Source: Actinomycetota bacterium (lineage in GTDB: Bacteria > Actinomycetota > Acidimicrobiia > Acidimicrobiales > JAJPHE01). From it: 64,000 nt of DNA. Under the pieces are notes generated by a model. It worked only from the letters and a program-made list of their open reading frames with translations, searched no databases and had not been told where the DNA came from. The translations under genes and the position numbers were made by a program. Of this stretch, positions 1 to 64,000 are shown piece by piece; positions within the stretch are counted from its first letter, which is position 1; each line of letters starts with the position of its first letter. The stretch covers positions 1 to 64,000 of the forward strand of contig DAHUYE010000016.1 of assembly GCA_027315345.1 (NCBI GenBank), in the 5' to 3' direction.

Positions 1-603
1 GACCGGATGCTGACCAACATGACCATCGAGGAGTGGGACGCCGTCATCAAGGTCCACCTGCGGGGCACCTTCGCCCCCTCCCGGTGGGCGGCCGCCTACT
101 GGCGGGAGCGGTCCAAGGCGGGGGAGACCAACGACGCCCGCATCATCAGCACCGCCTCACCGTCCGGCCTCTACGGGAACGTGGGCCAGGCCAACTACGG
201 GGCGGCCAAGGCCGGCATCGCCAGCTTCACCATCATCGCCGCCATGGAACTGGGCCGCTACGGCGTCACCGCCAACGCCATCGCCCCCGTCGCCCTGACC
301 CGCATGACCGAGAACCTGGGCATGGGCGCCGCCGCCGAGGCTCAGAAGCCCGAGGAGTTCAATGCCCTCTCGGCCGACAACATCGCCCCCCTGGTGGTGT
401 GGCTGGGCAGCCCGGAGTCCAAGGACGTCACCGGGCGGGTCTTCAACGTGGCCGGCGGGCGCATCAGCGTGGCCGAGGGCTGGCATGCCGGGCCCTCCGC
501 CGATAAGGGCGACCGCTGGGATCCGGCCGAGCTGGGCAAGGTCGTCCCCGACCTGGTGGCCAAGGCTCAGAAGAACGCCAACATGTCAGGCGCTATCGCC
601 TAG
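1..603 (+). CDS. Short-chain dehydrogenase/reductase, 5' truncated by window edge
   Basis: C-terminal part of an SDR-family NAD(P)-dependent oxidoreductase. The frame is open at base 1, so the N-terminal Rossmann glycine motif lies outside the window. The active-site Y-x3-K is visible in NYGAAKAG (Tyr64/Lys68 counting from the Met at base 7), preceded by the catalytic-serine strand IISTAS. The YGVTANAIAP segment that follows is typical of FabG-like members. The last 50 or so residues form a charged tail often seen in actinobacterial SDRs. The stop overlaps the stop of the convergent Nfu-like gene. The substrate cannot be told from the sequence. Confidence 0.9.
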   Translation, partial: DRMLTNMTIEEWDAVIKVHLRGTFAPSRWAAAYWRERSKAGETNDARIISTASPSGLYGNVGQANYGAAKAGIASFTIIAAMELGRYGVTANAIAPVALTRMTENLGMGAAAEAQKPEEFNALSADNIAPLVVWLGSPESKDVTGRVFNVAGGRISVAEGWHAGPSADKGDRWDPAELGKVVPDLVAKAQKNANMSGAIA

Positions 604-920
604 TAATAGCGCGGTACGTAGCCGCCGCGGCCGAGGGCGGCGCTCTCGGCCAGATCTGCCGACTCGTCCACCCCTCCGGTGACTTCGGTCACCCAGGGGA
701 GGCGGTCGCGCAGAATGCGCTCCACCCCGGCCTGGAGGGTGGTGGCGCTGATGGCGCAGGAGCTGCAGGAGCCCTGCAGCATGACCTCGACCTCCCCGGA
801 CTCCACGTCGGCGCTGACCAGGGCCAGGTCGCCCCCGTCGGCCTGTACCGCCGGGCGCATCATCTCGATCAGTGAATTGAGGGCGGCCAGCCGGCTGCCA
901 CGGTCCTCATCGCTAAGCAC
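600..920 (-). CDS. NifU C-terminal domain (Nfu-type) Fe-S scaffold/carrier
   Basis: A 106-residue single-domain protein of the NifU C-terminal family, which holds or transfers Fe-S clusters. It shows the family's IEMMRPAVQADGGD stretch and the cluster-binding C-x2-C in GSCSSCAIS. I chose the GTG at 920 because AGGAGG lies 4 nt upstream; a longer frame reaches 974 but adds residues unlike the family. It is convergent with the SDR gene and their stops overlap by a few bases. No suf or isc genes are nearby. Confidence 0.9.
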   Translation of the reverse strand: MLSDEDRGSRLAALNSLIEMMRPAVQADGGDLALVSADVESGEVEVMLQGSCSSCAISATTLQAGVERILRDRLPWVTEVTGGVDESADLAESAALGRGGYVPRYY

Positions 921-1006
921 AAAGCCTCCTGGGCATCTCGCCCATTCTGTCAACAAACCGGCCCCGCCTTTCATGCCCGGTTCGCCCCACCGGCCAGGAT
1001 GGACGG

Positions 1007-1420
1007 ATGACCCAGGCGTCGGAACCGGCCCGGGGCGACTCCGCTCTCCGGGTGGAACTACCCGCCCTGACCGGAGGTTGGTCGGTGGAGGGTGCGGACC
1101 TGCGGGCCAGCCTGGTGGTCCTGGAACCGGGGCAGGAGCTGGCCGCCCACGTCAACCGGGAGGCGGACGTCCTGCTGGCCGGGGTGGCCGGCCGGGGCGA
1201 GGTGGAGGTGGACGGGCGGGCCCACGCCCTCGGCCCCCTCGTGCTGGTCCACATTCCCAAGGGAACCAGCCGGCGCCTCCGGGCCGCCGTCGATGAGGAA
1301 CTGAAGCTCCTGGTCGTCCACCGCCGCACGGCCCGCTCCGGCTCCTGGCGCTGGCGGCCCCGCCGGCGCAAGCCCTGGGAGGACCCCTGGGAGGAGATAG
1401 AGACGGATCGGGCCGGTTAG
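1007..1420 (+). CDS. Cupin-domain protein
   Basis: A 137-residue protein with one cupin barrel: LEPGQELAAHVNREADVLLAGVAG, then GRGEVEVDGRAHAL and LVLVHIPKGTSRRLRA, matching the two conserved cupin motifs with a single His-Glu type metal site. The C-terminus is a short Arg/Trp/Pro-rich basic tail. It could be a small-molecule-binding or anti-sigma-like cupin; the sequence does not decide. It stands alone between convergent and divergent neighbours. Confidence 0.75.
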   Translation: MTQASEPARGDSALRVELPALTGGWSVEGADLRASLVVLEPGQELAAHVNREADVLLAGVAGRGEVEVDGRAHALGPLVLVHIPKGTSRRLRAAVDEELKLLVVHRRTARSGSWRWRPRRRKPWEDPWEEIETDRAG

Positions 1421-1451
1421 AAGATCGGCCCGGTCAGAAGGTCGGCCCGGG

Positions 1452-2840
1452 CTAGAAGGGGGCGCCCTCGGCCACCAGCGGCCAGGGCCGGATGCGTTCG
1501 GCCAGCAAGGCCAGATCGAGGAGGCGGGCGTCGTGATGATGGGGGGCCATGACCTGGAGGCCCACCGGGAGGGTGCCCAGGCGGCCGGCCGGGATGGAGA
1601 TGGCCGGGTTACCGGAGATGTTGGCCGGGATGGTCAGGGCCCCGGCGTTCTCCGGGCCCACCGTGCGGTCCCCGACCTTGGTGGACAGGGTTGTCTCGGC
1701 CGGAAAGGCGACGTCGGGGTTGGTGGCGCAGAAGACCACGTCGACCTGGTCGAACAGGTCGGCCATGGCCTCGTTGGCCTCCCGGCGTGCCCTCTCCCCC
1801 GCCGCCGCCATGGCCAGGTTGAAAGAACCCTCGGCCATGCGCAGGCCGAAGCCGATCTCGGTGGTCAGCTCCGCGGCGCAGTCGGGCCAGAGGTCGCCCA
1901 GCTCCTCCATCAGGGTGGCCAGGTTGGCCATGGCCCACTCCACCCCCAGGCCGGGCAGTTTCACCGGCACATCCACCAGCTGGATCCCGGCCGCTTTGGC
2001 CAGCTCCTCCGCCGCCGCCGTCACCAACTCGGCCACCTCGGGGCGGACCACGGCGCTGCCCAGATCGGGAGCGATGACGGCCCGCAGCCCGGACAGGTCC
2101 TGCCCACCCAGGCCGGCCTCCCAACCCTCCACCCGGGGCAGGCTGTAGGGGTCCCGGCTGTCGAAGCCGTTGGCCACGTCATAGAAGCGGGCCACGTCCC
2201 GCACCGAGCGGGCGAGGCAGCCCAGCACCACCGTCATGGGACCGATGGTCGTCCTGGGTCCCCGGGGGATGCGCCCGGCTGTCCCCTTCATCCCCACCAA
2301 CCCGCAGAAGCCGGCCGGGATGCGGATGGAGCCGCCCCCGTCCCCACCCGTGGCCAGGCTGACCAGACCTCCGGCCACCGCCGCCGCCGAGCCGGCCGAA
2401 GACCCCCCGGGGGTGGCCCGCGGGTCCCAGGGGTTGCGGGTGACGCCGTTGAGGGGGGTGACGCCGATGTTGAGCCCCCCGAACTCGCTGGCCGTGGTCT
2501 GGCCCACGAGTACCGCCCCGGCCTCCCGGAGCCGGCTGACCAGGGTGGAGTCGTGGTCCGAACGGCGGCCCTCGAAGACCCGGGACGCCTCGGTCAGGGG
2601 CCACCCGGCCACCGGGTCGAGCTGCTTGACCGCCACCGGCAGGCCCCCGAAGGGAAGCGACACGTCGGCCCGGTCGGCCGCCCCCCGGGCGGCCAGGGTG
2701 TCCACATGGCAGAAGGCGTTGAGCTCACTGGCCTCGATGGCGGCCAGAGTGGCCTCCAGCTCCTCGGCCGGCCGGCGCCCCCCGGAGCGGAACTCGTCCA
2801 TCAGCGAACAGGCATCCCCCAACCACGGCGTTTCGGACAT
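1452..2840 (-). CDS. Amidase signature family hydrolase
   Basis: A 462-residue amidase-signature enzyme that hydrolyses a carboxamide bond. The Ser-cisSer-Lys triad is visible: Lys72 in VAVKQLD, cis-Ser147 in PGGSSAGS and nucleophile Ser171 in GGDGGGSIRIPA. The Lys-to-Ser and Ser-to-Ser spacings of 75 and 24 match well-studied members such as FAAH. It lacks a gatC/gatB context, so a role as GatA is unlikely; it more probably acts on a small amide. The true substrate is unknown. Confidence 0.88.
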   Translation of the reverse strand: MSETPWLGDACSLMDEFRSGGRRPAEELEATLAAIEASELNAFCHVDTLAARGAADRADVSLPFGGLPVAVKQLDPVAGWPLTEASRVFEGRRSDHDSTLVSRLREAGAVLVGQTTASEFGGLNIGVTPLNGVTRNPWDPRATPGGSSAGSAAAVAGGLVSLATGGDGGGSIRIPAGFCGLVGMKGTAGRIPRGPRTTIGPMTVVLGCLARSVRDVARFYDVANGFDSRDPYSLPRVEGWEAGLGGQDLSGLRAVIAPDLGSAVVRPEVAELVTAAAEELAKAAGIQLVDVPVKLPGLGVEWAMANLATLMEELGDLWPDCAAELTTEIGFGLRMAEGSFNLAMAAAGERARREANEAMADLFDQVDVVFCATNPDVAFPAETTLSTKVGDRTVGPENAGALTIPANISGNPAISIPAGRLGTLPVGLQVMAPHHHDARLLDLALLAERIRPWPLVAEGAPF

Positions 2841-2979
2841 CGGCCCTTTCTACCAGCGGGGCCATTTGATCCGACCCCACCCCAGCGTTAACGGCATCGA
2901 ACCGGACTAGTCACCTAACGTCCCGACCTCCGCCGATCCCGCCCCGGACGCCCGGGTGCGGCCCCTGGAGGTTCTTCCC

Positions 2980-3471
2980 TTGTCACCGACCACCCTGGCA
3001 AAACGCGCCGGTCTGGCCGCCGCCGCACTCACCCTGCCCCTGGCCGTGTCCTCCGTCACCGCCGCCGCTCCGGCCTCGGCCAGCCTGGCCGCTCCGGCCT
3101 ACGACGCCGCCGCCTCCGGCTTCATCGCCTATTCGGTGGAGGCCGACCGGGCCTGGGTCCACATGGGCCCGCTCCAGCTCAGCCCGGTCCTGGACCAGGT
3201 GGCCCTGGCCCACGCCTATCAGATGGCGGAGGGGAACTACCTCTTCGACTCCCCCGACCTGGCCCGGGTGGTCGGGCCGTACGTGCCCGGGTGGCTGAGC
3301 CTGGGGGAGAACTCCGCCTACGGCTCCACGGCCGCCTCAGTGGCCTGGACCTTCGTCCACTCCCCACCCCACCTGGCCAACATCCTGGGTCCCTACGACC
3401 AGTACGGCGTAGCCGCCGTACGCAGCAATGGGATCCTCTGGGTGGCCGAGGTCTTCGCCGATCAGGGCTGA
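2980..3471 (+). CDS. Secreted CAP-domain (SCP/YkwD-like) protein
   Basis: A small secreted protein. I start it at TTG 2980 because GGAGG sits 8 nt upstream (2967-2971); the alternative GTG at 2956 has no such site. It has a positive N-terminus, a hydrophobic Ala/Leu core and an Ala-rich cleavage region ending near ASA, so it is a signal-peptide protein. The mature part has the CAP landmarks: an early helix, LSLGENSAYGS (the GEN motif) and HSPPHLANIL (S-x2-H-x2-N), ending in a V-A-E-V-F strand. CAP proteins occur in the extracytoplasmic space with varied roles; the function here is unknown. Confidence 0.8.
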   Translation: MSPTTLAKRAGLAAAALTLPLAVSSVTAAAPASASLAAPAYDAAASGFIAYSVEADRAWVHMGPLQLSPVLDQVALAHAYQMAEGNYLFDSPDLARVVGPYVPGWLSLGENSAYGSTAASVAWTFVHSPPHLANILGPYDQYGVAAVRSNGILWVAEVFADQG

Positions 3472-3526
3472 GTCAGTGGGCCGGCGCCCGCCGGGGCCGG
3501 GGCGCCGGGGCCGGGGCGCCGGAACA

Positions 3527-3561
3527 GCCACCGGGCGCGGCCGTAGGGCCGGCCCGGTGGC
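3527..3561. terminator. Candidate bidirectional terminator hairpin
   Basis: A perfect 10-bp stem (GCCACCGGGC, 3527-3536, with 3552-3561) whose loop contains a further GGCC/GGCC pairing. It sits between the convergent CAP gene and the zinc-ribbon gene. There is no T-tract, so Rho-independent activity is an inference from position and stem strength. Confidence 0.5.
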
Positions 3562-3567
3562 GGGGCC

Positions 3568-3720
3568 CTAAGAGGCCTTGCCCAGCATCCGGTTCATCTT
3601 GGTGCCGCACTGCGGGCACTGGCCCTGGGCGGCCCGCCGGCCATTGGCCAGCTCCACCTCAGCACCCTCAAACTCCCGCTTCTCACGGCACTTCACGCAG
3701 TAACCCTCAAACATAGGCAT
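3568..3720 (-). CDS. Small zinc-ribbon protein (DUF5679-like), 50 aa
   Basis: A 50-residue protein encoded from ATG 3720, with GGAG about 6 nt upstream. It starts MPMFEGYCVKCREKREFE and ends CPQCGTKMNRMLGKAS. The two C-x2-C pairs (Cys8/Cys11 and Cys35/Cys38) form a one-zinc ribbon. This layout fits the short DUF5679 family common in actinobacteria. The function is unknown; nucleic-acid or protein binding is possible. Confidence 0.8.
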   Translation of the reverse strand: MPMFEGYCVKCREKREFEGAEVELANGRRAAQGQCPQCGTKMNRMLGKAS

Positions 3721-3824
3721 AAGGCTCTCCTTCCGGGGGGCTCAAGAACGCTACCTGGCCCCCGGTACCAGATCGTGGATACCGCCCCGCTTTCCTCCCT
3801 GGGCCGGCCCGGACCGGAGCGGGT

Positions 3825-4184
3825 TCAGCGGAACCGGTTGCGCCGCTGGAGCCAGTCGTTGGCCCGGCCGTGGGCGTGGAAATGGTCCGGGATCTGGCGC
3901 ATGTTCCGGTCCACGTACCACCCCTCGGGGCCGAAGAGCCGGTCCGCCACCGTCTTGAGGGTCGCCAGCATCCGCTCCAGGTCGGCCTGGGGCGGCTCGA
4001 TGCCGTGGCGGTTCCAGACCACGATGGGCACGTCACAGGCCTCGCAGTCGGCCACCCAGCACAGGTCGTCCTCGTGGTGCCAGGGGGTGAAGCGGGCCGC
4101 CTCGCACAGCTCGCAGCCGGCCGCCTTCCCATCCCCGGACACCCCGGACGGGCCGGCCGGCCCCTCGGCGCCGGCGGCGGTCAC
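3825..4184 (-). CDS. HIT-like zinc protein, translationally coupled to trpA
   Basis: A 119-residue protein whose GTG start (4184) overlaps the trpA stop as GTGA, so it is the last gene of the trp operon. The N-terminal part has C-x2-C (CELCEAA), then EDDLCWVADCEACDVPIVV, laid out like the opening strands of HIT proteins. A C-terminal DHFHAHGR gives H-x-H-x-H, the HIT histidine signature, though the usual fourth residue pattern is altered. HIT proteins are nucleotide hydrolases or transferases; neither activity nor any role in tryptophan synthesis can be shown from the sequence. Confidence 0.72.
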   Translation of the reverse strand: MTAAGAEGPAGPSGVSGDGKAAGCELCEAARFTPWHHEDDLCWVADCEACDVPIVVWNRHGIEPPQADLERMLATLKTVADRLFGPEGWYVDRNMRQIPDHFHAHGRANDWLQRRNRFR

Positions 4185-4966
4185 CCGGCGTCGAGGGCGG
4201 CCCGGAACTCGGCCACCAGCTCAGCGGCGCCTTCCGGGCCTCCGCCATCGAGGAGGCGGCGGATCAGGGCCGAGCCGACCACCACCCCGTCCGCCTCCAG
4301 GCAGGCCTCCACGGCCTGGTCCGGGGTGGAGATGCCCACTCCGATGAGCACGGGCTTATCGGTCACGGCCTTGAGCCGCTTGGCCATGATGGACGCACTG
4401 GCGGCCAGGGCGGCCCGCTGGCCGGTCACCCCCATCAGCCCCACCCCGTAGACGAAGCCCCGCGAGCGCTCGCAGATGGCCGCCAGCCGGGTGTCGGTGG
4501 TGGTGGGGGCGGCCAGCATCACCGTCTCCACCCCGAAGTGATCCGCCGCCGCCGTCCAGTCCTCCGACTCGTCCAGGGGCAGGTCGGGCAGGATGGCCCC
4601 GGCCACCCCGGCGTCGGCCAGCAGAGAGGCCATGCGGCGGTGGCCGCCCCGGAAGATCAGGTTGTAATAGGTCATCACCGCCGTGGGGGCTCCGGGCCGG
4701 AGCCGGCCCAGGGTGTCGATGATCGCCCCCGGGGTGGTCCCACCGGCCAGGGCCCGGGCCGAGGCCTGCTGGATCACCGGGCCGTCCATGACCGGATCGG
4801 AGAAGGGAATCCCCACCTCGACCGCATCGGCCCCGGCCGCCACCACCGCTTCGATGACGGCCGGCCAGTCCTGGCCCAGGCCGCCGGTCACGTAGGGAAC
4901 GAGCAGCTTGGCCCCCTCGGCCCGGCGCCGGCGCAGGGCCGTCTCCAGGGGGCCGGCTTCGGTCAC
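4181..4966 (-). CDS. trpA: Tryptophan synthase alpha subunit
   Basis: Cleaves indole-3-glycerol phosphate to indole and glyceraldehyde 3-phosphate, passing indole to TrpB through the alpha2-beta2 tunnel. It is 261 residues from GTG 4966, which overlaps the trpB stop as GTGA. The catalytic pair is present: Glu50 in [12 protein letters not shown] and Asp61 in the following VMDGP. The phosphate-binding GVGIST segment is near the C-terminus. A much longer frame reading upstream through trpB is an artefact of high GC. Translational coupling with trpB would keep the subunits at equal levels. Confidence 0.97.
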
Positions 4967-6141
4967 AGGCGGTCGCCCAGCAGGTCCATGGCCTGGGCGG
5001 CGTCCTTGTCCCCCCGCCCGGAGAGGTTGATGAGAACGGTCGAGCCCCTGGGCACGGAGCGGCCCGCCTCCCGCATCAGCCAGGCCACGGCGTGGGCCGA
5101 CTCGAAGGCCGGGATGATCCCCTCCGTGCGGGACAGAAGCTGGAAGGCGTCCAGCACGGCGGCGTCGTCGACCGGCTCGTAGCGGGCCCGGCCGGTGGCG
5201 GCCAGGTGAGCGTGTTCGGGCCCCACCCCGGGGTAGTCCAGGCCGGCGGAGATGGAGTGGGCCTCGGCCACCTGACCGGCTTCGTCCTGGAGGAGATAGG
5301 ACTTCATGCCGTGGACCACCCCGGGTACGCCGTGGCCGATGGCGGCCCCGCCGGCGGCTTCCACCCCCACCAGCTGGGCATCCGTGTCGGCGAAACCGCT
5401 GAAGATCCCGGCCGCGTTGGAGCCCCCGCCCACGCAGGCCACCACCACGTCGGGGTGGCCCCCGTCCAACAGGCGCCGGCACTGCTCGTTGGCCTCGGTG
5501 CCCACCACCCGCTGGAGCTCGCGCACCATCCACGGGAAGGGATGGGGGCCCATGACCGAGCCCAGGCAGTAGTGGGTCGTCTCCACGGTGGCCACCCACT
5601 CCCGCAGGGCCTCGTTGACGGCGTCTTTGAGGGTGCGGCTGCCCGAAGCCACGGGGCGCACCTCGGCCCCCAGCAGGCGCATGCGGAAGACGTTGAGGGC
5701 CTGGCGTTCGACATCGACCTCGCCCATGTAGACCACGCACTCCAGCCCGAACAGGGCGGCGGCGGTGGCGGTGGCCACCCCGTGCTGGCCGGCCCCGGTC
5801 TCGGCTATGACCCGGTGCTTGCCCATGCGCCGGGTCAGGAGAGCCTGACCGACCACGTTGTTGATCTTGTGCGAGCCGGTATGGGCCAGGTCCTCCCGCT
5901 TGAGCAGGACCCGCACCCCCAGCTCCTCGGACAGCCGGGCGCACTCGGTGACCGGGGTGGGCCGCCCGGCGAAGTCCGCCAGTATCCGCTCGTACTCCTC
6001 CCGGAACTCCGGGTCCGCCCAGGCGGAACGGAACTCCCGGTCCAGTTCATCGCAGGCCTCGACCAGGGACTCGGGCACGTAGCGGCCCCCGAAATCCCCG
6101 AAGCGGCCCTGGGGGCCGGGCTCGCCCATCACCGCCGCCAT
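4963..6141 (-). CDS. trpB: Tryptophan synthase beta chain
   Basis: PLP enzyme that condenses indole with serine to give tryptophan. It is 392 residues, with the PLP lysine Lys92 in HTGSHKINN, the [10 protein letters not shown] loop, the phosphate-binding GGGSNA and a C-terminal SGRGDKD. The start ATG 6141 overlaps the trpF stop (TGATG), and AGGAGGAG lies 5 nt upstream. Its sequence is of the classical TrpB1 type. It lies third in the trpCFBA operon. Confidence 0.98.
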
Positions 6142-6800
6142 CAGGTCTCCTCCTGCCAGTCATAGGGGGCGTCGTCTTCCTCGCCTTCGTAGACGGGCGG
6201 CTCGGCGGCCCGGGCGGCCAGGATGAAGGCCCGCAGCTTGGCCGGGTCCTTGTGGCCCGGGGAGCGCTCCACCCCGGTGGCCACGTCCACGCCCCAGGGC
6301 TTGACCCGGGCGATGGCCGAGGCCACGTTGCCCGGGTCGAGGCCGCCGGCCAGCAGGACCCGCACGCCGTCGGGCGCCTCCCCGGCCAGGGCCCAGTCGA
6401 AGACATGCCCGGAGCCGGGCGAAGCCGCATCCAGCATGATCACGTCGGCGCCGTACTCATCGGCCCGGCCCACGGACGGGTCCCCGGCCGGAAAGGCCTT
6501 GATGGTCATCGGCACCCGTTCGGCCACCCAGGCCACCGTCTCGGGGGTCTCCCGGCCGTGGAGTTGGGCCGCCTTGAGGCCGTTGCGGTTGACGGCTTCG
6601 ACCACCCGCTCCTTGGACTCGTCCCTGAACACGCCCACGGTGATGATCTCAGGAGGCAGGCGCTTGGTGATGTCACCCGCCACGGCCGGGGCGATCTGGC
6701 GGGGGGAGGGGGCGAAGATGAAACCGACCGAGTCGGCCCCCAGGGCCACGGCCAAGAGGGCGTCCTCCTCGCTGGTGGTGCCGCAGATCTTTACGAACAC
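6141..6800 (-). CDS. trpF: Phosphoribosylanthranilate isomerase
   Basis: Amadori isomerase of tryptophan synthesis. It is 219 residues from GTG 6800 with GGAGGGG upstream. The general-base cysteine is in KICGTT and the general-acid aspartate in [19 protein letters not shown] is the phosphate-binding loop. A short acidic tail ([12 protein letters not shown]) extends past the barrel. As trpF is present as a separate gene beside trpC, the organism does not need a bifunctional PriA for this step, so the nearby hisA can be a dedicated histidine enzyme. Confidence 0.95.
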
Positions 6801-6815
6801 GCCGGCCCCTCCGCT

Positions 6816-7619
6816 CTACCCGCGGGCCGGGGCCGGCCGGGCCGCCCTCAGGGCGGCCACGGCCGCCGCCGGGTCGGGCGAGCGGACCAGGGACTCGCCC
6901 ACCAGGACGGCGTCGAAGCCCGCCCCGGCCAGACGGGCGGCATCCTCCGGTCCCCTGATCCCGGACTCGGCCACTTTGACCACGCCCGCCGGCATGGCCG
7001 CCGCCACCCGCACGGCCCGGCCGGTGTCGACCTCGAAGCTGAACAGGTCCCGCTGGTTGACCCCGACCACGGTCGCCCCCACCGCTAGGACCCGATCCAG
7101 CTCGGCCTCATCGTGGACCTCATGGAGCACGGCCAGACCCAATCCGGCGGCCCGGGCCGCCAGTTCCCCCAGCTCGGCGTCGGACAGAGCGGCGGCTATG
7201 AGCAGGATGGCGTCGGCCCCCATCAGGCGGGCGTCGGCCACGTCCAGGGCGCTCACGGTGAAATCCTTGCGCAGCACCGGCAGATCGGTGGCGGCCCGGG
7301 CCGCGGCCAGGTCGGCGGGCGAGCCCCCGAAGAACTCCACGTCGGTCAGAACCGACAGGCAGGCGGCCCCGCCGGCGGCGTAGGCCCGGGCCAACCCGGC
7401 GGGGTCCAGCCCGGAGGCCAGTTCCCCCTTGGACGGGCTGCGCCGCTTGACCTCGGAGATGACCGAGAGGCCCGGCGCCCGCAGGGCGGCGGTGAAGTCC
7501 CGGACCTGCTCAGCCCCGGCCATGGCCTCCGCCTCGGCGAATACCACCTCCGCCTCCCTCTGATCCCTCTCCCCCGCCGACCGGTGGGCGGCCAGGATGG
7601 CGTCGAGGTAGGTGGCCAT
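6816..7619 (-). CDS. trpC: Indole-3-glycerol phosphate synthase
   Basis: Ring-closing decarboxylase that makes indole-3-glycerol phosphate. It is 267 residues with VISEVKRRSPSKG (substrate and phosphate binding), the catalytic lysine in LRKDF, and GVNQRDL and AESGI strands of the TIM barrel. It is the first gene of trpCFBA, starts at ATG 7619, and is 15 bp from trpF. The 65 bp upstream are shared with the divergent response regulator and must hold both promoters; I see no trp leader peptide or attenuator there. Confidence 0.96.
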   Translation of the reverse strand: MATYLDAILAAHRSAGERDQREAEVVFAEAEAMAGAEQVRDFTAALRAPGLSVISEVKRRSPSKGELASGLDPAGLARAYAAGGAACLSVLTDVEFFGGSPADLAAARAATDLPVLRKDFTVSALDVADARLMGADAILLIAAALSDAELGELAARAAGLGLAVLHEVHDEAELDRVLAVGATVVGVNQRDLFSFEVDTGRAVRVAAAMPAGVVKVAESGIRGPEDAARLAGAGFDAVLVGESLVRSPDPAAAVAALRAARPAPARG

Positions 7620-7684
7620 CAGGATCCCCAGGATACGGGGCGGGCATTCACACTTTCCTCAAACTTCGGTGCCACGCTTTGGCC

Positions 7685-8368
7685 ATGCCCGGTGAGGCCG
7701 CCACCATCGTGGTGGTCGAGGACGACCACAACATCTCCGATCTGGTTGACCTCTACCTGCGCCGGGACGGTTTCCGGGTCATCCAGGCCGCCGACGGGGA
7801 GGCCGGCCTGGCCGCCGTGGCCCGGGAGCGGCCCCGGCTGGTCATCCTGGACGTGGGCCTGCCCGGCGGGATGGACGGGATCGAGGTCTGCCGGCGCCTG
7901 CGCCAGGCCGGGGATGTGCCCGTGCCCGTGCTCATGCTCACCGCCCGCGACGCCGAGGTGGACCGGGTCCTGGGCCTGGAGATGGGGGCGGACGACTACG
8001 TCACCAAACCCTTCTCCCCCCGGGAGCTGGTGGCCCGGGTCAAGGCCATCCTGCGCCGGGCCGAGGGACCGGTCCGGGAGGTGGAGGTCGTCTCCATCGG
8101 CCCCCTGGAGGTCGACCGGGGGCGGCGGGAGGTACGCCGGGATGGCGAGGTGGTGGCCCTGGCCACCCGGGAGTTCGATCTGCTGGCCCATCTGGCCGAG
8201 AACACCGGGCTGGTCCTGTCCCGCCGCCAGCTCCTCGACTCCGTGTGGGGCGCCGACTGGTACGGGGACGAGCGCACCGTGGACGTCCACATCCGCCAGC
8301 TGCGCAAGAAGCTGGGTGAGGACCTCCCCCTGGCCACCATCTGGGGTGTCGGGTACCGCCTCGGATGA
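7685..8368 (+). CDS. OmpR/PhoB-family response regulator
   Basis: DNA-binding response regulator of 227 residues (ATG 7685; a TTG two codons earlier is possible). The receiver has the acidic pair in VVEDDHN, phosphoacceptor Asp56 in VILDVGLPGGMDG, Thr in MLTARD and Lys in VTKPFSP. The C-terminal winged helix contains LATREFDLLAHL and TVDVHIRQLRKKLG, both family hallmarks. Its stop overlaps the kinase start as ATGA, so the pair is translated together. The stimulus and regulon are not evident. Confidence 0.95.
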   Translation: MPGEAATIVVVEDDHNISDLVDLYLRRDGFRVIQAADGEAGLAAVARERPRLVILDVGLPGGMDGIEVCRRLRQAGDVPVPVLMLTARDAEVDRVLGLEMGADDYVTKPFSPRELVARVKAILRRAEGPVREVEVVSIGPLEVDRGRREVRRDGEVVALATREFDLLAHLAENTGLVLSRRQLLDSVWGADWYGDERTVDVHIRQLRKKLGEDLPLATIWGVGYRLG

Positions 8369-9762
8369 GGCGCCGGCTGACCTTCGCCATCGTCGGGGTC
8401 GTGGCCGGCGCCCTGGTGGTGGCCGGCCTGGGCAGCCTGCTGCTCGTGGGCCGGGCCGACGCCAACCAGACCCGCACCCAACTCGTCACCCAGGCCGAGG
8501 CCATAGCCGCCCAGGCCGATGAGGCGGTACGGCCGGCCACCCTGAGCCTGCTCAAGACGGCGGCCCGTCTCTACAGCGCCGGCCTGGTCGGCATCCGGCC
8601 CGACGGGGCCGTGCTCAACGCGGCAGCCCTGCCCGCCGGGGTCACGGCGGGCGAGCTGGACGCCCCCGCTCTCCTCGATCAGCAGACGGTCTCGGCCGTG
8701 CACGGGTCCATCGCCTACGCCGCCGCCCCCATCCAGCTCAGCCCCACCGACCTGGCCCGGGCCCGGGCCTCCACCCAGCGGGGGATCAAGAACCTGGCCC
8801 GGGAGTCCGCCCTGGGGGTGGTCTTCGTGGTGGTGGTGACCCGGCAGGTACCGGGGCCGGCGGGGGGAGGGGCGTATTTCGCCGTGGCGGCGGCGGTGGC
8901 GCTCATGGTGGCGGCCCTGGTGGCCGACCGGCTGGGCCGGCGCATCACCCGGCCGCTGGCCGGCATGGAGGCAGCCGCCCGCCGCATTGCCGAGGGAGAC
9001 CTGGACAGCCGGATCGACGTGGGCGAGGACGACTACCCCGAGCTGGCCTCTTTGGGGCACTCCATCAACACCATGACCGAGGGCCTGGCCCGGGCCAAGG
9101 GCCTGGAACGTCAGTTCCTGATGTCGGTCTCCCACGACCTGCGCACCCCGCTGACCAGCATCCGGGGCTGGGCCGAGGCCATAGCCGACGGGGCCGCCGA
9201 GGACACCCGGGCCGCCGCCATCATCGGCTCGGAGGCGGCCCGGCTCCAGCGCCTGGTCCAGGACCTCCTGGACCTGGCCAAGCTGGACGCCCGCAGCTTC
9301 TCCCTCCACCCGGTGACTGTCGACCTGGTGCCGCTGGTAGCAGCGGCGGCTGAGAGCTTCCGGCCCTCCACCGACGAGGCCGGCCTGCACCTGACCCTGG
9401 ATCTGCCCGAGGGTCCCGTCCCGGTCCTGGCCGACCCCGACCGGCTCTCCCAGGTAGTGGCCAACCTGATCGAGAACGCCTACAAATACGCCCGGCGGGA
9501 CCTGCGGGTCCGGGTGGCCTCCTCTCCGGGCGCGGCCGTGGTGGCGGTGGAGGACGATGGCCCTGGCATCCCCGCCGCCGACCTGGACCATGTGTTCGAA
9601 CGGCTCTACCAGGTGGAGCACAGCCCGGCCCGTCAGGCCGGCTCCGGCCTCGGCCTCACCATCGTCAAGGAGCTGACCACGGCCATGAACGGCCAGGTCC
9701 GGGTCGAATCCCCCACCGGCCGGGGCGGTGGCACCCGGGTAGTGGTGAACCTGCCGGTCTAG
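8365..9762 (+). CDS. Sensor histidine kinase (HAMP, HisKA, HATPase_c)
   Basis: Membrane sensor kinase of 465 residues paired with the upstream regulator. TM1 is at about 8-29 and a second hydrophobic segment at about 168-188 encloses a roughly 120-residue extracytoplasmic domain with no domain I recognise. A HAMP region follows (about 189-241), then the H-box with His257 (SVSHDLRTPLTS), the N-box (NLIENAYKYA), G1 (EDDGPGIP) and G2 (GSGLGLTIV). The start overlaps the regulator stop; its own stop overlaps the convergent lipoprotein stop by 4 bp. Confidence 0.95.
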   Translation: MRRRLTFAIVGVVAGALVVAGLGSLLLVGRADANQTRTQLVTQAEAIAAQADEAVRPATLSLLKTAARLYSAGLVGIRPDGAVLNAAALPAGVTAGELDAPALLDQQTVSAVHGSIAYAAAPIQLSPTDLARARASTQRGIKNLARESALGVVFVVVVTRQVPGPAGGGAYFAVAAAVALMVAALVADRLGRRITRPLAGMEAAARRIAEGDLDSRIDVGEDDYPELASLGHSINTMTEGLARAKGLERQFLMSVSHDLRTPLTSIRGWAEAIADGAAEDTRAAAIIGSEAARLQRLVQDLLDLAKLDARSFSLHPVTVDLVPLVAAAAESFRPSTDEAGLHLTLDLPEGPVPVLADPDRLSQVVANLIENAYKYARRDLRVRVASSPGAAVVAVEDDGPGIPAADLDHVFERLYQVEHSPARQAGSGLGLTIVKELTTAMNGQVRVESPTGRGGGTRVVVNLPV

Positions 9763-10622
9763 CGGGTGGTCGAGGTGGTGGACGAACCCGACCCGCCGGC
9801 CGTCGTGGTCGACGTCGTGGTGGTCGTGGTCGGGGGGAACTGACAGGCGTCCACGTTGTCCAGGGTCTCGGTGGTGGCGCTGTTCACCGTGATCGAAAGA
9901 GGCTGGCTGCCGCTGGCGGTGCAGGTCAACTGCCAGGCCGCCTCCCCGTTGTTACCGGTGGTGGTCGGATTGGCGGTGTTGACCGCCCAGGCCGCCGAGC
10001 CGATCAGCTCCACCTCGGTGCCCGGGACCGGGACGGAGCGCACCACCCCGTTGGCGTCCACATTGGTGTTGGTGACCAGCACCACCAGGTTGGAGGGCTG
10101 ACCCACCAGCGGCGGGTTCGGGGCCATCGATGACGAGACGACCATCCCGGTGTACTGCTGCATCTGCATCTGCACCGACCGGTTCTCGCCCTGGGCCAGG
10201 AAGATGCTGACCGGCTGGGTGATGGCCAGGTCGGGCGTCCGCCAGGCCCGCAGGATGTAGGCCCCGCCCAGAATCCCGGTCAGGGACCAGGACCCATCGG
10301 CGGCGGTGGTGATGCGATCGGTGGCCGGGGTGACCCCAGGCTGGGTCACCCGGTCCACTTCCACCGTGGCTCCGCCCACCGGCCCGCTGGGCCCGGTCAC
10401 CGCCCCGTTGAGCCCCGACGTGCCCGGCCCCAACACCACCGAGGTGCTGGTGGTCACCCCGGCTACGGACTGCAGAACGGCTCCGCCCGTATCGGTGGAC
10501 ACCGTGGTTGGCACCGCGGGCACCGTGGTTGGCACCGCCGGCAGATCCGGCACGCCCGAAGTGGCGCAACCGGCCAGGACCAGGCCCGCCACCATGGCGA
10601 TACCGAAGAGGCGGCCCTTCAC
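9759..10622 (-). CDS. Lipoprotein with carboxypeptidase-regulatory-like domain and Thr-rich tail
   Basis: A 287-residue exported lipoprotein. The N-terminus ends in the lipobox VLAGC (Cys19). A Pro/Val/Thr-rich spacer follows, then a carboxypeptidase-regulatory-like beta sandwich (LNGAVTGPSGPVGGATVEV to GGAYILRAW), an Ig-like region, and a Thr/Ser-rich C-terminus that may be O-glycosylated. The GTG start (10622) overlaps the ygfZ stop as GTGA, making it the last gene of the groES-hisI-trpE-ygfZ operon. That linkage looks organisational and not functional. Confidence 0.75.
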   Translation of the reverse strand: MKGRLFGIAMVAGLVLAGCATSGVPDLPAVPTTVPAVPTTVSTDTGGAVLQSVAGVTTSTSVVLGPGTSGLNGAVTGPSGPVGGATVEVDRVTQPGVTPATDRITTAADGSWSLTGILGGAYILRAWRTPDLAITQPVSIFLAQGENRSVQMQMQQYTGMVVSSSMAPNPPLVGQPSNLVVLVTNTNVDANGVVRSVPVPGTEVELIGSAAWAVNTANPTTTGNNGEAAWQLTCTASGSQPLSITVNSATTETLDNVDACQFPPTTTTTTSTTTAGGSGSSTTSTTR

Positions 10623-11563
10623 CGGTCGCCTCCGAGGGGTAGGGCCCGGGTCTCGACGGCGGCGGTTGCGTCACCCATCGCCACCTCGGCCCGGAAGGGA
10701 ACCTCGTGGCCCCGCTTGATGTAAGCCAAGGCAACCGGCCCCAACTCCGGCGAATAGGCCGTGCTGGTCAGTCGCCCGACATCGGCGCCGTCGACCGTAA
10801 CCACCGCTCCGGGCGTGAAAGTTGTGACCACGGCGCCGACGCCGCCGGCCAGCACCACACCCCGCAGCCGGCGGGGAACGTTCCCGCCCCGGGCGTCGAT
10901 GCGGGCCACCAGCTCCTGGCCGGTGAAACATCCCTTGGTGAACGACACGGTGGCCTCCACCACCCCGGACTCCTCCGGGATGGTCCTGTCATCCAGCTCC
11001 ACCCCCATCACCGGCAGCCCGGCCTCGATGCGCGCTGCTTGATAGGCGCCCGGTCCGCACCGGCGGACACCGTCGGGCGCCACCGGGTCTAAACCGAGGA
11101 GGTCGATCCCCTCCAGCCCGGGCCAGGGGAATACAGAACGCAGCCCTTCGCCGGCCGGCGCCGTGGCCGAGATCATGACTTCCGCCGCCCGAGGGCCCCG
11201 TACGGCCAGGCACCGCCAGTCGGCCAGCACCTCGATGTCGGCCTTGGTCCGCAGCTTGAAACGCTGTAGCCGGGCCAGCACCACCTCTTCGAAGCCGGCG
11301 TCGAAGTCCAGCACCAGCTCGTCCTCCGCCGCCCGCGTGACCCGCACCAGGGCCGACACCTTGCCCTGCGGCTCCAGGATCAGTGACAGGGCCGAGTCGC
11401 CCACCGGCAGTTTCTCCACGTCCTGGCTCAGCTGGCCCTGCAGGTACTCGAGGGCCTGGGGCCCCGACACCCGGATGAAATCTCGGGGCAGATCGATGAC
11501 CCCGGCGTCGTGGCGCAGGGCGTGATAGTCCTGCTCCAGGCCGGCCATCTCCTCCGCGGTCAC
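10619..11563 (-). CDS. ygfZ: YgfZ/GcvT-like folate-binding protein
   Basis: A 314-residue member of the YgfZ (IBA57-like) branch of the GcvT fold, which helps maintain or repair certain Fe-S enzymes with folate. The family signature K-G-C-[FY]-x-G-Q-E is present as KGCFTGQELVARI. I use GTG 11563, which overlaps the trpE stop as GTGA; a frame reaching 11638 would read back into trpE. The N-terminal YLQGQLSQDV segment is typical. The window also encodes an Nfu-type protein. Confidence 0.9.
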   Translation of the reverse strand: MTAEEMAGLEQDYHALRHDAGVIDLPRDFIRVSGPQALEYLQGQLSQDVEKLPVGDSALSLILEPQGKVSALVRVTRAAEDELVLDFDAGFEEVVLARLQRFKLRTKADIEVLADWRCLAVRGPRAAEVMISATAPAGEGLRSVFPWPGLEGIDLLGLDPVAPDGVRRCGPGAYQAARIEAGLPVMGVELDDRTIPEESGVVEATVSFTKGCFTGQELVARIDARGGNVPRRLRGVVLAGGVGAVVTTFTPGAVVTVDGADVGRLTSTAYSPELGPVALAYIKRGHEVPFRAEVAMGDATAAVETRALPLGGDR

Positions 11564-13077
11564 GATCGCACCCGGGACGAAGCCATGCGCCGGGCCGCCG
11601 GCACGGCCGCCAGCAGGGCGGCCGCCTTGTTCTGGCACTCCAGGTCCTCATCGGCCGGATCGCTGTCGGCCACGATGCCGGCCCCGGCTTGGATCATGGC
11701 CCGCCCGTCGGGCATCACGATCATGGTGCGGATGGCGATGGCCGTATCCAGATTCCCGGAGAAGTCCACGTATCCGACCACGCCCGCATACGGGCCCCGC
11801 TTGGTCGGCTCCAGCCGGTCGATGATCTCCATGGCCCGCACCTTGGGCGCCCCCGACACCGTGCCGGCCGGGAGGGTGGCCCGGAGTACGTCGATCGGCC
11901 CGAGGCCACTCCTGAGGCGGCCCGAGACCTGGGAGGTGAGATGCATCACGTGGCTGTAACGCTCGAGGGTCATGAGTTCATCCACGTGCTCGGTGCCGAA
12001 GTCGACCACCCGGCCCACGTCGTTGCGGGCCAGATCCACCAGCATGATGTGTTCGGCCACCTCCTTGGGATGCTCCACCAGCTCGGCCGCCATCCGCCGG
12101 TCGTGTTCCTCGGTGCGGCCCCGCCGGCGGGTGCCGGCTATGGGCCGGGAGATGACCCGTCCGTCCAGCAGCTGCACCATGGGCTCGGGGGATGAACCAA
12201 CCACGCTCAGCTCCGGATGGCGCAGCAGGTACATGTAGGGACTGGGGTTGACCTGGCGCAAGGCCCGGTACAGGTCGATATCGGATGCGCCCAGATCGAG
12301 ATCGAAGCGCTGGGACAGCACCACCTGGAAGATGTCCCCTTCGACTATGTGGTCCTTGGCCACCTCCACCGCCGCGGCGTAATCGGCCGAGGTGAGGTTG
12401 CGCCTGACATCGGGCCGGGGGTCTTCGGGGTCGGGGGGCTGGGCCGGGCCCTCGGCCAGGGGTGCGGCCAGGTCGGCGGCCATCCGGTCGATGGAGGCGG
12501 CCGCCCGGTCGTAGGCGGCATCGAGTTGCGCAGTGGTCCAACCCGGCTCGACCACCACGTTCTCGATCAAAAAGGCCCGCTGGCGCCAGTGGTCGAAGGC
12601 GGCCACCGAGCCGGTGACCACCAGCACGGCGTCGGGCAGGCCGTTGTCATCGGCCGGGTGGTCGGGCAGGTGTTCGACCTCCCGCACCACGTCGTAACCG
12701 AGGTAGCCGACCACCCCGCCGTAAAAAGGGGGAAGCTCGGGCATGGGCGGGGAGCGGTACTCCCCGAGCAGCGCCTCCAGGGCGCCCAGCGCCCCCTGAT
12801 CGGTCGGCACCGACGCCGGCAGTTCGCCTTCGACTTCCACCCGACCGCCCCGCACCACCAGCCGGGCCCGGTGGCCCCGGCCCACGAAGGAGAAGCGGGC
12901 CCAGCGCTCCCCGTGCTCCACCGACTCCAGCAGGAAGCCCGGCCCGTCCCCGGCCAGGCGCATGAAGGCGGCTACCGGCGTCTGCAGATCGGCCACCAGC
13001 TCGCTCCACACCGGCACCACCGTGTGGTGGGCGGCCAGCGAGTGGAAGGCCTCCCTATCGGGCTTCAGCGCTGCCAC
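11560..13077 (-). CDS. trpE: Anthranilate synthase component I
   Basis: Makes anthranilate from chorismate and ammonia supplied by the TrpG amidotransferase. It is 505 residues. The N-terminal LLES (49-52) belongs to the tryptophan feedback site, so allosteric inhibition is likely. Chorismate-binding motifs are present: [18 protein letters not shown] and [11 protein letters not shown]. It lies apart from trpCFBA, overlaps the hisI 3' end by 23 bp, and no trpG or trpD is in the window, so the glutaminase subunit must come from elsewhere. Confidence 0.97.
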
Positions 13078-13432
13078 CGAAGGAACGGTAGAAGCAGCTG
13101 TAGTTACCGGTGTGGCAGGCCCCGGCCCCGTCCTGCTCGACCACGAACAACAGCGTGTCCCCGTCGCAGTCGTAGTAGGCCTCCCGCAGCCACTGCCGAT
13201 CGCCCGAAGTCTCGCCCTTGCACCAGTACTCCTGGCGGCTCCGGCTCCAGAACCACGTCCGCCCCGTCTCCAGCGTCCTTCTGAGCGACTCCGCGTTCAC
13301 CCACGCCATCATCAAGACCCGGCCGGTCCCGGCCTCCTGCACCACCGCCGGCACCAGTCCCTCGGCGTTGAAGGCGATGCCGGCCACCTCCTCCTCGATG
13401 ACCGGGATGGGCGTGGCCCGGGTGTCGCTCAC
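13055..13432 (-). CDS. hisI: Phosphoribosyl-AMP cyclohydrolase
   Basis: Opens the adenine ring of PR-AMP in histidine synthesis. It is 125 residues with [28 protein letters not shown] and the metal-binding DCDGDTLLF plus [11 protein letters not shown]. It is a stand-alone HisI without the HisE domain. The GTG start overlaps the groES stop (GTGA), and the 3' end overlaps trpE. It is separated from the main his operon by about 1 kb holding only the convergent hydrolase. Confidence 0.95.
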
Positions 13433-13752
13433 AGGTACAGCCCCGTCTCGGCATCGAGGCGGTCGGAGGCCACCGCGTGCAGATCGCGCTCGCGCATGAG
13501 GAGGTACTCCTCACCCTGGACCTCCACCTCGTAGCGGTCCTCGGGGTTGAACAGCACCAGATCGCCCGGCTTGATGGTGCGGACGTGGGGGCCCACCGCC
13601 ACCACCTCGGCCCAGGCCAGCCGCTTGGACACCTGGGCGGTGGCCGGGATCAGGATCCCGGCCCGGGACTTGCGCTCGCCCTCGGCCCCCGGCACCTGTA
13701 CCAACACCCGGTCGGCCAGCATGGTGATGGGCTGTTTCTGTCCCTTGGCCAC
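13429..13752 (-). CDS. GroES/Cpn10 family protein leading a hisI-trpE operon
   Basis: A 107-residue Cpn10-family protein: LADRVLVQV, the mobile-loop region [27 protein letters not shown] and [12 protein letters not shown]. The family is the heptameric lid of GroEL. It starts at GTG 13752 and is directly coupled to hisI. No groEL follows and I see no CIRCE repeat upstream, unlike at hrcA. It is probably a second, divergent copy; whether it still caps a GroEL is unknown. Confidence 0.85.
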
Positions 13753-13775
13753 CCTGCACGGTACCGTGCCCGCCG

Positions 13776-14399
13776 GTGGCCATCGAACCCTTAGAACTGC
13801 GGGTCGAGGACGGCCCGGTGCTGGAGGCCGAGTTGTCGGTGCCCGCCGACCCGTGGGCGGCCGTGGTCCTGGCCCATCCCCATCCGACCCGGGGAGGCAA
13901 CATGCGCTCCCTGGTGACCGGGGCTCTTTTCTCCGCCCTCCCGGCCGCCGGGGTCGCCACCCTGCGCTTCAACTTCCGGGGAGTAGAGGGATCCACGGGC
14001 ACCCACGACGGCGGGGTCGGTGAGCAGCGCGACATCCTGGCCGCCATCGACGCCCTGGCCGGCATCACCGAGGGCCTGCCCCTGGCCCTGTCCGGCTGGT
14101 CCTTCGGGGCCGACACATCCCTGGCCGTGGTGGACTCCCGGCTCAGCGGCTGGGCCCCGGTGGCTCCCCCCCTGCGCATCCTCGACCCCGACACCATGGG
14201 CGCCGCCGCCGACCCCAGGCCCAAGTGCTTCGTCATCGCCAGCAACGACCAGTTCCGCACCCCCGAGGCGGCCCGGCCCATCCTGGCCGGCTGGGCCAAC
14301 GTGGAGATGCACGTGGTGGAGGGGGCGGATCACTTCTTCGTGGGGCGGACCGACCGGGTGGCCGAGATCGTCCTGACCTGGCTGCGCAGCCTGGCCTGA
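13776..14399 (+). CDS. Alpha/beta hydrolase (dienelactone-hydrolase-like)
   Basis: A 207-residue cytoplasmic alpha/beta hydrolase. It shows an early AHPHPTRGGNM, the FNFRGVEGSTG segment and the nucleophile elbow GWSFG. A later Asp and His (VEGADHFF) complete a plausible triad. This layout resembles short bacterial hydrolases such as YtfB/YuxL-like or KANL-type 'alpha/beta fold' proteins. It is divergent from groES with a 23-bp gap and convergent with hisF. Confidence 0.82.
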   Translation: MAIEPLELRVEDGPVLEAELSVPADPWAAVVLAHPHPTRGGNMRSLVTGALFSALPAAGVATLRFNFRGVEGSTGTHDGGVGEQRDILAAIDALAGITEGLPLALSGWSFGADTSLAVVDSRLSGWAPVAPPLRILDPDTMGAAADPRPKCFVIASNDQFRTPEAARPILAGWANVEMHVVEGADHFFVGRTDRVAEIVLTWLRSLA

Positions 14400-14403
14400 G
14401 CCG

Positions 14404-14422
14404 GCCGCCGGCGCCCGGCGGC
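14404..14422. terminator. Candidate terminator hairpin between convergent genes
   Basis: Perfect 8-bp stem GCCGCCGG/CCGGCGGC with a 3-nt loop directly after the hydrolase stop and before the hisF stop on the other strand. There is no T-tract. Confidence 0.5.
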
Positions 14423-14441
14423 GGGCCCAGGCCGCCGGCCC

Positions 14442-15206
14442 TCACTCCACCGGGCGGACCAGCACCCCCCGCTCGGCCATGTAGGCCTTGGCCTCGGCCA
14501 CGGTGTGGCGGCCGTAGTGGAAGATCGACGCCGCCAGCACCGCATCGGCGCCACCCTGTAAGGCCCCGTCCACCAGATCCTGAAGGCGGCCGACCCCTCC
14601 GCTGGCCACCACCGGGATGCGGCAGGCGTCGGCCACCAGCCGGGTCAGCCCCAGGTCGAAGCCCGCCTGGCCGCCGTCGGCATCCATGCTGGTGAGCAGG
14701 ATCTCCCCCGCCCCCAGCCGTTCACAGATCCGGGCCCAGGACACGGCGTCGATCCCACTCGGGTTGCGCCCGCCGTGGGTGTACACCTCGTAACGGCCCG
14801 ATCCCTGGGGCCCCACCCGTCTGGCGTCGAGGGAGACGACCACGCACTGGGAGCCGAATTCCTCGGCCATGCGCCGGATCAGGGCGGGGTCGGCCACCGC
14901 CGCCGAATTGACCCCCACCTTCTCCGCCCCCGCTCTCAACAGGGCCCGGGCGTCGTCCACGCTGCGGACTCCACCTCCGACGGTGAGCGGGATGAACACC
15001 TGCTCGGCCGTCTCCCTGACCACTTCGACCATGGTGTCCCGACCCTCGGAGGAGGCGGTGATGTCGAGGAAGACGACCTCATCGGCACCCTGGTCGGCGT
15101 AGAGGGAGGCCAGTTCCACCGGGTCCCCGGCGTCGCGCAGGTTCTCGAATTGGACCCCCTTCACCACCCGGCCGGCGTCCACATCCAGGCAGGGGATCAC
15201 CCTCAC
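14442..15206 (-). CDS. hisF: Imidazole glycerol phosphate synthase cyclase subunit
   Basis: Forms imidazole glycerol phosphate and AICAR with ammonia channelled from HisH. Catalytic aspartates are in [11 protein letters not shown] and [10 protein letters not shown]; phosphate sites are in TVGGGVRS and ASGGVG. I choose GTG 15206, which overlaps the hisA stop as GTGA and gives 254 residues; a GTG three codons earlier is possible. It is the last gene of hisDCBHAF. Confidence 0.97.
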
Positions 15207-15961
15207 CGTGCGCACCGGGCCACCCCCTCCTCCACCGTCAGGCGGCCCTCATAGATGGCGGTGCCGACTATCACTCCGGCCAGACGATGCCCGTCCACTT
15301 CCAGGCCGGCCAGTTCGGTTATGTCATCGGCCCGGGACACCCCCCCGGAGGCGATCACATCCACCCGGCCGGCGGACGCCGCCAGCACCTCGGCCATTCC
15401 CCTGAGATCGGGTCCGCCCAGCATCCCGTCCCGGGCGATGTCGGTCACCACCAGCGCTGCCACCCCGGCGCCGACCATGGCCTCCACCGCTTCCATCAGT
15501 TCCACGCCCGAGCCCTGCTGCCATCCGGCCAGGGCCACCTCCCGCCGGCCCGGGGCGCCGGCGGCGGGGCGGTGGTCGAGACCGACCGCCACGGCGCCGG
15601 GGTGACTCCCGGCCACCTCCTCCACCAGCCCGGGCGAACTGAAGGCGGCCGTGCCGATGACGACCCGGGTCACGCCCTTGCTCAACAGATCCCCGGCCGC
15701 TTCCGGGGTGCGCACCCCGCCACCGGCCTGCACCGGCACGTCCACGGCCGCCGCCACCGCCGCGATGAGGTGACGGTTGAGAGGCTCACCGGTGCGGGCC
15801 GCATCCAGGTCGACCATGTGGATCCACTTCGCCCCTGACTTCACGAACGACTGGGCCACCGCCACCGGGTCGTCCCCGTAGACGCGCTCGCGCTCGAAGT
15901 CGCCCTGGGACAGCTGCACGCAGCGCCCGGCCCGCAGGTCGATGGCGGGATACAGGTCCAC
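15203..15961 (-). CDS. hisA: ProFAR isomerase HisA
   Basis: TIM-barrel isomerase of histidine synthesis, 252 residues from GTG 15961. The catalytic aspartates are in PAIDLRAGR and [11 protein letters not shown], with GGGVRT and ASGGVSR as phosphate loops. Actinobacteria often use a bifunctional PriA here, but a separate trpF is present in this window, so HisA-only function is reasonable. The gene abuts hisH without overlap. Confidence 0.93.
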
Positions 15962-16567
15962 TCAGGCCGCGCAGGCGACGACGAAGTTGCCCAACAGTCT
16001 CAGACCCGCCGGCCCCGACTTCTCGGGGTGGAACTGGGTGGCCCAGACGTTCCCGGTCTCCACCGCCGCCGTCACCGGGCCCCCGTAGTCGCAGGTGGCC
16101 ACCACCGCCTCGGAGATCTCCGGGGCGTAGGAGTGCACGAAGTAGAACCACGGCGCCGGTCCGCAGCCTTGGAGGAGCCGACTGTCATCCCGCACGGCGT
16201 GAACCTGATTCCACTGCATCTGCGGGTGCTTTTCGCCTTCGGGTAGGCGCACCACCCGGCCGGGTAGGACGGCCAGCCCTCGCGCCTCAGGGTCCTCCTC
16301 GGAAGACTCGTAGAGCATCTGCATCCCGACGCAGATCCCCATGAACGGCTTACCGCTCTCCACCGCCGCCAGGGCGGCCCGGTCCAGCCCCGAGGCCCGC
16401 AGCGCTCCCAGGCAGCGGCCGAAGGCGCCCACGCCCGGAAGCACCACTCCCTCGGCGGCGGCGGCCTCCTCCGGGTCGGAGGTCAGGCGGGCGTCGCCCC
16501 CGGCCCGCTGTAGGGCCTTCTCGGCCGAGCGGAGGTTTCCGATCCCGTAATCCAGGACGGCAATCAC
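15962..16567 (-). CDS. hisH: Imidazole glycerol phosphate synthase glutaminase subunit
   Basis: Class I glutamine amidotransferase that supplies ammonia to HisF. The triad is visible: nucleophile Cys in MGICVGMQML, and His/Glu in ATQFHPEKSG. The N-terminus VLDYGIGNLRS is typical. It is 201 residues from GTG 16567 and follows the hisB stop directly. Confidence 0.97.
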   Translation of the reverse strand: MIAVLDYGIGNLRSAEKALQRAGGDARLTSDPEEAAAAEGVVLPGVGAFGRCLGALRASGLDRAALAAVESGKPFMGICVGMQMLYESSEEDPEARGLAVLPGRVVRLPEGEKHPQMQWNQVHAVRDDSRLLQGCGPAPWFYFVHSYAPEISEAVVATCDYGGPVTAAVETGNVWATQFHPEKSGPAGLRLLGNFVVACAA

Positions 16568-17161
16568 CTACAGGGCGCCCTTGGTCGACGGTACCGCCGT
16601 TCCCTCCACCCGCACCGCGTCCCGAAGGGCCCGGGCCACCCCCTTGAAGGACGCCTCCAGGATGTGATGGGTATTGCGCCCGGCCCGCATGCGGATGTGC
16701 AGGGTCAGGGCGGCGGCGGTGGTGAAGGCCCGCCAGAACTCCTCGGCCAGCTGAGGCTCGAAGGCGGGTACGCCCAGGGCCACCGCGTCCAGGGGGAACT
16801 CCACCTCATAGACCAGATAGGCCCGGCCGGACAGGTCCAGGGCCACGTCCACCAGCGCCTCGTCCAGGGGCAATGACACCGAGGCAAAGCGGCGGACTCC
16901 GACCTTGTCCCCCAACGCCTCCCGCACCGCCTCGCCCAGGCTGATGCCGACGTCTTCGATGGTGTGGTGGGTGTCCACCTCCAGGTCCCCTGCGGCCGAC
17001 ACCCGCAGATCGAAGCCGCCGTGGCGGCCCAGCTGCGCGATCATGTGGTCGAAGAAGGGGATGCCGGTGGAGACCTCGCTCTCCCCGCTTCCGTCCAGAT
17101 CCACCTCGACGTTGATGCGCGTCTCTTTGGTCTCCCGGGTGCGGGTGGCCCGTCGGGTCAT
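16568..17161 (-). CDS. hisB: Imidazoleglycerol-phosphate dehydratase
   Basis: Manganese-dependent dehydratase, 197 residues. The metal-binding histidine motifs are FFDHMIAQLGRHG, DTHHTIEDVG and NTHHILEASFKG. It is the monofunctional bacterial type without the phosphatase domain. The ATG at 17161 overlaps the hisC stop (ATGA). A longer upstream frame through hisC is a GC artefact. Confidence 0.97.
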   Translation of the reverse strand: MTRRATRTRETKETRINVEVDLDGSGESEVSTGIPFFDHMIAQLGRHGGFDLRVSAAGDLEVDTHHTIEDVGISLGEAVREALGDKVGVRRFASVSLPLDEALVDVALDLSGRAYLVYEVEFPLDAVALGVPAFEPQLAEEFWRAFTTAAALTLHIRMRAGRNTHHILEASFKGVARALRDAVRVEGTAVPSTKGAL

Positions 17162-18255
17162 GCCAGTACCTCCGTCAGCGCGCTCAGGAAGCGCCCGTTC
17201 TCCTCGGGGGTGCCGACCGTCACCCGGAGGCAGCCCTCCAACCCGGGCCAACCGCTGCAGTCCCGCACCAGCACGGAACGCTCGACCAGTCCGGACCACA
17301 CCTCCTTCGGCCCCTGGTGCAGAGGTCGGAAAAGGATGAAGTTGGCGTCGGAAGGCCACGTCTGCACGTCGAGCTCCGACAGCCGGGCGGCTATGCGGCC
17401 CCGCTCCTCCACCACGCCGGCGATGCGCGCCTCCATCTCGGCCCGGAACCGCAGCGCCACCCGCCCGGCCGCCTGCTTGACGGAGTCGAGGTGATAGGGC
17501 AGGGCCACCTCCTCGAGCACTGACACCACCCCCGCCGGCGCCACCACATAACCCAGCCGGTTGGCGGCCATCGACCACGTCTTGGAAAAGGTGCGCACCA
17601 CCACCACCCGGCCGTCATCGGAGACGAGGGGCAGGGCCGACCAGCGGGCGAACTGCCCGTAGGCCTCGTCCACCACCACCAGCCCGGCGGCCCGGCCGAC
17701 CACCGCCTCGATCACCTCCCGTGACTCGGAGCGCCCGGTGGGGTTGTTGGGCGAGCAGATGAACGTCACCGCCGGACGGTGGGCGGAGTTGACCCGGTCG
17801 AACTCAGCCAGGTCCAGCGACAGGTCATCGGCCCGCCGACCGGTGTGCACCTGGGTCCCGGTGATCTTGGCGATGTGGGTGTGCAGCAGATAGGTCGGTT
17901 CGAACACCGCCGCCGACCGGCCCGGGCCACCGAAGGCCAGCAACAGGCACTGGATCACCTCGTTGGATCCGTTGGCGGCGAAGATCTGCTCCGCCTTCAC
18001 CCCGTGCAACTCCGCCAGCGCCGCCCGCAGGTCCCGGGCCGAGCGGTCCGGGTAGCGGTTGAAGGCGATCCGCTTGACCTCATCGGCCAGCGCCTCCACG
18101 AAGCCCGCCGGCGGCGGCAAAGGCGCCTCGTTGGTATTGAGCCGCACCTCCACATCCACCTGGGGACTGTGATACCCCTCCACCAGGGCCAGGTCGTCCC
18201 GAGGCGCCACCGGCAGCCCGCCGGCCCCGCCGCCGGTGGCCCCGCCGCCGCTCAC
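17158..18255 (-). CDS. hisC: Histidinol-phosphate aminotransferase
   Basis: PLP-dependent class I/II aminotransferase, 365 residues from GTG 18255, which overlaps the hisD stop as GTGA. Recognisable parts are RLNTNEAPLPPP, AANGSNEVIQ, ICSPNNPTGR, VVDEAYGQF and the PLP lysine in RTFSKTWSMAANRLGY. The first 15 residues are a Gly-rich leader of no obvious function. Confidence 0.96.
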   Translation of the reverse strand: MSGGGATGGGAGGLPVAPRDDLALVEGYHSPQVDVEVRLNTNEAPLPPPAGFVEALADEVKRIAFNRYPDRSARDLRAALAELHGVKAEQIFAANGSNEVIQCLLLAFGGPGRSAAVFEPTYLLHTHIAKITGTQVHTGRRADDLSLDLAEFDRVNSAHRPAVTFICSPNNPTGRSESREVIEAVVGRAAGLVVVDEAYGQFARWSALPLVSDDGRVVVVRTFSKTWSMAANRLGYVVAPAGVVSVLEEVALPYHLDSVKQAAGRVALRFRAEMEARIAGVVEERGRIAARLSELDVQTWPSDANFILFRPLHQGPKEVWSGLVERSVLVRDCSGWPGLEGCLRVTVGTPEENGRFLSALTEVLA

Positions 18256-19544
18256 GCCGGCCCCCGAGGCGCCCGCATGCGAACGGAGGCGGCGTGGGCG
18301 GCCAGTCCTTCGGCATCGGCCATGGCCGCCACGGTGGGGCTCAACCGGGCCAGGCCGGCGTCGTCCACGGACACGAAGTGGATCTTCTTGACGAAGTCGT
18401 CCACCCTCAGCCCACCGGCGAAGCGTCCCGTCCCGTAGGTCGGCAACACATGACTGGGGCCGGCGGCGTAGTCGCCCAGACTGGCCGGGGCGTTGGCGCC
18501 CAGGAACACGGCCCCGGCACAACGGACCAGCGGAACCAGGGCCTCGGGGTCGGCGGTCATGATCTCCAGGTGCTCGGGGGCGATGGCGTTGGACACGGCC
18601 ATGGCCTCCTCGGGTCCGTCCACCACCACCGCGTAACCGCCGTCGCGCAGCGTGGATTCGATCTCCGCCCGGCGGGGTGACTCCGCCACCAGGCGTTCCA
18701 CCGCGGCGCTGACCGCGTCGGCCGTGGCCTCCGACCAGGTGACCAGCCAGGCCAGACCGTCCGGGCCGTGCTCGGCCTGAACAACTACGTCGATGGCCAC
18801 CCAATCCACCGGCGCCGTCTCGTCCGCCACCACCACCACTTCGGACGGCCCGGCGAAGCCATTGGGAATCCCCACCCGCCCGGCCACCTCGGCCTTGGCC
18901 ACGGACACGTAGATGTTGCCCGGACCCACGATCACGTCCACGGGGCGGATGGACTCGGTGCCGTAGGCCATGGCCGCGATGGCCTGGGCGCCCCCGAGGG
19001 CGTAGACCTCGTCCACTCCGGCCAGGGCGGCCGCCGCCAGGGTCGGCGCCGGCACCCGGCCGTCGGGACCGGGAGGAACGCACAGGACCAGCTCGGGCAC
19101 CCCGGCCACCCGGGCCGGCACCGCCGTCATCAGCACCGTCGAGGGATACACGGCCCGGCCCCCCGGCACGTACAGGCCGGCCCGGTCGACCGGCACCATC
19201 GACTCGCGCACCACCACGCCGCCGGATTCGTAGCGGCTGTTCTCCAGGTGCTGGGAGCGGTGAAACGCCTCCACGTTGTCCAGAGCGGCCTCCATGGCGG
19301 TGCGCAGCCCGGCCGGGATCGACTCCAGCGCCTCCTTCATCGCCTCGGGGGACACACGCAGCGATTCGACTTCGACCCGGTCGAAACGGGCCGTCAACTC
19401 CCGTAGGGCCCGGTCCCCGCCCTGGCGCACCTCGGCGATGATCTTCCTCACCGCTTCCAGCGGCGGGTTGTCGGCGGCGGCCGGACGGGGCAGGGACGCC
19501 GTCAGGCGGTCGCCCCGGCCGCGCAGGTCGAGTCGCTGCAACAT
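18252..19544 (-). CDS. hisD: Histidinol dehydrogenase
   Basis: Zinc enzyme that performs the last two oxidations to histidine. It is 430 residues and begins the his operon at ATG 19544. It carries VPGGRAVYPST, GPGNIYV, GPSEVVVVADE, the EHGPDG metal segment and the catalytic Glu-His in IAPEHLEI. The 95 bp upstream are shared with a small divergent gene; I see no histidine leader peptide. Confidence 0.97.
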   Translation of the reverse strand: MLQRLDLRGRGDRLTASLPRPAAADNPPLEAVRKIIAEVRQGGDRALRELTARFDRVEVESLRVSPEAMKEALESIPAGLRTAMEAALDNVEAFHRSQHLENSRYESGGVVVRESMVPVDRAGLYVPGGRAVYPSTVLMTAVPARVAGVPELVLCVPPGPDGRVPAPTLAAAALAGVDEVYALGGAQAIAAMAYGTESIRPVDVIVGPGNIYVSVAKAEVAGRVGIPNGFAGPSEVVVVADETAPVDWVAIDVVVQAEHGPDGLAWLVTWSEATADAVSAAVERLVAESPRRAEIESTLRDGGYAVVVDGPEEAMAVSNAIAPEHLEIMTADPEALVPLVRCAGAVFLGANAPASLGDYAAGPSHVLPTYGTGRFAGGLRVDDFVKKIHFVSVDDAGLARLSPTVAAMADAEGLAAHAASVRMRAPRGPA

Positions 19545-19639
19545 TGGACGCCGGATGCTACCGGAGGCCCATTGGCGACCCCAGCGACTTATGCCCGCCG
19601 GCCGGATCGAGTCGACCCCGGATCGGCTAGACCAGAGCC

Positions 19640-19843
19640 ATGAGCGTCCCCGCCGCCGAGCTGTCCTCCCTCAGCACCGCCCTGGAGGAGATTCGCCGCC
19701 GGGTCGGCACCATGGCCGACGCCTTCGCCACCGCCCGCCGGGAGGATGTGGCCGGCGAATTGGCCGCCGTCGACCGCCAGCTCCACCACGCCGTCCGCCG
19801 CCTTGACAAGATCGTGGCTGCCGACCCCAAGCGTCCCGCCTGA
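19640..19843 (+). CDS. Small hypothetical protein, helical, 67 aa
   Basis: A short protein from ATG 19640, predicted to be mostly alpha-helical, with a heptad-like pattern (LSTALEEIRRRVGTMADAF, then VDRQLHHAVRRLDKIV) that suggests a short coiled-coil hairpin. There are no cysteines or membrane segments. It is divergent from hisD and convergent with mshD. I do not recognise the family. Confidence 0.55.
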   Translation: MSVPAAELSSLSTALEEIRRRVGTMADAFATARREDVAGELAAVDRQLHHAVRRLDKIVAADPKRPA

Positions 19844-19852
19844 CCGGCCGGG

Positions 19853-20773
19853 TCAGCGGGCCGGGATGTCGCCTACGTAGGCCTGGTCGGAGTGCTCGAC
19901 CTCGAAGCCCAGGGAGCGGTAGAGGTTCACGGCCGGCTCGTTACCGGCATCGACGTAGAGCATCCCGGTCCGTAGTCCCTGGCCGGCCAGCCACTCCAGC
20001 CCGCTGACCACCAGGGGTCGCCCCAGATGCTCATGCTGGAAGTCGGGGTCCACGGCTATCACGTAGATCTCCCCGAGCGGGGGCTGGTGGTCGGCATGCA
20101 CCTTGGTCCAGCAGAAGCCGGCCAGCCGCCCGTCCCTTTCGTGCAGCCGGAAGCCCTCCGGGTCGAACCAGGCCTCTCCCTCGCGCTGGAGGATGGTGTC
20201 GAGGTCCCACCCGCCCTGCTCCGGATGCCAGGCGAAGGCCCGGTTGTTGACCTCCAGCCAGGCCCGCTCGTCCTGACCGGGGACGAAGGCCCGGGTGGGA
20301 ACCGTCGGGCTGTCCTCGGGTAACGGAAGAGGCCGGCGCATCTGGTACAGCTCCCGGCCCCGGCTCAGCCCCACCGCCGTCGCCAGGACGTCGTCCTCCG
20401 GGCCGGCGTGGTGGACCCACATGTGAACATGGCCGCCGCCCTGGTCCCCCACCACCTCGAGCGCGGATCGCACCAGGTCCAGACCGATGGTGCTCTCCGG
20501 GCTGCGCCAATGCGGATCGACCACGTACTCCAGGGCCCAGTTGCCCGAGCCCCGGCTCACCTGGGCGTACCCCACCGGGTGTTCGTGCTCGGCCTCCCAG
20601 GCCACCAGCCCGGCGAAGTCCCTCCGCCCCCCATGGACCAGGTCCAGCCACTGATGATCCCCGAGGGCGGGATGGTGATCGTGGGCCTCGGCCACCTCCA
20701 GCAGCTCGGCCACGGCAGCGATGTCGACCTTGCCCATCTGTCGCTTGACCTCGAGGCGGTGCACGCTCGGCAC
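19853..20773 (-). CDS. mshD: Mycothiol synthase (acetyltransferase)
   Basis: Acetylates the cysteinyl amine of Cys-GlcN-Ins to complete mycothiol, the actinobacterial low-molecular-weight thiol. It is a tandem GNAT protein of 306 residues. The C-terminal domain is the active, well-conserved one: LEVNNRAFAWHPEQGGWD, RLAGFCWTKVH, EIYVIAVDP and YVDAGNEPAVNLYRSLGF. It is a key marker placing the organism in Actinomycetota. It is divergent from nth with 33 bp between the starts. Confidence 0.92.
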   Translation of the reverse strand: MPSVHRLEVKRQMGKVDIAAVAELLEVAEAHDHHPALGDHQWLDLVHGGRRDFAGLVAWEAEHEHPVGYAQVSRGSGNWALEYVVDPHWRSPESTIGLDLVRSALEVVGDQGGGHVHMWVHHAGPEDDVLATAVGLSRGRELYQMRRPLPLPEDSPTVPTRAFVPGQDERAWLEVNNRAFAWHPEQGGWDLDTILQREGEAWFDPEGFRLHERDGRLAGFCWTKVHADHQPPLGEIYVIAVDPDFQHEHLGRPLVVSGLEWLAGQGLRTGMLYVDAGNEPAVNLYRSLGFEVEHSDQAYVGDIPAR

Positions 20774-20806
20774 CGTACCGGCTGGGGTGGTGGTTACCCT
20801 GCCAGC

Positions 20807-21457
20807 ATGGCCCGGCCCCGTTCGCCCCAGGGCCGCGCCCGGGAGACCCTGGCCCGCCTGGGCGGGGAGTACCCCGGCTCAGCCGCCGAGCTGTGCGCCC
20901 TCACCCACGACGGCCCGTTCCAGTTGCTGGTGGCCACCATCCTCTCGGCCCAGTGCACGGATGAGCGGGTCAACATGGTCACCCCCGAGGTCTTCCGGCG
21001 CTGGCCCACGCCCGGCGACCTGGCCCGGGCCAACCCGGCCGAGGTCGAGGGCGTGATCAAGTCGACAGGGTTCTTCCGCAGCAAGACCAAGGCCCTGGTC
21101 GGGATGGCCTCGGCGGTGGAGGCGGACTTCGGGGGCGAGGTGCCCCACGCCATCGAGGATCTGGTCACCCTCCCGGGCGTGGGTCGCAAGACGGCCAACG
21201 TGGTGCGCTCGGTCGCCCTCGGCTTACCTGGCCTGCCCGTGGACACTCATGTGCTGCGTCTGTCCAAGCGCCTGGGGCTCACCACTTTGACCGATCCGGT
21301 CAAGGTCGAACTGGAACTCAACCAGATGGTCCCCCCCCTCGAAAGGGGCTCCCTCAGCCTCCGGCTCATCCTCCACGGCCGGAAGGTGTGCGTGGCCCGT
21401 AAACCCCGCTGCGCCGACTGCCTACTCAACGACTACTGCCCCCGGATCGGGTCTTAG
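20807..21457 (+). CDS. nth: Endonuclease III (DNA glycosylase/AP lyase)
   Basis: Base-excision repair enzyme that removes oxidised pyrimidines and cleaves the AP site. It is 216 residues from ATG 20807; a longer frame upstream is not supported. The helix-hairpin-helix and catalytic lysine are in TLPGVGRKTANVV and the catalytic aspartate in VDTHVLRLSKRL. The C-terminal [4Fe-4S] loop is complete as C-x6-C-x2-C-x5-C. Confidence 0.96.
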   Translation: MARPRSPQGRARETLARLGGEYPGSAAELCALTHDGPFQLLVATILSAQCTDERVNMVTPEVFRRWPTPGDLARANPAEVEGVIKSTGFFRSKTKALVGMASAVEADFGGEVPHAIEDLVTLPGVGRKTANVVRSVALGLPGLPVDTHVLRLSKRLGLTTLTDPVKVELELNQMVPPLERGSLSLRLILHGRKVCVARKPRCADCLLNDYCPRIGS

Positions 21458-21462
21458 GCCCC

Positions 21463-22173
21463 CTAAGCGGCGCCGGAGACGCCGACCAGGGCCCCGATCC
21501 CGTAGGTCACGGCGGCGGCCACCGCGGACACGAGGAGCTGGCGGGCCACTGTCTTGACCACCGAGCGACCGGTGAAGACGGCCAGGGCCACCCCGATCAG
21601 GATCGCCAGCGCGGCGGCCAGGATGATGGTGGCGATGATGGCGGCCAGGCCGTTGGTGAACAGCCACGGCAGCAGGGGGACGAAGCCCCCCACCGCGCAG
21701 GTGACCAGAGATGAACCCGCCGCCTGGATGGGCGAACCCAAGGAGGATGGATTGACCCCGAGCTCCTCCCGGGCGTGGGTTTCCAGGGCCATGTGGGGGT
21801 CGCGCATCATGAGGCCGGCCATCTCGAAGGCTGTCCCGGTGTCGAGCCCGCGGCCCTCGTAGATCTTGGCCAGTTCCTTCTGTTCCATGGCCGGGTTGCG
21901 GGCCAGCTCCAGCCGCTCGTTGTCGAGCTCGCGCTGGAGAAGCTCGGACTGGGCCCGCATGGAAACGAACTCCCCCGCCGCCATGGAGAAGGCTCCCGCC
22001 ACCAGCCCGGCCACGCCGGCCAGTCGCACGATGTGCCCGCCCGGAGCGGCCCCGGCTACCCCGAGGATCAGCGAGACGTTGGTGACCAGACCGTCGCTGA
22101 TCCCGAACACGGCGGCCCGAGCCGCCCCCCCGGTTATGTCGCGATGGTGGTGGTCTTCATAGGACTGGGCCAC
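21463..22173 (-). CDS. VIT1/CCC1-family metal transporter
   Basis: A 236-residue membrane protein. The first helix carries the family motif AVFGISDGLVTNVSLILGV; a second helix contains the MAAGEFVSMRAQSE stretch. A long charged cytoplasmic loop (about 75-140, Glu/Met-rich, likely metal-binding) leads to three C-terminal helices. The family moves Fe2+ or Mn2+ out of the cytoplasm. The gene starts 28 bp from one end of the 112-bp repeat element. Confidence 0.9.
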   Translation of the reverse strand: MAQSYEDHHHRDITGGAARAAVFGISDGLVTNVSLILGVAGAAPGGHIVRLAGVAGLVAGAFSMAAGEFVSMRAQSELLQRELDNERLELARNPAMEQKELAKIYEGRGLDTGTAFEMAGLMMRDPHMALETHAREELGVNPSSLGSPIQAAGSSLVTCAVGGFVPLLPWLFTNGLAAIIATIILAAALAILIGVALAVFTGRSVVKTVARQLLVSAVAAAVTYGIGALVGVSGAA

Positions 22174-22201
22174 GGGCGGAACGCTACCGGCGTACCGGCC
22201 T

Positions 22202-22313
22202 ATGCAGTTTGAACCGGCGCCCCCTTTTATATTTCAGAAGTGTTACGGAACGAATATATATTCACCACTAGTCGACAAAACACGAAATCCGGGGGTGTCT
22301 CTTCAAGTTGCAT
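22202..22313. repeat. 112-bp AT-rich element with terminal inverted repeats, copy 1
   Basis: A strongly AT-rich segment in a very GC-rich region. Its ends, ATGCAGTTTGAA (22202-22213) and TTCAAGTTGCAT (22302-22313), form an imperfect 12-bp terminal inverted repeat (10 of 12 pair). The centre has the 12-bp palindrome GAATATATATTC. In reverse complement it aligns without gaps over its full 112 bp to 61668-61779 (82 of 112 identical by my count; 43 of 50 in the core). It lies between the starts of the VIT gene and rlmN. It could be a MITE-like element or a conserved regulatory or structured site. Confidence 0.75.
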
Positions 22314-22407
22314 CCCTCATTCCGCGCCGCTCTCCGCGTCCGAACCTGGGGCGCAGGCCACGATCAGTGGCCGCCGAGCCGGAGAGGGGGGCCGGTAGGA
22401 TTGACCG

Positions 22408-23472
22408 GTGGCCCGATACGACCTGGGCCGGGAGGAGTTGGCCGAGCTCCTGGACGGTGAGCCCCGCTACCGGGTCGACCAGGTGTGGGACGCCCTCTAC
22501 CGCCAGCTGGTGTCTCCCGGTGAGCTGAGCTCGCTGCCGGCCAAGCTGCGGAGGCGGCTGGAGGCCGAGGAGGCCCTGTCGCCGGCGTTGAAGCCGGTGG
22601 CGGTCAGCCGGGCCGACCGGGGCAGCACCGTCAAGTGGCTCTGGGAGCTGGCCGACGGGGCCAGGGTGGAGACCGTGCTGATGGACTACGGGACCCGCTC
22701 GACGGTGTGCGTGTCGAGCCAGGCCGGCTGCGCCATGGGCTGCGGGTTCTGCGCCACCGGGCAGGCCGGCTTCACCCGCCACCTGAGCGTGGGCGAGATC
22801 GTGGAGCAGGTGGTGGCGGCCGGGGCGGCCCGGCGGGAGGCGGCCGACGGCCGGCCGCTGCGGCCCGGGAACGTCGTGTTCATGGGGATGGGCGAGCCCA
22901 TGGCCAACTACGCCCGGGTCTGGGCGGCGGTCGAGCGCCTGCATGGGGACCTGGGCATCTCGGCCCGCCACATCACCATTTCCACCGTGGGGGTGGTGCC
23001 CGGCATCCGGCGCCTGGCCAAAGAGAGCCTCCCGGTCAACCTGGCCATCTCCCTCCACGCCGCCAACGACGGGTTGAGAAACGAGCTGGTCCCGCTCAAC
23101 CGGCGCTATGCGATAGCCGAGCTGATGGCGGCGGCCCGGGACTACCTGGGTTCGACCGGCCGGCGGGTGTCCTTCGAGTGGGCCCTCATAGCCGGGGTGA
23201 ACGACCGGGCCCCGGACGCGGCCGAACTGGCCGATCTGGCCCTGCCCCTCGGCGCCCACGTCAACCTCATCCCGCTCAATCCGACCCCGGGCTATCCGAC
23301 CGTCGGTTCCAGCCCGGCGGCGGTGGCCGCCTTCCGGGACCGATTGGTGACCTTCGGGGTCAACGCCACCGTCCGGCGCAACCGGGGCACCCGGATCGAC
23401 GCCGCCTGCGGCCAGCTGGCCGCCCGGGAGGCGGTCCCGGTTCCGGTCGAGCTCGGAGTTGGGGCACACTGA
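22408..23472 (+). CDS. rlmN: Dual-specificity 23S rRNA/tRNA A2503/A37 methyltransferase
   Basis: Radical SAM methylase that puts a C2-methyl on adenine in 23S rRNA and some tRNAs. It is 354 residues from GTG 22408. The cluster motif is C108-x3-C112-x2-C115, followed by GNVVFMGMGEPMANY and the SLHAANDGLRNELVP strand. The methyl-carrying Cys is in GTRIDAACGQLA near the C-terminus. Its promoter must lie in or beside the AT-rich repeat element upstream. Confidence 0.96.
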   Translation: MARYDLGREELAELLDGEPRYRVDQVWDALYRQLVSPGELSSLPAKLRRRLEAEEALSPALKPVAVSRADRGSTVKWLWELADGARVETVLMDYGTRSTVCVSSQAGCAMGCGFCATGQAGFTRHLSVGEIVEQVVAAGAARREAADGRPLRPGNVVFMGMGEPMANYARVWAAVERLHGDLGISARHITISTVGVVPGIRRLAKESLPVNLAISLHAANDGLRNELVPLNRRYAIAELMAAARDYLGSTGRRVSFEWALIAGVNDRAPDAAELADLALPLGAHVNLIPLNPTPGYPTVGSSPAAVAAFRDRLVTFGVNATVRRNRGTRIDAACGQLAAREAVPVPVELGVGAH

Positions 23473-23477
23473 ATCGG

Positions 23478-23834
23478 ATGAGGAAGTCCCGCTGGATCAA
23501 CAACACCCAGCCCCAGACCCTTCAGGTGGCCGTCATCCTCCTGTACCTCAACGCCGCCTTCACCCTGCTCGGCTTCGGGACCGGCGGCCTCCTGCCCCTG
23601 CGCCTGCTGCTGGTGGCAGCCGAGGTCGGGGGCGGCTACGGCGTGGCCAACGAACGCAAGTGGGGTTACGGAGTCGCCATCGTGGCCGCCGTGATCCCGT
23701 TGGTCCTGCTCGTCCAGCTGTCGGGCGGTGCCATCTTCGGCCAGCTGCTGTTGAGCCTGATGATCCAGGTGGCCCTGATCGCCCTGCTGCTCCACCCCCA
23801 CAGTCGCTCCTACCAGCGCATCTGGTTCAAGTAG
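23478..23834 (+). CDS. Small integral membrane protein, 118 aa
   Basis: A protein from ATG 23478 with a basic N-terminus (MRKSRWINN) and four likely helices: AVILLYLNAAFTLLGFG, LLPLRLLLVAAEVGGGYG, GVAIVAAVIPLVLLVQLSG and GQLLLSLMIQVALIALLL. It ends in a basic tail. It follows rlmN by 5 bp and is probably cotranscribed. I recognise no family function. Confidence 0.72.
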   Translation: MRKSRWINNTQPQTLQVAVILLYLNAAFTLLGFGTGGLLPLRLLLVAAEVGGGYGVANERKWGYGVAIVAAVIPLVLLVQLSGGAIFGQLLLSLMIQVALIALLLHPHSRSYQRIWFK

Positions 23835-23853
23835 CCGCCGGAGCGGGCGGGCC

Positions 23854-24081
23854 CTAATCCCCGGGGTCGGGCGGCTTGAGGTCCGGATAGAGGTGCTCGA
23901 GGGTGCCGGGCACGATCCGGGACGACTCGATGAAAACGTCCACATCGGCGGCTTTGAGGCGGATGACCCGGCCGAATTTGTAAGCCGGCACCAGACCCTC
24001 GTCGATGAAGCGATAGAGGGTGCGCAGGGTCACGCCCACCCGCTGGGCGGCGTCCCTGGTGCTCAGCCACTCCGTTTCCAT
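23854..24081 (-). CDS. Excisionase/MerR-like helix-turn-helix protein
   Basis: A 75-residue DNA-binding protein of the HTH_17 / excisionase-domain type: WLSTRDAAQRVGVTLRTLYRFIDEG is the winged-helix recognition unit and AYKFGRVIRLKAADVDVFI the wing. Similar small actinobacterial proteins include BldC-like regulators. There is no integrase nearby, so a regulatory role is likelier than phage excision. It sits downstream of hemW on the same strand with a 39-bp gap. Confidence 0.8.
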   Translation of the reverse strand: METEWLSTRDAAQRVGVTLRTLYRFIDEGLVPAYKFGRVIRLKAADVDVFIESSRIVPGTLEHLYPDLKPPDPGD

Positions 24082-24120
24082 CGGCCGAGCGTAACCCCAG
24101 GGTCCCCGTGCCCGTCGGGG

Positions 24121-25200
24121 CTATCTGAGCCGGACGGCCACCTCATTGGCCAGGAGCCGGCCCCGGGGCGTGAGAACGGCTCGCCCGTTGGCGTCGTCCA
24201 GCTGGACCAGGCCCTCGTCCAGGAGGACGGGCAGATCGGCCAGGGCCTCGGCCGGGACGCCGGTGCGGGTGCGCAGGGCCAGGGTCAGGGCCTCGGTGGC
24301 CCGGGTGGGACCGTCCAGTTCCTCCCCGGCCGCCTCGGTGGAAAGGCCGGCCGTCACGGCACGGATGTAGCGCTCGGGAGTCCGCAGGTTCCACCAGCGC
24401 CGGCCCCGGCGGTGGGAGTGGGCGGCGGCCCCGAAGCCGAGGTAGTCGCCCTGGGACCAGTACAGGAGATTGTGGCGGCACTCGTGTCCGGGCCGGGCGA
24501 AGTTGGAGATCTCATAGCAGTCCAGGCCGGCCGCCCCCAGGGCCTCGACGGCGGCCAGGTACATGTCGGCTTGGAGGTCGGGGTCCGGGTGGCGCTCGGG
24601 CTGGCCGGCCAGAGGGGTCCCCGGCTCCACCGTCAGGGCATAGGCACTGATGTGGGGCGGGCCCAGGTCGAGCAGCCCCCGCAGGGTCGCCTCCCAGGAG
24701 ACCAGGGTCTCCCCGGCCACCCCGTAGATGAGGTCGAGGTTGAAAGACGCAAAACCGGCCCGCTGCACGGCGGCCACGGCCGGGGCCACGTTGGCCGGGG
24801 TATGGGTCCGGCCCAGTCCGGCCAGCACGGAGGGATCCAGGCTCTGGACCCCCATGCTGATACGGGTGACGCCGCCCTGGCGGTAGGCGGCCATGAGGTC
24901 GTCATCGACGGTGTCGGGGTTGCACTCCACGGTCACCTCGGCCCCCGGGGCCAGGGGGATGAGGGCCAGGGCGGCCGTGAGGCCCTCGGCGGGGACCAGG
25001 GAAGGGGTGCCCCCGCCGAAGAAGACGCTGGTGGCCTCGACCAGGCGGCCTTCGGACACCGCCAGCCCGATCTCGGTGGAGAGGGCGTGGAGGTAGGCGG
25101 CGGTCAATTCGCCCCGGTCGTCCCAGGTGGCGAAGGCGCAGTAGCCGCAGCGGGCGGCGCAGAAAGGTATGTGGACGTAGACCCCGAAGGGGTCGTTCAG
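24121..25200 (-). CDS. hemW: Heme chaperone HemW-like radical SAM protein, apparent CTG start
   Basis: Radical SAM protein of the HemW group (coproporphyrinogen-oxidase-like), thought to deliver heme. The cluster motif C-x3-C-x2-C (CAARCGYC) lies at residues 14-21 only if translation starts upstream of the first standard start codon (TTG 25107). No ATG, GTG or TTG occurs in frame between the motif and the upstream stop-free region I could read; CTG 25200, overlapping the bldD-like stop as CTGA, gives LNDPFGVYVHIPFCAARC, the expected N-terminus. Other motifs: FFGGGTPSLV, EVTVECNPDT. Length 359 residues. Confidence 0.88.
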   Translation of the reverse strand: MNDPFGVYVHIPFCAARCGYCAFATWDDRGELTAAYLHALSTEIGLAVSEGRLVEATSVFFGGGTPSLVPAEGLTAALALIPLAPGAEVTVECNPDTVDDDLMAAYRQGGVTRISMGVQSLDPSVLAGLGRTHTPANVAPAVAAVQRAGFASFNLDLIYGVAGETLVSWEATLRGLLDLGPPHISAYALTVEPGTPLAGQPERHPDPDLQADMYLAAVEALGAAGLDCYEISNFARPGHECRHNLLYWSQGDYLGFGAAAHSHRRGRRWWNLRTPERYIRAVTAGLSTEAAGEELDGPTRATEALTLALRTRTGVPAEALADLPVLLDEGLVQLDDANGRAVLTPRGRLLANEVAVRLR

Positions 25201-25766
25201 CGGTGGAGGCAGAGGCCCAGGTCGTCCAGGCGCTCGCGCATGGCCACGGCCGAGAGGTCGAAGAGGCGGGCCACGGCCTGGATGTCCTCGGCCCGGATGG
25301 TGAGCACCCGGCCGTTGAAGTCCTGGCGCTGGACCTGGATGGAGGCCAGGTAGCGGCGCAGCAGCTCGCGCTCGGGGCCCTCGATGACCTCGAGGCGGGA
25401 CAGGTCGATGACGACCTTCCCATCCAGGGCGCCGGGGGCGCCGGCGGCACCCGCTGCGACGAACTGGGCCCGGGCGGCCGGCTCGTCCATGGTCAGATCG
25501 ATGAGGCCGGGGCCCCAGCCCGGCGCCGGGGTCGGCTTGGGCAGGAGCTGGTCGACGGGGACGTTGTAGATGGCGGCGAGCCGCTGGAGGCGGGGCACGG
25601 AGATGGACCGCTCACCGCGTTCGTAGGCGCCCAGGACGGAGGCTTTGAACTCCTTGTCGGAGCGGGCCTCGACGGCCTGGAGGGACAGGCCCTTCTGTTT
25701 CCTCACGTCACGGAGTCGCTCGCCCACTAGGCGGGCGTATCCCGGGTCGTCCCACTCTTCCGTCAT
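25197..25766 (-). CDS. BldD-like XRE-family regulator with c-di-GMP motif
   Basis: A 189-residue regulator. The N-terminal XRE helix-turn-helix (ERLRDVRKQKGLSLQAVEAR to ASVLGAYERGERSISV) closely follows the Streptomyces BldD layout, with NVPVDQLLP after it. The C-terminal domain contains RQD at 147-149, eight residues, then RAED at 158-161: exactly the RxD-x8-RxxD signature through which BldD binds tetrameric c-di-GMP. In Streptomyces BldD represses development. Here it is coupled to hemW by a CTGA overlap. c-di-GMP binding is inferred from the motif. Confidence 0.88.
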   Translation of the reverse strand: MTEEWDDPGYARLVGERLRDVRKQKGLSLQAVEARSDKEFKASVLGAYERGERSISVPRLQRLAAIYNVPVDQLLPKPTPAPGWGPGLIDLTMDEPAARAQFVAAGAAGAPGALDGKVVIDLSRLEVIEGPERELLRRYLASIQVQRQDFNGRVLTIRAEDIQAVARLFDLSAVAMRERLDDLGLCLHR

Positions 25767-25876
25767 TCGGAAACCTTACCACGCTTAGTGCCAATTACCA
25801 GGGACCAAACCTGCTGTTTCCGGGCCGTTTCCCTGCCCATATGTCCGGGAAGGTTCGATCTGCCACTGAGAGTGTT

Positions 25877-26689
25877 CTAACTTAAGAGGCCGGCCCGGGC
25901 CAGGCCGAGCACGGTGGCGGCGGCCACGGCGGCCGTTTCGGTGCGCAAAACGGTAGGCCCCAGGCCCACCCGGACCAGGCCGGCCGGGAGCTCCCCGTCC
26001 GCCCATCCCCCTTCGGGCCCGATCAGGATCCGGGGCTGGGCCAGGCCGGGCCCATGGGGGGCCCCCGGCTCAGCGGCGGCCCAGCCCGGCGCCCAGCCCG
26101 GCGCCCAGCCCGGCGCCCAGCCCGGCGCCCAGCCTGCCGCCCCTCGGGCGGCCGAGGGCGGGACCACGCCCGACGCCGCCTCCCCGGCCGACGCCGGCGG
26201 CTGGAGCAGCTGGGCCACGGTGAGAGGTCCGGCCAGGCTGGGTAGCCGGGTGAGGCGGGCCTGCATGGCCGCCTGGCGGATGATCCGGCGGAGCCGGGCC
26301 GTGCCCCGGGAGGCCCGGTCCCCGTCCCAGCGGACCACGGAGCGGGCGGCGTCCAGGACGATGATCTCATCGACGCCCAGCTCGGTCACCTTCTGTACGG
26401 CCCAGTCGCCCCGATCGCCCTTGGGCAGGGCGATGGCCAGGCCCAGGGCCGGCTGGGGGGCCGGGTCAACCGAGATCGGCCCCTCGGCCTCCACCCCGGA
26501 CGGGGTCAGACGGCCCAGGCGCCAGGCCCCGGCCCCGTCGGAGAGGCCCACCGCCTCCCCGGGCCGGAGGCGCAGGACGCGGGTGAGGTGGTGGGAGTCG
26601 TCTTCGTCGAGTTCGGGGGCGTCCAGGTCGGCCACGAAGACGTGGGCCGGGGCCGAGCGCAGCTCGGGATGGGGACCGGAGCTGCTCAC
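25877..26689 (-). CDS. rsmE: 16S rRNA m3U1498 methyltransferase RsmE with repeat insertion
   Basis: SPOUT-fold methyltransferase for U1498 of 16S rRNA, 270 residues from GTG 26689. Family motifs: SHHLTRVLRL near the N-terminus, LPKGDRGDWAVQKVTELGV, and the knot residues ILIGPEGGWADGEL and VLRTETAAVAA. Between the central strand and the knot it carries a roughly 45-residue low-complexity insertion built from five PGWA-type units, encoded by a 12-bp tandem repeat; most RsmE proteins lack it. It is last in hrcA-dnaJ-rsmE. Confidence 0.93.
   Translation of the reverse strand: MSSSGPHPELRSAPAHVFVADLDAPELDEDDSHHLTRVLRLRPGEAVGLSDGAGAWRLGRLTPSGVEAEGPISVDPAPQPALGLAIALPKGDRGDWAVQKVTELGVDEIIVLDAARSVVRWDGDRASRGTARLRRIIRQAAMQARLTRLPSLAGPLTVAQLLQPPASAGEAASGVVPPSAARGAAGWAPGWAPGWAPGWAPGWAAAEPGAPHGPGLAQPRILIGPEGGWADGELPAGLVRVGLGPTVLRTETAAVAAATVLGLARAGLLS
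26080..26139. repeat. 12-bp tandem repeat inside rsmE
   Basis: Four perfect copies of cccagcccggcg (26080-26127) and a fifth with two changes (26128-26139). The unit keeps the frame, adding PGWA blocks to a surface insertion, so copy number can change without disrupting the enzyme. Confidence 0.9.
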
Positions 26690-26693
26690 CGGC

Positions 26694-27860
26694 TCAGCGG
26701 AAGGCCGAGCGGATCCGGGCCCTTATCCCCCCGGAGTCGGGCGGGTTGACCTCCTCGCCCCGCTCGGCGGCGAACTGACGCAGCAGCTCCTCCTCCGCCT
26801 TCGACAGCCCGTTGGGCACGTCCACGACCACCGGCACCAGCAGGTCGCCCCGGCCCCGGCCGTCGGTGCGGGGCACCCCCCGGCCCCTGAGCTTGAAGAC
26901 GCGTCCGCTCTGGGTGCCCGGCGGCACCTCCAGCTCCTCGTCCCCGTCCAGGGTCTGGAAGGGCATCCGGACCCCGAGGGCGGCCTGGGCCATGGAGACG
27001 TGGACGGTCTGGATGAGGTCGTAGCCCTCCCGCTGGAACCGCTCATGGGGCGAGACCATGAGATGCACGTACAGATCCCCGGGCGGACCGTTGCGAGGCC
27101 CGACCGGCCCCCGACCGGTGAGGCGCAGGGTCACCCCGTGGTCCACGCCGGCGGGCACGTCCACCTGCCAGGTGCGGGTCTCGCTGCGCCGGCCGTCCCC
27201 GCCGCAGTCGACACAGGGGCTGCGGACCTCTTCGCCCAAACCACCGCAGCGCTGGCAGGGGGCGGCGGTCACGACCTGGCCCAGGATGGACTGGCGCACC
27301 CGGCGGACCTCCCCGGCCCCGTCGCAGGCCGAGCAGCGGGTGGGCGTCGATCCGGGCCGGGCCCCGCTGCCCGAGCAGGTGGTGCAGACCACGGCGGTGC
27401 GGACGGAGACCTCCTTCTGGGCCCCGAAGACGGCTTCCTCGAAGCTCAGCTGCAGGGCCACCTCGGCATCCGCCCCCCGGGGATGGGGCGAAGGCCGCCG
27501 CCCCGCCCCCCCGAAACCTCCGCCTCCGGCGCCGCCGAAGAAGGCATCGAAGATGTCGTTGAGCCCCCCGCCCCCGAAGAAGGCGTTGGGGTCCATACCC
27601 CCCGGCCCGGCTCCACCGGCCCGGGCCCCGTCGGGGCCGAACATGTCGTAGCGGCGCCGGCGCTCGGGGTCGCGCAGGGTCTCGTAGGCCACCGTGACCG
27701 CCTTGAAGCGCTCCTCGGCCTCGGCGTTGGGCGTGGACCCGTGGGTGTCGGGGTGGAGCTGGCGGGCCAGGCTGCGGTAGGCCCGCTTGATCTCGTCCTC
27801 GGAGGCGTTGCGGCTGACCCCGAGCAGCCCGTAGTAGTCGTCAGAGGCGGCCGGGCTCAT
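26694..27860 (-). CDS. dnaJ: Chaperone DnaJ
   Basis: Hsp40 co-chaperone, 388 residues. The J domain has HPD in RQLHPDTH, followed by a Gly/Phe region (FFGGGGLNDIFDAFF). Four zinc-binding CxxCxGxG repeats are intact: CTTCSGSG, CSACDGAG, CQRCGGLG and CVDCGGDG. The ATG 27860 overlaps the hrcA stop (ATGA), so expression follows the CIRCE-controlled hrcA promoter. Confidence 0.97.
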   Translation of the reverse strand: MSPAASDDYYGLLGVSRNASEDEIKRAYRSLARQLHPDTHGSTPNAEAEERFKAVTVAYETLRDPERRRRYDMFGPDGARAGGAGPGGMDPNAFFGGGGLNDIFDAFFGGAGGGGFGGAGRRPSPHPRGADAEVALQLSFEEAVFGAQKEVSVRTAVVCTTCSGSGARPGSTPTRCSACDGAGEVRRVRQSILGQVVTAAPCQRCGGLGEEVRSPCVDCGGDGRRSETRTWQVDVPAGVDHGVTLRLTGRGPVGPRNGPPGDLYVHLMVSPHERFQREGYDLIQTVHVSMAQAALGVRMPFQTLDGDEELEVPPGTQSGRVFKLRGRGVPRTDGRGRGDLLVPVVVDVPNGLSKAEEELLRQFAAERGEEVNPPDSGGIRARIRSAFR

Positions 27861-28867
27861 CCTTCCTCCAGCCGGCGGTCCAGGCGCTGGCTGACCACCG
27901 CCACCGCCGCCAGGGCCTGGGGGTAGTTCATCCGGGTCGGGCCCAGGACCCCGATGGTGCCCTGGCCGTCCCCGCCGGCGCCGCCGTAGGGGGCCACCAC
28001 CACCGCGCACTCGGCCAGCGGGAGCAGGCCGTGCTCATGGCCGATGGCCACCGACAGACCCCGGTCCAGGACGTCCCGGAGCAGGGAGACCACCACGTAC
28101 TGCTGTTCCAGGGCCCCCAGCACGCTGCGGACGGTGTCGACGGCGTCGAAGGCCGAGGCCATGCGGGAGGCGCCCCCCAGGAAGACCTGCTCGTGATCGG
28201 GGCCGGTGGTGTCGCTCAGGGCGTGGGTGGCCAGGCCGGCCAGGCGGTCCAGCAACTCGTCCCCGGTGGCGGGCAGCACTGGCATGTCCAGCGCCACCCG
28301 GCCCACCAGATGGGCGGAAAGGTGGGCGGACAGGGCCCCGAGCTGCTCGGGGGCGACCTCCTCGGCCAGTTCCAGGCTGTGCTTGACCACGCTGCCGTTG
28401 GACAGGACGGCCACCACCAGGGCCAGCTTGGGGGCCAGGCTGACCACCTGGACCGAACGCAGGCTGGCCGCCTCGGTGGGCGGGCTGACCACCACGGCGG
28501 CGTAGGAGGTCATCTGGGACAGCAGCCGGGAGGTGTCCTGGAGCATCTGCTCCAACTCCCCGTGGGCCTTGGCGAAGAACTCCCGGACCTGCTGGCGGGC
28601 GGCCGGGTCCAGGGGCCCGGCCTGCAGCCGATCGACGAAGAACCGGTATCCCTTGTCCGTCGGTATCCGCCCGGCCGAGGTGTGGGGCTGGACCAGGAAG
28701 CCTTCCTTCTCCAGGGCGGCCAGCTCGTTGCGGACGGTGGCCGAGGACACGGGCACGTCCGGGCGGCCGGCCACGTGGCCGGAGCCGACCGGCTGGGCCG
28801 TTTCGATGTACTCCTCGACGACGGCCCTCAGGATGGCCGCCTTGCGATCGTCCAGCTCGGAGTCCAC
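27857..28867 (-). CDS. hrcA: Heat-inducible repressor HrcA
   Basis: Represses class I heat-shock genes by binding CIRCE. The winged helix is at the N-terminus (AILRAVVEEYIETAQPVGS, then VSSATVRNELAALEKEG and SAGRIPTDKGYRFFVD). I choose GTG 28867 with AAGGAG 6 nt upstream; GTG 28873 would sit directly on that site. It is 336 residues. It is autoregulated through the CIRCE at 28893-28919 and leads hrcA-dnaJ-rsmE. Confidence 0.95.
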   Translation of the reverse strand: MDSELDDRKAAILRAVVEEYIETAQPVGSGHVAGRPDVPVSSATVRNELAALEKEGFLVQPHTSAGRIPTDKGYRFFVDRLQAGPLDPAARQQVREFFAKAHGELEQMLQDTSRLLSQMTSYAAVVVSPPTEAASLRSVQVVSLAPKLALVVAVLSNGSVVKHSLELAEEVAPEQLGALSAHLSAHLVGRVALDMPVLPATGDELLDRLAGLATHALSDTTGPDHEQVFLGGASRMASAFDAVDTVRSVLGALEQQYVVVSLLRDVLDRGLSVAIGHEHGLLPLAECAVVVAPYGGAGGDGQGTIGVLGPTRMNYPQALAAVAVVSQRLDRRLEEG

Positions 28868-28892
28868 AGGCACCTCCTTCTACCGGGCCGCG

Positions 28893-28919
28893 TTGGCACT
28901 CGAGTCTACCGAGTGCCAG
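28893..28919 (-). promoter_or_regulatory. CIRCE operator of hrcA-dnaJ
   Basis: TTGGCACTC, nine bases, GAGTGCCAG. This matches the CIRCE consensus TTAGCACTC-N9-GAGTGCTAA with the inverted repeat complete apart from its outermost base pair. It lies 26 bp upstream of the hrcA start, as expected for the HrcA target. Confidence 0.92.
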
Positions 28920-28954
28920 ACCGGGCCCCGTGGCCCGGGGATAGCCTGCCGCCC

Positions 28955-29626
28955 GTGCCCAACCCGGTGGTGCTGGTCCACGGCTTCGCGTCCTCCTTCC
29001 AACACGGCTGGGCCGAGGACGGCTGGCCCGATCTCCTGGCCGATGAGGGCCGGGAGGTGATCGGCCACGACCTGCCCGGCCACGGGACCGCCGAGAAGCC
29101 CACCGACCCGGCCGCCTACGCCGGGATGGAAGCCGAAGTGATGGCCGGCTTCGCCGATCATCCCGTGGTCGACGCCGTCGGGTTCTCCCTCGGGGCCCGC
29201 ATCCTTCTCACCATCGCCAGCGACCACCCCGAACGCTTCGGCCGCCTGGTGGTCATGGGGGTGGGCGCCAACCTGTTCCGCAACGAGGCCAACGACGCCC
29301 TGGCCGACGCCGTCGAGCACGGGGCCCCGCCCGATCAGATCGGCCTGCGGGTCTTCGAAAAAATGGCCTCCGATCCCCGTAACGACCGCCGAGCCCTGGC
29401 CGCCGTGATGCGCCGGGTACCCCCGCCCCTCGACGCCGCCCGCCTGGGCCGGGTCAGCTGTCCGGTGCTGGTGATCCTGGGGGACAAGGACTTCGCCGGG
29501 CCGGCCGATCCGCTGGTGGAGGCGCTGCCGGACGTGGAGTTCGTCAGCCTGGCCGGGGTGGACCACTTCGCCACCCCCAAGGACTTCCGGGCCATCGACG
29601 CCGCCCTGCGCTTCCTCTCGGCCTGA
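28955..29626 (+). CDS. Alpha/beta hydrolase
   Basis: A 223-residue alpha/beta hydrolase from GTG 28955. HGFASSFQHGW forms the oxyanion region, VGFSLGARIL the nucleophile elbow with Ser, and VILGDKDF and LAGVDHFATP supply the Asp and His of the triad. The cap region is short. It reads away from hrcA, and its promoter region overlaps the CIRCE site, so heat-shock influence is possible. The substrate is unknown. Confidence 0.87.
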   Translation: MPNPVVLVHGFASSFQHGWAEDGWPDLLADEGREVIGHDLPGHGTAEKPTDPAAYAGMEAEVMAGFADHPVVDAVGFSLGARILLTIASDHPERFGRLVVMGVGANLFRNEANDALADAVEHGAPPDQIGLRVFEKMASDPRNDRRALAAVMRRVPPPLDAARLGRVSCPVLVILGDKDFAGPADPLVEALPDVEFVSLAGVDHFATPKDFRAIDAALRFLSA

Positions 29627-29659
29627 GGGGCCCGGCCGGGACCGGCTAGAAAGTCGCCC

Positions 29660-30625
29660 ATGCGCACGCGACTGACCGACGTCCTCGGAATCGAATACCC
29701 CGTGATGCTGGCCGGCATGGGCGGGGTCTCCTACTCGGCCCTGGTGACGGCGGTGTCGGAGGCGGGGGGCTTCGGCTGCCTGGGCGCCTCCACCATGGGG
29801 ATGGACCAGATGGTCGCGGAGATGGCAGCGGTGCGGGCGGCCACGTCCAAGCCCTTCGGCGTCGATCTGCTCACGGCCGCCTCCCGGGACATGGGGGCCC
29901 AGGTGGAGAAGATCGTCGAGGCCGGCGCCAACGTCTTCGTGGCCGGCCTGGGCGTTCCCCGGGATGTCATCGAGCAGTGCCACCGCTCCGGTCTGCTGGT
30001 GGCCAACATGTGCGGAAAGGTCGACCACGCCCGCCGGGCCGTCGAGGCCGGCTGTGACCTGGTCATCGCCCAGGGCACCGAGGCCGGCGGCCACACCGGG
30101 CAGGTGGCCACCATGCCCCTGGTGCCCCAGATCGTCGACGCCGTCGGGGACCGGGTCCCGGTGGTGGCGGCCGGGGGCATCTTCGACGGCCGGGGCCTGG
30201 CCGCCGCCCTGGCCCTGGGCGCCGATGGCATCTGGGTCGGCACCCGCTTCATCGCCACGCCCGAAGCCCGCTCGGTGCCGGGTTACAAGGAGGCGCTGGT
30301 CCGCACCCACGAGGACGGCACCGTCATCACCCGGGCCTACACGGGCAAGACGCTGCGGGCGGTGCGCAACACCTACAACACGTGGTGGGAGACCCACACC
30401 GATGAGCTGCAGCCCTTCCCCAACCAGATCGGCCGCTCCGGCGCCGACGGGGCGATGCACCTCGGCGGGGGCCCGGACGCCGAGGTCGACCCGGACAAGG
30501 AGTGCTACCCGGCCGGCCAGGGCGTGGGCGCCATCAGCGAGCTGGTCCCGGCCGCCGAACTCGTCCGCCGCTTCGTGGCCGAGGCCGAAGAAGCCCTGGA
30601 CCGCATGGCCTCCGTCCGGGTCTAA
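29660..30625 (+). CDS. Nitronate monooxygenase family flavoprotein
   Basis: A 321-residue FMN-dependent TIM-barrel enzyme of the nitronate monooxygenase (2-nitropropane dioxygenase) family. Visible are [17 protein letters not shown] at the N-terminus, the [10 protein letters not shown] motif with the catalytic histidine, and the FMN phosphate loop [12 protein letters not shown]. It ends by overlapping the convergent lepA stop by 4 bp. It may detoxify nitronates, or be one of the many uncharacterised relatives. Confidence 0.9.
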
Positions 30626-32403
30626 TCCTCCAGGCGGAGGGCAGAGATGAAGGCTTCTTGGGGCACTTCGACCCGGCCGATGGACTTCATCCGCTTCTTG
30701 CCTTCCTTCTGGCGCTCCAGCAACTTGCGCTTGCGGGTGATGTCACCGCCGTAGCACTTGGCCAGCACGTCCTTGCGCTTGGCCTTGACCGTCTCCCGGG
30801 CGATGATCCGCCCGGCTATGGACGCCTGGATGGGAACGTCGAAGAGCTGCCGCGGGATCAACTCGCGCAGCTTCTCGGTCATGCGCCGGCCGTAGTCGTA
30901 AGCCTTGGATTTGTGCATGACGGTGGAGAAGGCGTCCACCGGCACGCCGTTGAGCACGACGTCGATCTTGACCAGATCGGAGGCCTCGTAGCCGGCCGGC
31001 TCGTAGTCGAGGCTGGCGTAACCCTTGGTCCGGCTCTTGAGCTGGTCGAAGAAGTCGACCACCACCTCGGCCAGGGGGATGCGGTAGATGAGCTCGATGC
31101 GCTCGGGGGAGAGGTATTCCATCTTCACCATGTCGCCCCGCCGTGACTGGCACAGTTCCATCACCGTGCCGGTGTACTCGGAGGGCAGCAGCACGGTGGC
31201 GTTGAGGAAGGGCTCTTCGATGGCCGAGAGCAGATTGGGGGCGGGCAGGTCGGACGGGTTGTCCACCTCGACTACTTCGCCGTTCACCAGCGTGGCCCGG
31301 TAGGCCACCGAGGGAGCGGTGGCGATCAGGCTCAGATCGAACTCGCGCTCCAGGCGCTCCCGCACGATTTCCATGTGCAGCAGGCCGAGGAACCCGCAGC
31401 GGAAGCCGAAACCGAGAGCCCCGGACGTCTCCGGCTCGTAGGTGAAGCTGGAGTCGTTGAGCCGGAGCTTCTCCAGTGAGTCGCGCAGGTCGGAGTACTC
31501 GTCCCCGTCCACGGGATACAGCCCGCAGAAGACCATGGGCTTGGGATCCATGTACCCCGGCAGCGGTTCGGCCACCGGATGAGCCGCCAAAGTTACCGTC
31601 TCCCCCGATCGGGCCTCCCCCACATCCTTGATGCCGGCAATGAGGTAACCCACCTCCCCCGGGCCCAGGCTGATCACGGGCCGGGGCACCGGGGTGCGCA
31701 CCCCGATCTCTTCCACGTCGTGGGTGGCGCCGGTCTGCATGAACCGCAGCCGGGCCCCGGTCTTGAGGGTGCCCTCCATGACGCGGAGCGAGCTGACCAC
31801 GCCCCGGTACTGGTCGTAATAGGAGTCGAAGATGAGGGCGGCCAGATCGGCATCCGGGTCACCGCCGGGAGGCGGGATGCGCTCGACCACCGCATCGAGC
31901 AGTTCGGCCACGCCCTCCCCGGTCTTGGCCGAGATGTGCAGGATGTCGGAGGCGGCCAGGCCGAGGACGTTCTCGATCTCCTTGGCGTGGCGCTCGGGCT
32001 CGGCGGCGGGCAGGTCGATCTTGTTGAGGGCGGCCACGATCTCCAGATCGTTCTCCAGGGCCAGGTAGCAGTTGGCCAGGGTCTGGGCCTCGATGCCCTG
32101 GGAAGCGTCCACCAGGAGGATGACGCCCTCGCAGGCGGCCAGGCTGCGGCTGACCTCGTAGCCGAAGTCGACATGTCCCGGGGTGTCGATCAGATGCAGC
32201 ACGTGGTCGCGCCAGTGGACCCTCACGTTCTGGGCCTTGATGGTGATGCCCCGCTCCCGCTCGATGTCCATGGAGTCGAGGTACTGCGCCCGCATATCCC
32301 GGGGGTCGACGGCCCCGGTCAGCTCCAGGATGCGGTCGGACAGGGTCGACTTACCGTGATCGATGTGGGCGATGATGGACAGGTTGCGGATGTGGGAGGG
32401 CAC
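30622..32403 (-). CDS. lepA: Translation elongation factor 4 (LepA)
   Basis: Ribosome-associated GTPase acting in elongation or initiation under stress, 593 residues. G motifs: [18 protein letters not shown] and ALNKIDLP. The EF4-specific C-terminal domain is intact ([21 protein letters not shown] and [15 protein letters not shown]). Its usual operon partners differ here: a 2-hydroxyacid dehydrogenase lies upstream, rpsT and holA further on. Confidence 0.98.
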
Positions 32404-32421
32404 GGGTCTGGGGCAGCCGGC

Positions 32422-33339
32422 TCAGTAGCCCAGGTCGGGGTCGATGAGCCCGATCAGCTCCTCGCCCCTCCCGAAGCGGCCCACGTTCTGGCGGATGCGC
32501 TCCGACAGGGGCGCGGCGGCCATGGCCGGAGTGTTGGCGGAATGCGGGGTGATGATGCAGTTGGGCAGGGTCCAGAGCGGGTGCCCGTCCGGCAGCGGCT
32601 CGGGGTCGGTGACGTCGAGAGCGGCCCCGCCGATGGCCACTCGGGTCAGAGCGTCGACCAGGTCATCGGTGCGGATGTGGCGGCCCCGGGCCACGTTGAC
32701 CAACCAGGCCTCCGGGCGCATGGCGCCCAGTTGGGCGGCGCCGATCAGACCTTCCGTCTCGGGGGTGAGGGCCAGAGCCAGCACCACCAGGTCGGCCATC
32801 CCGATGGCGTCGAGCAGGTGCTCGGGGGTCAGGGTCCGATCCGCCCCGGGCAGGGCGTCACGGCTGCGCCTGACCACCACGTTCCGGGTGCCGAAGGGTC
32901 CGAGCAGGCGCAACAGGGACTCGGTGATGCCGCCCCCGCCCACGATGCAGACGTCCCGGCCGTGCAGGACCCGGCCGGTGGGCCGGGCCCAGCTGGTGGC
33001 CCGGGCCGACCCCCCGATGTGGCGCATACCGGCCAGGGCCAGGGCCAGGGCGTGTTCGGCCACGGCGTCGGCGTAGACGCCTTTGGCGCAGGTCCAGGTC
33101 CGGCCGTCGCTGAACCGGCCCGTCCCCGCGAAGCCCTCCACCCCGGCCAGGGGCAGCTGCACCCAGCGGATGTCCGGCCCCGCCTCCAGGGCCTCGCTCA
33201 GGCCCTCATCGCTCCAGGCCGCCATCCAGACCAGGGCTTCCGCCTCGGCCGGCTCGACCAGGGTGCCCCCTGCCGAGAGCACCGCCTCTTCCACCCAGTC
33301 CACCCCGCGCGGGACCACGGCTATGCGGGGGGAGGGCAC
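32422..33339 (-). CDS. D-isomer-specific 2-hydroxyacid dehydrogenase family protein
   Basis: A 305-residue NAD(P)-dependent oxidoreductase. The Rossmann loop is VCIVGGGGITESLLRLL, the catalytic Arg is in LVNVARGRHI, and the Asp/Glu and His positions are in DVTDPEPLPDGHPLW and ITPHSANT. It resembles hydroxypyruvate/glyoxylate reductase or phosphoglycerate-dehydrogenase-like proteins. It reads with lepA, 18 bp upstream of it. Confidence 0.9.
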   Translation of the reverse strand: MPSPRIAVVPRGVDWVEEAVLSAGGTLVEPAEAEALVWMAAWSDEGLSEALEAGPDIRWVQLPLAGVEGFAGTGRFSDGRTWTCAKGVYADAVAEHALALALAGMRHIGGSARATSWARPTGRVLHGRDVCIVGGGGITESLLRLLGPFGTRNVVVRRSRDALPGADRTLTPEHLLDAIGMADLVVLALALTPETEGLIGAAQLGAMRPEAWLVNVARGRHIRTDDLVDALTRVAIGGAALDVTDPEPLPDGHPLWTLPNCIITPHSANTPAMAAAPLSERIRQNVGRFGRGEELIGLIDPDLGY

Positions 33340-33451
33340 CCCTCCAGCCTACGGGCTGGATATGGCCGTCAACTGCTAGCATCTGCGGGTTCCCGGATGG
33401 CCCCAAGGCCCCGGTGACACCCTTCTCTTCGTAAGCGAGCGCCGGACAGTC

Positions 33452-33724
33452 ATGGCCAACATCAAGAGTCAGATCAAGCGGAACCGTCAGAACGAGCGGC
33501 TGCGCGAGCGGAACAAGGCCGTTCGCTCCGAGCTCAAGACCCGGGTCAAGAACGCTGTGCGGTCGGCCGAGGACGGGGCGGACAACACCACCGAGTCGCT
33601 TCGCCTGGCCATCAAGCGCCTGGACAAGGCGGCGGCCAAAGGCATCATCCATAAGAACCAGGCTGCCAACCGGAAGTCCGCCCTGGTCCGCCGCATCACC
33701 GGCCTCCAGCAGACCTCCTCCTAG
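33452..33724 (+). CDS. rpsT: 30S ribosomal protein S20
   Basis: Primary 16S rRNA-binding protein, 90 residues, highly basic: [20 protein letters not shown], then three long helices ending RKSALVRRI. Its 3' end overlaps that of the convergent holA by about 29 bp. The pairing of rpsT and holA is common in actinobacteria. Confidence 0.98.
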
Positions 33725-34709
33725 CCCCCCCGGGCTGGCTGCGGCGCGGCCCCAGGCGGGCCAGGCGGCCTACCAGCACCTCCAGCACCGCCTCCCCGGG
33801 CACGGCCGTCCGGCCCCGCAGGTCGATGTCGGCTTCGTAGATGAGGCCCATGGCCCTGGCGATGACGGCATGGCCCAGCCGGCCGGCCTGGGTGCGGGCC
33901 TTGGAGGCGGGAAAGGTGCTGCGCAGGCCCAGCAGGCTGGCCGCCTCGGCGTCGCTGGTGACCCCGGCCCCGTCCAACCTGGCCATGGCCGAGAAGTGCC
34001 GGTGCAGAGTCGCCAGCACCACCAGGGGGTGCCGGGCCCCCGAACCCATGAGCCGGTGCAGGGCCACCAGGGCGGCGCCGGCATCGCCCCGGTCGATGGC
34101 GTCGGTCAGCTCCCAGGGCGCCGTCGAACCGGCCTCGCCCAGGAACGGCTCCAGCTCGGTCACCCCCACTCTGGCCCCGGGCCCGTAGGCGGCGCTGACG
34201 GCGCCGACTATCCCGGCCAGCCGGCCCAGGTCCTCCCCGAGGTGTTCCCCCAGGGCCGCCCCGGCGGCGGCGTCGAAGTTGACCGGGGCCTCTCGCAGCC
34301 GGGCCACCAGCCACTGGGTCCGGCCCTTGCCCGACGGCGTGGCGGCGTCGACCACGTGGCCAACCTGGCGCACGGCGGTCAGGAGGCGGGCCGGGACGGC
34401 CCCGGTGGCGGCCAGGACCAGACTGGTGGTTTCGCTGGGCGAGTCCAGATAGGCGACCAGGCGGTCCACGTCGGCCGCCGGCAGCCGGCCCAGGTCCCGG
34501 ATGAGGACGGTGCGCCGGTCGGCCAGGAACGGCGGGGTCAGGCAGGCATCGATGACGGCGCCGATGTCGGGCTCATCGGAGGAGAGATCCTCGAGGCCCA
34601 GGCCGCTCGGGTCCGTGGCGGTGACCTCGGCCAGCAGCCCGGACAGCGACTGGGACACCAGGGCCGGGTCGTCCCCCTTGACCAGGTACACGGGCAGCGG
34701 CGCCGTCAC
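33696..34709 (-). CDS. holA: DNA polymerase III delta subunit
   Basis: Clamp-loader delta subunit that opens the beta clamp; 337 residues from GTG 34709, overlapping the preceding stop as GTGA. It follows the family plan: [16 protein letters not shown] at the N-terminus, [18 protein letters not shown], the central [12 protein letters not shown] and the C-terminal collar helices. The tail is Arg/Gly-rich and extends past the rpsT stop on the other strand. Confidence 0.93.
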
Positions 34710-35599
34710 CGGCCTGCCGCCCCCCGGCCCACCGGCGGCGCCGCCACGGGGCCGGCCGCCGCCTCCAGCACCGCCGCCAGCGTGTCGCGGACCCGGCGCA
34801 CCCCCTTGACGTCGTGGACCCGCAGCACCCTCGCCCCCCGGGCGATGCCCAGGGCGCACGCCGCCAGGGTGGCCTCCCGCCGCTCCCCCACCTCCAGGTC
34901 GAGCAGCCGGCCCAGAAAGGTCTTGTTGGACGCCGACAGCAGCAGCGGGAAGCCGAGCCCGGCCAGGCGGTCCGAGGCCCGCAGCAGCACCAGCGACTGC
35001 GGCCACGTCTTGCCCAGATCCAGGCCGGCATCGACCACGATCCGCTCGGAGGGAATGCCGGCGGCGGCGGCCCGGGCCGCCATGTCCTCCAGGGCGGCGG
35101 CCACGTCCTCCACCACGTCGGCGTAGACCGGCTCGGGGTCCGGGATGCGCGGCCCCAGGCGGATGTGGGTGGCCACCACCGCCGCCCCGGCCTCGGCGGC
35201 GGCCGGCAGGTAGTCAGGGTCGGAGAAGCCGCTGATGTCGTTGCCCATCACCGCCCCCGCCCCGTAGGCCAGCCGGGCCACCCGGGCGTTCCACGTATCC
35301 ACCGACACCGGCACCTCGAAGCGCTCGACCAGGGCCTCCACCGCCGGCACCACCCGCTCGATCTCCTCCTCCAGTCCGACCTCGGGACCGGGACCGGCCT
35401 TGACCCCGCCCACGTCGAGGATGTCGGCCCCGTCCGCCACCAAACCGGCCGCCCGGTCGAGCATGGCCCCGAGGGAGAAGTGGGATCCTCGGTCGTAGAA
35501 GGAGTCGGGGGTCCGGTTGAGAATGCCCATGACCAGGGCCCGGCTGCGCAGGTCATAACCGCGCCCGCCCAGTTCGAGGCCAGTCCCCGCCGCCGCCAC
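34706..35599 (-). CDS. FolP2-like dihydropteroate synthase homologue
   Basis: A 297-residue pterin-binding TIM barrel. MGILNRTPDSFYDRG and DVGGVKAGPGPEV are visible, with SVDTWNARVA and GNDISGFSD following. In true DHPS the second loop reads GGESTRPG; here it is GGVKAGPG, as in mycobacterial FolP2, which I recall as lacking DHPS activity. The pABA-binding loop is therefore altered and folate synthesis is doubtful. It is coupled to holA by GTGA. Confidence 0.85.
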   Translation of the reverse strand: MAAAGTGLELGGRGYDLRSRALVMGILNRTPDSFYDRGSHFSLGAMLDRAAGLVADGADILDVGGVKAGPGPEVGLEEEIERVVPAVEALVERFEVPVSVDTWNARVARLAYGAGAVMGNDISGFSDPDYLPAAAEAGAAVVATHIRLGPRIPDPEPVYADVVEDVAAALEDMAARAAAAGIPSERIVVDAGLDLGKTWPQSLVLLRASDRLAGLGFPLLLSASNKTFLGRLLDLEVGERREATLAACALGIARGARVLRVHDVKGVRRVRDTLAAVLEAAAGPVAAPPVGRGAAGR

Positions 35600-35607
35600 C
35601 GGGCGGC

Positions 35608-36321
35608 TCAGAACAGGCGCGCCGTCAGGGCCCGGCGATAGGTGGCGGTGCGGGGATCGTCCGGCCCCATCGTCTCCAGCAGATCGACGAACTCCTGCCT
35701 CGCCTCGTCATCCCCCTTCACCCGATCGAGCAGGGCGTCCAGGCGGGCTTCCATGCCGTCCTCGGCGGCCCGGGCCACCGGAGCCTGACCCCCGAGCCGG
35801 GCCAGGGCGGCTATGCGGCGGGTGTCGGCATCCTCGGGGATGCGGGCCAGCAGGGCGAGGGTCTCCTCCTCCTCTCCCCGCTCGGCCAGGATCTCGGCCA
35901 GGCCGACCACGGCGGCCCGGTGGTCGTGTTGAAGCTCCAGGGCACGGCGCAGGGAGGCTTCGTCCCCGGCCTGGGCCAGGAGGTCGGCCTCGGTGGGCTG
36001 GGGCGCGAGCTTGGACACCCAGTCCCGCACCGCCGCCTCGGGCAGGGCCCCTATGAAGGAGTCCACCACCTGGCGGCCCTTGATGGCATAGACGGCCGGG
36101 ATGGACTGGACCCGGAAGGCCTGGCCGATGCCCGGGTTCTCGTCCACGTTCACCTTGGCCAGCTCCACGGCGCCGTCCGTGGCGCCGACCACCCGCTCCA
36201 GGATGGGGCCGAGGGTCTTGCACGGGCCGCACCAGGGGGCCCACAGGTCCACCACCACCGGGACGGAATCCGAGCGGGCCAGGACATCGGCCTCGAAAGT
36301 GGCGTCGGTTACGTCGATCAT
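35608..36321 (-). CDS. Thioredoxin-TPR protein (CnoX/YbbN-like)
   Basis: A 237-residue protein: thioredoxin domain (residues 1-105) with an intact WCGPC active site (LWAPWCGPCK) and cis-Pro in SIPAV, then a helical TPR-like half (TEADLLAQAGDEASLRRALE, to the C-terminus). This two-part layout is that of CnoX/YbbN holdases that protect proteins under oxidative stress. Unlike E. coli CnoX (SxxC), both cysteines are present, so redox activity is likely. It is the first gene of a minus-strand set with the folP2-like gene and holA. Confidence 0.9.
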   Translation of the reverse strand: MIDVTDATFEADVLARSDSVPVVVDLWAPWCGPCKTLGPILERVVGATDGAVELAKVNVDENPGIGQAFRVQSIPAVYAIKGRQVVDSFIGALPEAAVRDWVSKLAPQPTEADLLAQAGDEASLRRALELQHDHRAAVVGLAEILAERGEEEETLALLARIPEDADTRRIAALARLGGQAPVARAAEDGMEARLDALLDRVKGDDEARQEFVDLLETMGPDDPRTATYRRALTARLF

Positions 36322-36410
36322 CGACTTCGACGTTACCTGCCCCGGACCGGGCCGGACCGGGCCGGGCCCGTCCGGGGCCGGCGCCGTGGAGGACCGGTAG
36401 GTTTCTTTCC

Positions 36411-37469
36411 GTGAGTGGAACCGGGGGCGAACAGCAGGAGCCGGAGGGCATCGACGTAGCCAGGGTGACGGCCTGGCTGGAGGCCAACATCCCCGGGGCG
36501 GTGGGGCCGTTCCGGTTCGACCTCATAGCCGGGGGCCGCTCCAACCTGACCTTCAAGGTGACCGGGGCCGACGGCACCGCCTACGTGCTGCGCCGGCCCC
36601 CGGTCAGCCACGTGCTGCCCACCGCCCATGACATGGCACGGGAGCACCGCATCATCTCCGCCCTGGGTCCCACCTCGGTGCCGGTGGCACCGGCTCTCGG
36701 TTTCTGCGGGGACGGGTCCGTCAACGGCCGGCCCTTCTATGTCATGGGCTACGTCGAGGGTCACATCCTGCGCGACCCGGCCCGAGTGGAGGCGGCGCTG
36801 GACAAGGAGGGACGTCGATTGGCCAGTGAGCAGATGGTCGACGTGCTGGCCGACATTCACGCCGTGGACGTCGACGCCGTCGGCCTGGGGGAGCTGGGCC
36901 GGCGGGACGGCTACATCGAACGCCAGCTCAAGCGGTGGTACGGCCAGTTCCGCCAGTCGGTGGAGGGCCGGGAGCGCCAGGTGCCGGCCGTGGACGAGGT
37001 CCACGAGTTCCTCTCCGCCCGCATCCCGGACCAGGGCCCGGCCGCCATCGTGCATGGTGACTACCGGCTGGACAACACCATGCTCGGGGACGACGGCGCC
37101 ATCCGGGCCGTTCTCGATTGGGAGATCTGCACCCTGGGAGATCCCATGGCCGACCTCGGCCTGCTCATGGTCTATTGGGCCGAGGCGGGCGACAGTCAGA
37201 GCGCCCTGGGCGTGTCCCCCACCGCCCTGCCCGGCTTCCTGACCCGGGCCGAGCTGTCGGCCCGCTACGCCGCCCGCACCGGCCGGGACATATCCGCCCT
37301 GCCCTTCTACATCGCCTTCGGGTATTGGAAGCTGGCCTGCATCCTGGAGGGCGTCTTCGCCCGTTACGAGGGTGGCGCCATGGGTGGGGACCGGGAGGGC
37401 ATCGAGGGCTTCGGGGCCCAGATCGCCAACCTGGCCGAGGCCGCCCGCCGGGCCGCCGCCGAGCTCTGA
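36411..37469 (+). CDS. Phosphotransferase (APH/ACAD10-type kinase-like)
   Basis: A 352-residue protein-kinase-fold phosphotransferase from GTG 36411. It has the glycine-rich LIAGGRSNLTFKV, VLRRPP with the ATP-binding Lys replaced by Arg as is common here, the catalytic IVHGDYRLDNTML and the metal-binding VLDWEICTLGDP. It is of the group related to the kinase domain of human ACAD10/11, which act with acyl-CoA metabolism; no acyl-CoA dehydrogenase is nearby. The substrate is unknown. Confidence 0.87.
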   Translation: MSGTGGEQQEPEGIDVARVTAWLEANIPGAVGPFRFDLIAGGRSNLTFKVTGADGTAYVLRRPPVSHVLPTAHDMAREHRIISALGPTSVPVAPALGFCGDGSVNGRPFYVMGYVEGHILRDPARVEAALDKEGRRLASEQMVDVLADIHAVDVDAVGLGELGRRDGYIERQLKRWYGQFRQSVEGRERQVPAVDEVHEFLSARIPDQGPAAIVHGDYRLDNTMLGDDGAIRAVLDWEICTLGDPMADLGLLMVYWAEAGDSQSALGVSPTALPGFLTRAELSARYAARTGRDISALPFYIAFGYWKLACILEGVFARYEGGAMGGDREGIEGFGAQIANLAEAARRAAAEL

Positions 37470-37478
37470 GCCGGCGCC

Positions 37479-38339
37479 GTGCCCCTCTACCGCCGGATCG
37501 AGAACCGCCAGCCCGTCGACCCCGTCCTGGTCGTCCAGCTGGACGGCTGGATCGACGCCGGCCTGGGCGGAGCCACGGCCATGGCCTCCCTGCTGGAGAG
37601 CGGGACGGAAGGACCGCTGGCTCTCTTCGATGCTGACGAGCTGATCGACTATCGGGCCCGGCGGCCCACCGTCCACATCGAGAACGGCATCAACCAGGGC
37701 CTGACCTGGCCCCAGCCCCGCCTGCTGTTGACCGCCGACCGGGAGGGACGGGACATGCTCCTGCTGGTCGGCCCGGAGCCGGACATGCGCTGGGGCGCCT
37801 TCGTGAGCGACGTGGTGAGCCTGTCGGTCGAACTGGGCGTGCGGATGTCAGTCGGCCTGGGCGCCTTCCCCGCCCCGGTGCCCCACACCCGGCCGGTGCG
37901 CCTGGCCACCACCACCACCGAGGAAGGCCTGGCCGCCCGGGTGGGCTTCGTGGCCGGGGACATCGAGGTCCCGGCCAACATCGAGGCCGCCCTGGAGATC
38001 GCCTTCCGGGAGGCCGGCATCCCCGCCGTCGGGTTGTGGGCCCGGGTCCCCCACTACGTGGCTGCTCTCCCCTATCCGGCCGCCAGCGCCGCCCTCATCA
38101 GCGGTCTGGCCATGGTGGCCGACCTGGCCCTCGACACCAGCGGCCTGGACACGGCCGCCGACGTGGCCGGCCGGCGGGTGGACGACCTCATCGCCAACAG
38201 CCAGGAGCACCAGTCGATGGTCGCCCAGCTGGAGGAGACGGTGGACAGCAGTGAGGGCACCCCCATGGACCTGGGGGAGATCCCCTCCGGGGACGAGATA
38301 GCCGCCGAGCTGCAGCGCTTCCTCCGGGACCAAGACTGA
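37479..38339 (+). CDS. PAC2-family protein
   Basis: A 286-residue protein of the PAC2 (proteasome assembly chaperone 2) superfamily, a fold widespread in actinobacteria. It shows the expected strands VLVVQLDGWIDAGLGGATAM, LLLVGPEPDMRW, GLGAFPAPVPHTRPV and VGLWARVPHYVA. C-terminal residues form an acidic helix. Actinobacterial members may relate to proteasome function but none is assigned here, and no proteasome genes are in the window. It lies 9 bp downstream of the kinase-like gene. Confidence 0.85.
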   Translation: MPLYRRIENRQPVDPVLVVQLDGWIDAGLGGATAMASLLESGTEGPLALFDADELIDYRARRPTVHIENGINQGLTWPQPRLLLTADREGRDMLLLVGPEPDMRWGAFVSDVVSLSVELGVRMSVGLGAFPAPVPHTRPVRLATTTTEEGLAARVGFVAGDIEVPANIEAALEIAFREAGIPAVGLWARVPHYVAALPYPAASAALISGLAMVADLALDTSGLDTAADVAGRRVDDLIANSQEHQSMVAQLEETVDSSEGTPMDLGEIPSGDEIAAELQRFLRDQD

Positions 38340-38346
38340 GTTCATT

Positions 38347-38365
38347 GTGCGGCCTCCGGCCGCAC
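38347..38365. terminator. Candidate terminator hairpin after the PAC2 gene
   Basis: Perfect 8-bp stem GTGCGGCC/GGCCGCAC around TCC, 8 bp after the PAC2 stop. No T-tract. Confidence 0.55.
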
Positions 38366-38427
38366 GGTGCCGGCCGGGCCCCATCCCCGCCGGCCTGGCG
38401 ACAGCCGGCCAATTAACGTCGGGTCCT

Positions 38428-39438
38428 ATGCGAGTTGACGGTGGTATCCCGGGGTCCCTGAGCGATGTGCCGGCGGCGGCCAAGCGGGCCGAGGAGGCCG
38501 GCTATGACGGGGCGTGGTCGGCCGAGACCGGCCACGACCCGTTCCTGCCCCTGCTGCTGGCGGCCGAGCACACCGAACGCCTCGAGCTGGGCACGGGGAT
38601 CGCGGTGGCCTTCGCCCGCAACCCCATGACCCTGGCCAGCCTGGCCAACGACCTCAACTGGTACTCGGAAGGCCGCTTCTTCCTGGGCCTGGGCTCCCAG
38701 ATCAAGCCCCACATCGAGAAGCGCTTCTCCATGCCCTGGTCCCACCCCGCCCCCCGCATGCGCGAGCTCATCCAGGCCATGCACGCCATCTGGGACAGCT
38801 GGAACGAGGGCACCAAGCTCGACTTCCGGGGCGACTTCTACACCCACACCCTCATGACCCCCTTCTTCAACCCCGGCCCCAACCCCCATGGCAAGCCCAA
38901 GGTCTTCCTGGCCGCGGTGGGCGACGGCATGACCGCCGTGGCCGGTGAAGTAGCCGACGGCATGCTCGTCCACGGCTTCACCACCGAGCGCTACCTGCGG
39001 GAGGTGACCCTGCCCGCCATCGAGCGGGGCCTGGCCAAGTCGGGCCGCTCCCGCTCGGACTTCCAGCTGTCCTACCCGGCCTTCGTGGTCACCGGCTCCA
39101 CCGAGAAGGAGATGACCGACGCCGAGGTCGGCGTCCGCCGCCAGATCGCCTTCTACGGCTCGACCCCCGCCTACCGCCCGGTGCTGGAACTGCACGGGTG
39201 GGGCGACCTGCAGACCGAGCTCAACACCCTGTCCAAGCAGGGCAAGTGGGCCGAGATGGGCGAGCTGATCACCCCGGACGTGCTGGATGCCTTTGCCGTG
39301 GCGGGGGCCCCGGACAAGGTGGGCCGGCTCCTGCTGGACCGCTTCGGGGACGCCGTCGACCGGATCAGCTTCTACGCCCCCTACCGCACCGATTCGGACA
39401 CCTGGTCCGACATCGTCGAGACGCTCAAGGCCGGCTGA
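38428..39438 (+). CDS. LLM-class F420-dependent oxidoreductase
   Basis: A 336-residue luciferase-like monooxygenase-fold protein, from ATG 38428. Typical strands are GYDGAWSAETGHDPFLPLLLAAE, LELGTGIAVAFARNPMTLA, WYSEGRFFLGLGSQ and VADGMLVHGFT. Its sequence fits the TIGR03617-like group of actinobacterial F420-binding members. The cofactor is inferred from family and lineage. It is one of four LLM domains in the window. Confidence 0.88.
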   Translation: MRVDGGIPGSLSDVPAAAKRAEEAGYDGAWSAETGHDPFLPLLLAAEHTERLELGTGIAVAFARNPMTLASLANDLNWYSEGRFFLGLGSQIKPHIEKRFSMPWSHPAPRMRELIQAMHAIWDSWNEGTKLDFRGDFYTHTLMTPFFNPGPNPHGKPKVFLAAVGDGMTAVAGEVADGMLVHGFTTERYLREVTLPAIERGLAKSGRSRSDFQLSYPAFVVTGSTEKEMTDAEVGVRRQIAFYGSTPAYRPVLELHGWGDLQTELNTLSKQGKWAEMGELITPDVLDAFAVAGAPDKVGRLLLDRFGDAVDRISFYAPYRTDSDTWSDIVETLKAG

Positions 39439-39527
39439 GCCCGGGTGCCCGCCCGAACCGGGCGGCCCGCCGGGGCCTGGCGTCCCGTTTGGAAACACCC
39501 GGCCCCGGGCCCGTAGTTTCTGGGCCC

Positions 39528-40697
39528 ATGGGAAACAAAGTCCGGGCCTGGTCCATCACCACCGAAGCCGTAGCCGCCGAGCGGGAGAGGACCGGCGGTA
39601 AGACCGCCGATGTCGACGTGTCCAAGGTCATCCAGCTGGACGACCTCGAGCTGCGGGACGTGGGTCCCTCCGACGTGCGCATGCGCATCCTGGCCGTGTC
39701 GGCCGAGCACAACATCGACCACGCCGCCACCGCCGACACCGTCAACATCGCCGAGATGCGGGGCGGGCGCATCTACCCGGGCAACTCGGCGGTGGGCGAG
39801 GTCATCGAGACGGGCGCCAACGTCACCCGGTTCAAGCCGGGCGATGTGGTCATCACCCACTGCAACGGTGAGCCCGACCACTACGGCTTCCCGCTGCGCA
39901 TCTGGGCCTACGACCAGCCCGAGTCCATCGGCTGGTACGCCGAGGAGGCGGTGGTGGGCGACTGGCAGCTGATCCCGGCTCCGCTGGAGTCGGGCCTCAA
40001 CCTCTGGGAAATAGCCGCCCTGCCCCTGCGGGCCCCGACCGCCTATCACATGTGGCGCCGGGCTCTGGGCATCTACCGGATCAAGGTCCCCCGGGAACGC
40101 CGCTCCCATCTCAACGTCCTCGGCTTCGGCGGAGGCGTATCCGAGCTGTTCCTGATGCTGGCCAAGTCCGAGGGCCATAACGCCTTCTTCTGCTCCGGCA
40201 GCCCCGAGCGCCGGGAGGCCCTGGAGAAGATGGGCATCACCGGTATCGACCAGCGCCAGTTCAACCGCTTCGCGGCCCGGGAGGACGTCAGCGCCTTCCG
40301 TAAGCACGTCAGCTCTCTGACCGGCGGTGACGACATGCACCTGGTCTGCGACATGCTGCGCGGCCCGGTGTTCCCGGCCGGCCTGGCTGTGGCCGCCCGG
40401 GAGGGCGTCAACATCAGCGCCGGCTGGCAGCTGTCCCAGGTGGTCGAATACAACTCCACCATCATGTCGGTCAAGCAGGTCACCATCGACCACACCCACT
40501 ACGAGACCGTGCAGGGCTGTGAGGCGGCCACCGAGTTGTACGGCTCGGTGTTCCGGCCCACCATCCATAAGGAGATCTACCCCTTCGAGGAGTTGGGCCG
40601 GGCCTTTGCCGAGATGCACGAGAACACCCAGACGGGCATCCCCATCATCCGGGTGGCCGACCAGATGCCCGACTCGGTGAAGACGCTGGCGCCTTAA
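39528..40697 (+). CDS. Medium-chain dehydrogenase/reductase (zinc-binding dehydrogenase family)
   Basis: A 389-residue MDR protein from ATG 39528. The GroES-like domain holds VRMRILAVSAEHNIDH, GNSAVGEVIETG and FKPGDVVITH; the Rossmann half has LNVLGFGGGVSELFLMLAK. The usual catalytic-zinc Cys is not in place (the first position is in VSAEHN), so it is more like the crotonyl-CoA reductase/quinone reductase branch. The substrate is unknown. It ends convergent with leuS. Confidence 0.85.
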   Translation: MGNKVRAWSITTEAVAAERERTGGKTADVDVSKVIQLDDLELRDVGPSDVRMRILAVSAEHNIDHAATADTVNIAEMRGGRIYPGNSAVGEVIETGANVTRFKPGDVVITHCNGEPDHYGFPLRIWAYDQPESIGWYAEEAVVGDWQLIPAPLESGLNLWEIAALPLRAPTAYHMWRRALGIYRIKVPRERRSHLNVLGFGGGVSELFLMLAKSEGHNAFFCSGSPERREALEKMGITGIDQRQFNRFAAREDVSAFRKHVSSLTGGDDMHLVCDMLRGPVFPAGLAVAAREGVNISAGWQLSQVVEYNSTIMSVKQVTIDHTHYETVQGCEAATELYGSVFRPTIHKEIYPFEELGRAFAEMHENTQTGIPIIRVADQMPDSVKTLAP

Positions 40698-40722
40698 AGC
40701 CGGCTCCGCTGCTCCGCCGGCT
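40698..40722. terminator. Weak candidate terminator between the MDR gene and leuS
   Basis: AGCCGG (40698-40703) pairs with CCGGCT (40717-40722) in the short gap between two convergent genes. The stem is only 6 bp and there is no T-tract. Confidence 0.35.
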
Positions 40723-43178
40723 CAGGCGACCACGTTCACCAGCGCCGGCGGACGCACGATCACCTTCCGGGGTGCTTGGCCCGCCAGCAGCTCGATGACC
40801 CGCTCCGAGGCCAGGGCCAGAGCTTCGGCCTCGGCCTCGGTGATGGATGCGTCGACCTCGATCTTGTCCCGGACCCTGCCATTCACCTGGACGATCATGG
40901 TGGTGCGCTCCAGCCGGGCCAACTCGGGGTCGGCCTGGGGCCAGGCTTCGGCGTGAATGTGGCCGCCCCGGCGCCGCTCCCACAGCTCGGCGCTGATGTG
41001 CGGCGCCATGGGAGCCAACAGCAGCAGCAGGGTGTCCACCGCCGGGGCGACCGTGGCCCGCCGGGCCCCGTCCGGACCCCGTCCGTAGCGGTACAGGCTG
41101 TTGACGAACTCCATCAAGGCCGCCACCGCCGTGTTGTAGGACCAGCGCTCGAAGTCATCATCGACGCGCTGGATCAGACGGTGGACCGACCGGGTCAGCT
41201 CCCGGTCGGCATCAGTCTCGTCCCGGTCGATGACCGGAAAGGCATCGGGATCCTCGTTACCCACCCGCCAGACCCGGGCCAGAAAGCGATTGCAGCCCTC
41301 GACCCCGACGCTCTCCCAGTCGACGTCATCGGCAGGCGGCCCGGCAAACAGATGGGACAGACGCAGCACGTCGGCGCCCACCTCGGCCAGCACGTCATCG
41401 GGCGAAACCAGATTGCCCTTGGATTTGGACATCCGGGTGCCGCCCAGGCGGACCATGCCCTGGGTGAACAGTGTGTCGAACGGTTCGTGCAGGTCCTTGG
41501 GGGCCAGACCGACGTCGCCCAGGGCCCGGGTGAAGAACCGGGCGTACAACAGGTGCAGGATGGCGTGCTCGATCCCGCCGATGTATCGATCCACCGGCAT
41601 CCAGCGATCCGCTGCCGCCGGGTCGAAGGGGACATCCCGGGACCACGGGTCGCAGAAGCGCAGGAAGTACCAGGACGAATCGACGAAGGTGTCCATGGTG
41701 TCGGTCTCCCGCTCTGCCCGCCCGCCGCAGCGGGGGCAGTCCACGTGCAGGAAGCCCTCGTGGTAGCGCAGGGGTGACTCACCGGTGGGCCGGAACTCGA
41801 CATCATCGGGAGCCAGTACCGGCAGCTGGTCCTCTGGCACCGGGACCATCCCGCAGTCCGGGCAGTAGATGACCGGTATGGGGCAACCCCAGAAACGCTG
41901 CCGGCTGACCAGCCAGTCCCGCAGCCGGTAGTTGACCTTCCGGGTGCCTATGCCCTTTTCCTCCAGGAAGGAGATGGCGGCCGCCTTGGCTTCGGCCATC
42001 TCCATCCCGTCCAGCCACTGGCTGTTGATGGATATGCCCGGGCCGGTATAGGCCCCGCCCTCCCAACCCTCCGGGGGCTGGACGGTTCGGATGATGGGCA
42101 GGCCGTAGGCCTGGGCGAAGTCCCAGTCCCGCTGGTCCTCCCCCGGCACGGCCATGATGGCTCCGGTGCCGTAACCCATCAGCACGTAGTCGGCCAGGTA
42201 CACCGGAACGGGCTGGTCGCTGAAGGGATTGATGACGTAGCTGCCCGTGAAGGCACCCCGCTTCTCCAGGGCGCCCTCCGTCGACTGCCGCTCGATGTCG
42301 GTGCTGTGCTTGACCTTCTCCACGAAGGCCTCCACCGCCGTCCTCTGATCGGCGGTGGTCAGCTCCGCCACCAGCGGGTGCTCGGGGGCCACCACGGCGT
42401 AGGTCATGCCGAAGGCGGTGTCGGGCCGGGTGGTGAACACCGACAGGACCAGGTCCTCCCGGCCCTGGACAGCCATGTCGAACTGGGCCCCCTCGGAGCG
42501 GCCGATCCAGTTGCGCTGCATGGTCTTGACCCGCTCGGGCCAGTTCAGGCCGTCCAGGGCGGCCAGCAGGTCATCAGCGTAGGACGTGATCCGGAAGAAC
42601 CACTGCTCCAGATTGCGCTTGGTGACCACGTCCCCCGAGCGCTCGCACGTGCCGTCCGACAGCACCTGCTCGTTGGCCAGCACCGTCTGGCAGCCCGGGC
42701 ACCAGTTGACCGGGGCCATGGCCCGGTAGGCCAGGCCCGCCTCCAGCAGGCGCAGGAAGATGACCTGGTTCCAGCGCATGTAGGCGGGGTCGTGGCTGAC
42801 GACCTGGCGGCGCCAGTCGTAGACGGCGCCGATGGCCCGCAGGCTGGCGCTCAGCTCCTCGATGCGGGCGTCGGTGAACGAACGGGGATGTTCACCGGTC
42901 TTGATGGCGGCGTTCTCGGCCGGCAGGCCGAAGGAGTCGAAGCCGATCGGGCTCAGCACCCCGTAGCCGTTCATGGTCCGGTGCCGGACGATCAGGTCCC
43001 CGTAGGTGTAGTTCCGGACGTGGCCCATGTGGGCCCGCCCACTCGGGTACGGGTACATGGACAGGACGTAATAGGGCGGCCGGGGATCATCGTTATCGAT
43101 CTCGTAGGTGCCCTCATCGGCCCAATGGGCCTGCCACTTCTTCTCGATCCCGGCAAAGTCGTAGGCCCCGGCCATCAC
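40722..43178 (-). CDS. leuS: Leucyl-tRNA synthetase
   Basis: Charges tRNA-Leu; class Ia synthetase of 818 residues. The HIGH motif is HMGH in [12 protein letters not shown] and the KMSKS motif is in [12 protein letters not shown]. The CP1 editing domain (about 220-410) is present with its Thr-rich loop ([10 protein letters not shown]) and the zinc-like CPGC and CPDC pairs occur. The C-terminal VNGRVRDKI domain binds tRNA. The gene is complete and monocistronic. Confidence 0.98.
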
Positions 43179-43313
43179 GGAATGGTACTGACTGGCCCCT
43201 CTCCTACCGGCGGTTTAAACCCGGCCCGGCGCCCTCGGCCGGCGTGCCGGTGCCCATCCGGGGCCGGGTAGCGTCAAACCACCGATGAACCGCCCGCCCA
43301 ATCATCCCGGTCC

Positions 43314-45274
43314 GTGCCCGAACTGAGCCGTCCGGTCGGCCTGGGCCTGGCCGCCCGGGGTTCGGTGCGGGAGATGCTGCGGTGGGCGGATCGGGCCGAG
43401 CGGGCCGGCCTGGACTCCATCTGGCTGCACGAGAGTTATTTCGAACGCGATGCCATCACCTACGCCTCCGCCCTGGCCGAGCAGATCCCCAGGCTGGAGA
43501 TCGCCCTGGGTGCCCTCTCCCCCCTGACCCGCAATCCGGTCCTGACCGCCATGACCGTCAGCTCCCTGGATGACATGGCCCCGGGCCGGATCATCTGCGG
43601 CCTGGGCTCCGGGCTTCCCCTGCGGCTGACCCAGATGCGGGTCCCCTATACCCCCGCCGGTGCCATCAGCCAGATCGGTGAGGCCATCGACACCATGCGC
43701 GCCCTCTGGCGAGGGGAACGCATCCCGGTCCCGGGCGCTCCCGAGCTGGTCCCCATGTTCGCCCCCCTCCACCGGGTGCCGATCTACGTGGCCGGGTACC
43801 GCAGCGCCATGGTGGAACTGGCCGCGGCCAAAGCCGACGGCTACCTGGCCCGGCCGGCCGAGTCGTTGGCCAGCCTGGCCGGGATCATCGAGCGCCTCCG
43901 CCGGGCCGAGACCGCCGCCGGCCGCCCGGCGGGGTCGGTCACCACCGCCGGTTACCTCCTCAGCCTGGTCGGCCCCAACCGTCGGGAGGCCCTCAACCGG
44001 GCCAAGCGGGAGCCCTTCGTCATCTACATGATGAGCGTGCTGTCCGATCTCTCCCTGGACCGGGCCGGCCTCCCCCACCAACTACGCGACGAAGTAGCCG
44101 TCGCCTGGCGGGCCGAGGAGTACCACCGGGCCGCCGGCTTGTTGCCGGACGAACTGCTCGACGCCTTCCTCCTGTGCGGCAGCCCCGAGGACGTGGCCGA
44201 GCGGGCCTGGCAGTTCCAGCAGATCGGCCTGGAGCGCCCCCTCCTCCAACCCGTCGTCCAGGACGATGACCAGATCGACGGGGTGATCACCGCCGCCACC
44301 ATCCTGGGCCGCTCCGGCTACGCCGGTGCCGAAGTGGGCACCCCGGCCGCGGCGGGGGTCATCGAGGGCCGGCGTCCCATCGGGGACCGGCTGTCGGCGT
44401 GGTGGGAGGTGATGCGCCCCTTCAGTCTCACCGCCAGTGCCGTACCGGTGGCCGCCGCCGTGGCCCTGGCCGCCGCCGCCCCCGGCCCCCTGCGCTGGAC
44501 CCTGGCCGTGGCCGCCCTGACGGCCGCCACCCTCATCCATCTGGGCACCAACATCGTCAACGAGGTCTTCGACGTCCGCAAAGGGGTCGACACCATCACC
44601 ACCCCCCGGGCCAGCCTGGCCATCCTGCGGGGCCGCATCAGCGAGACCGAGGCCCTGGGCCTGGCCGGCGCCTTCCTGGTGGGGGCGGTGGGCATCGGCT
44701 CCTGGATGGCCTACGTCCGGGGGTGGCCGGTCATCGTCCTCGGAGTGGTGGGCATCCTGGGCGGGGTCGGCTATACCGCCCCGCCCCTGCGGCTCAAGTA
44801 CCGGGCTCTCGGCCTGCCGGTGGTTTTCGCCCTCATGGGACCGGTCATGGTGGAGGGGACCTACTACGTCCTCCGTAATCGTCTGTCGGCCGGTGCTCTG
44901 GCCGTCAGCGTCCCGGTCGGCCTGCTGGTCACGGCCATCCTCCACGGGAACGAGTGGCGCGACATCGCCGATGACGCCCGGGCCGGGATCAGCACCGTCT
45001 CCATCCGGGTCGGGGGCCGGGCCGCCCACCTCGGCTACGTAGGCCTGGTCATGGGGGCCTTCCTGGCCGTGACCGCGGCCGTGGTGGTCGGGGCCGTCCC
45101 CCGCCAGGCCGCCGCCGCCGACCTGTCCACCCCGCTCCTGGTGGCCGTGGTCCGGGCCGCCGACCTCGGGGCCAGGGGCGAGCGGCGGTCCATCGCCAAG
45201 ATCGACCTGTCCACCGCCCGCCTGCACGCCGTCTTCGGCGCTCTGCTGGTGGCCGGCCTGGCCCTGGCCGCCTG

Positions 45275-45275
<1 letters not shown>
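43314..45275 (+). CDS. Fusion of LLM oxidoreductase and UbiA-type prenyltransferase
   Basis: A 653-residue protein joining two families. Residues 1-340 are an LLM-class (F420-type) oxidoreductase: GLDSIWLHESYFERDA, ALGALSPLTRNPVLTA, RIICGLGSGLPLRL and VPIYVAGYRSAM. A linker leads to a MenA/UbiA-like membrane prenyltransferase (355-653) with eight or so helices and both Asp-rich motifs: N416-x3-D420-x5-D426 (NEVFDVRKGVD) and D550-x2-D553/D554 (DIADD). The frame is continuous, with no internal stop. Its stop overlaps the next gene (TGATG). The fusion suggests a redox step tied to prenylation of an aromatic or quinone acceptor. Confidence 0.88.
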
Positions 45276-46077
<802 letters not shown>

Positions 46078-46086
46078 GTCCTGGGC

Positions 46087-46299
46087 GTGGAGATCGATGG
46101 GACCCGAGTCCGCGTCGGCACCCTGGCCGCCCTCATCGTCTCGAAGCACCTGCTGAATCGCGAGAAGGACCGCGAGCACCTCCCGCTGCTGCAGCGGCGT
46201 GTGGATGAGCTGGCAGCCGAGATTAGGGAGAGGGCGGAAGAGGGCGGGCCTAGAGGCCCTGGGCGTGAGCCTGACGGGGGGATCGACCTCGGGCGCTGA
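46087..46299 (+). pseudogene. Remnant resembling the C-terminus of a nucleotidyltransferase-type protein
   Basis: An open frame with no credible start, because upstream it reads through the tRNA. The segment VEIDGTRVRVGTLAALIVSKHLLNREKDREHLPLL resembles the last part of small nucleotidyltransferase/MNT-like proteins, where VRVxSLxxLIxxKxxxxRxKDxxDL is common. The tail after it is low-complexity. It looks like a fragment left at the insertion boundary. The family call is from memory of the pattern and is uncertain. Confidence 0.4.
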
Positions 46300-46512
46300 C
46301 GACGAAGGTGGCGAGCGGCCATTCGGCATCGCCCCGGTTCAGCCTCCGCCATACCGTGTGACACCGATCCGCCGGGAACGGGCTACTCCCAGGAGTCGTG
46401 GTTTCGAGCCAAGCTTCTTTGGGACGAGCTGTCGATTGCTGCGGCGTCGTTCGTGGACAGGGTGAGCGGCGCAACTCGGCACCGCTCTCGGCCGAAAGGA
46501 CCAGACTTAACC
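46300..46512. other. Gap with one candidate sigma-factor promoter
   Basis: No gene is seen here. TGTCGA at 46430-46435 followed after 16 bp by CGT (46452-46454) could be an ECF-type promoter for the YCII-sigma operon; I recall TGTCGA as the -35 motif proposed for ECF42. This would make the operon autoregulated. The -10 match is weak. Confidence 0.3.
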
Positions 46513-46860
46513 ATGCCCCAGTACCTGCTGTCCGTATGGCACGACGAGGACTACGAGCCCGACTTCTCCACCCCCGACGCCCAGCGCCAGGTGGCCCAGG
46601 TGGGCGCCTTCAATGACCAGCTCCACAGCTCCGGCGCCTGGCTCTTCGCTGGCGGTCTCCAGCCAGCGTCTTCGGCGACGGTCGTCAGGTCGACGGGAGG
46701 AGAGGTATCAATGACCGACGGCCCCTACGCCGAGACCAAGGAGCAGATGGGAGGGTTCTGGGTCATCCAGGCCCCCGACATGGATGCCGCTCTCCAGCTG
46801 GGCAGTCGAGCCGCCGCCGCCTGCGAGCGACCGGTCGAGGTCCGGCCGCTGCAGGGGTGA
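46513..46860 (+). CDS. YCII/DGPF-domain protein
   Basis: A 115-residue ferredoxin-like-fold protein: MPQYLLSVWHDEDYEPDFST, GAWLFAGGLQPAS and the signature MTDGPYAETKEQMGGFWVI (the DGPF motif), ending in a family-typical ACERPVEVRPL. Such proteins are encoded next to ECF42 sigma factors and may sense a signal for them. The stop overlaps the sigma gene start as GTGA. I start at ATG 46513; upstream codons lack family resemblance. Confidence 0.88.
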   Translation: MPQYLLSVWHDEDYEPDFSTPDAQRQVAQVGAFNDQLHSSGAWLFAGGLQPASSATVVRSTGGEVSMTDGPYAETKEQMGGFWVIQAPDMDAALQLGSRAAAACERPVEVRPLQG

Positions 46861-48107
46861 CCGACAGCCTCGAGGCCGTCTTCCGGCGCGAGGCCGGGCG
46901 CTGCACCGCCACTCTCATCCGCCTCCTCGGCGATATCGACCTGGCCGAGGAGGCGGTGGCGGAGGCGTTCACCATCGCCACCGAACAGTGGCCGGTCCGG
47001 GGCATACCGCCCAACCCCGGCGCCTGGATAACCACCACGGCCCGCAACCGGGCCATCGACCGGCTACGCCGGGAGGCGACCCGCACCGATCGGCATCACG
47101 CCGCTCACCGACTGCATTCAGACGACATGGAGCCGGACCACAATCCCGAAGTCGCCGACTTGGACGCCTTCGTCGACGTGGTGGCCGACGACCAGCTGCG
47201 TCTCATGTTCCTTTGCTGTCACCCGGCCCTGGCCGCCGACTCCCAGGTGGCGCTGACCCTCCGTCTGCTCGGAGGCCTGGAGACCGCAGAGATCGCCCGG
47301 GCCTTCCTCGTCCCGGAGACGACCATGGCCCAGCGCATCGTCCGGGCCAAGCGCAAGCTGCACGACAACCACGCCACCTACCGCATCCCCCGGGCGGCCG
47401 AACTACCCGACCGGCTCGCGGCTGTGCTGGGCGCCATCTATCTGATCTACACCGAGGGCCACACGGCGACGACGGGTAGGAGCTTGACCCGGACCGACCT
47501 TTCGACCGAGGCCATCCGGATCGGCCGGGTCCTGGCCACCCTCATGCCGGACGAGCCCGAGGCTATGGGCCTCCTGGCCCTGATGCTGCTGACCGAGGCC
47601 CGCCGCCCCGCCCGGGTGGACTCACTCGGGTTGATGGTCCGCCTTACCGACCAGGACCGCAGCCTCTGGACACGGGCTCTCATCCAGGAGGGTCACGATC
47701 TGGTGCGGGCCTGTCTGCGTCGCAACCAGCCAGGACCATTCCAGCTCCAGGCGGCCATCGCGGCGGTGCACGCCGACTCGCCGTCAGCCGAAGCGACCGA
47801 CTGGTCCCAGATTGTCGCCCTGTACGACCAGCTTTACGCCATCCGGCCCAACCCAGTCGTGGCCCTGAACCGGGCGGTGGCGGTTGGCTTCCTTGAGGGC
47901 CCCGCGGTCGGACTCGATGCGCTGGCCCGAGTCGATCTCGATGGCTATCAGCCTTACCACGCCGCCCAGGCGGACCTGCTGGCCCGGGCCGGGCGCACCG
48001 ACGAGGCGCTTGCCGCCTACACCCGAGCCATCGAACTGACGTCGAACCCAGCGGAGCGGGAGTTCCTCGAACGTCAGCGGGAGAACATCGCCGACAGCGA
48101 GCTTTGA
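46857..48107 (+). CDS. ECF sigma factor with C-terminal TPR extension (ECF42-like)
   Basis: A 416-residue RNA polymerase sigma factor. Region 2 is at about 10-80 (LIRLLGDIDLAEEAVAEAFT, ITTTARNRAIDRLRREA) and region 4 at about 110-165 (ALTLRLLGGLETAEIARAFL, TMAQRIVRAKRKL). A long C-terminal extension (about 170-416) holds TPR-like repeats ending ALAAYTRAIELTSNPAEREFL. This and its coupling to a DGPF protein match the ECF42 group, which lacks an anti-sigma factor. The C-terminal part is thought to control activity. Confidence 0.9.
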   Translation: MTDSLEAVFRREAGRCTATLIRLLGDIDLAEEAVAEAFTIATEQWPVRGIPPNPGAWITTTARNRAIDRLRREATRTDRHHAAHRLHSDDMEPDHNPEVADLDAFVDVVADDQLRLMFLCCHPALAADSQVALTLRLLGGLETAEIARAFLVPETTMAQRIVRAKRKLHDNHATYRIPRAAELPDRLAAVLGAIYLIYTEGHTATTGRSLTRTDLSTEAIRIGRVLATLMPDEPEAMGLLALMLLTEARRPARVDSLGLMVRLTDQDRSLWTRALIQEGHDLVRACLRRNQPGPFQLQAAIAAVHADSPSAEATDWSQIVALYDQLYAIRPNPVVALNRAVAVGFLEGPAVGLDALARVDLDGYQPYHAAQADLLARAGRTDEALAAYTRAIELTSNPAEREFLERQRENIADSEL

Positions 48108-48129
48108 CCGGCGCCGCCCATGCGCTTCG

Positions 48130-48393
48130 TCAGTCCGTCAAGGGGACGTCAGACGAGACGATCGCCGTCACGGCCTTGCGTCCGAGGCCAGAGACCTCGG
48201 CCAATAGGCGGATTGATGCACCCGCCCGGTGGGCGACTCGAATCATGTCGTCCCGAATCAGGGTTTCTTTGGCCGCCCTTTCAGCACTAAGGCCGACCAC
48301 CACGAGGGCTGCGCCAACCTCGCCGGTCTCAGAGCCCCGATACTTGTCCATCGAGCTCACTGCTGCGGATACGTCGGTGGGCGTGTAGCTCAT
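48130..48393 (-). CDS. Hypothetical protein, 87 aa, second gene of a small operon
   Basis: A small protein from ATG 48393, which overlaps the preceding stop as ATGA. The C-terminal half (RVAHRAGASIRLLAEVSGLGRKAVTAIVSS) has the spacing of a helix-turn-helix and may bind DNA. The N-terminal half is acidic and otherwise unremarkable. Together with the 53-residue partner upstream it looks like a regulator pair or toxin-antitoxin module, but no toxin family is recognised. Confidence 0.55.
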   Translation of the reverse strand: MSYTPTDVSAAVSSMDKYRGSETGEVGAALVVVGLSAERAAKETLIRDDMIRVAHRAGASIRLLAEVSGLGRKAVTAIVSSDVPLTD

Positions 48394-48551
48394 GATTCCT
48401 CCCGGAGGGCGCTTGCGAGCTTGTCCCGAATTGCCATGAGTAGCGGCATCCGCGGCGATACGTCACCCCGGCCCTCGGCGTCGTTCAGATGCGCCAACGT
48501 CATCCCGAGAAGCTCGAGGGCCTCGACCCGTTCAAGCTCAACCTTGACCAC
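48390..48551 (-). CDS. Small protein, 53 aa, possibly leaderless, first gene of a small operon
   Basis: A short helical protein (VELERVEALELLGMTLAHLN to LLMAIRDKLASALREES) from GTG 48551. A TACAAT -10-like box on the minus strand (48558-48563) ends only 6 bp before the start codon, so the transcript would be leaderless. A longer frame to 48701 reads through that box and is unlikely. Its stop overlaps the start of the 87-residue partner (ATGA). The family is not recognised. Confidence 0.5.
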   Translation of the reverse strand: MVKVELERVEALELLGMTLAHLNDAEGRGDVSPRMPLLMAIRDKLASALREES

Positions 48552-48590
48552 TGGTCCTATTGTAGCCGGGTATGGTCCATTTAGGACCAG
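48551..48590 (-). promoter_or_regulatory. Operator-like inverted repeat over the small operon's promoter
   Basis: CTGGTCCTA (48551-48559) and TAGGACCAG (48582-48590) form a perfect 9-bp inverted repeat; a third, near-palindromic ATGGTCCAT (48572-48580) lies between. The repeat spans the TACAAT box and touches the start codon, a layout expected of an autorepressor site. Confidence 0.55.
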
Positions 48591-48919
48591 ACAATCACGA
48601 GTGATTCTTAGTCTCGACCGGCCGACCAGGGGCCCAGCCGACCTGTCCCCGAAGATCGCCCTGGAGAACCCACCTGCCCTGAAACGCCGGCTGGCGGGCA
48701 CCCTCTCGGTGACCGATGTCTGTGGAGGCGAAGGTCGTCGCGTCGCGTGCCCTGACCGGAACCCCTCGACACCCCCTTGGGCCGAATCGCATTCAAGAGG
48801 TAGAGGGTTCGATCCCCTTGGCCTCCACCGAGAACCTTGATTGGCTCGCTTCGACGGTGTAGTGATGGCTTGGGCCGATACCCTCCCGATGAGGGATCAC
48901 AGCGAGAGACGAGGTAGAG
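48552..48919. other. Intergenic stretch holding operator and att-like repeat
   Basis: Apart from the inverted repeat at 48551-48590 and the tRNA-derived repeat at 48789-48835, I see no gene in this stretch. Reading frames that cross it are short and lack family features. Confidence 0.6.
48789..48835 (+). repeat. 47-bp direct repeat, distal att-like copy of the tRNA-Ala 3' end
   Basis: Matches 46031-46077 at 45 of 47 positions. It contains the T arm and 3' acceptor strand but no D arm or anticodon, so it is not a working tRNA; base 66 is changed so that it would mispair. It marks the far end of the insert. Confidence 0.85.
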
Positions 48920-49588
48920 ATGGACTCCGACATGGTGGCCCAGGTCATCGACGTAGCCAACCGGGTCGTGGCCTCCGGGGCCATCTCGGCCAATGGCCAC
49001 GGCAACGTCAGCCTCCGCGTCCCCGGGGAGGACGAGATGTATTTCACGGGAGGGCCGTCCTTACGGAACCACCTGCCGGAAGCGGTGGTGCGAGTCGGTC
49101 TTGACGGCGCTCTCCGGGAGGGCCAGCTCCCCCCGATTCAGGCAGCTGTGGTCGCCATGCACACCGCCATGTACGCCGACCAGCCTGACGTCGGTTGTGT
49201 ACTGCACACCCACTCTCCCTACGCCACCGCCTATGCCGTCGCTCACCGGCCCATCGGCTGCTGGATCGAGGCTCTGGCCATGTTCGGCCTCCCCGAGGGC
49301 GTGCCGGTGGCGGCCTACGGGCCCCGGGGATCCGATCACGCCGTGGCCAACATCCGGGCCGCGGTCGTACCCGGCGTTCCCGCCGTACTCCTGGCCAACC
49401 ACGGTGTGTTGGTCTTCCACCGCACGCCCGACCTGGCCATTACCGTCGGCGGCATCGTGGAGGAGGCCGCTCAGGCCGGCATCCGCAGCACGCCCATCGG
49501 GGGAGCCGTCGAGATTCCTGCCGGGATGAAGGAGGCGGCGCTGCAGAGAGCCATGGCCTTCGAACAGAAGGGCGTAGCCGCCCGCTGA
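48920..49588 (+). CDS. Class II aldolase/adducin-family protein
   Basis: A 222-residue zinc-dependent aldolase-like protein (fuculose-1-phosphate or ribulose-5-phosphate epimerase type). Metal ligands are in VLHTHSPYATAYA and the final LLANHGVLVF; GNVSLRVPGEDEMYFTGG is the phosphate-binding region. There is no sugar kinase or isomerase beside it, so the substrate is unknown. It begins 84 bp after the distal att-like repeat. Confidence 0.88.
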   Translation: MDSDMVAQVIDVANRVVASGAISANGHGNVSLRVPGEDEMYFTGGPSLRNHLPEAVVRVGLDGALREGQLPPIQAAVVAMHTAMYADQPDVGCVLHTHSPYATAYAVAHRPIGCWIEALAMFGLPEGVPVAAYGPRGSDHAVANIRAAVVPGVPAVLLANHGVLVFHRTPDLAITVGGIVEEAAQAGIRSTPIGGAVEIPAGMKEAALQRAMAFEQKGVAAR

Positions 49589-49671
49589 GCCGGCTGCGCT
49601 CCGGCGTCAGCGGACCAACCGGACAGGCAGCCCGATAGCCGACCCGGTCCCCCCGGCCGTATTGTGCGGCG

Positions 49672-50004
49672 GTGGCTGATGCCCGAGAGGTAGCCGAGCG
49701 ATACGTTGCTCTGGTGAACGCCCGGCAGCTGGATGCGGTGGTGGACCTGTTCGAGCCGGACGCCGTCATCAACAGTTCCGCCGGGGTCACGGTTACCGGT
49801 CATGAGGAGATCCGTTCCTTCTACCGCGACTCCGTGTTCGCGTCCGGGACCCGGCTCGAGATCCGGGCCTTCATCGATGACGGAACCAGGTGCTGCATGG
49901 AAATCTGGAACCGCGGCGCCGACGGCTCCTCCGTGCAGGTCGCGGACCTCTTCACCGTGAACCCGGACGGCCGCGTCAGCCTTCTGATCGCCTACCGGCG
50001 CTGA
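49672..50004 (+). CDS. SnoaL/NTF2-like protein
   Basis: A 110-residue single-domain NTF2-like fold: VAERYVALVNARQLDAVVDLFEPDAVI, the TGHEEIRSFYRDS helix and strands to LLIAYRR. These proteins include isomerases, dehydratases and binding proteins. It is next to the aldolase on the same strand, 83 bp downstream. Confidence 0.8.
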   Translation: MADAREVAERYVALVNARQLDAVVDLFEPDAVINSSAGVTVTGHEEIRSFYRDSVFASGTRLEIRAFIDDGTRCCMEIWNRGADGSSVQVADLFTVNPDGRVSLLIAYRR

Positions 50005-50070
50005 GCCGCCGGCCGGCCAGGCCGGGTTGTCCCGCACAATGCTCTTTCGCCCGACCACTGTCGAGGGCTC

Positions 50071-50229
50071 CCGGGTGGTGACTTCGGTCACCTCCTCAAG
50101 GTTTCGGCCTCAGATGCCGATACCAGGTGGTTAGCCCGTTAGAGGGACGCTTGGTTTGGGCTGGACGGCCCCTCAGCCGTCACCCGTACAGGCTCGACGC
50201 CACCTCCTACCCGCCTCAAGAGGAGCGTC
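50071..50229 (+). promoter_or_regulatory. Structured 5' leader of the ice-binding-like gene, possible cis-regulatory RNA
   Basis: The gap contains several hairpins: GGTGAC-TTCG-GTCACC (50077-50092, a stable UUCG tetraloop), ACC-AGGT-GGT, and GACGGC/GCCGTC (50164-50181). Motifs such as CAGATGCCGATACCAGGTGGTTAGCC between the stems look conserved in style but I cannot match them to a named riboswitch class. AGAGGAG precedes the ATG at 50230 by a few bases. A regulatory RNA is plausible; the class is not determined. Confidence 0.45.
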
Positions 50230-51411
50230 ATGCCCGTCCCCCGAGCCACCCGCCAGGCCAGACCGGCCGCCCGGACCGCCCGCGTCTCTCGGAGGCACCC
50301 GGGCTACCTCGCCCTGCCCCTGGGCGCCGCCCTCACCACGGCGGCCCTCCTGGTGGTTGGGTCGGGCGCCGATGCCGCCCAGGGCCCGGTCGGGCTGGGC
50401 ACCGCCGCCAGCTTCGCCGTGCTGGCCGGAGCCGGCATCAGCAATACCGGCCCCACCGTCATCGACGGGGACACCGGCAGTTTCCCCACCCCCACCGAGA
50501 CCGGCTTCAACACCGTCGTCCAGACCGGGACCAACCACGGCGGGGACGCCGTGACCCAGCAGGCCAAGACCGACCTGGGCACCGCCTACACCGATGCGGC
50601 CGGACGCCTCCCGGTCAGCACCGTTCCGGTGGAACTGGGCGGCACCACCCTCATCCCCGGCGTCTACCAGTCGGCGGCCGGCACTTTCGGCCTGACCGGC
50701 ACCGTGACCCTCAATGCCCAGGGCAACCCGGCCGCCGAGTTCGTGTTCCAGGCCGCTTCGACCCTCATCACCGCCTCCAACAGTTCGGTCCGCCTCGTCA
50801 ACGGTGCCAGCCCGTGCAACGTGGTGTGGCAGGTGGGCAGCTCAGCCACTTTCGGCACCGGGACCCAGTTCGCCGGAGACGTCCTGGCCTACACCTCGAT
50901 CACCGCCGATACCGGAGCCAGCTTCCAGGGCCGGCTGCTGGCCGAGAACGGCGCCGTCACCCTCGACACCAACACCGTCGACAACGCCAGCTGCACGTCA
51001 CCCCCGGTGACCACCTCGACCACCTCGACCTCCACCAGCACTACCTCGACCTCCACCAGCACTACCTCGACTAGCACTACCAGCACCACCCTTCCCGCCG
51101 CCGTCAAGACCACGGGCGGGAGCGGGACCGCACCGACGGTTCCGACCGGATCAGCCCGTCCCACCACCCCGGCCAGCTCGGCCGGACCCGCTGGCGCCAC
51201 ACCGCTGGTTGGCGGCGGGACAGGAACCGCCGGCAGCAAGGGCGCCGCCTCCAGTAGTGCCGGCTTCAACTCGGGCGGTACGCCGGCCGGTCAGCTGACC
51301 GGTCTGCCGTTCACCGGTGCGCCGGTGCGCCCGCTGGCCGAGACCGCCCTGGCCCTCTTGGCCGCGGGCGCGGTGGCGATGCGGGCCGGCCGGCGCCGCC
51401 GGGTCAGCTGA
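50230..51411 (+). CDS. Ice-binding-like (DUF3494) LPXTG surface protein
   Basis: A 393-residue exported protein. An Arg-rich N-terminus and hydrophobic segment end in GADA. The mature domain is a DUF3494 beta helix: LGTAASFAVLAGAGISNTGPTVIDGD, LIPGVYQSAAGTFGLTGTVTL and VVWQVGSSATFGTGTQFAG. A Thr/Ser linker follows, then the sortase signal LPFTG, a hydrophobic helix and RRRR. It is probably anchored to peptidoglycan; no sortase is in the window. DUF3494 domains bind ice or act in adhesion, and the choice here is open. Confidence 0.9.
   Translation: MPVPRATRQARPAARTARVSRRHPGYLALPLGAALTTAALLVVGSGADAAQGPVGLGTAASFAVLAGAGISNTGPTVIDGDTGSFPTPTETGFNTVVQTGTNHGGDAVTQQAKTDLGTAYTDAAGRLPVSTVPVELGGTTLIPGVYQSAAGTFGLTGTVTLNAQGNPAAEFVFQAASTLITASNSSVRLVNGASPCNVVWQVGSSATFGTGTQFAGDVLAYTSITADTGASFQGRLLAENGAVTLDTNTVDNASCTSPPVTTSTTSTSTSTTSTSTSTTSTSTTSTTLPAAVKTTGGSGTAPTVPTGSARPTTPASSAGPAGATPLVGGGTGTAGSKGAASSSAGFNSGGTPAGQLTGLPFTGAPVRPLAETALALLAAGAVAMRAGRRRRVS
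51022..51063. repeat. 21-bp tandem repeat in the Ser/Thr linker
   Basis: Two perfect copies of a 21-bp unit (51022-51042, 51043-51063) and a degenerate third. It encodes the low-complexity STTSTST linker between the DUF3494 domain and the sortase signal. Confidence 0.8.
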
Positions 51412-51454
51412 GCCGACCCGGGGCCACCATGGCCACCGGACCAGCGCCGGGAGA

Positions 51455-51808
51455 TCAGGCCAGCAGCCGATCCAGCAGATCGATGACCGCCCCGGGTCCA
51501 CACAGCTTGGGCACGGCTGCCACCGCGCCGGCCGCCTCGGCCCGCGCACCCAGGCTGTGGGGATCGGCGGCCGAGAACATCACCACCCGGCTGCGGGGGC
51601 TGGCCAGGAGGATGGCCTGGACCACCCCGGCGCCGTCGAGGCCAGGCCCGAATCCCTCCAGGATGACGACCTCCGGCTGGACCATGGCGGCCGCTTCTGC
51701 CGCCCCGGAGCGGGCGCAGGCCTCCGTCACCTGATGTCCCTGCCCGGTCAGGGCGAGCCGGAGCAGGAAGCGCATGTCCGGACAGTCATCCACGACCAGC
51801 AATCGCAC
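51455..51808 (-). CDS. Receiver-domain protein with Asp-to-Glu change at the phosphorylation site
   Basis: A 117-residue stand-alone receiver-like protein. The start GTG 51808 is favoured because GGAAGGGTGG lies 7 nt upstream; ATG 51841 is an alternative. The acidic pair is present (LLVVDDCPD), as are Ser in VVMFSAAD and a Lys near the end, but the phosphoacceptor position in VVILEGFGPGLDG is Glu51 instead of Asp. It is therefore unlikely to be phosphorylated normally. No partner kinase is adjacent. Confidence 0.78.
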   Translation of the reverse strand: MRLLVVDDCPDMRFLLRLALTGQGHQVTEACARSGAAEAAAMVQPEVVILEGFGPGLDGAGVVQAILLASPRSRVVMFSAADPHSLGARAEAAGAVAAVPKLCGPGAVIDLLDRLLA

Positions 51809-51882
51809 CGAGTATCCACCCTTCCCGTCCGTCCCGGCCATACCTTGAACCGTGGTCGACACGGGTAATCCTGATGTCTGGA

Positions 51883-51960
51883 CGCTTTGTCGACAATCAG
51901 CACTAAGGGTCATTTGTCCTGGTCATTAGTGACTAAAGCGACAAATTGGACCAAGGATGG
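51883..51960. promoter_or_regulatory. Divergent promoter region with inverted repeats
   Basis: TTTGTCGA (51886-51893) faces its complement GCGACAAA (51938-51945) around GTCATTAGTGAC (51922-51933), itself nearly palindromic. The region lies between the receiver gene and the membrane-protein pair and is AT-richer than its flanks. A shared operator is plausible. Confidence 0.4.
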
Positions 51961-51977
51961 GCCGTTACCCTTGGAGG

Positions 51978-52349
51978 ATGCACCAGCGCTGGTTGAGCCG
52001 ACGGGCCCTGCTGCTCCATCTGGCCGTCCTGGTGGTGGCCCCGGCCTGCCTGGCCGCCTTCTGGTGGCAGCTGCTCCGGGCCCTGGGAGGTAACGACCTG
52101 TCCTGGGCCTACTGCTTCGAATGGCCCATCTTCTCGGTTCTGGCCGTGGTCGGATGGTGGCAGCTGATCCATGACGATGGCGGCGCCCCGGCCGAACGGC
52201 ATCGTCGGGCCGGGGCGGTGGAGAGGGAGCCGGTCTCGCCCCTGGTGCCCCAGTGGCGCGATGACCCCGAGGATCAGGAGCTGGCCGCCTACAACCGCTG
52301 GCTGGGTGAACTCGCTTCCTCCGGGCGGCGCAAGACGTGGCGCCCGTGA
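51978..52349 (+). CDS. Small membrane protein upstream of a DUF3817-like gene
   Basis: A 123-residue protein from ATG 51978 (an in-frame ATG at 51957 is an alternative). Two hydrophobic segments (ALLLHLAVLVVAPACLAAFW and IFSVLAVVGWWQLI) precede a cytoplasmic charged tail with DDPEDQELAAYNRWLGELA. It is paired with a DUF3817-like gene, as in many actinobacteria. The function is unknown. The stop overlaps the next start as GTGA. Confidence 0.7.
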   Translation: MHQRWLSRRALLLHLAVLVVAPACLAAFWWQLLRALGGNDLSWAYCFEWPIFSVLAVVGWWQLIHDDGGAPAERHRRAGAVEREPVSPLVPQWRDDPEDQELAAYNRWLGELASSGRRKTWRP

Positions 52350-52693
52350 CCGGCATCTCCGGGGCGCTGCTGCGCTACCGGATCATGGCCTACACGGTCG
52401 GGGTCGGCCTGGCCGTCCTGGTTTTCATCGGCATGCCGTTGCAGTACCTGGCCCACACCAAGTCGGTGGTGGCCGTGGTCGGGCCCATCCACGGCTTTCT
52501 CTACATCGTCTACCTGGCCGCCGCCCTGGACATGGCCCGGCGCTGCCGCTTCACCCTGGTTCAGATGGCCGCCATGATCGGGGCCGGCCTGGTGCCGTTG
52601 CTGGCCTTCGTGATCGAGCACATCGTCACCGCCCGGGTGCGCTCCCGGTTTCCAGAGACCGTGTCCCCCCGGGACGGCTCACTGCGAACCTGA
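52346..52693 (+). CDS. DUF3817 integral membrane protein
   Basis: A protein of 115 residues from GTG 52346; GTG 52337 is an alternative. It carries the DUF3817 pattern: RIMAYTVGVGLAVLVFIGMPLQ, GPIHGFLYIVYLAAALDMA and GLVPLLAFVIEHIV, three helices with a conserved His in the second. The function is unknown. It is convergent with, and slightly overlaps, the htrA-like gene. Confidence 0.82.
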   Translation: MTGISGALLRYRIMAYTVGVGLAVLVFIGMPLQYLAHTKSVVAVVGPIHGFLYIVYLAAALDMARRCRFTLVQMAAMIGAGLVPLLAFVIEHIVTARVRSRFPETVSPRDGSLRT

Positions 52694-53935
52694 CGGCGCC
52701 GTTCCCAGCGTCACGCTGATGTTGAGCAGTTTGGGACCGCGGTAGACCCCGAGGGTCACCGTCTGGCCCGGGTTGTATCCCCGCAGGTCCTGGGTCAGGT
52801 CGTCCCAGGCGGCCACGCCCGAGCCGTCCAGGCTGACGATCACGTCCCCGGGTTGGATGCCGGCCCGGGCCGCCGGGGTGTTGGGTCCCACCGTCTCGAC
52901 CAGGGCCCCGGTGCTCGGGGTGAGCCCGTAGTCCTGCTGCTGCTGGGGTGTCTCGTCCCCTCCCTGGATACCGAGGTAGGCACGGGGCAGGCTCACGGTG
53001 CCGCCCTTGCGCAGGAGTGGAACCAGATGGGTGATGGTGTCTGCCGGTATGGCGAAGCCGATGTTCTGGGCCTGGGCGCTGCCGGCGTTGACGGCCTCGT
53101 CGGAGTTCATCCCGATGACCTGGCCCTGGGAGTTGACCAGCGGACCACCGGAGTTGCCGGGGTTTATGGCAGCGTCGGTCTGGAGGAGGTTGGCCAGGGT
53201 GATGGTGGCTCCGCTGTTTGGGTCCTGGGTGGTCAGGCCCCGGCCCTCGGCTGAGATGATGCCGGCCGTGACGGTCGGGCCCCCGGACAGACCCAGGGCG
53301 TTGCCGATGGCCACCACGCCGTCACCGACCTTGACCGCCGCCGAGCGCCCGAAGCTCACCGTGGGCAGACCCGACTCCCCGGAGATCTGGATCAGGGCCA
53401 CGTCATCGGAAGGATCGGTGCCGATGACCTTGGCCGGCAGGTCCTTGGCCGAACCGTTGAGGTTGACGGTGATGCTGGAAGCCCCGCTGACGACGTGGTT
53501 GTTGGTCACGATCTGGCCGTCAGAGGCGATGATCATACCGGTGCCCTCGTCCAGGGAGGTTTGGGTGCCTCCTCCACCGAAGCCGAAGAATCCCCCACCG
53601 GCCGGGCTCTGGACGACCACGGTGGACTTGATGGTCACTACCGCCGGCAGGACCTTGGCCAGGATGGCCTGGATGTCCGCCGGCCGCTGATTGATCAGGC
53701 TGGTATTACCGGAAAACTTCTCCACCACCGTCTGACCCCCGCCCCCCGATGAAGTCCGGGCGACCAGGGCCCCGACCCCCGCCCCGATCAGGGCCGCCAC
53801 CAGGGCGACGGCCAGGGTGGCCCGTGCTCCCCAGGCCGGCGGGTCCGGGCGGGCCGGCGGCGGCGGGGGTGGCGGCGCGGACCAGACCGGTTCGATGGGG
53901 AGCCAGGCCGTTTCTTGCTCGCTCATATCGTCCAT
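52679..53935 (-). CDS. HtrA/DegP-like membrane-anchored serine protease with PDZ domain
   Basis: A 418-residue protein from ATG 53935, with AAGGGG upstream. A Pro-rich cytoplasmic N-terminus (PVWSAPPPPPPPARP) and one TM helix (TLAVALVAALIGAGVGALVA) place the protease outside. The trypsin-like triad is His in TNNHVV, Asp in SDDVALI and Ser in NPGNSGGPLV. A single PDZ domain follows (YLGIQGGDE to GVYRGPKLL). It probably degrades misfolded cell-envelope proteins. It lies 11 bp downstream of the L,D-transpeptidase. Confidence 0.94.
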   Translation of the reverse strand: MDDMSEQETAWLPIEPVWSAPPPPPPPARPDPPAWGARATLAVALVAALIGAGVGALVARTSSGGGGQTVVEKFSGNTSLINQRPADIQAILAKVLPAVVTIKSTVVVQSPAGGGFFGFGGGGTQTSLDEGTGMIIASDGQIVTNNHVVSGASSITVNLNGSAKDLPAKVIGTDPSDDVALIQISGESGLPTVSFGRSAAVKVGDGVVAIGNALGLSGGPTVTAGIISAEGRGLTTQDPNSGATITLANLLQTDAAINPGNSGGPLVNSQGQVIGMNSDEAVNAGSAQAQNIGFAIPADTITHLVPLLRKGGTVSLPRAYLGIQGGDETPQQQQDYGLTPSTGALVETVGPNTPAARAGIQPGDVIVSLDGSGVAAWDDLTQDLRGYNPGQTVTLGVYRGPKLLNISVTLGTAPSGSQ

Positions 53936-53946
53936 CCAATCACCCC

Positions 53947-54780
53947 TTACGGGGTGATGGTCACCGGCGTCCCCACCGGGAGGACCTTGACCAGAACCAG
54001 CAGCTGGGGATTGTCCAGGCGGATGCAGCCGTGGCTGGCGCTGGTGCCGATCACCCACGGTTCGTCGGTTCCGTGGATGGCGATCTGTCCCGGCCCCCCG
54101 TCGAACTCGGTATAGGTGTTGGAGAAATCCGACAGGCCGAAGGCGTAGGGCCCGTAGGCGCCGTTGGGATCGTTCGAGGCCACCAGCTCCGTGACATAAA
54201 ACTGGCCCGTCGGCGTCGGACTGGCGGCGTTACCCACCGCCACCTCATGGGTCTGGATCAGACGGCCGGCCTGGTAGAGGTCCAGGACGTGGGCATTGAG
54301 ATGGACCACCACTTCGAAGTCGTCGCTGTAGAGGCGGACCTCGGACGCCTGGATCCAGCCGTTGGCCCCGTTGGGTCGCTGGGGCAGCAGGACATTGAGC
54401 CAGTTGCCCACCGCCGACTGGACCAGGAATACCAGCGGCGCCCCGAGGCTGTTGGGGTTGGCCAGGGTGGCGCTGGGGGTCCCAGCCGCCGGCGTCGGAT
54501 AGACCGTCGCCTCCGGGCCTTTGACGTAGGCCACGGCCCGGTCTCCGGCCGGCAGCGTGTTGAGCTCGTCCTCGGCCGTCTGAGGCTTGGGGCTGGTGGT
54601 GGTGGTCGAGGCCGGCGCCGAAGTGACCTCGGTGTAGTGGGTCACGGCTGAGCCGATCGCCCCCGCCGGCCGGGCCCAGGGGTCGGCTCGCCACACCAGG
54701 GCTCCCACGCCCATGGCCAGGAGGGCCGCCACCGCGCCAGCGCCCATCATCAGAGCCCGCCGGCTCGGTCCCGCCGCCAC
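53947..54780 (-). CDS. L,D-transpeptidase (YkuD) cell-wall protein
   Basis: A 277-residue protein from GTG 54780. A short Arg stretch and one hydrophobic segment (GAGAVAALLAMGVGALVW) anchor it. A Thr/Ser spacer and an SH3-like region lead to the YkuD catalytic domain, with the H-x16-S-H-G-C motif visible in HGTDEPWVIGTSASHGCIRL. It forms 3-3 cross-links in peptidoglycan or attaches proteins to it. Its frame can be read upstream into the glycosidase gene; those residues are not part of it. Confidence 0.9.
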   Translation of the reverse strand: MAAGPSRRALMMGAGAVAALLAMGVGALVWRADPWARPAGAIGSAVTHYTEVTSAPASTTTTSPKPQTAEDELNTLPAGDRAVAYVKGPEATVYPTPAAGTPSATLANPNSLGAPLVFLVQSAVGNWLNVLLPQRPNGANGWIQASEVRLYSDDFEVVVHLNAHVLDLYQAGRLIQTHEVAVGNAASPTPTGQFYVTELVASNDPNGAYGPYAFGLSDFSNTYTEFDGGPGQIAIHGTDEPWVIGTSASHGCIRLDNPQLLVLVKVLPVGTPVTITP

Positions 54781-54787
54781 CCCGTCC

Positions 54788-57316
54788 CTAGCCCAGCCGC
54801 ACGTTGACCCGGCCGTGAATGGCGGCCGCCGAGGACCCGACCCGGACCTCGGCCGTCCCGCCCTCCTGGGCCCAGCCCACCTTTGCGTCCCAGTGGGCCA
54901 GCTCCCGGGCCGGCACGTCCAGGACGACCTCGGCACTCTGACCCGGGTCCAGCCAGACCTTCTCGAAAGCGGCCAGGGCCTGTTCGGGCCGCTCCAGCAT
55001 CGAGCCGGGGCGGGCGACATAGAGCTGGACCACCTCGGCTCCGGGCCGCCCGCCCGTGTTGGTGACCGACGCCGTGGCCCGAAGGCCCCCGTCACCGGTC
55101 GGCGCCGCCGTCACCGGGCCGTAGGCAAAGGTCGTGTAGGACAAGCCGTGACCAAACCAGAACCGTGGTTCCACCGAGTGCTTGAGGTAGTGGCGATAGC
55201 CCAGGTGGAGTCCTTCCGAGTACGGGGCCACCCCCGGCTCCAGTCCCGGGCTCTGTCCCGGCCAGAAGGCGTAGGCGGGGGTGTCCTCGATGCGGGCGGC
55301 CAGGGTGGTCGGCAGCCGGCCCGAGGCCTCGGTGGCCCCGGTCAGCACATCGGCCAGGGCCCGGCCCGCCTCCTGACCGGCGCACCACAGCTGCACCACG
55401 GCCGGGACCTCCTCCGCCCAGCCCATCTCCACCGGGCTGCCGGTGTTGACCACCACCACTGTCTTGGGGTTGGCCGCCGCCACCCGCCGGATCAGATCCT
55501 CCTGGACGGCGGGCAGCGGATAGAAGCTCCGGTCCCGGCCCTCGCTCTCGATGTCACCGTCCAGGCCGACCACCACCACAGCGGCGTCGGCGGAAGCGGC
55601 CAGAGCCGCGGCCGCCGCCGGGCGGGCCGGATCGGATGGCTCCTCGATACGGATGTCACAGCCGAGCAGGAAGGGCATCGGGGTGGGCGGGACGATCTCG
55701 ACCGTCACCGCCGTGTCCTGGCCCAGCTCCAGGGGGAGCGCGACCGGCTCCCGCTCGGCCTCATCCCCGCCTTCGTAGGCAACGGCTCCGTCGATCAGCA
55801 CCCGGATGCGACCGCCGCCCCGGATATGCAGATGGTGCAGGCCCGCCACCCGGGGCAGGTAGACCAGTTCGGCCGTGGCCGACCAGTCATCGGCGTCCAC
55901 GCCGGGCAGCGGGGGGCGCCCGCCCAACCACATGAGGTTCGAGCGCCTGACCACCCGGCGCTGGATGGCCTCGCCCGCCAGCGCCCGCCCGGCAAAGAAG
56001 GACAGCAGCAGACCTTCGGCGCCGGCGTCGGGCCGGCCGTCGGGCACCTTCATCCGGCTGCGCTCCAGGGCGGCGGCCACCGTGGCCGGCGGGCAGCCGG
56101 CGTCATGGACGACCTCCACCCCGGGCAGGGCCTCGGTCAGGCCCTTGAGCGGGCTGATGAGGTACGGGGGCCGGACCCGGGCACTGCCCCCGCCCATGGC
56201 GTGGACCTCGGCGGCGTTGGGCCCGATGACCGCCAACCGCTTCAGGCCACCCGCCGCCAGCGGCAAAAGTGGGGCTCCCTCCACGGGCTCGTTGCGCAGC
56301 AGCACGATCCCCTCCGCCGCCGCCCGCCGGGCCACCTCGGTCCGGGCCGGATCGTCATCGAAGCGTTCCTCGGCCCCGCCCGGCCCGGCGTCCGCTCGCG
56401 CGGCCCCATCCAGGACGCCGGCGCCTGCTCGTCCGGTCCCATCCAGGACGCCGGTACGATCGGCCAGCCGCAGCACCCGCTCCGCCGCCCGCCGGATGTC
56501 ATCGATCGACGCCGTGCCCTCCGCCACCGCCCGGGCCAGCTTCGGGCCCCGATGGGCGGACGGCCCCGGCATCTCGATATCCAGCCCGGCCGCCAGCGCC
56601 TCGGCGGTGGTGTGGGTTCCGCCCCAGTCGGAGATGACGGCGCCATCCCAGCCCCACTCGTCCCGCAGCAGCTCGGTCAGCAGCCACGGATGCTCCCCGC
56701 ACCAGGTGCCCCACAGCTTGTTGTAGGCCGACATCACCGACCACGAGCCCGCCTCCAACAGGGCGGCCTCGAAGGGTCGCAGATAGACCTCGCGCAACAC
56801 CCGCGGCTCCACCTCGCTCGACATGGTGAAGCGCTCGAACTCATAGTCGTTGGCCACCAGATGCTTGACGCAGCTGGCCACCCCCTCGCTCTGCACCCCC
56901 CGGATGTAGGCCACCGCCATCCGGGCGGTGAGGAACGGGTCCTCGCTGAAACACTCGAAGTTGCGCCCCCCGAGAGGGCCCCGGTGCAGGTTGACGGTGG
57001 GGGCCAGGTGGACCTGGGCGCCCTTGGAGTGGGCTTCCTGGCCCAGGGCCCGGCCCACCTCCTCCACCAGGGCCGGATTCCAGGTGGAGGCCAGAGCCGT
57101 GCCGGAAGGGAATAGGAGGGAAGGCGCCCCGCCGACGAAGTCCACCCCCCGGATCCCGTTGGGCCCGTCGGACATCTTGAGGGTTCCCAGCCCGATGGCG
57201 GGGATGGGCCGTATGGTCCAGGTGTCCTGTCCGGCCAGGAGGCCGATCTGCGCCTCGGTGTCGAGCTCCCCGGCCAAGCCGGCCAGGTGGTCGCCCGCCT
57301 CCGGTACTGCTGTCAA
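54788..57316 (-). CDS. GH3 beta-glucosidase with PA14 domain
   Basis: An 842-residue glycoside hydrolase family 3 enzyme without a signal peptide. The N-terminal barrel has GLGTLKMSDGPNGIRG, the KHLVANDYEFER stretch and nucleophile Asp in AVISDWGGTH. A PA14-like insert (LHHLHIRGGGRIRVLIDG) sits in the second half and a C-terminal Fn3-like domain ends it. An 11-residue repeat (GVLDGTGRAGA/GVLDGAARADA) comes from a perfect 17-bp direct repeat at 56405 and 56438. It likely cleaves beta-glucosides in the cytoplasm. It lies 12 bp after rsfS. Confidence 0.93.
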   Translation of the reverse strand: MTAVPEAGDHLAGLAGELDTEAQIGLLAGQDTWTIRPIPAIGLGTLKMSDGPNGIRGVDFVGGAPSLLFPSGTALASTWNPALVEEVGRALGQEAHSKGAQVHLAPTVNLHRGPLGGRNFECFSEDPFLTARMAVAYIRGVQSEGVASCVKHLVANDYEFERFTMSSEVEPRVLREVYLRPFEAALLEAGSWSVMSAYNKLWGTWCGEHPWLLTELLRDEWGWDGAVISDWGGTHTTAEALAAGLDIEMPGPSAHRGPKLARAVAEGTASIDDIRRAAERVLRLADRTGVLDGTGRAGAGVLDGAARADAGPGGAEERFDDDPARTEVARRAAAEGIVLLRNEPVEGAPLLPLAAGGLKRLAVIGPNAAEVHAMGGGSARVRPPYLISPLKGLTEALPGVEVVHDAGCPPATVAAALERSRMKVPDGRPDAGAEGLLLSFFAGRALAGEAIQRRVVRRSNLMWLGGRPPLPGVDADDWSATAELVYLPRVAGLHHLHIRGGGRIRVLIDGAVAYEGGDEAEREPVALPLELGQDTAVTVEIVPPTPMPFLLGCDIRIEEPSDPARPAAAAALAASADAAVVVVGLDGDIESEGRDRSFYPLPAVQEDLIRRVAAANPKTVVVVNTGSPVEMGWAEEVPAVVQLWCAGQEAGRALADVLTGATEASGRLPTTLAARIEDTPAYAFWPGQSPGLEPGVAPYSEGLHLGYRHYLKHSVEPRFWFGHGLSYTTFAYGPVTAAPTGDGGLRATASVTNTGGRPGAEVVQLYVARPGSMLERPEQALAAFEKVWLDPGQSAEVVLDVPARELAHWDAKVGWAQEGGTAEVRVGSSAAAIHGRVNVRLG

Positions 57317-57328
57317 AGCTCCCCCGTT

Positions 57329-57724
57329 TCAGGCCCGGGCGGCTTCGGACCGACCCGGTCCGTCATCCTCCCAGATCAGGCGGGGGGCGTCGGCCCACAG
57401 ACGCTCGAGGTCGTAGTAGCGCCTGGTCTCGTCCAGGAAGACGTGGACCACCACGTCCCCGTAGTCGAGGAGGATCCAATGGGCGTCGGAGAGGCCCTCC
57501 ACCCGCAGCGGAGCCCGGTCCATGGCCGTTCGGACCTGAGCTTCCACCTCCTCCGCGATCGTGCGCACCTGGCGGTCATTGCTCCCGCTGGTGATGACGA
57601 AGGCGTCGGTAATGGACAGGAGGGGCCCCACTTCGAGGACGATGGTGTCCTCGCCCTTCTTGTCAGAGGCGGCCCGGGCGGCCGTGGCGGCCAGGGTGGT
57701 GGATTCGGTTTGGGATCGAATCAT
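57329..57724 (-). CDS. rsfS: Ribosome silencing factor RsfS
   Basis: Binds L14 of the 50S subunit and blocks subunit joining in stationary phase. It is 131 residues from ATG 57724: AARAASDKKGEDTIVLEVG, SITDAFVITSGSNDRQV, HWILLDYGDVVVHVF and YYDLERLWADAPRL. Its 5' end overlaps the nadD 3' end by 62 bp in another frame. Order nadD-rsfS is usual in actinobacteria. Confidence 0.95.
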   Translation of the reverse strand: MIRSQTESTTLAATAARAASDKKGEDTIVLEVGPLLSITDAFVITSGSNDRQVRTIAEEVEAQVRTAMDRAPLRVEGLSDAHWILLDYGDVVVHVFLDETRRYYDLERLWADAPRLIWEDDGPGRSEAARA

Positions 57725-58307
57725 CTGTGGACTCAGAGTACAGACGCCGGGAGCGGATGAGGGTGACTACCGGGGCCGGGACCAGAAAATCCAGGGGACG
57801 GCCGTCGATGACCCGGGCCCGGAGATCGGTGCTGGAGATGTCCAGGGAGGGCACTTCGACCACTGCGGCCCGCCAGCCGGCAGGGAGACGGGGCCGGCTG
57901 CCGGGCCGCTTGACCACCGCCAGGGTGCAGCCGTCCCTGACCGCCTCCACCCGTTCCCAGGTGTCCAGGTCCCCGACCACGTCGGCCCCCACCACCAGGA
58001 ACAGCTCGGCGCCGGGATAGGCCTCCCGGAGCTCGGCCAGGGTGTCGGCGGTGTAGGAGGCGCCGCCCCGGTCCATCTCCATCCGGCTGGCCTCCAGACC
58101 GGGGATGCCCTCCACGGCCGCCTCCACCATGGCCAGCCGGTCCTCGGCCGGGCTCACCACCCGCCGGCCCGCCTTCTGCCAGGGCACGTTGGCCACCACC
58201 AGCAGCAGGCGGTCCAGGCTCAAGCTGTACCGCACGTTGACGGCCGCGGCCAGATGCCCGACATGCACGGGATCGAAGGTCCCCCCGAACACCCCGACCC
58301 GGGTCAC
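57663..58307 (-). CDS. nadD: Nicotinate-nucleotide adenylyltransferase
   Basis: Adenylates NaMN in NAD synthesis, 214 residues. The nucleotidyltransferase HxGH motif is in GGTFDPVHVGHLAAA and the ISSTDLRARV signature is near the C-terminus. About 20 residues after the usual end (beyond LIRSRRLYSES) are read from inside rsfS, an unusually long overlap. It lies 4 bp after the LLM gene. Confidence 0.95.
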   Translation of the reverse strand: MTRVGVFGGTFDPVHVGHLAAAVNVRYSLSLDRLLLVVANVPWQKAGRRVVSPAEDRLAMVEAAVEGIPGLEASRMEMDRGGASYTADTLAELREAYPGAELFLVVGADVVGDLDTWERVEAVRDGCTLAVVKRPGSRPRLPAGWRAAVVEVPSLDISSTDLRARVIDGRPLDFLVPAPVVTLIRSRRLYSESTDDSIPNRIHHPGRHGRPGRL

Positions 58308-58311
58308 CGCC

Positions 58312-59241
58312 TCACTGGCCGGCGAGCTTCTTCACCACCTCGGCGAAGGCCTCCATCTCCGGCTCGTGCACCACCCAGTAGGTGAAGCCCCATCGCTCGC
58401 GGCGGGACTCGATGGTCTCGCAGATCTGGTCCACCGTTCCGACCAGGGCGATAGGAATGGCCCCGGCGTCTTCCGGGCTCAACCCGAAGCCGGGGGCCAG
58501 GTTGGCCAGCACCTCATCCCGGTCGATCCCGACCTGGACGATGAAGGTCAGGCACTGCAGCTCCAGGTCATCGAAGCGCTCCCCGGCGCCTTCTTTGAGC
58601 CAGGCCAGCTTCTGGTCGAACTTGGCCGGGGCCACCTCCACCGCCATCTCGGCCCCGACCACCCCGGCGGCCAGGTTGGGGTTGATCCCGACTATGTCCG
58701 CCTCTCTCCCGGCTATCCCCAGAACCCTCGGGCTGCCGCCCCCGATCAGGAGCTTGGGCCGGGGCGCGGTGTGGGGCCGGGGCAGGCCCTGCGCGGCCCG
58801 CACGTTGTAGTGGGTGCCGGCCTGGGTGGCGCTGCCGTTTTCCCACATTCCCTTGAGGATCCCGAGGGCCTCCTCGAAACGCTCGACCCGGACGCCGGGC
58901 CGGTCATAGGGGATACCCGATTCCTCGTAGTCCGTCTTCATCCACCCCGCCCCCAGGCCGATCTCCAGCCGGCCCTCGGCCACCAGGTCAAGGGTGGCGA
59001 TCTCCTTGGCCAGCACCACCGGATGGCGGTAGTCGTTGTCCAGCACCAGGGTCCCCACGTTGAGGGTCGTGGTCGCCTCCGCCGCCGAGGTCAGGGCGAT
59101 GAGGGGGGCCCACTGATCACCGAAGTGATCGGGGATGAACAGGGTGGAATATCCGAGATCCTCGACCTTGCGGGACAACTCCCGCCAGGCCTTGGCCGTG
59201 GGCGCCCCGGACACCTGGACAGCAAATCGGAATGGCTTCAC
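58312..59241 (-). CDS. LLM-class F420-dependent oxidoreductase
   Basis: A 309-residue LLM protein from GTG 59241; a longer frame is possible but is not conserved in style. It shows DLGYSTLFIPDHFGDQWAP, TLVLDNDYRHPVVLAKEIA, GRLEIGLGAGW and LLIGGGSPRVLGIAGR. It resembles the TIGR03621 group of probable F420-dependent enzymes. It leads the minus-strand run nadD-rsfS-GH3-ldt-htrA and is divergent from the DAHP synthase gene. Confidence 0.88.
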   Translation of the reverse strand: MKPFRFAVQVSGAPTAKAWRELSRKVEDLGYSTLFIPDHFGDQWAPLIALTSAAEATTTLNVGTLVLDNDYRHPVVLAKEIATLDLVAEGRLEIGLGAGWMKTDYEESGIPYDRPGVRVERFEEALGILKGMWENGSATQAGTHYNVRAAQGLPRPHTAPRPKLLIGGGSPRVLGIAGREADIVGINPNLAAGVVGAEMAVEVAPAKFDQKLAWLKEGAGERFDDLELQCLTFIVQVGIDRDEVLANLAPGFGLSPEDAGAIPIALVGTVDQICETIESRRERWGFTYWVVHEPEMEAFAEVVKKLAGQ

Positions 59242-59299
59242 CCGCCGAGCGTAGGTGAAAGGCTTTGCCCGGGGCCTCCCGGTAGCGGAGACTAGGGGG

Positions 59300-60640
59300 G
59301 TGAGTGAGTGGAGCCCCCGGAGCTGGAAGGACCGCCCCGTCGAGCAGCAGCCCGACTGGCCCGACGCCGAGGCCCTCGAGCGCGTGGTCAAGTCCCTGGG
59401 GGCGCTGCCGCCCCTCGTCTTCGCCGGGGAGGCCCGCAAGCTCACCGCCAAGCTCGGGGAGGTGGCCGCCGGCCGGGCTTTTCTGCTCCAGGCCGGGGAC
59501 TGCGCCGAGTCTTTCAGCGACTACTCGGCCGACTCCATCCGGGACAAGCTCAAGGTCATCCTGCAGATGGCCGTGGTCCTCACCTACGGCTCGGGAGTGC
59601 CGGTGGTGAAGCTGGGCCGCATCGCCGGCCAGTTCGCCAAGCCCCGTTCCTCCCCCACCGAGACCGTTGACGGAGTGGAGCTCCCGTCCTTCCGGGGCCA
59701 CATCGTCAATGACGATGCCCCTATAGCCGCACTGCGCGTCCCCGACCCCGACCGGCTCATAGCCGCCTACCACCAGTCGGCTTCGACCCTCAACCTCTTG
59801 CGGGCCTTCACCACCGGGGGCTTTGCCGATCTGTCCCAGGTCCACGCCTGGAACCAGGAGTTCGTGACCACCAGCACCGCCGGCCGGCGCTACGAGGCCA
59901 TAGCCGCCGAGATCGACCGGGCCCTGCGCTTCATGCGGGCCTGTGGGATCGAACTGGAGGCGGAGGCCAGCCTGCACCAGGTCGACTTCTGGACCAGCCA
60001 CGAAGCCCTCATCCTCGGCTACGAGGAAGCCCTCACCCGGGAGGACTCCCTCACCAACGATTGGTACGACTGCTCGGCCCACATGCTCTGGATCGGCGAA
60101 CGGACCCGGGCCGTGGACGGCGCCCACGTCGAGTTCCTCCGGGGCGTGCACAACCCGGTGGGCGTGAAGCTGGGCCCGACCGCCACCGGGGCCGAGGCGG
60201 TCGCCCTGTGCGAGACCCTCAACCCCGATCGGGTCCCGGGCCGGATCACCCTCATCTCCCGCATGGGCGCCAAAACGGTGGAGACGGCCCTGCCGCCCCT
60301 CATCCAGGCCGTCAGCGACGCCGGCCATCCCGTCCTGTGGGTGTGCGATCCCATGCACGCCAACACCTTCACCAGTGAGAACGGCCGCAAGACCCGCCAT
60401 TTCGAGGACGTCCTGGGGGAAATCCGGGGTTTCTTCGCCGTGCACAAGGCGCTCGGAACCTGGCCCGGCGGCGTGCACGTGGAGTTGACCGGTGACGACG
60501 TGACCGAGTGCCTGGGCGGCGCCGAAGAAGTCTTCGAGGACGACCTCCCCCTGCGCTACACCACCACCTGTGATCCTCGCCTCAACGCCCGCCAGTCCAT
60601 CGACCTGGCCTTCCGCGTCGCTGAACTGCTCCGGGCCTGA
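59300..60640 (+). CDS. aroG: Class II (plant-type) DAHP synthase
   Basis: First enzyme of the shikimate pathway, joining PEP and erythrose 4-phosphate. It is 446 residues from GTG 59300. Class II motifs: LLQAGDCAESF, GRIAGQFAKPRSS, HNPVGVKLGPTA, ISRMGAKTVE and the metal-binding WVCDPMHANTF. The 5' extension in the same frame to 59255 is less likely. Its product supplies chorismate to trpE in this window. Confidence 0.96.
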   Translation: MSEWSPRSWKDRPVEQQPDWPDAEALERVVKSLGALPPLVFAGEARKLTAKLGEVAAGRAFLLQAGDCAESFSDYSADSIRDKLKVILQMAVVLTYGSGVPVVKLGRIAGQFAKPRSSPTETVDGVELPSFRGHIVNDDAPIAALRVPDPDRLIAAYHQSASTLNLLRAFTTGGFADLSQVHAWNQEFVTTSTAGRRYEAIAAEIDRALRFMRACGIELEAEASLHQVDFWTSHEALILGYEEALTREDSLTNDWYDCSAHMLWIGERTRAVDGAHVEFLRGVHNPVGVKLGPTATGAEAVALCETLNPDRVPGRITLISRMGAKTVETALPPLIQAVSDAGHPVLWVCDPMHANTFTSENGRKTRHFEDVLGEIRGFFAVHKALGTWPGGVHVELTGDDVTECLGGAEEVFEDDLPLRYTTTCDPRLNARQSIDLAFRVAELLRA

Positions 60641-60663
60641 CTGCTCGCCCCTAGGGTGACCGG

Positions 60664-61593
60664 ATGCTCCTGCGCATCTTCACCGAGCCCCAGCAGGGGG
60701 CCAGCTATGACCAGCTCGTCCGCGTCGCCCAGACCGCCGAACGCCTCGGCTTCGACGCCTTCTTCCGTTCCGATCACTTCCTCCTCATGGGCAACGGTGA
60801 GGGCCTGCCCGGCCCGACCGATGCCTGGCTGACCCTGGGCGGCATCGCCCGGGAGACCGAGCGCATCCGCCTGGGGACCCTGGTCACCTCCTGCACCTTC
60901 CGGCTCCCCGGCCTGCTGGCCATCCAGGTGGCCCAGGTCGACGCCATGAGCGACGGCCGGGTCGAACTCGGACTCGGCACCGGCTGGTACGACCAGGAAC
61001 ACACCGCCTACGGAGTCCCCTTTCCTCCTCTGGGCGAGCGCTTCGAACGCCTGGGCGAGCAGCTGGAGATCATCACCGGCCTGTGGCGCACGCCGCCGGG
61101 CGAGCGTTTCAGCTACTCCGGCACCCACTACCAGCTGGCCGACAGCCCGGCCCTGCCCAAACCGGTCCAGGCCGGCGGACCGCCCATCATCATCGGCGGC
61201 GGCGGGCCCAAGCGCACCCCCCGCCTGGCCGCCCGCTTCGCCTCCGAGTTCAACCTTCCCTTCGCCCCGCCCGACTTCTGCGCCTCCCAGTACGCCCGGG
61301 TGCGCCAGGCCTGTGAGGAGGCGGGGCGGGACCCGGGCGAGATCCGCTTCTCCGCCGCCGTGGTGGTCTGCGCCGGCTCGGATGAGGCCGAGGTCGCCCG
61401 CCGGGCGGCTCGGATCGGCCGGGACCCGGCCGAACTCCGCAAGAACGGCGCCGCCGGCACCCCCGCCGAGGTGATCGAGGCCCTGGGCCGCTGGAAGGAC
61501 GCCGGGGCCGAGGTCGGCTACCTCCAGGTCCTCGACGTCGATGACCTCGACCACCTGGAGCTCCTGGCCGCCGAGGTCATGCCCGCCGTCTGA
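60664..61593 (+). CDS. LLM-class F420-dependent oxidoreductase
   Basis: A 309-residue LLM protein of a TIGR03560-like type: LGFDAFFRSDHFLLM, LGTLVTSCTFRLPGLLA, DAMSDGRVELGLGTGW and IIIGGGGPKRTPRLAARFA. It follows the DAHP synthase gene by 23 bp and is probably cotranscribed. A link with the shikimate pathway is not known to me. The cofactor is inferred from family. Confidence 0.9.
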   Translation: MLLRIFTEPQQGASYDQLVRVAQTAERLGFDAFFRSDHFLLMGNGEGLPGPTDAWLTLGGIARETERIRLGTLVTSCTFRLPGLLAIQVAQVDAMSDGRVELGLGTGWYDQEHTAYGVPFPPLGERFERLGEQLEIITGLWRTPPGERFSYSGTHYQLADSPALPKPVQAGGPPIIIGGGGPKRTPRLAARFASEFNLPFAPPDFCASQYARVRQACEEAGRDPGEIRFSAAVVVCAGSDEAEVARRAARIGRDPAELRKNGAAGTPAEVIEALGRWKDAGAEVGYLQVLDVDDLDHLELLAAEVMPAV

Positions 61594-61667
61594 CTTCCCG
61601 GCCGCCCCGCACCGGGATCTGCCACCGGGGGTGGCCACTCACCACGGACGGCGGCGCAGAATGGGGC

Positions 61668-61779
61668 ATGCCACTTGGCGACACCACCCGACACTTTGAT
61701 GTTTGTCGACTGGTGGCGAACAAATATTCGTTCCGTAACCATTCTGAAATATAGAATCGACCGACGCTTCAAGTTGTAT
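61668..61779. repeat. 112-bp AT-rich element with terminal inverted repeats, copy 2
   Basis: The partner of 22202-22313, in the opposite orientation. Its ends are ATGCCACTTGGCG (61668-61680) and CTTCAAGTTGTAT (61767-61779). The core 61701-61750 matches 43 of 50 bases of the reverse complement of copy 1, including GTCGAC, TTCGTTCCGTAAC and TTCTGAAAT. Here it lies between two convergent 3' ends, where a promoter is not needed, favouring a mobile or structural element over a promoter. Confidence 0.75.
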
Positions 61780-61853
61780 GTGCCGCTCCTCGGCGGCCAG
61801 GGGCCCAACGCTTTAACCCCGGAGCCCGACCTCGATCCGCCCGGCGGTGACCC

Positions 61854-63332
61854 TCAGGCCAGGTGCTCGACGAAGCCTTCCAGCTGCTTGAGGTTCCGGC
61901 ACTCGAAGACCCCGTCGCAATGGGCGGCGTACTCCCCCACGATGGAGTCTCCCGTGTCCCAGTAGGACTTGGGCTCGGGGTTGAGCCAGAAGACGTGGCG
62001 GGCCTTCTTGCGCATCTCCTTGACTATCCAGGCCTGGGAGGCGTGGTAGTTGTTGCGGGCGTCTCCGAGCAGCAGGACGCTGGTCTTGGGGGTGATCTCC
62101 TTGCCCCAGCGCTCCCAGAACACCTCGAAGGCGTGGCCGTAATCGGAGTGACCGTCCACCCATATGACGTCGGCCTCGGTGTTGACCCGCTGGATGGCCT
62201 CGGTGATGTCCTCCACCCCTTCGAAGAAGCGGGTCACCTCATCGATGCCGTCCACGAAGACGAAGCTGCGCACCTTGGAGAACTGGCTGCTGATGGCATG
62301 CACCAGATGCAGGGTGAAACGGGCGAATGCGGCCACCGATCCGGAGATGTCGGCCACCACCATGATCTCCGGCTTGGAGGGCCGAGGGTAGCGGAACTTG
62401 GGTTCGGCCGGCACGCCTCCGTAGGAGAGTGAGTGCCGCACGGTGTTGCGGAAGTCGAGCGGGCCCTTGCGGCCATGGCGGCGTTTGCGGGCCAGGCGCA
62501 CGGCCAGCTTCCGGGTCAGGGGCGCCACCGCCTTGCGCAGCTGGACCAGTTCCTCCCGGGTGGCGTGCATGAAATCGACGTTCTCGGGCAGCGGCTTGCG
62601 CAGGGTCTTGGCCATGGCCTCCGCGCCGCGGTCGGCCACCAGCCGGCGGCGGATCTCCGCTTCCACCTCTTTGCGCAACTGATCGATGCGCAGTTCGTAC
62701 TCGTCCTTGAGGAGGCGCTCCTCCAGCGGGGTCAGACCGCCGTCAGCCTCCTCTTTGGCCGCCTCCATAAGGCGCTTCATGAGTCCCTCGAGATCGAGGT
62801 TGCGAAGCGTGCGGTAGAGGTAATAGGTGCCCCCCACCGGCCGGCCCGGTTCCATCCCCGCGTAACGGGTGACCGACTCGCGGGCCACGGCCCGGGTCAT
62901 GGCCTGGTCATCGCGCATCATGGCCTTGAAGAGGATCTCGGCCAGTTCCTCGGCGCTGAGGCCCTCCATGGCGCCCCCGCCCTTGCCTTCGCCCTGACGG
63001 CGGGCGTCGGCCATGGCTTCGGCGGCGGCAGCCTGGGCTTCTGCGCTGGCCTCCCCGTCCTCACCGTCCACGCTCCACTGCGGGCCCCGCAGGGAGAAGT
63101 AGACGTCGAAGACCGTCTCGAACGCCCGCCAGTGGGCGTTGCTCTTGACCAGGGTGGCGGCCAGGGCGTACTTGAAGGCCTCGCGGTCCTCCATGGGGAT
63201 GTGCTGGATTGCCTCCATGGCGTCCAGGTTCTCCGTCAGCGACACCGGCAGCCCGGCGCCCCGCAACTCGGAGATGAACCCGGTCAGGACGTCGAGCATC
63301 CCGCCCGGGACGGGCCCGCTCACCGCGACCAT
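61854..63332 (-). CDS. CoxE-type VWA-domain protein
   Basis: A 492-residue protein from ATG 63332. The N-terminal half is helical and Glu/Arg-rich; the C-terminal VWA-like domain has the metal-site start VVADISGSVAAFARF (D-x-S-x-S), VFVDGIDEVTRFF and LLLGDARNNYHAS. Such proteins are paired with MoxR ATPases and mature cofactor enzymes or act as chaperones. It is 7 bp after the MoxR-like gene. No carbon-monoxide dehydrogenase is in the window. Confidence 0.87.
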   Translation of the reverse strand: MVAVSGPVPGGMLDVLTGFISELRGAGLPVSLTENLDAMEAIQHIPMEDREAFKYALAATLVKSNAHWRAFETVFDVYFSLRGPQWSVDGEDGEASAEAQAAAAEAMADARRQGEGKGGGAMEGLSAEELAEILFKAMMRDDQAMTRAVARESVTRYAGMEPGRPVGGTYYLYRTLRNLDLEGLMKRLMEAAKEEADGGLTPLEERLLKDEYELRIDQLRKEVEAEIRRRLVADRGAEAMAKTLRKPLPENVDFMHATREELVQLRKAVAPLTRKLAVRLARKRRHGRKGPLDFRNTVRHSLSYGGVPAEPKFRYPRPSKPEIMVVADISGSVAAFARFTLHLVHAISSQFSKVRSFVFVDGIDEVTRFFEGVEDITEAIQRVNTEADVIWVDGHSDYGHAFEVFWERWGKEITPKTSVLLLGDARNNYHASQAWIVKEMRKKARHVFWLNPEPKSYWDTGDSIVGEYAAHCDGVFECRNLKQLEGFVEHLA

Positions 63333-63339
63333 GGCCGGC

Positions 63340-64000
63340 TCAATGGTTGGGGGCGACGGAAAGCTCCTTGGCCGCCTTGGTGATGTCGCTCTGGTACTTG
63401 AGCAGAATATGGAGGGTAGAGGTGGCCTCCTCGGCCCCGATGTTCTCGATGCCGAGCAGCACCAGGGTGCGAGCCCAGTCCAGGGTCTCGGACACCGAGG
63501 GGTGCTTCTTGAGTTCGAGGGCGCGCAGGGAGCGCACGATGCGCACGATCTGATCGGCCAGATGGTCCCCGATGTCGGGGATACGGGTGAGCACGATCTG
63601 CTTCTCGCGCTCGAGGTCGGGATAGTCCAGGTGCAGGTAGAGGCAGCGCCGCTTGAGTGCCTCGGACAGCTCCCGGGTGTTGTTGGAGGTGAGGAACACC
63701 AGGGGGATCTGGTTGGCCACCACCGTGCCCAGCTCGGGGATGGAGACCTGGTACTCGGATAGCAGCTCGAGCAGGAGGGCCTCGGTCTCGACCTCCACCC
63801 GGTCGACCTCATCGATGAGCAGCACCACCGGGTCGGTGGCCCGGATGGCCTCCAGCAGCGGGCGGGTCAGGAGGAAGTCGTCGCTGAAGATGTCCTCCTC
63901 GATGCCCTGCCAGGTGGCGCCGTCCCCGGCGGCGGCGGCGCCGTCGGCCTCGGACTCGACCACCCGGTGGGCCTGGATGCGCAGCAGCTGCTTCTTGTAG
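63340..64000 (-). CDS. MoxR-type AAA+ ATPase, 5' truncated by window edge
   Basis: The C-terminal 220 codons of an AAA+ ATPase whose start lies beyond 64000. Walker B is in VVLLIDEVDRVE; the sensor-1 strand is PLVFLTSNNTRELSEALKRRC, with an Arg-finger RRC. The C-terminal lid region (DWARTLVLLGIENIGAE) is typical of MoxR proteins. It works with the VWA protein downstream. Confidence 0.92.
   Translation of the reverse strand, partial: YKKQLLRIQAHRVVESEADGAAAAGDGATWQGIEEDIFSDDFLLTRPLLEAIRATDPVVLLIDEVDRVEVETEALLLELLSEYQVSIPELGTVVANQIPLVFLTSNNTRELSEALKRRCLYLHLDYPDLEREKQIVLTRIPDIGDHLADQIVRIVRSLRALELKKHPSVSETLDWARTLVLLGIENIGAEEATSTLHILLKYQSDITKAAKELSVAPNH

What the first reader, a model, noticed from the sequence alone, without database searches (positions are those of the whole stretch)
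22202..61779. 112-bp inverted pair of AT-rich elements 39 kb apart
Copies at 22202-22313 and 61668-61779 are exactly the same length and align without gaps in opposite orientation, with about 73% identity by my count and 86% over the central 50 bp. Each has imperfect terminal inverted repeats, and copy 1 has a perfect 12-bp central palindrome. They stand out as AT-rich islands in a very GC-rich region and contain no gene. One is in a promoter gap, the other between convergent ends, which argues against a simple shared promoter. This could be a short non-autonomous mobile element, a conserved structured RNA or DNA site, or a replication or nucleoid feature.
Basis: seen in the sequence. Interest (0 to 1): 0.75.

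Follow-up and report, generated by a model that had tools for sequence, protein, structure and literature searches.

The report
Repeated DNA element between gene ends
The two matching stretches are two of sixteen scattered copies of a small gene-free DNA element in a GC-rich bacterium, usually sitting where two genes end facing each other, and most likely a small non-autonomous insertion whose middle part is kept unusually constant.

Summary
The 112-bp copies are 73% identical in opposite orientation; similarity runs on to about 144 bp each: 22196-22339 (+) and 61642-61785 (-). They are two of 16 elements on 10 contigs of the 3.84-Mb genome: 12 with a left and a right end, three right-right palindromes, one solo right end. 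By my gene calls all 16 are intergenic; 9 lie between convergent genes, against 53 of 321 gene junctions in the same stretches (p = 3e-4). A 55-bp AT-rich core departs from consensus in 9% of positions, the arms beside it in 37%. No convincing relative was found in 396 other genomes of the order, a GTDB pattern scan (27), plasmids or phages (30, 31) or IMG/VR (25). Two sister genera lack it at both window loci. Folding and covariation give little support for a structured RNA. No target-site duplication or partner transposon was found. Best reading: a lineage-specific small intergenic repeat, comparable with ERIC or CIR, spread by insertion, with a constrained DNA core. Rival: a functional chromosomal DNA site.

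The parts
22196..22339 (+). Element copy 1 (left-right type), full extent
   Evidence: Column information across 12 aligned left-right copies falls to background outside about -67..+76 of the core; the repeat finder arm 22196-22336
61642..61785 (-). Element copy 2 (left-right type), full extent
   Evidence: Same alignment; the repeat finder arm 61645-61785
22225..22279 (+). Copy 1 conserved AT-rich core (-38..+16), 55 bp
   Evidence: 8.8% mean mismatch to consensus over 12 copies against 37% in adjoining arms; 31% GC
61702..61756 (-). Copy 2 conserved AT-rich core, 55 bp
   Evidence: Same
22202..22213 (+). Copy 1 left inverted-repeat box
22302..22313 (+). Copy 1 right inverted-repeat box (consensus TTCAAGTTGCAT)
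   Evidence: 13.5% mismatch over 12 copies in this region
61668..61679 (-). Copy 2 right inverted-repeat box
61768..61779 (-). Copy 2 left inverted-repeat box
22358..22370 (.). CCAC-N5-GTGG dyad outside the right end of copy 1
   Evidence: One of only two such sites in the 64-kb window, one beside each copy (3.4 expected by chance in the window as a whole)
61622..61634 (.). CCAC-N5-GTGG dyad outside the right end of copy 2
21463..22173 (-). VIT1-family gene flanking copy 1 (5' end faces the element)
   Evidence: Pfam PF01988, E 2e-60
22408..23472 (+). Radical SAM gene (RlmN-like; that name is recalled) flanking copy 1, 5' end faces the element
   Evidence: Pfam PF04055; one match in each sister genome, 76% and 70% identical
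60664..61593 (+). Luciferase-like monooxygenase gene, 3' end faces copy 2; absent from this junction in both sister genera
   Evidence: Pfam PF00296; synteny
61854..63812 (-). VWA_CoxE ORF, 3' end faces copy 2 (start uncertain; my gene caller splits it at 63332/63340)
   Evidence: Pfam PF05762; gene calls

Best explanation
A lineage-specific family of small (about 144 bp) gene-free intergenic elements that spread through this genome by insertion. Each left-right element has two ends: an outer box (about ATRCAACTTGAA on the left, TTCAAGTTGCAT on the right) at a nearly fixed distance from an inner box, the two ends meeting in an AT-rich dyad centre. I infer that a recombinase or transposase acting in trans bound the inner and outer boxes; no gene for it is attached to such ends in the assembly. 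Copies survive mainly downstream of genes, above all between convergent genes, where an insertion breaks neither a promoter nor a reading frame. Shown: copy number, anatomy, intergenic and 3'-end bias, absence from the sister genera held, constrained core. Inferred: spread by insertion, the enzyme in trans, the reason for the positional bias.
For: 16 elements on 10 contigs, in both orientations. Clean gap: 19 right-end arms at E <= 1e-16, then two partial matches at E 0.2 and 1.1 (150 of 1474 first-look candidates were scored). Modular ends: 12 left-right, 3 right-right, 1 solo right. By my gene calls all 16 are intergenic, 15 of 16 beside at least one gene 3' end, 9 convergent. Convergent gaps are short unless they hold an element: 42 of 44 without one are under 100 bp, the 9 with one are 109-312 bp. 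Syntenic gaps without the element: VIT1 / radical-SAM gap 234 bp here, about 132 and 130 bp in G001 and G002 (counted from the letters, start codons inferred); at copy 2 the sister junctions are about 23 and 5 bp (counted). No match in G001 or G002 at E <= 10. Neighbouring genes show no common function that I can see.
Against: No consistent target-site duplication in 12 copies. No transposase-bearing copy: every right end found belongs to a short element or is the solo end. The most constant part is the centre, not the tips, unlike a decaying transposon remnant, and 25 conserved bases lie outside the right inverted repeat. Copies differ much (mean pairwise identity 0.69, range 0.48-0.85), so no recent movement is seen. 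The sister genera are too divergent to show exact insertion junctions; in the VIT1 gap the size difference is about 103 bp, less than 144.
Confidence: 0.55

Rival explanations
1. A functional chromosomal DNA site: an architectural or nucleoid protein (or gyrase; binding of proteins to palindromic repeats is known for REP/BIME) binds the core, and copies are kept at convergent gene ends, for instance to separate converging transcription.
For: Core mismatch 8.8% against 37% in the arms; almost no decayed relics; convergent bias; nearly fixed spacing between inner and outer boxes with variable letters between.
Against: No consistent orientation to local GC skew; not found in the closest genera held, so not an old housekeeping site; four of 16 elements (three right-right, one solo right) lack the left half of the core; copy 1 lies in a divergent promoter gap.
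Confidence: 0.22
2. Bidirectional transcription terminators or mRNA 3'-end hairpins.
For: 15 of 16 lie beside a gene 3' end; right-right elements fold very strongly (z about -7 to -14); copy 1 and the copy at C7:148.8k fold better than shuffles (z -3.4; -4.0); a terminator-like match lies inside copy 2 at 61700-61722 (+), 0.5 expected.
Against: Of the 12 left-right copies 10 have z between -2 and +1 on the left-to-right strand, and none is below -1.6 on the other; 2 of 9 consensus pairs covary and most of the core is unpaired; no terminator-like match inside copy 1 (the one found lies in the VIT1 gene); I see no T-run after the outer dyad.
Confidence: 0.1
3. A family of paralogous small RNA genes.
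For: One sigma-70-like match TTCAGA-18-TATATT in copy 1 (0.0 expected).
Against: No such match in copy 2; no Rfam hit to the copies; little conserved structure; four elements lack the left half of the core.
Confidence: 0.05
4. Chance similarity or assembly artefact.
For: None found.
Against: 82 of 112 against a shuffle maximum of 51; E-values down to 4e-31 between copies on different contigs.
Confidence: 0.01

Closest known systems
ERIC / IRU / RU-1 (enterobacteria, 127 bp)
   Same: Similar size, intergenic repeat with short terminal inverted repeats in several copies (PMC2229807, sections 4 and 10 read)
   Different: Unrelated host; the review lists a TSD and stable stem-loop transcripts; here no TSD was seen and most left-right copies do not fold beyond chance; convergent bias and a right-right variant here
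CIR (Caulobacter CcrM-associated intergenic repeats, about 110 bp)
   Same: Intergenic only, about the same size, conserved DNA motif, only partly MITE-like (PMC2229807, section 7 read)
   Different: CIR are conserved between alphaproteobacterial species and carry GANTC at a loop; this family was found in one genome only
REP / BIME
   Same: Units in inverted pairs or solo, extragenic, palindromic
   Different: REPs usually exceed 100 copies per genome (PMC2817692, start of abstract in the listing) and are short hairpins moved by RAYT (partly recalled); here 16 elements with arms of about 90 bp; RAYT not searched
MITE
   Same: Under 500 bp, AT-rich, intergenic, multicopy, inverted repeats (features from passages of PMC10969869)
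   Different: No target-site duplication seen, no related autonomous element found, conserved centre, and conserved sequence outside the right inverted repeat

Membership tests
MITE | Total length under 500 bp, multicopy, AT-rich | tested here: met
   About 144 bp, 16 elements; window copies 44% and 46% GC over 112 bp in a window of 71% GC
MITE | Terminal inverted repeats at the tips | tested here: inconclusive
   Inverted boxes match 12/18 and 10/18 in the window copies, but 25 conserved bases lie outside the right box
MITE | Flanking target-site duplication (said to wane with age, PMC10969869 passage) | tested here: not met
   No consistent direct repeat at the edges of 12 copies; the copies are diverged, so loss with age is possible
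MITE | Derived from an autonomous element with the same ends | tested here: not met
   All 19 right-end arms found in the genome belong to the 16 short elements; assembly 97.7% complete, 106 contigs, so an unassembled copy is possible
MITE | Transcript forms a stable stem-loop | tested here: inconclusive
   12 left-right copies: z -4.0 to +1.1 on the left-to-right strand, 10 of 12 between -2 and +1; 3 right-right copies -7 to -14; copy 1 z -3.4 at 112 bp
REP / BIME | Short hairpin unit in high copy number (over 100) | tested here: not met
   16 elements
REP / BIME | RAYT (Y1 transposase) in the genome | not tested
Rfam RNA family | Match at gathering score | tested here: not met
   Only a tRNA at 45997 in the window
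ERIC | Sequence homology to ERIC | not tested
   No comparison with the ERIC consensus was made
Integron attC site | Conserved outer R sites with variable centre, in gene-cassette arrays (recalled) | tested here: not met
   Here the centre is the most conserved part and the elements are dispersed singly

The most novel reading that the evidence does not exclude
A newly arisen, lineage-specific class of chromosomal DNA site: a 55-bp protein-binding core with paired ends, spread as a mobile repeat and then retained under selection at convergent gene ends, where it insulates converging transcription or organises the nucleoid.
Probability: 0.2. Interest if true: 0.65.

Novelty: new member of a known kind. 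Interest (0 to 1): 0.42.

Why it matters
The small bacterial repeats tabulated in the review read here come from Neisseria, enterobacteria, pneumococcus, Rickettsia, Caulobacter/Brucella and Yersinia (PMC2229807, Table 1). This family was found in one genome only among those searched. It makes 15 of the 28 AT-rich islands in the 334 kb examined, stretches that were chosen around elements apart from the window. It has two end types that combine as left-right or right-right, and a centre that has drifted far less than its arms. That makes it a usable case for asking when a small mobile repeat becomes a functional chromosomal site.

Tried and rejected
Structured RNA: folds of the 16 elements on both strands, RNAalifold on 12 copies and Rfam gave little support; against my reading, copy 1 (z -3.4) and the C7:148.8k copy (z -4.0) do fold better than shuffles. 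Autonomous partner: the right-end model over the whole genome found only the arms of the 16 elements (150 of 1474 candidates scored). A left-core pattern with up to 3 mismatches found 11 places, all of them known left-right copies (the twelfth, on C47, was missed), so no solo left or left-left copy was seen at that sensitivity; the reversed control pattern had 5 matches. Target-site duplications: scattered GC-rich 6-7-mers only, none consistent. Replication-strand bias: none. CCAC-N5-GTGG is not globally enriched: 101 sites in the genome against 766 for the reversed control, and 2 in the window against 3.4 expected. In 334 kb of local sequence, though, 14 are intergenic (22.6 kb) and 5 genic (311 kb), a marked excess at spacer 5 only; by position 11 of the 14 lie beside an element.

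Relatives: DNA search of 98 relatives gave none. Among 396 other genomes of the order two weak partial hits (E 2e-4 and 4e-4) look like chance (stricter filters, 10 candidates scored per listed genome). The exact-pattern GTDB scan gave 7 single hits, about 15 expected by my own estimate, none extending; that tool may leave out the window's own genome and near ones. An exact left-core pattern in IMG/VR gave none; an inner-box dyad pattern there gave 17 stretches, none with the family's next bases. Plasmids and phages: none. The AT-rich structured stretch of G002 in the polyprenyl-synthetase gap is a different sequence, full-length only once in G002; the best match in the own genome is 22 bases at E 0.007. 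The AT-rich island at 51877-51961 does not align better than chance (best of four comparisons 39 of 500 shuffles). Literature searches found no named repeat of this kind in actinobacteria among the listed papers (one search had 605 papers, 10 listed); open-licence papers only.

Full report
What was checked. The two 112-bp stretches align without gaps in opposite orientation with 82 of 112 identities (73.2%); the best 50-bp stretch has 44 of 50 and the exact middle 50 has 41. Shuffled versions of copy 1 reached at most 51 of 112 on the + strand in 200 tries. The pair is the longest inverted repeat of the window, 141 nt against 57 nt for the next.

A genomic family. BLAST of copy 1 over the window's own genome (3.84 Mb, 106 contigs, 97.7% complete) gave 18 places. 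A sequence-only model of the right half, built from 19 arms, found those 19 arms at E <= 1e-16; the next matches were two partial ones at E 0.2 and 1.1, both at the left ends of known copies (150 of 1474 first-look candidates scored). The model was built from these arms, so their scores are partly by construction; the informative result is that nothing else lies near them. The arms make 16 elements on 10 contigs: 12 left-right elements, 3 right-right palindromes and 1 solo right end.

Anatomy. Aligned on the core, conservation across the 12 left-right copies runs from about -67 to +76 and falls to background beyond, giving 22196-22339 (+) and 61642-61785 (-). Mean mismatch to consensus is 8.8% in the core (-38..+16), 37% in both adjoining arms, 30% in the left outer region, 13.5% in the right box, 21% in the spacer beyond it and 26% in the outer dyad. 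The 12 copies align over 144 columns without gaps, so the boxes keep their spacing while the letters between them change. In a genome of 71% GC an AT-rich core would not be expected to drift least; I read this as constraint on the DNA (inference).

The outer dyad. A CAC-N5-GTG dyad lies at +65 in 14 of 19 right arms; both window copies lack it there but have one at +96 and +85. In the 64-kb window the exact CCAC-N5-GTGG form occurs twice, once beside each copy, where 3.4 are expected overall. In 334 kb of own sequence it occurs 14 times in 22.6 kb of intergenic DNA and 5 times in 311 kb of genes, and among spacers 0-12 only spacer 5 shows a marked excess. Genome-wide it is not enriched (101 against 766 for the reversed control). 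Its role is unknown; a protein-binding dyad is as likely as a hairpin.

Position. Genes were called with a simple codon-usage script of my own. Of 30 proteins at or near the elements given to Pfam 29 had a hit; the exception is the right neighbour on C47, and not every neighbour was tested. All 16 elements are intergenic: 9 convergent, 6 tandem, 1 divergent, the last being copy 1. Among 321 gene junctions in the same stretches 53 are convergent, the 9 with elements included; 9 of 16 has a binomial p of 3.4e-4, or 6e-7 against intergenic length. The stretches were chosen around elements, so this background is local. Of 44 convergent gaps without an element 42 are under 100 bp; the 9 with one measure 109-312 bp. 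Two tandem assignments (C38, C90) rest on weak gene calls, though the C90 neighbour has a cupin hit.

Relatives. Two other genomes of the window's family appeared in the relatives list, each of another genus. They have no match at E <= 10, and a DNA search of all 98 relatives matched only the own genome. Of 397 genomes of the order searched, the own genome included, two others gave weak partial hits that look like chance. Both sister genomes keep the VIT1 / radical-SAM pair, with gaps of about 132 and 130 bp against 234 bp here and no element. At copy 2 both have the preceding gene (DAHP-synthase-like by recall) directly convergent with the VWA gene, gaps about 23 and 5 bp; here a luciferase-like gene plus the element lie between them. 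At a third site, the gap before the polyprenyl-synthetase gene, G002 has an unrelated structured AT-rich stretch and the G001 contig ends. No further syntenic pair was found in the G001 and G002 stretches at hand. In 412 kb of G002 there are 7 AT-rich islands; in 334 kb here there are 28, 15 of them elements. The two samples are not alike, since ours was chosen around elements.

RNA or DNA. On the left-to-right strand the fold z-scores of the 12 left-right copies run from -4.0 to +1.1, 10 of 12 between -2 and +1; the other strand runs from -1.6 to +0.8. The three right-right palindromes fold strongly, as any palindrome must. RNAalifold finds 9 pairs, 2 with a kept change on both sides, and a covariation term of -0.36. 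This gives little support for a conserved RNA. A promoter-like match lies in copy 1 and a terminator-like one in copy 2; neither is shared by the other window copy.

Interpretation. The weight of evidence is for a dispersed repeat that spread in this lineage and whose ends carry bipartite binding boxes. I do not file it as a MITE, because target-site duplications and an autonomous parent were looked for and not found. It works most like ERIC or CIR repeats (PMC2229807: outline and sections 4, 7 and 10 read; PMC10969869: passages; PMC2817692: start of abstract in a listing).

Noticed in passing
window 51877-51961: AT-rich island in a divergent gap with inverted TTTGTCG...CGACAAA; resembles the family's inner box but does not align better than chance (39 of 500 shuffles at best).
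   Followed up: partly
window 48555-48617: Another AT-rich island with an inverted GGTCCTA / TAGGACC pair.
   Followed up: no
window 60641-61853: A luciferase-like gene plus element copy 2 are together absent from the syntenic junction in both sister genera: possibly acquired as one piece.
   Followed up: partly
L072, about 9680-9760 (own genome C7, about 148.7 kb): A run of 9-bp GATGCGGGG repeats abuts the left end of one element and may have grown from its terminal GGGGGATGC.
   Followed up: no
L124 2470-2590 (relative G002, C147): Strongly structured AT-rich stretch in a convergent gap (DNA fold z -5.5), at the locus where the own genome has an element; full-length once in G002.
   Followed up: partly
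L074 8119-8270 (own genome C7, about 295.1 kb): Solo right end that stops at the central dyad and abuts the stop codon of a neighbouring gene.
   Followed up: no

Follow-up and report, generated by a model that had tools for sequence, protein, structure and literature searches.

A conserved fusion of a luciferase-like barrel and a MenA-like prenyltransferase that may mark an undescribed bacterial quinone route

Introduction

Enzymes of the MenA type prenylate an electron-rich hydroquinone, and UBIAD1, the animal menaquinone-4 synthase, prenylates menadiol in humans. Organisms that possess complex I-type and CtaB-type proteins normally require a quinone. A survey from 2026 that covered 26,264 genomes found many Chloroflexota lineages without a recognised quinone pathway and suggested that undiscovered quinones exist (PMC13386864). 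In Nitrospira, a similar situation, with the complexes present and the quinone pathway absent, led to methyl-plastoquinone (PMC12324825). Among enzymes with the luciferase-like monooxygenase (LLM) fold, jMer uses Glu6 as a catalytic residue and has Asp96 in its substrate site (PMC11094777).

Here we analyse a gene that joins an LLM domain to a UbiA prenyltransferase domain. It lies in the window, the whole 64,000-nucleotide stretch of actinomycetotal DNA that was studied (contig DAHUYE010000016.1). The original prediction knew of no such fusion as a described enzyme, and indeed none of the open-licence papers that we searched describes one or unites the two superfamilies.

Results and discussion

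The fusion gene is a single open frame from GTG to TGA that contains the Pfam domains Bac_luciferase and UbiA, in agreement with the uninterrupted frame that had been predicted. The N-terminus of the window protein, VPELSRPVGLGLAARG, matches the family consensus MxELARxVGLGLAARG, in line with the GTG start. Modelling of both domains together with AlphaFold2 (39 homologues), a check proposed in the original prediction, yielded two well-formed domains with a mean pLDDT of 89, separated by a disordered linker; the helices of the UbiA half run on to residue 652. The pTM of 0.64 implies that the relative placement of the two domains is not fixed by the model. Across the family, the interdomain stretch comprises 30–94 amino acids.

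Table 1. Features of the fusion locus, numbered by window position
Feature	Position	Strand	Remarks
LLM-UbiA fusion gene	43314..45275	+	653 aa; GTG start, TGA stop; single open frame; orthologues exist
LLM TIM-barrel domain	43353..44234	+	residues 14-307; PF00296, 171.3 bits (cut-off 27.9); nearest fold Mer
Gly66-Ala67	43509..43514	+	equivalent of the non-prolyl cis-peptide Gly61-Val62 of jMer beneath the flavin ring
Flexible interdomain linker	44331..44369	+	residues 340-352; pLDDT < 50
UbiA membrane prenyltransferase domain	44448..45161	+	residues 379-616; PF01040, 102.3 bits (cut-off 34.2); helices in AlphaFold2 model; UBIAD1 match
UbiA motif 1, GTNIVNEVFDVRKGVD	44544..44591	+	residues 411-426; Glu417 replaces the usual first Asp
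UbiA motif 2, HGNEWRDIADDARAGIST	44943..44996	+	residues 544-561; intact; family signature NEWRD
CPBP/Rce1-like intramembrane protease gene	45275..46006	+	overlaps the fusion stop codon (TGATG); PF02517, 41.9 bits (cut-off 22.4)

A scan of GTDB species genomes gave 91 candidates and at least 80 loci that encode the same single-frame protein, mostly in Chloroflexota, with additional members in Dormibacterota and a few in Actinomycetota; the fusion is thus widespread in poorly known bacteria of soil and groundwater. It occurs in 38 of 301 sampled Chloroflexota genomes and among 397 sampled Actinomycetota in four genomes besides that of the window, one of the latter copies being cut by a contig end. 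A search across Actinomycetota, as originally suggested, therefore finds the architecture there, but as a rarity in a family that belongs mainly to Chloroflexota. Aligned members share 48–59% identity with the window protein along almost their entire length, and about 100 positions are invariant in an alignment of 39 fusion sequences. At 140 columns conserved to at least 97%, the window protein deviates five times and never at a motif aspartate. In a full-length tree it falls into a group without strong support, together with sequences from Actinomycetota, Dormibacterota and Anaerolineae, and sits on a long branch (0.82), which leaves its exact position uncertain.

A sequencing or assembly error that merged two adjacent genes has a negligible probability as the origin of the frame: the same frame and domain order recur in at least 80 independent loci from many separate assemblies, which rules out a frameshift at the junction. 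Nor are the domains separate genes elsewhere, as every homologue found is fused and no split version was seen in the genomes examined. Where BLAST divided a match into two pieces, these fell either within one long open frame or at the end of a contig. In close pairs, dN/dS is ∼0.04–0.1 in both halves, which are under purifying selection. The earlier impression that both halves look functional is consistent with these data, the two domains being complete, conserved and constrained.

The UbiA half scores above the PF01040 cut-off, carries the motifs NExxDxxxGxD and RDxxxD, and is predicted with high confidence to form a multi-helix bundle, as expected for the UbiA superfamily. Both Asp-rich motifs had been described as intact; this holds for motif 2, whereas motif 1 reads NE instead of ND, with Glu417 invariant across the fusion family. 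The signature of the fusion clade in this half is GTNxxNExYDVRxGxD plus HGNEWRDI. In a UbiA-domain tree that included stand-alone MenA-like genes of Chloroflexota and relatives, some of them adjoining menB, the fusions form one clade (support 0.999) nested among MenA-like enzymes. The best NCBIfam models are likewise those of MenA, but the scores stay below all MenA equivalog cut-offs (143.9/277, 137/264 and 66.7/102 bits), and nearly all hosts lack the genes that make DHNA, the MenA substrate. These two observations argue against membership in MenA, so that of the predicted MenA/UbiA assignment the resemblance to MenA stands and the identity is not supported: judged by its sequence, the UbiA half is related to MenA but not a proven member of it. 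A sequence search of the PDB matched UBIAD1 alone (PDB 8djk, E = 9e-21).

For the LLM half, the PF00296 score and the TIM-barrel fold that Foldseek recognises in the model point to the LLM superfamily. Its closest structures are Mer enzymes (target TM 0.81–0.89) at 19–22% sequence identity. However, the catalytic Glu6 of jMer is replaced by Gly11 in 78 of 79 family members and the substrate-site Asp96 by Leu101 in 72 of 79. Altogether, the four Mer substrate-site positions are changed (acid A to Gly11, acid D to Leu101, amide C to Arg180 and Phe B to Tyr238). Scores below the curated Mer cut-offs (130.6/276 and 105/348.7 bits) and the loss of these acids rule out membership in Mer. Because the Mer substrate-site residues are replaced, pterin chemistry appears implausible for this half, while a role as cofactor platform appears plausible. 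The changes at all four positions would also suit an LLM half that has degenerated into a scaffold, or that senses the redox state of flavin or F420, attached to a UbiA half acting as sole catalyst. We consider this improbable, since the LLM half retains an invariant residue set of its own (H39, E44, R45, D46, T72, R73, R104, Q107 and R229–R232) as well as the cis-peptide glycine, and its dN/dS is as low as that of the UbiA half. A further LLM gene in the window stands on its own (PF00296, 223 bits) and precedes what by eye is a crotonyl-CoA reductase-like zinc-type alcohol dehydrogenase (the pair spans 38347-40697); a leucyl-tRNA synthetase gene, also identified by eye, follows directly on the opposite strand.

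The protein had been called a flavin/F420-type enzyme. CofG/FbiC is found above cut-off in 14 of 54 fusion genomes, including that of the window (G000), which also has CofD, and in none of the remaining 40. One fusion clade (G399, G403, G406, G410 and G413) has neither CofD nor CofG in any of its five genomes; in the two of these that were checked, the only CofD-like match is YvcK. The idea that CofD occurs in all fusion genomes was rejected, as the high-scoring matches include YvcK. If CofG/FbiC is required, F420 made by the cell thus cannot be the general cofactor; of the earlier assignment the LLM fold remains, and F420 as general cofactor is not supported. The invariant LLM residues are unchanged, with few exceptions, in the clade that lacks CofD and CofG, which favours FMN. 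Perhaps some members use F420, and in one Anaerolineales locus cofE, cofD and a probable cofC lie upstream of the fusion. In several Chloroflexota genomes (G400, G402, G404, G405, G407, G409 and others) cofD is present and CofG, the FO synthase, was undetected; the same applies to L053:2809-7814, with cofD, cofE and a probable cofC. Genomes of this kind, with F420 tail genes and no CofG, may salvage FO, use a divergent enzyme or have gaps in their sequence.

Downstream of the fusion, the CPBP gene begins within the fusion stop codon, which indicates that the two genes are coupled. Its motifs EELFWRG, H..SGN and SH..WD are conserved, and the protease motifs EExxxR, H and H..D are so in 76 CPBP copies. 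A same-strand CPBP gene follows the fusion, within the distance tested, in 73 of 84 loci, most exceptions being contig ends; the proposed coupled membrane partner is therefore conserved almost everywhere. A tRNA-Ala (GGC) gene at 45997-46071 of the window overlaps the last codons of the CPBP gene. Further on (46453-48107), a small protein with the motif DGPYAETKE immediately precedes a 416-residue sigma-factor-like protein, an arrangement that we take to resemble ECF42, with a small protein like the DGPF/YCII proteins.

The gene ubiE/menG directly adjoins the fusion in 13 loci, about one-sixth of the total, from three phyla and in three gene orders: downstream, forming a single run with the fusion and CPBP genes (L041, L053 and L062), divergent from the fusion (L009, L051, L064, L075, L082, L103, L106 and L109), or upstream on the same strand (L008 and L036, identical in sequence). 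All three UbiE/MenG copies tested scored above the TIGR01934 cut-off. The recurrence of this neighbourhood in three arrangements across three phyla speaks for a functional link between the fusion and UbiE and against inherited synteny. In ten loci of one Chloroflexota clade (L057, L071, L076, L079, L086, L098, L099 and L112-L114), the position immediately upstream of the fusion, which UbiE takes in other lineages, is occupied by a divergent SAM methyltransferase (cluster 14); this protein, distantly UbiE-like in sequence, may be relevant to the fusion. Other, lineage-specific neighbours named by eye, among them glutamyl-tRNA synthetase, MFS, GNAT and EamA proteins, were set aside as they looked like synteny of close relatives.

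In the sampled Chloroflexota, MenB or Mqn genes are present in 1 of the 38 genomes with the fusion and in 151 of the 263 without it (Fisher p = 9e-12, uncorrected for shared ancestry); the single case is MenB, and Mqn occurs in none of the 38. MenD was found in 3 of 54 fusion genomes (G043, G204 and G651), all three also with MenB, and the fusion would be a second system there. Among relatives of the window genome from the same order or class that lack the fusion, MenD is present in 25 of 26, counting one (G264) in which it appears as two pieces under the cut-off. MenD, MenB and Mqn were not found in the window genome, which is 97.7% complete. The futalosine pathway was considered as a substrate source and rejected, its genes being absent. 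A NuoH-family protein occurs in 53 of 54 fusion genomes, mostly at full strength, this count including a few weak matches that are possibly hydrogenase relatives. Most of the 28 fusion genomes checked also yield a strong CtaB-type UbiA match, and the copy of the window genome was confirmed as heme o synthase. Most fusion genomes are metagenome bins. No UbiA genes other than the fusion and CtaB were found in two fusion genomes (G399 and G403), and none other than the fusion in two more (G406 and G421), although the bins concerned may be incomplete.

Other MenA-like UbiA genes, some of them with canonical NNLRD motifs, are present in several fusion genomes and could supply the quinone enzyme in place of the fusion. 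A canonical NNLRD-type MenA is present in genomes without MenB, MenD and Mqn (G414:C60, G418:C233 and the related Dormibacterota bins L145, L146, L150, L154 and L131). In the part of the regions around these other MenA-like genes that was inspected, no quinone cluster was obvious. A second UbiA family, with GKHIDK..D as motif 2, is found in many fusion genomes: in the window genome as G000:C95 (L003:1384-2409, minus strand), in L039:1618-2655, where it adjoins and diverges from the fusion, and in L123, L127, L130, L132, L133, L138, L140-L142, L147, L149, L155, L157 and L193.

Our analysis thus establishes a conserved protein with selection on both domains, linkage to CPBP and UbiE, the absence of Men and Mqn genes, and complex I subunits in the same genomes. 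Coupled reduction and prenylation, as originally proposed from the sequence, is a plausible activity. The reading that we favour, with a confidence somewhat short of even, is that the fusion is a self-contained enzyme for redox chemistry and prenylation of the quinone ring in an undescribed quinone route. From the computed data we infer a prenyl transfer, a redox step, a cofactor, an order of steps and a head group, as follows. The cofactor of the soluble LLM barrel would be a flavin, namely FMN, or perhaps F420 where the host has it. Acting on an aromatic or quinone head group, the barrel would carry out a redox step, most likely the reduction of a quinone to its electron-rich hydroquinone form, less probably a hydroxylation. 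The UbiA domain would move the polyprenyl chain from its diphosphate onto that ring, and UbiE/MenG would C-methylate the product in loci where its gene adjoins. The CPBP membrane protein may cooperate with the enzyme, for instance by helping to assemble it, to stabilise it or to turn it over. As MenA-type enzymes prenylate hydroquinones, a built-in reductase makes chemical sense. The head group would come from neither the Men nor the Mqn pathway, which would assign the fusion to an undescribed route; no enzyme of such a hypothetical route acting before prenylation, to form the ring, was found. The presence of ubiE beside only about one-sixth of the loci, the preponderance of metagenome bins and a co-occurrence test blind to ancestry count against a quinone route.

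The main rival is a salvage version of the same chemistry, in which naphthoquinone or DHNA imported from neighbouring organisms would be reduced to the hydroquinone by the LLM half, prenylated by the UbiA half and methylated by UbiE where needed. The likeness of the UbiA domain to UBIAD1 and MenA, the absence of de novo quinone genes although complex I is present, and the UbiE linkage all fit such a scheme; it would, however, require that many free-living lineages from at least two phyla share this habit, and no importer is conserved beside the fusion gene in the neighbourhoods of the fusion loci. We regard salvage as unlikely.

A product other than a quinone, such as a prenylated lipid, a polyketide or another secondary metabolite, or a chain reduced by the LLM half after prenyl transfer, is likewise a minor prospect. 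UbiA enzymes accept many acceptors, many fusion genomes contain other MenA-like UbiA genes, the NEWRD signature differs from the NNxRD of MenA, and MenB and MenD accompany the fusion in three genomes. Against these points stand the UbiE linkage across three phyla, the strong association with missing known menaquinone genes and the nearly universal complex I.

The quinone-route reading can be extended, although only tentatively: the fusion may carry out the prenylation step in a third bacterial quinone pathway, so far undescribed, or in the synthesis of a new quinone. Such a pathway could replace Men and Mqn in large uncultured sections of the Chloroflexota and Dormibacterota as well as in a scattering of Actinomycetota, the window organism among them, a proposal that we hold with the same reserve. 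The fusion and its CPBP partner form a concrete, conserved gene pair that marks genomes with complex I proteins and no known quinone pathway; they offer a specific gene for expression and a specific prediction for lipid analysis, and may mark an undiscovered quinone route.

Comparison with known systems

The fusion UbiA half has the Asp-rich motifs, the YTAPP loop, the overall length and the tree position in common with MenA. It differs from MenA by NE instead of ND in motif 1, NEWRD instead of NNxRD in motif 2 and the extra LLM domain, and its hosts mostly lack the genes for DHNA. UBIAD1 aligns over almost the whole UbiA domain and shares the AILHxNxxRD region, but is a stand-alone eukaryotic protein without a reductase domain. 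Mer is closest to the LLM half in fold and sequence, and its cis-peptide glycine is kept; in the fusion, however, Glu6 and Asp96 are exchanged for Gly11 and Leu101, scores lie below the cut-offs, and most hosts lack the F420-chromophore enzyme. The methyl-plastoquinone case of Nitrospira, by analogy, poses the same puzzle as the fusion genomes and argues for the undescribed-quinone reading. The methyltransferase adjoining the fusion resembles MpqE of that pathway (153–176 bits; TIGR01934 family), but falls far below the MpqE model cut-off of 335, and the methyl-plastoquinone route is known from Nitrospirota only, where no LLM-UbiA fusion is described in the open-licence papers that we searched.
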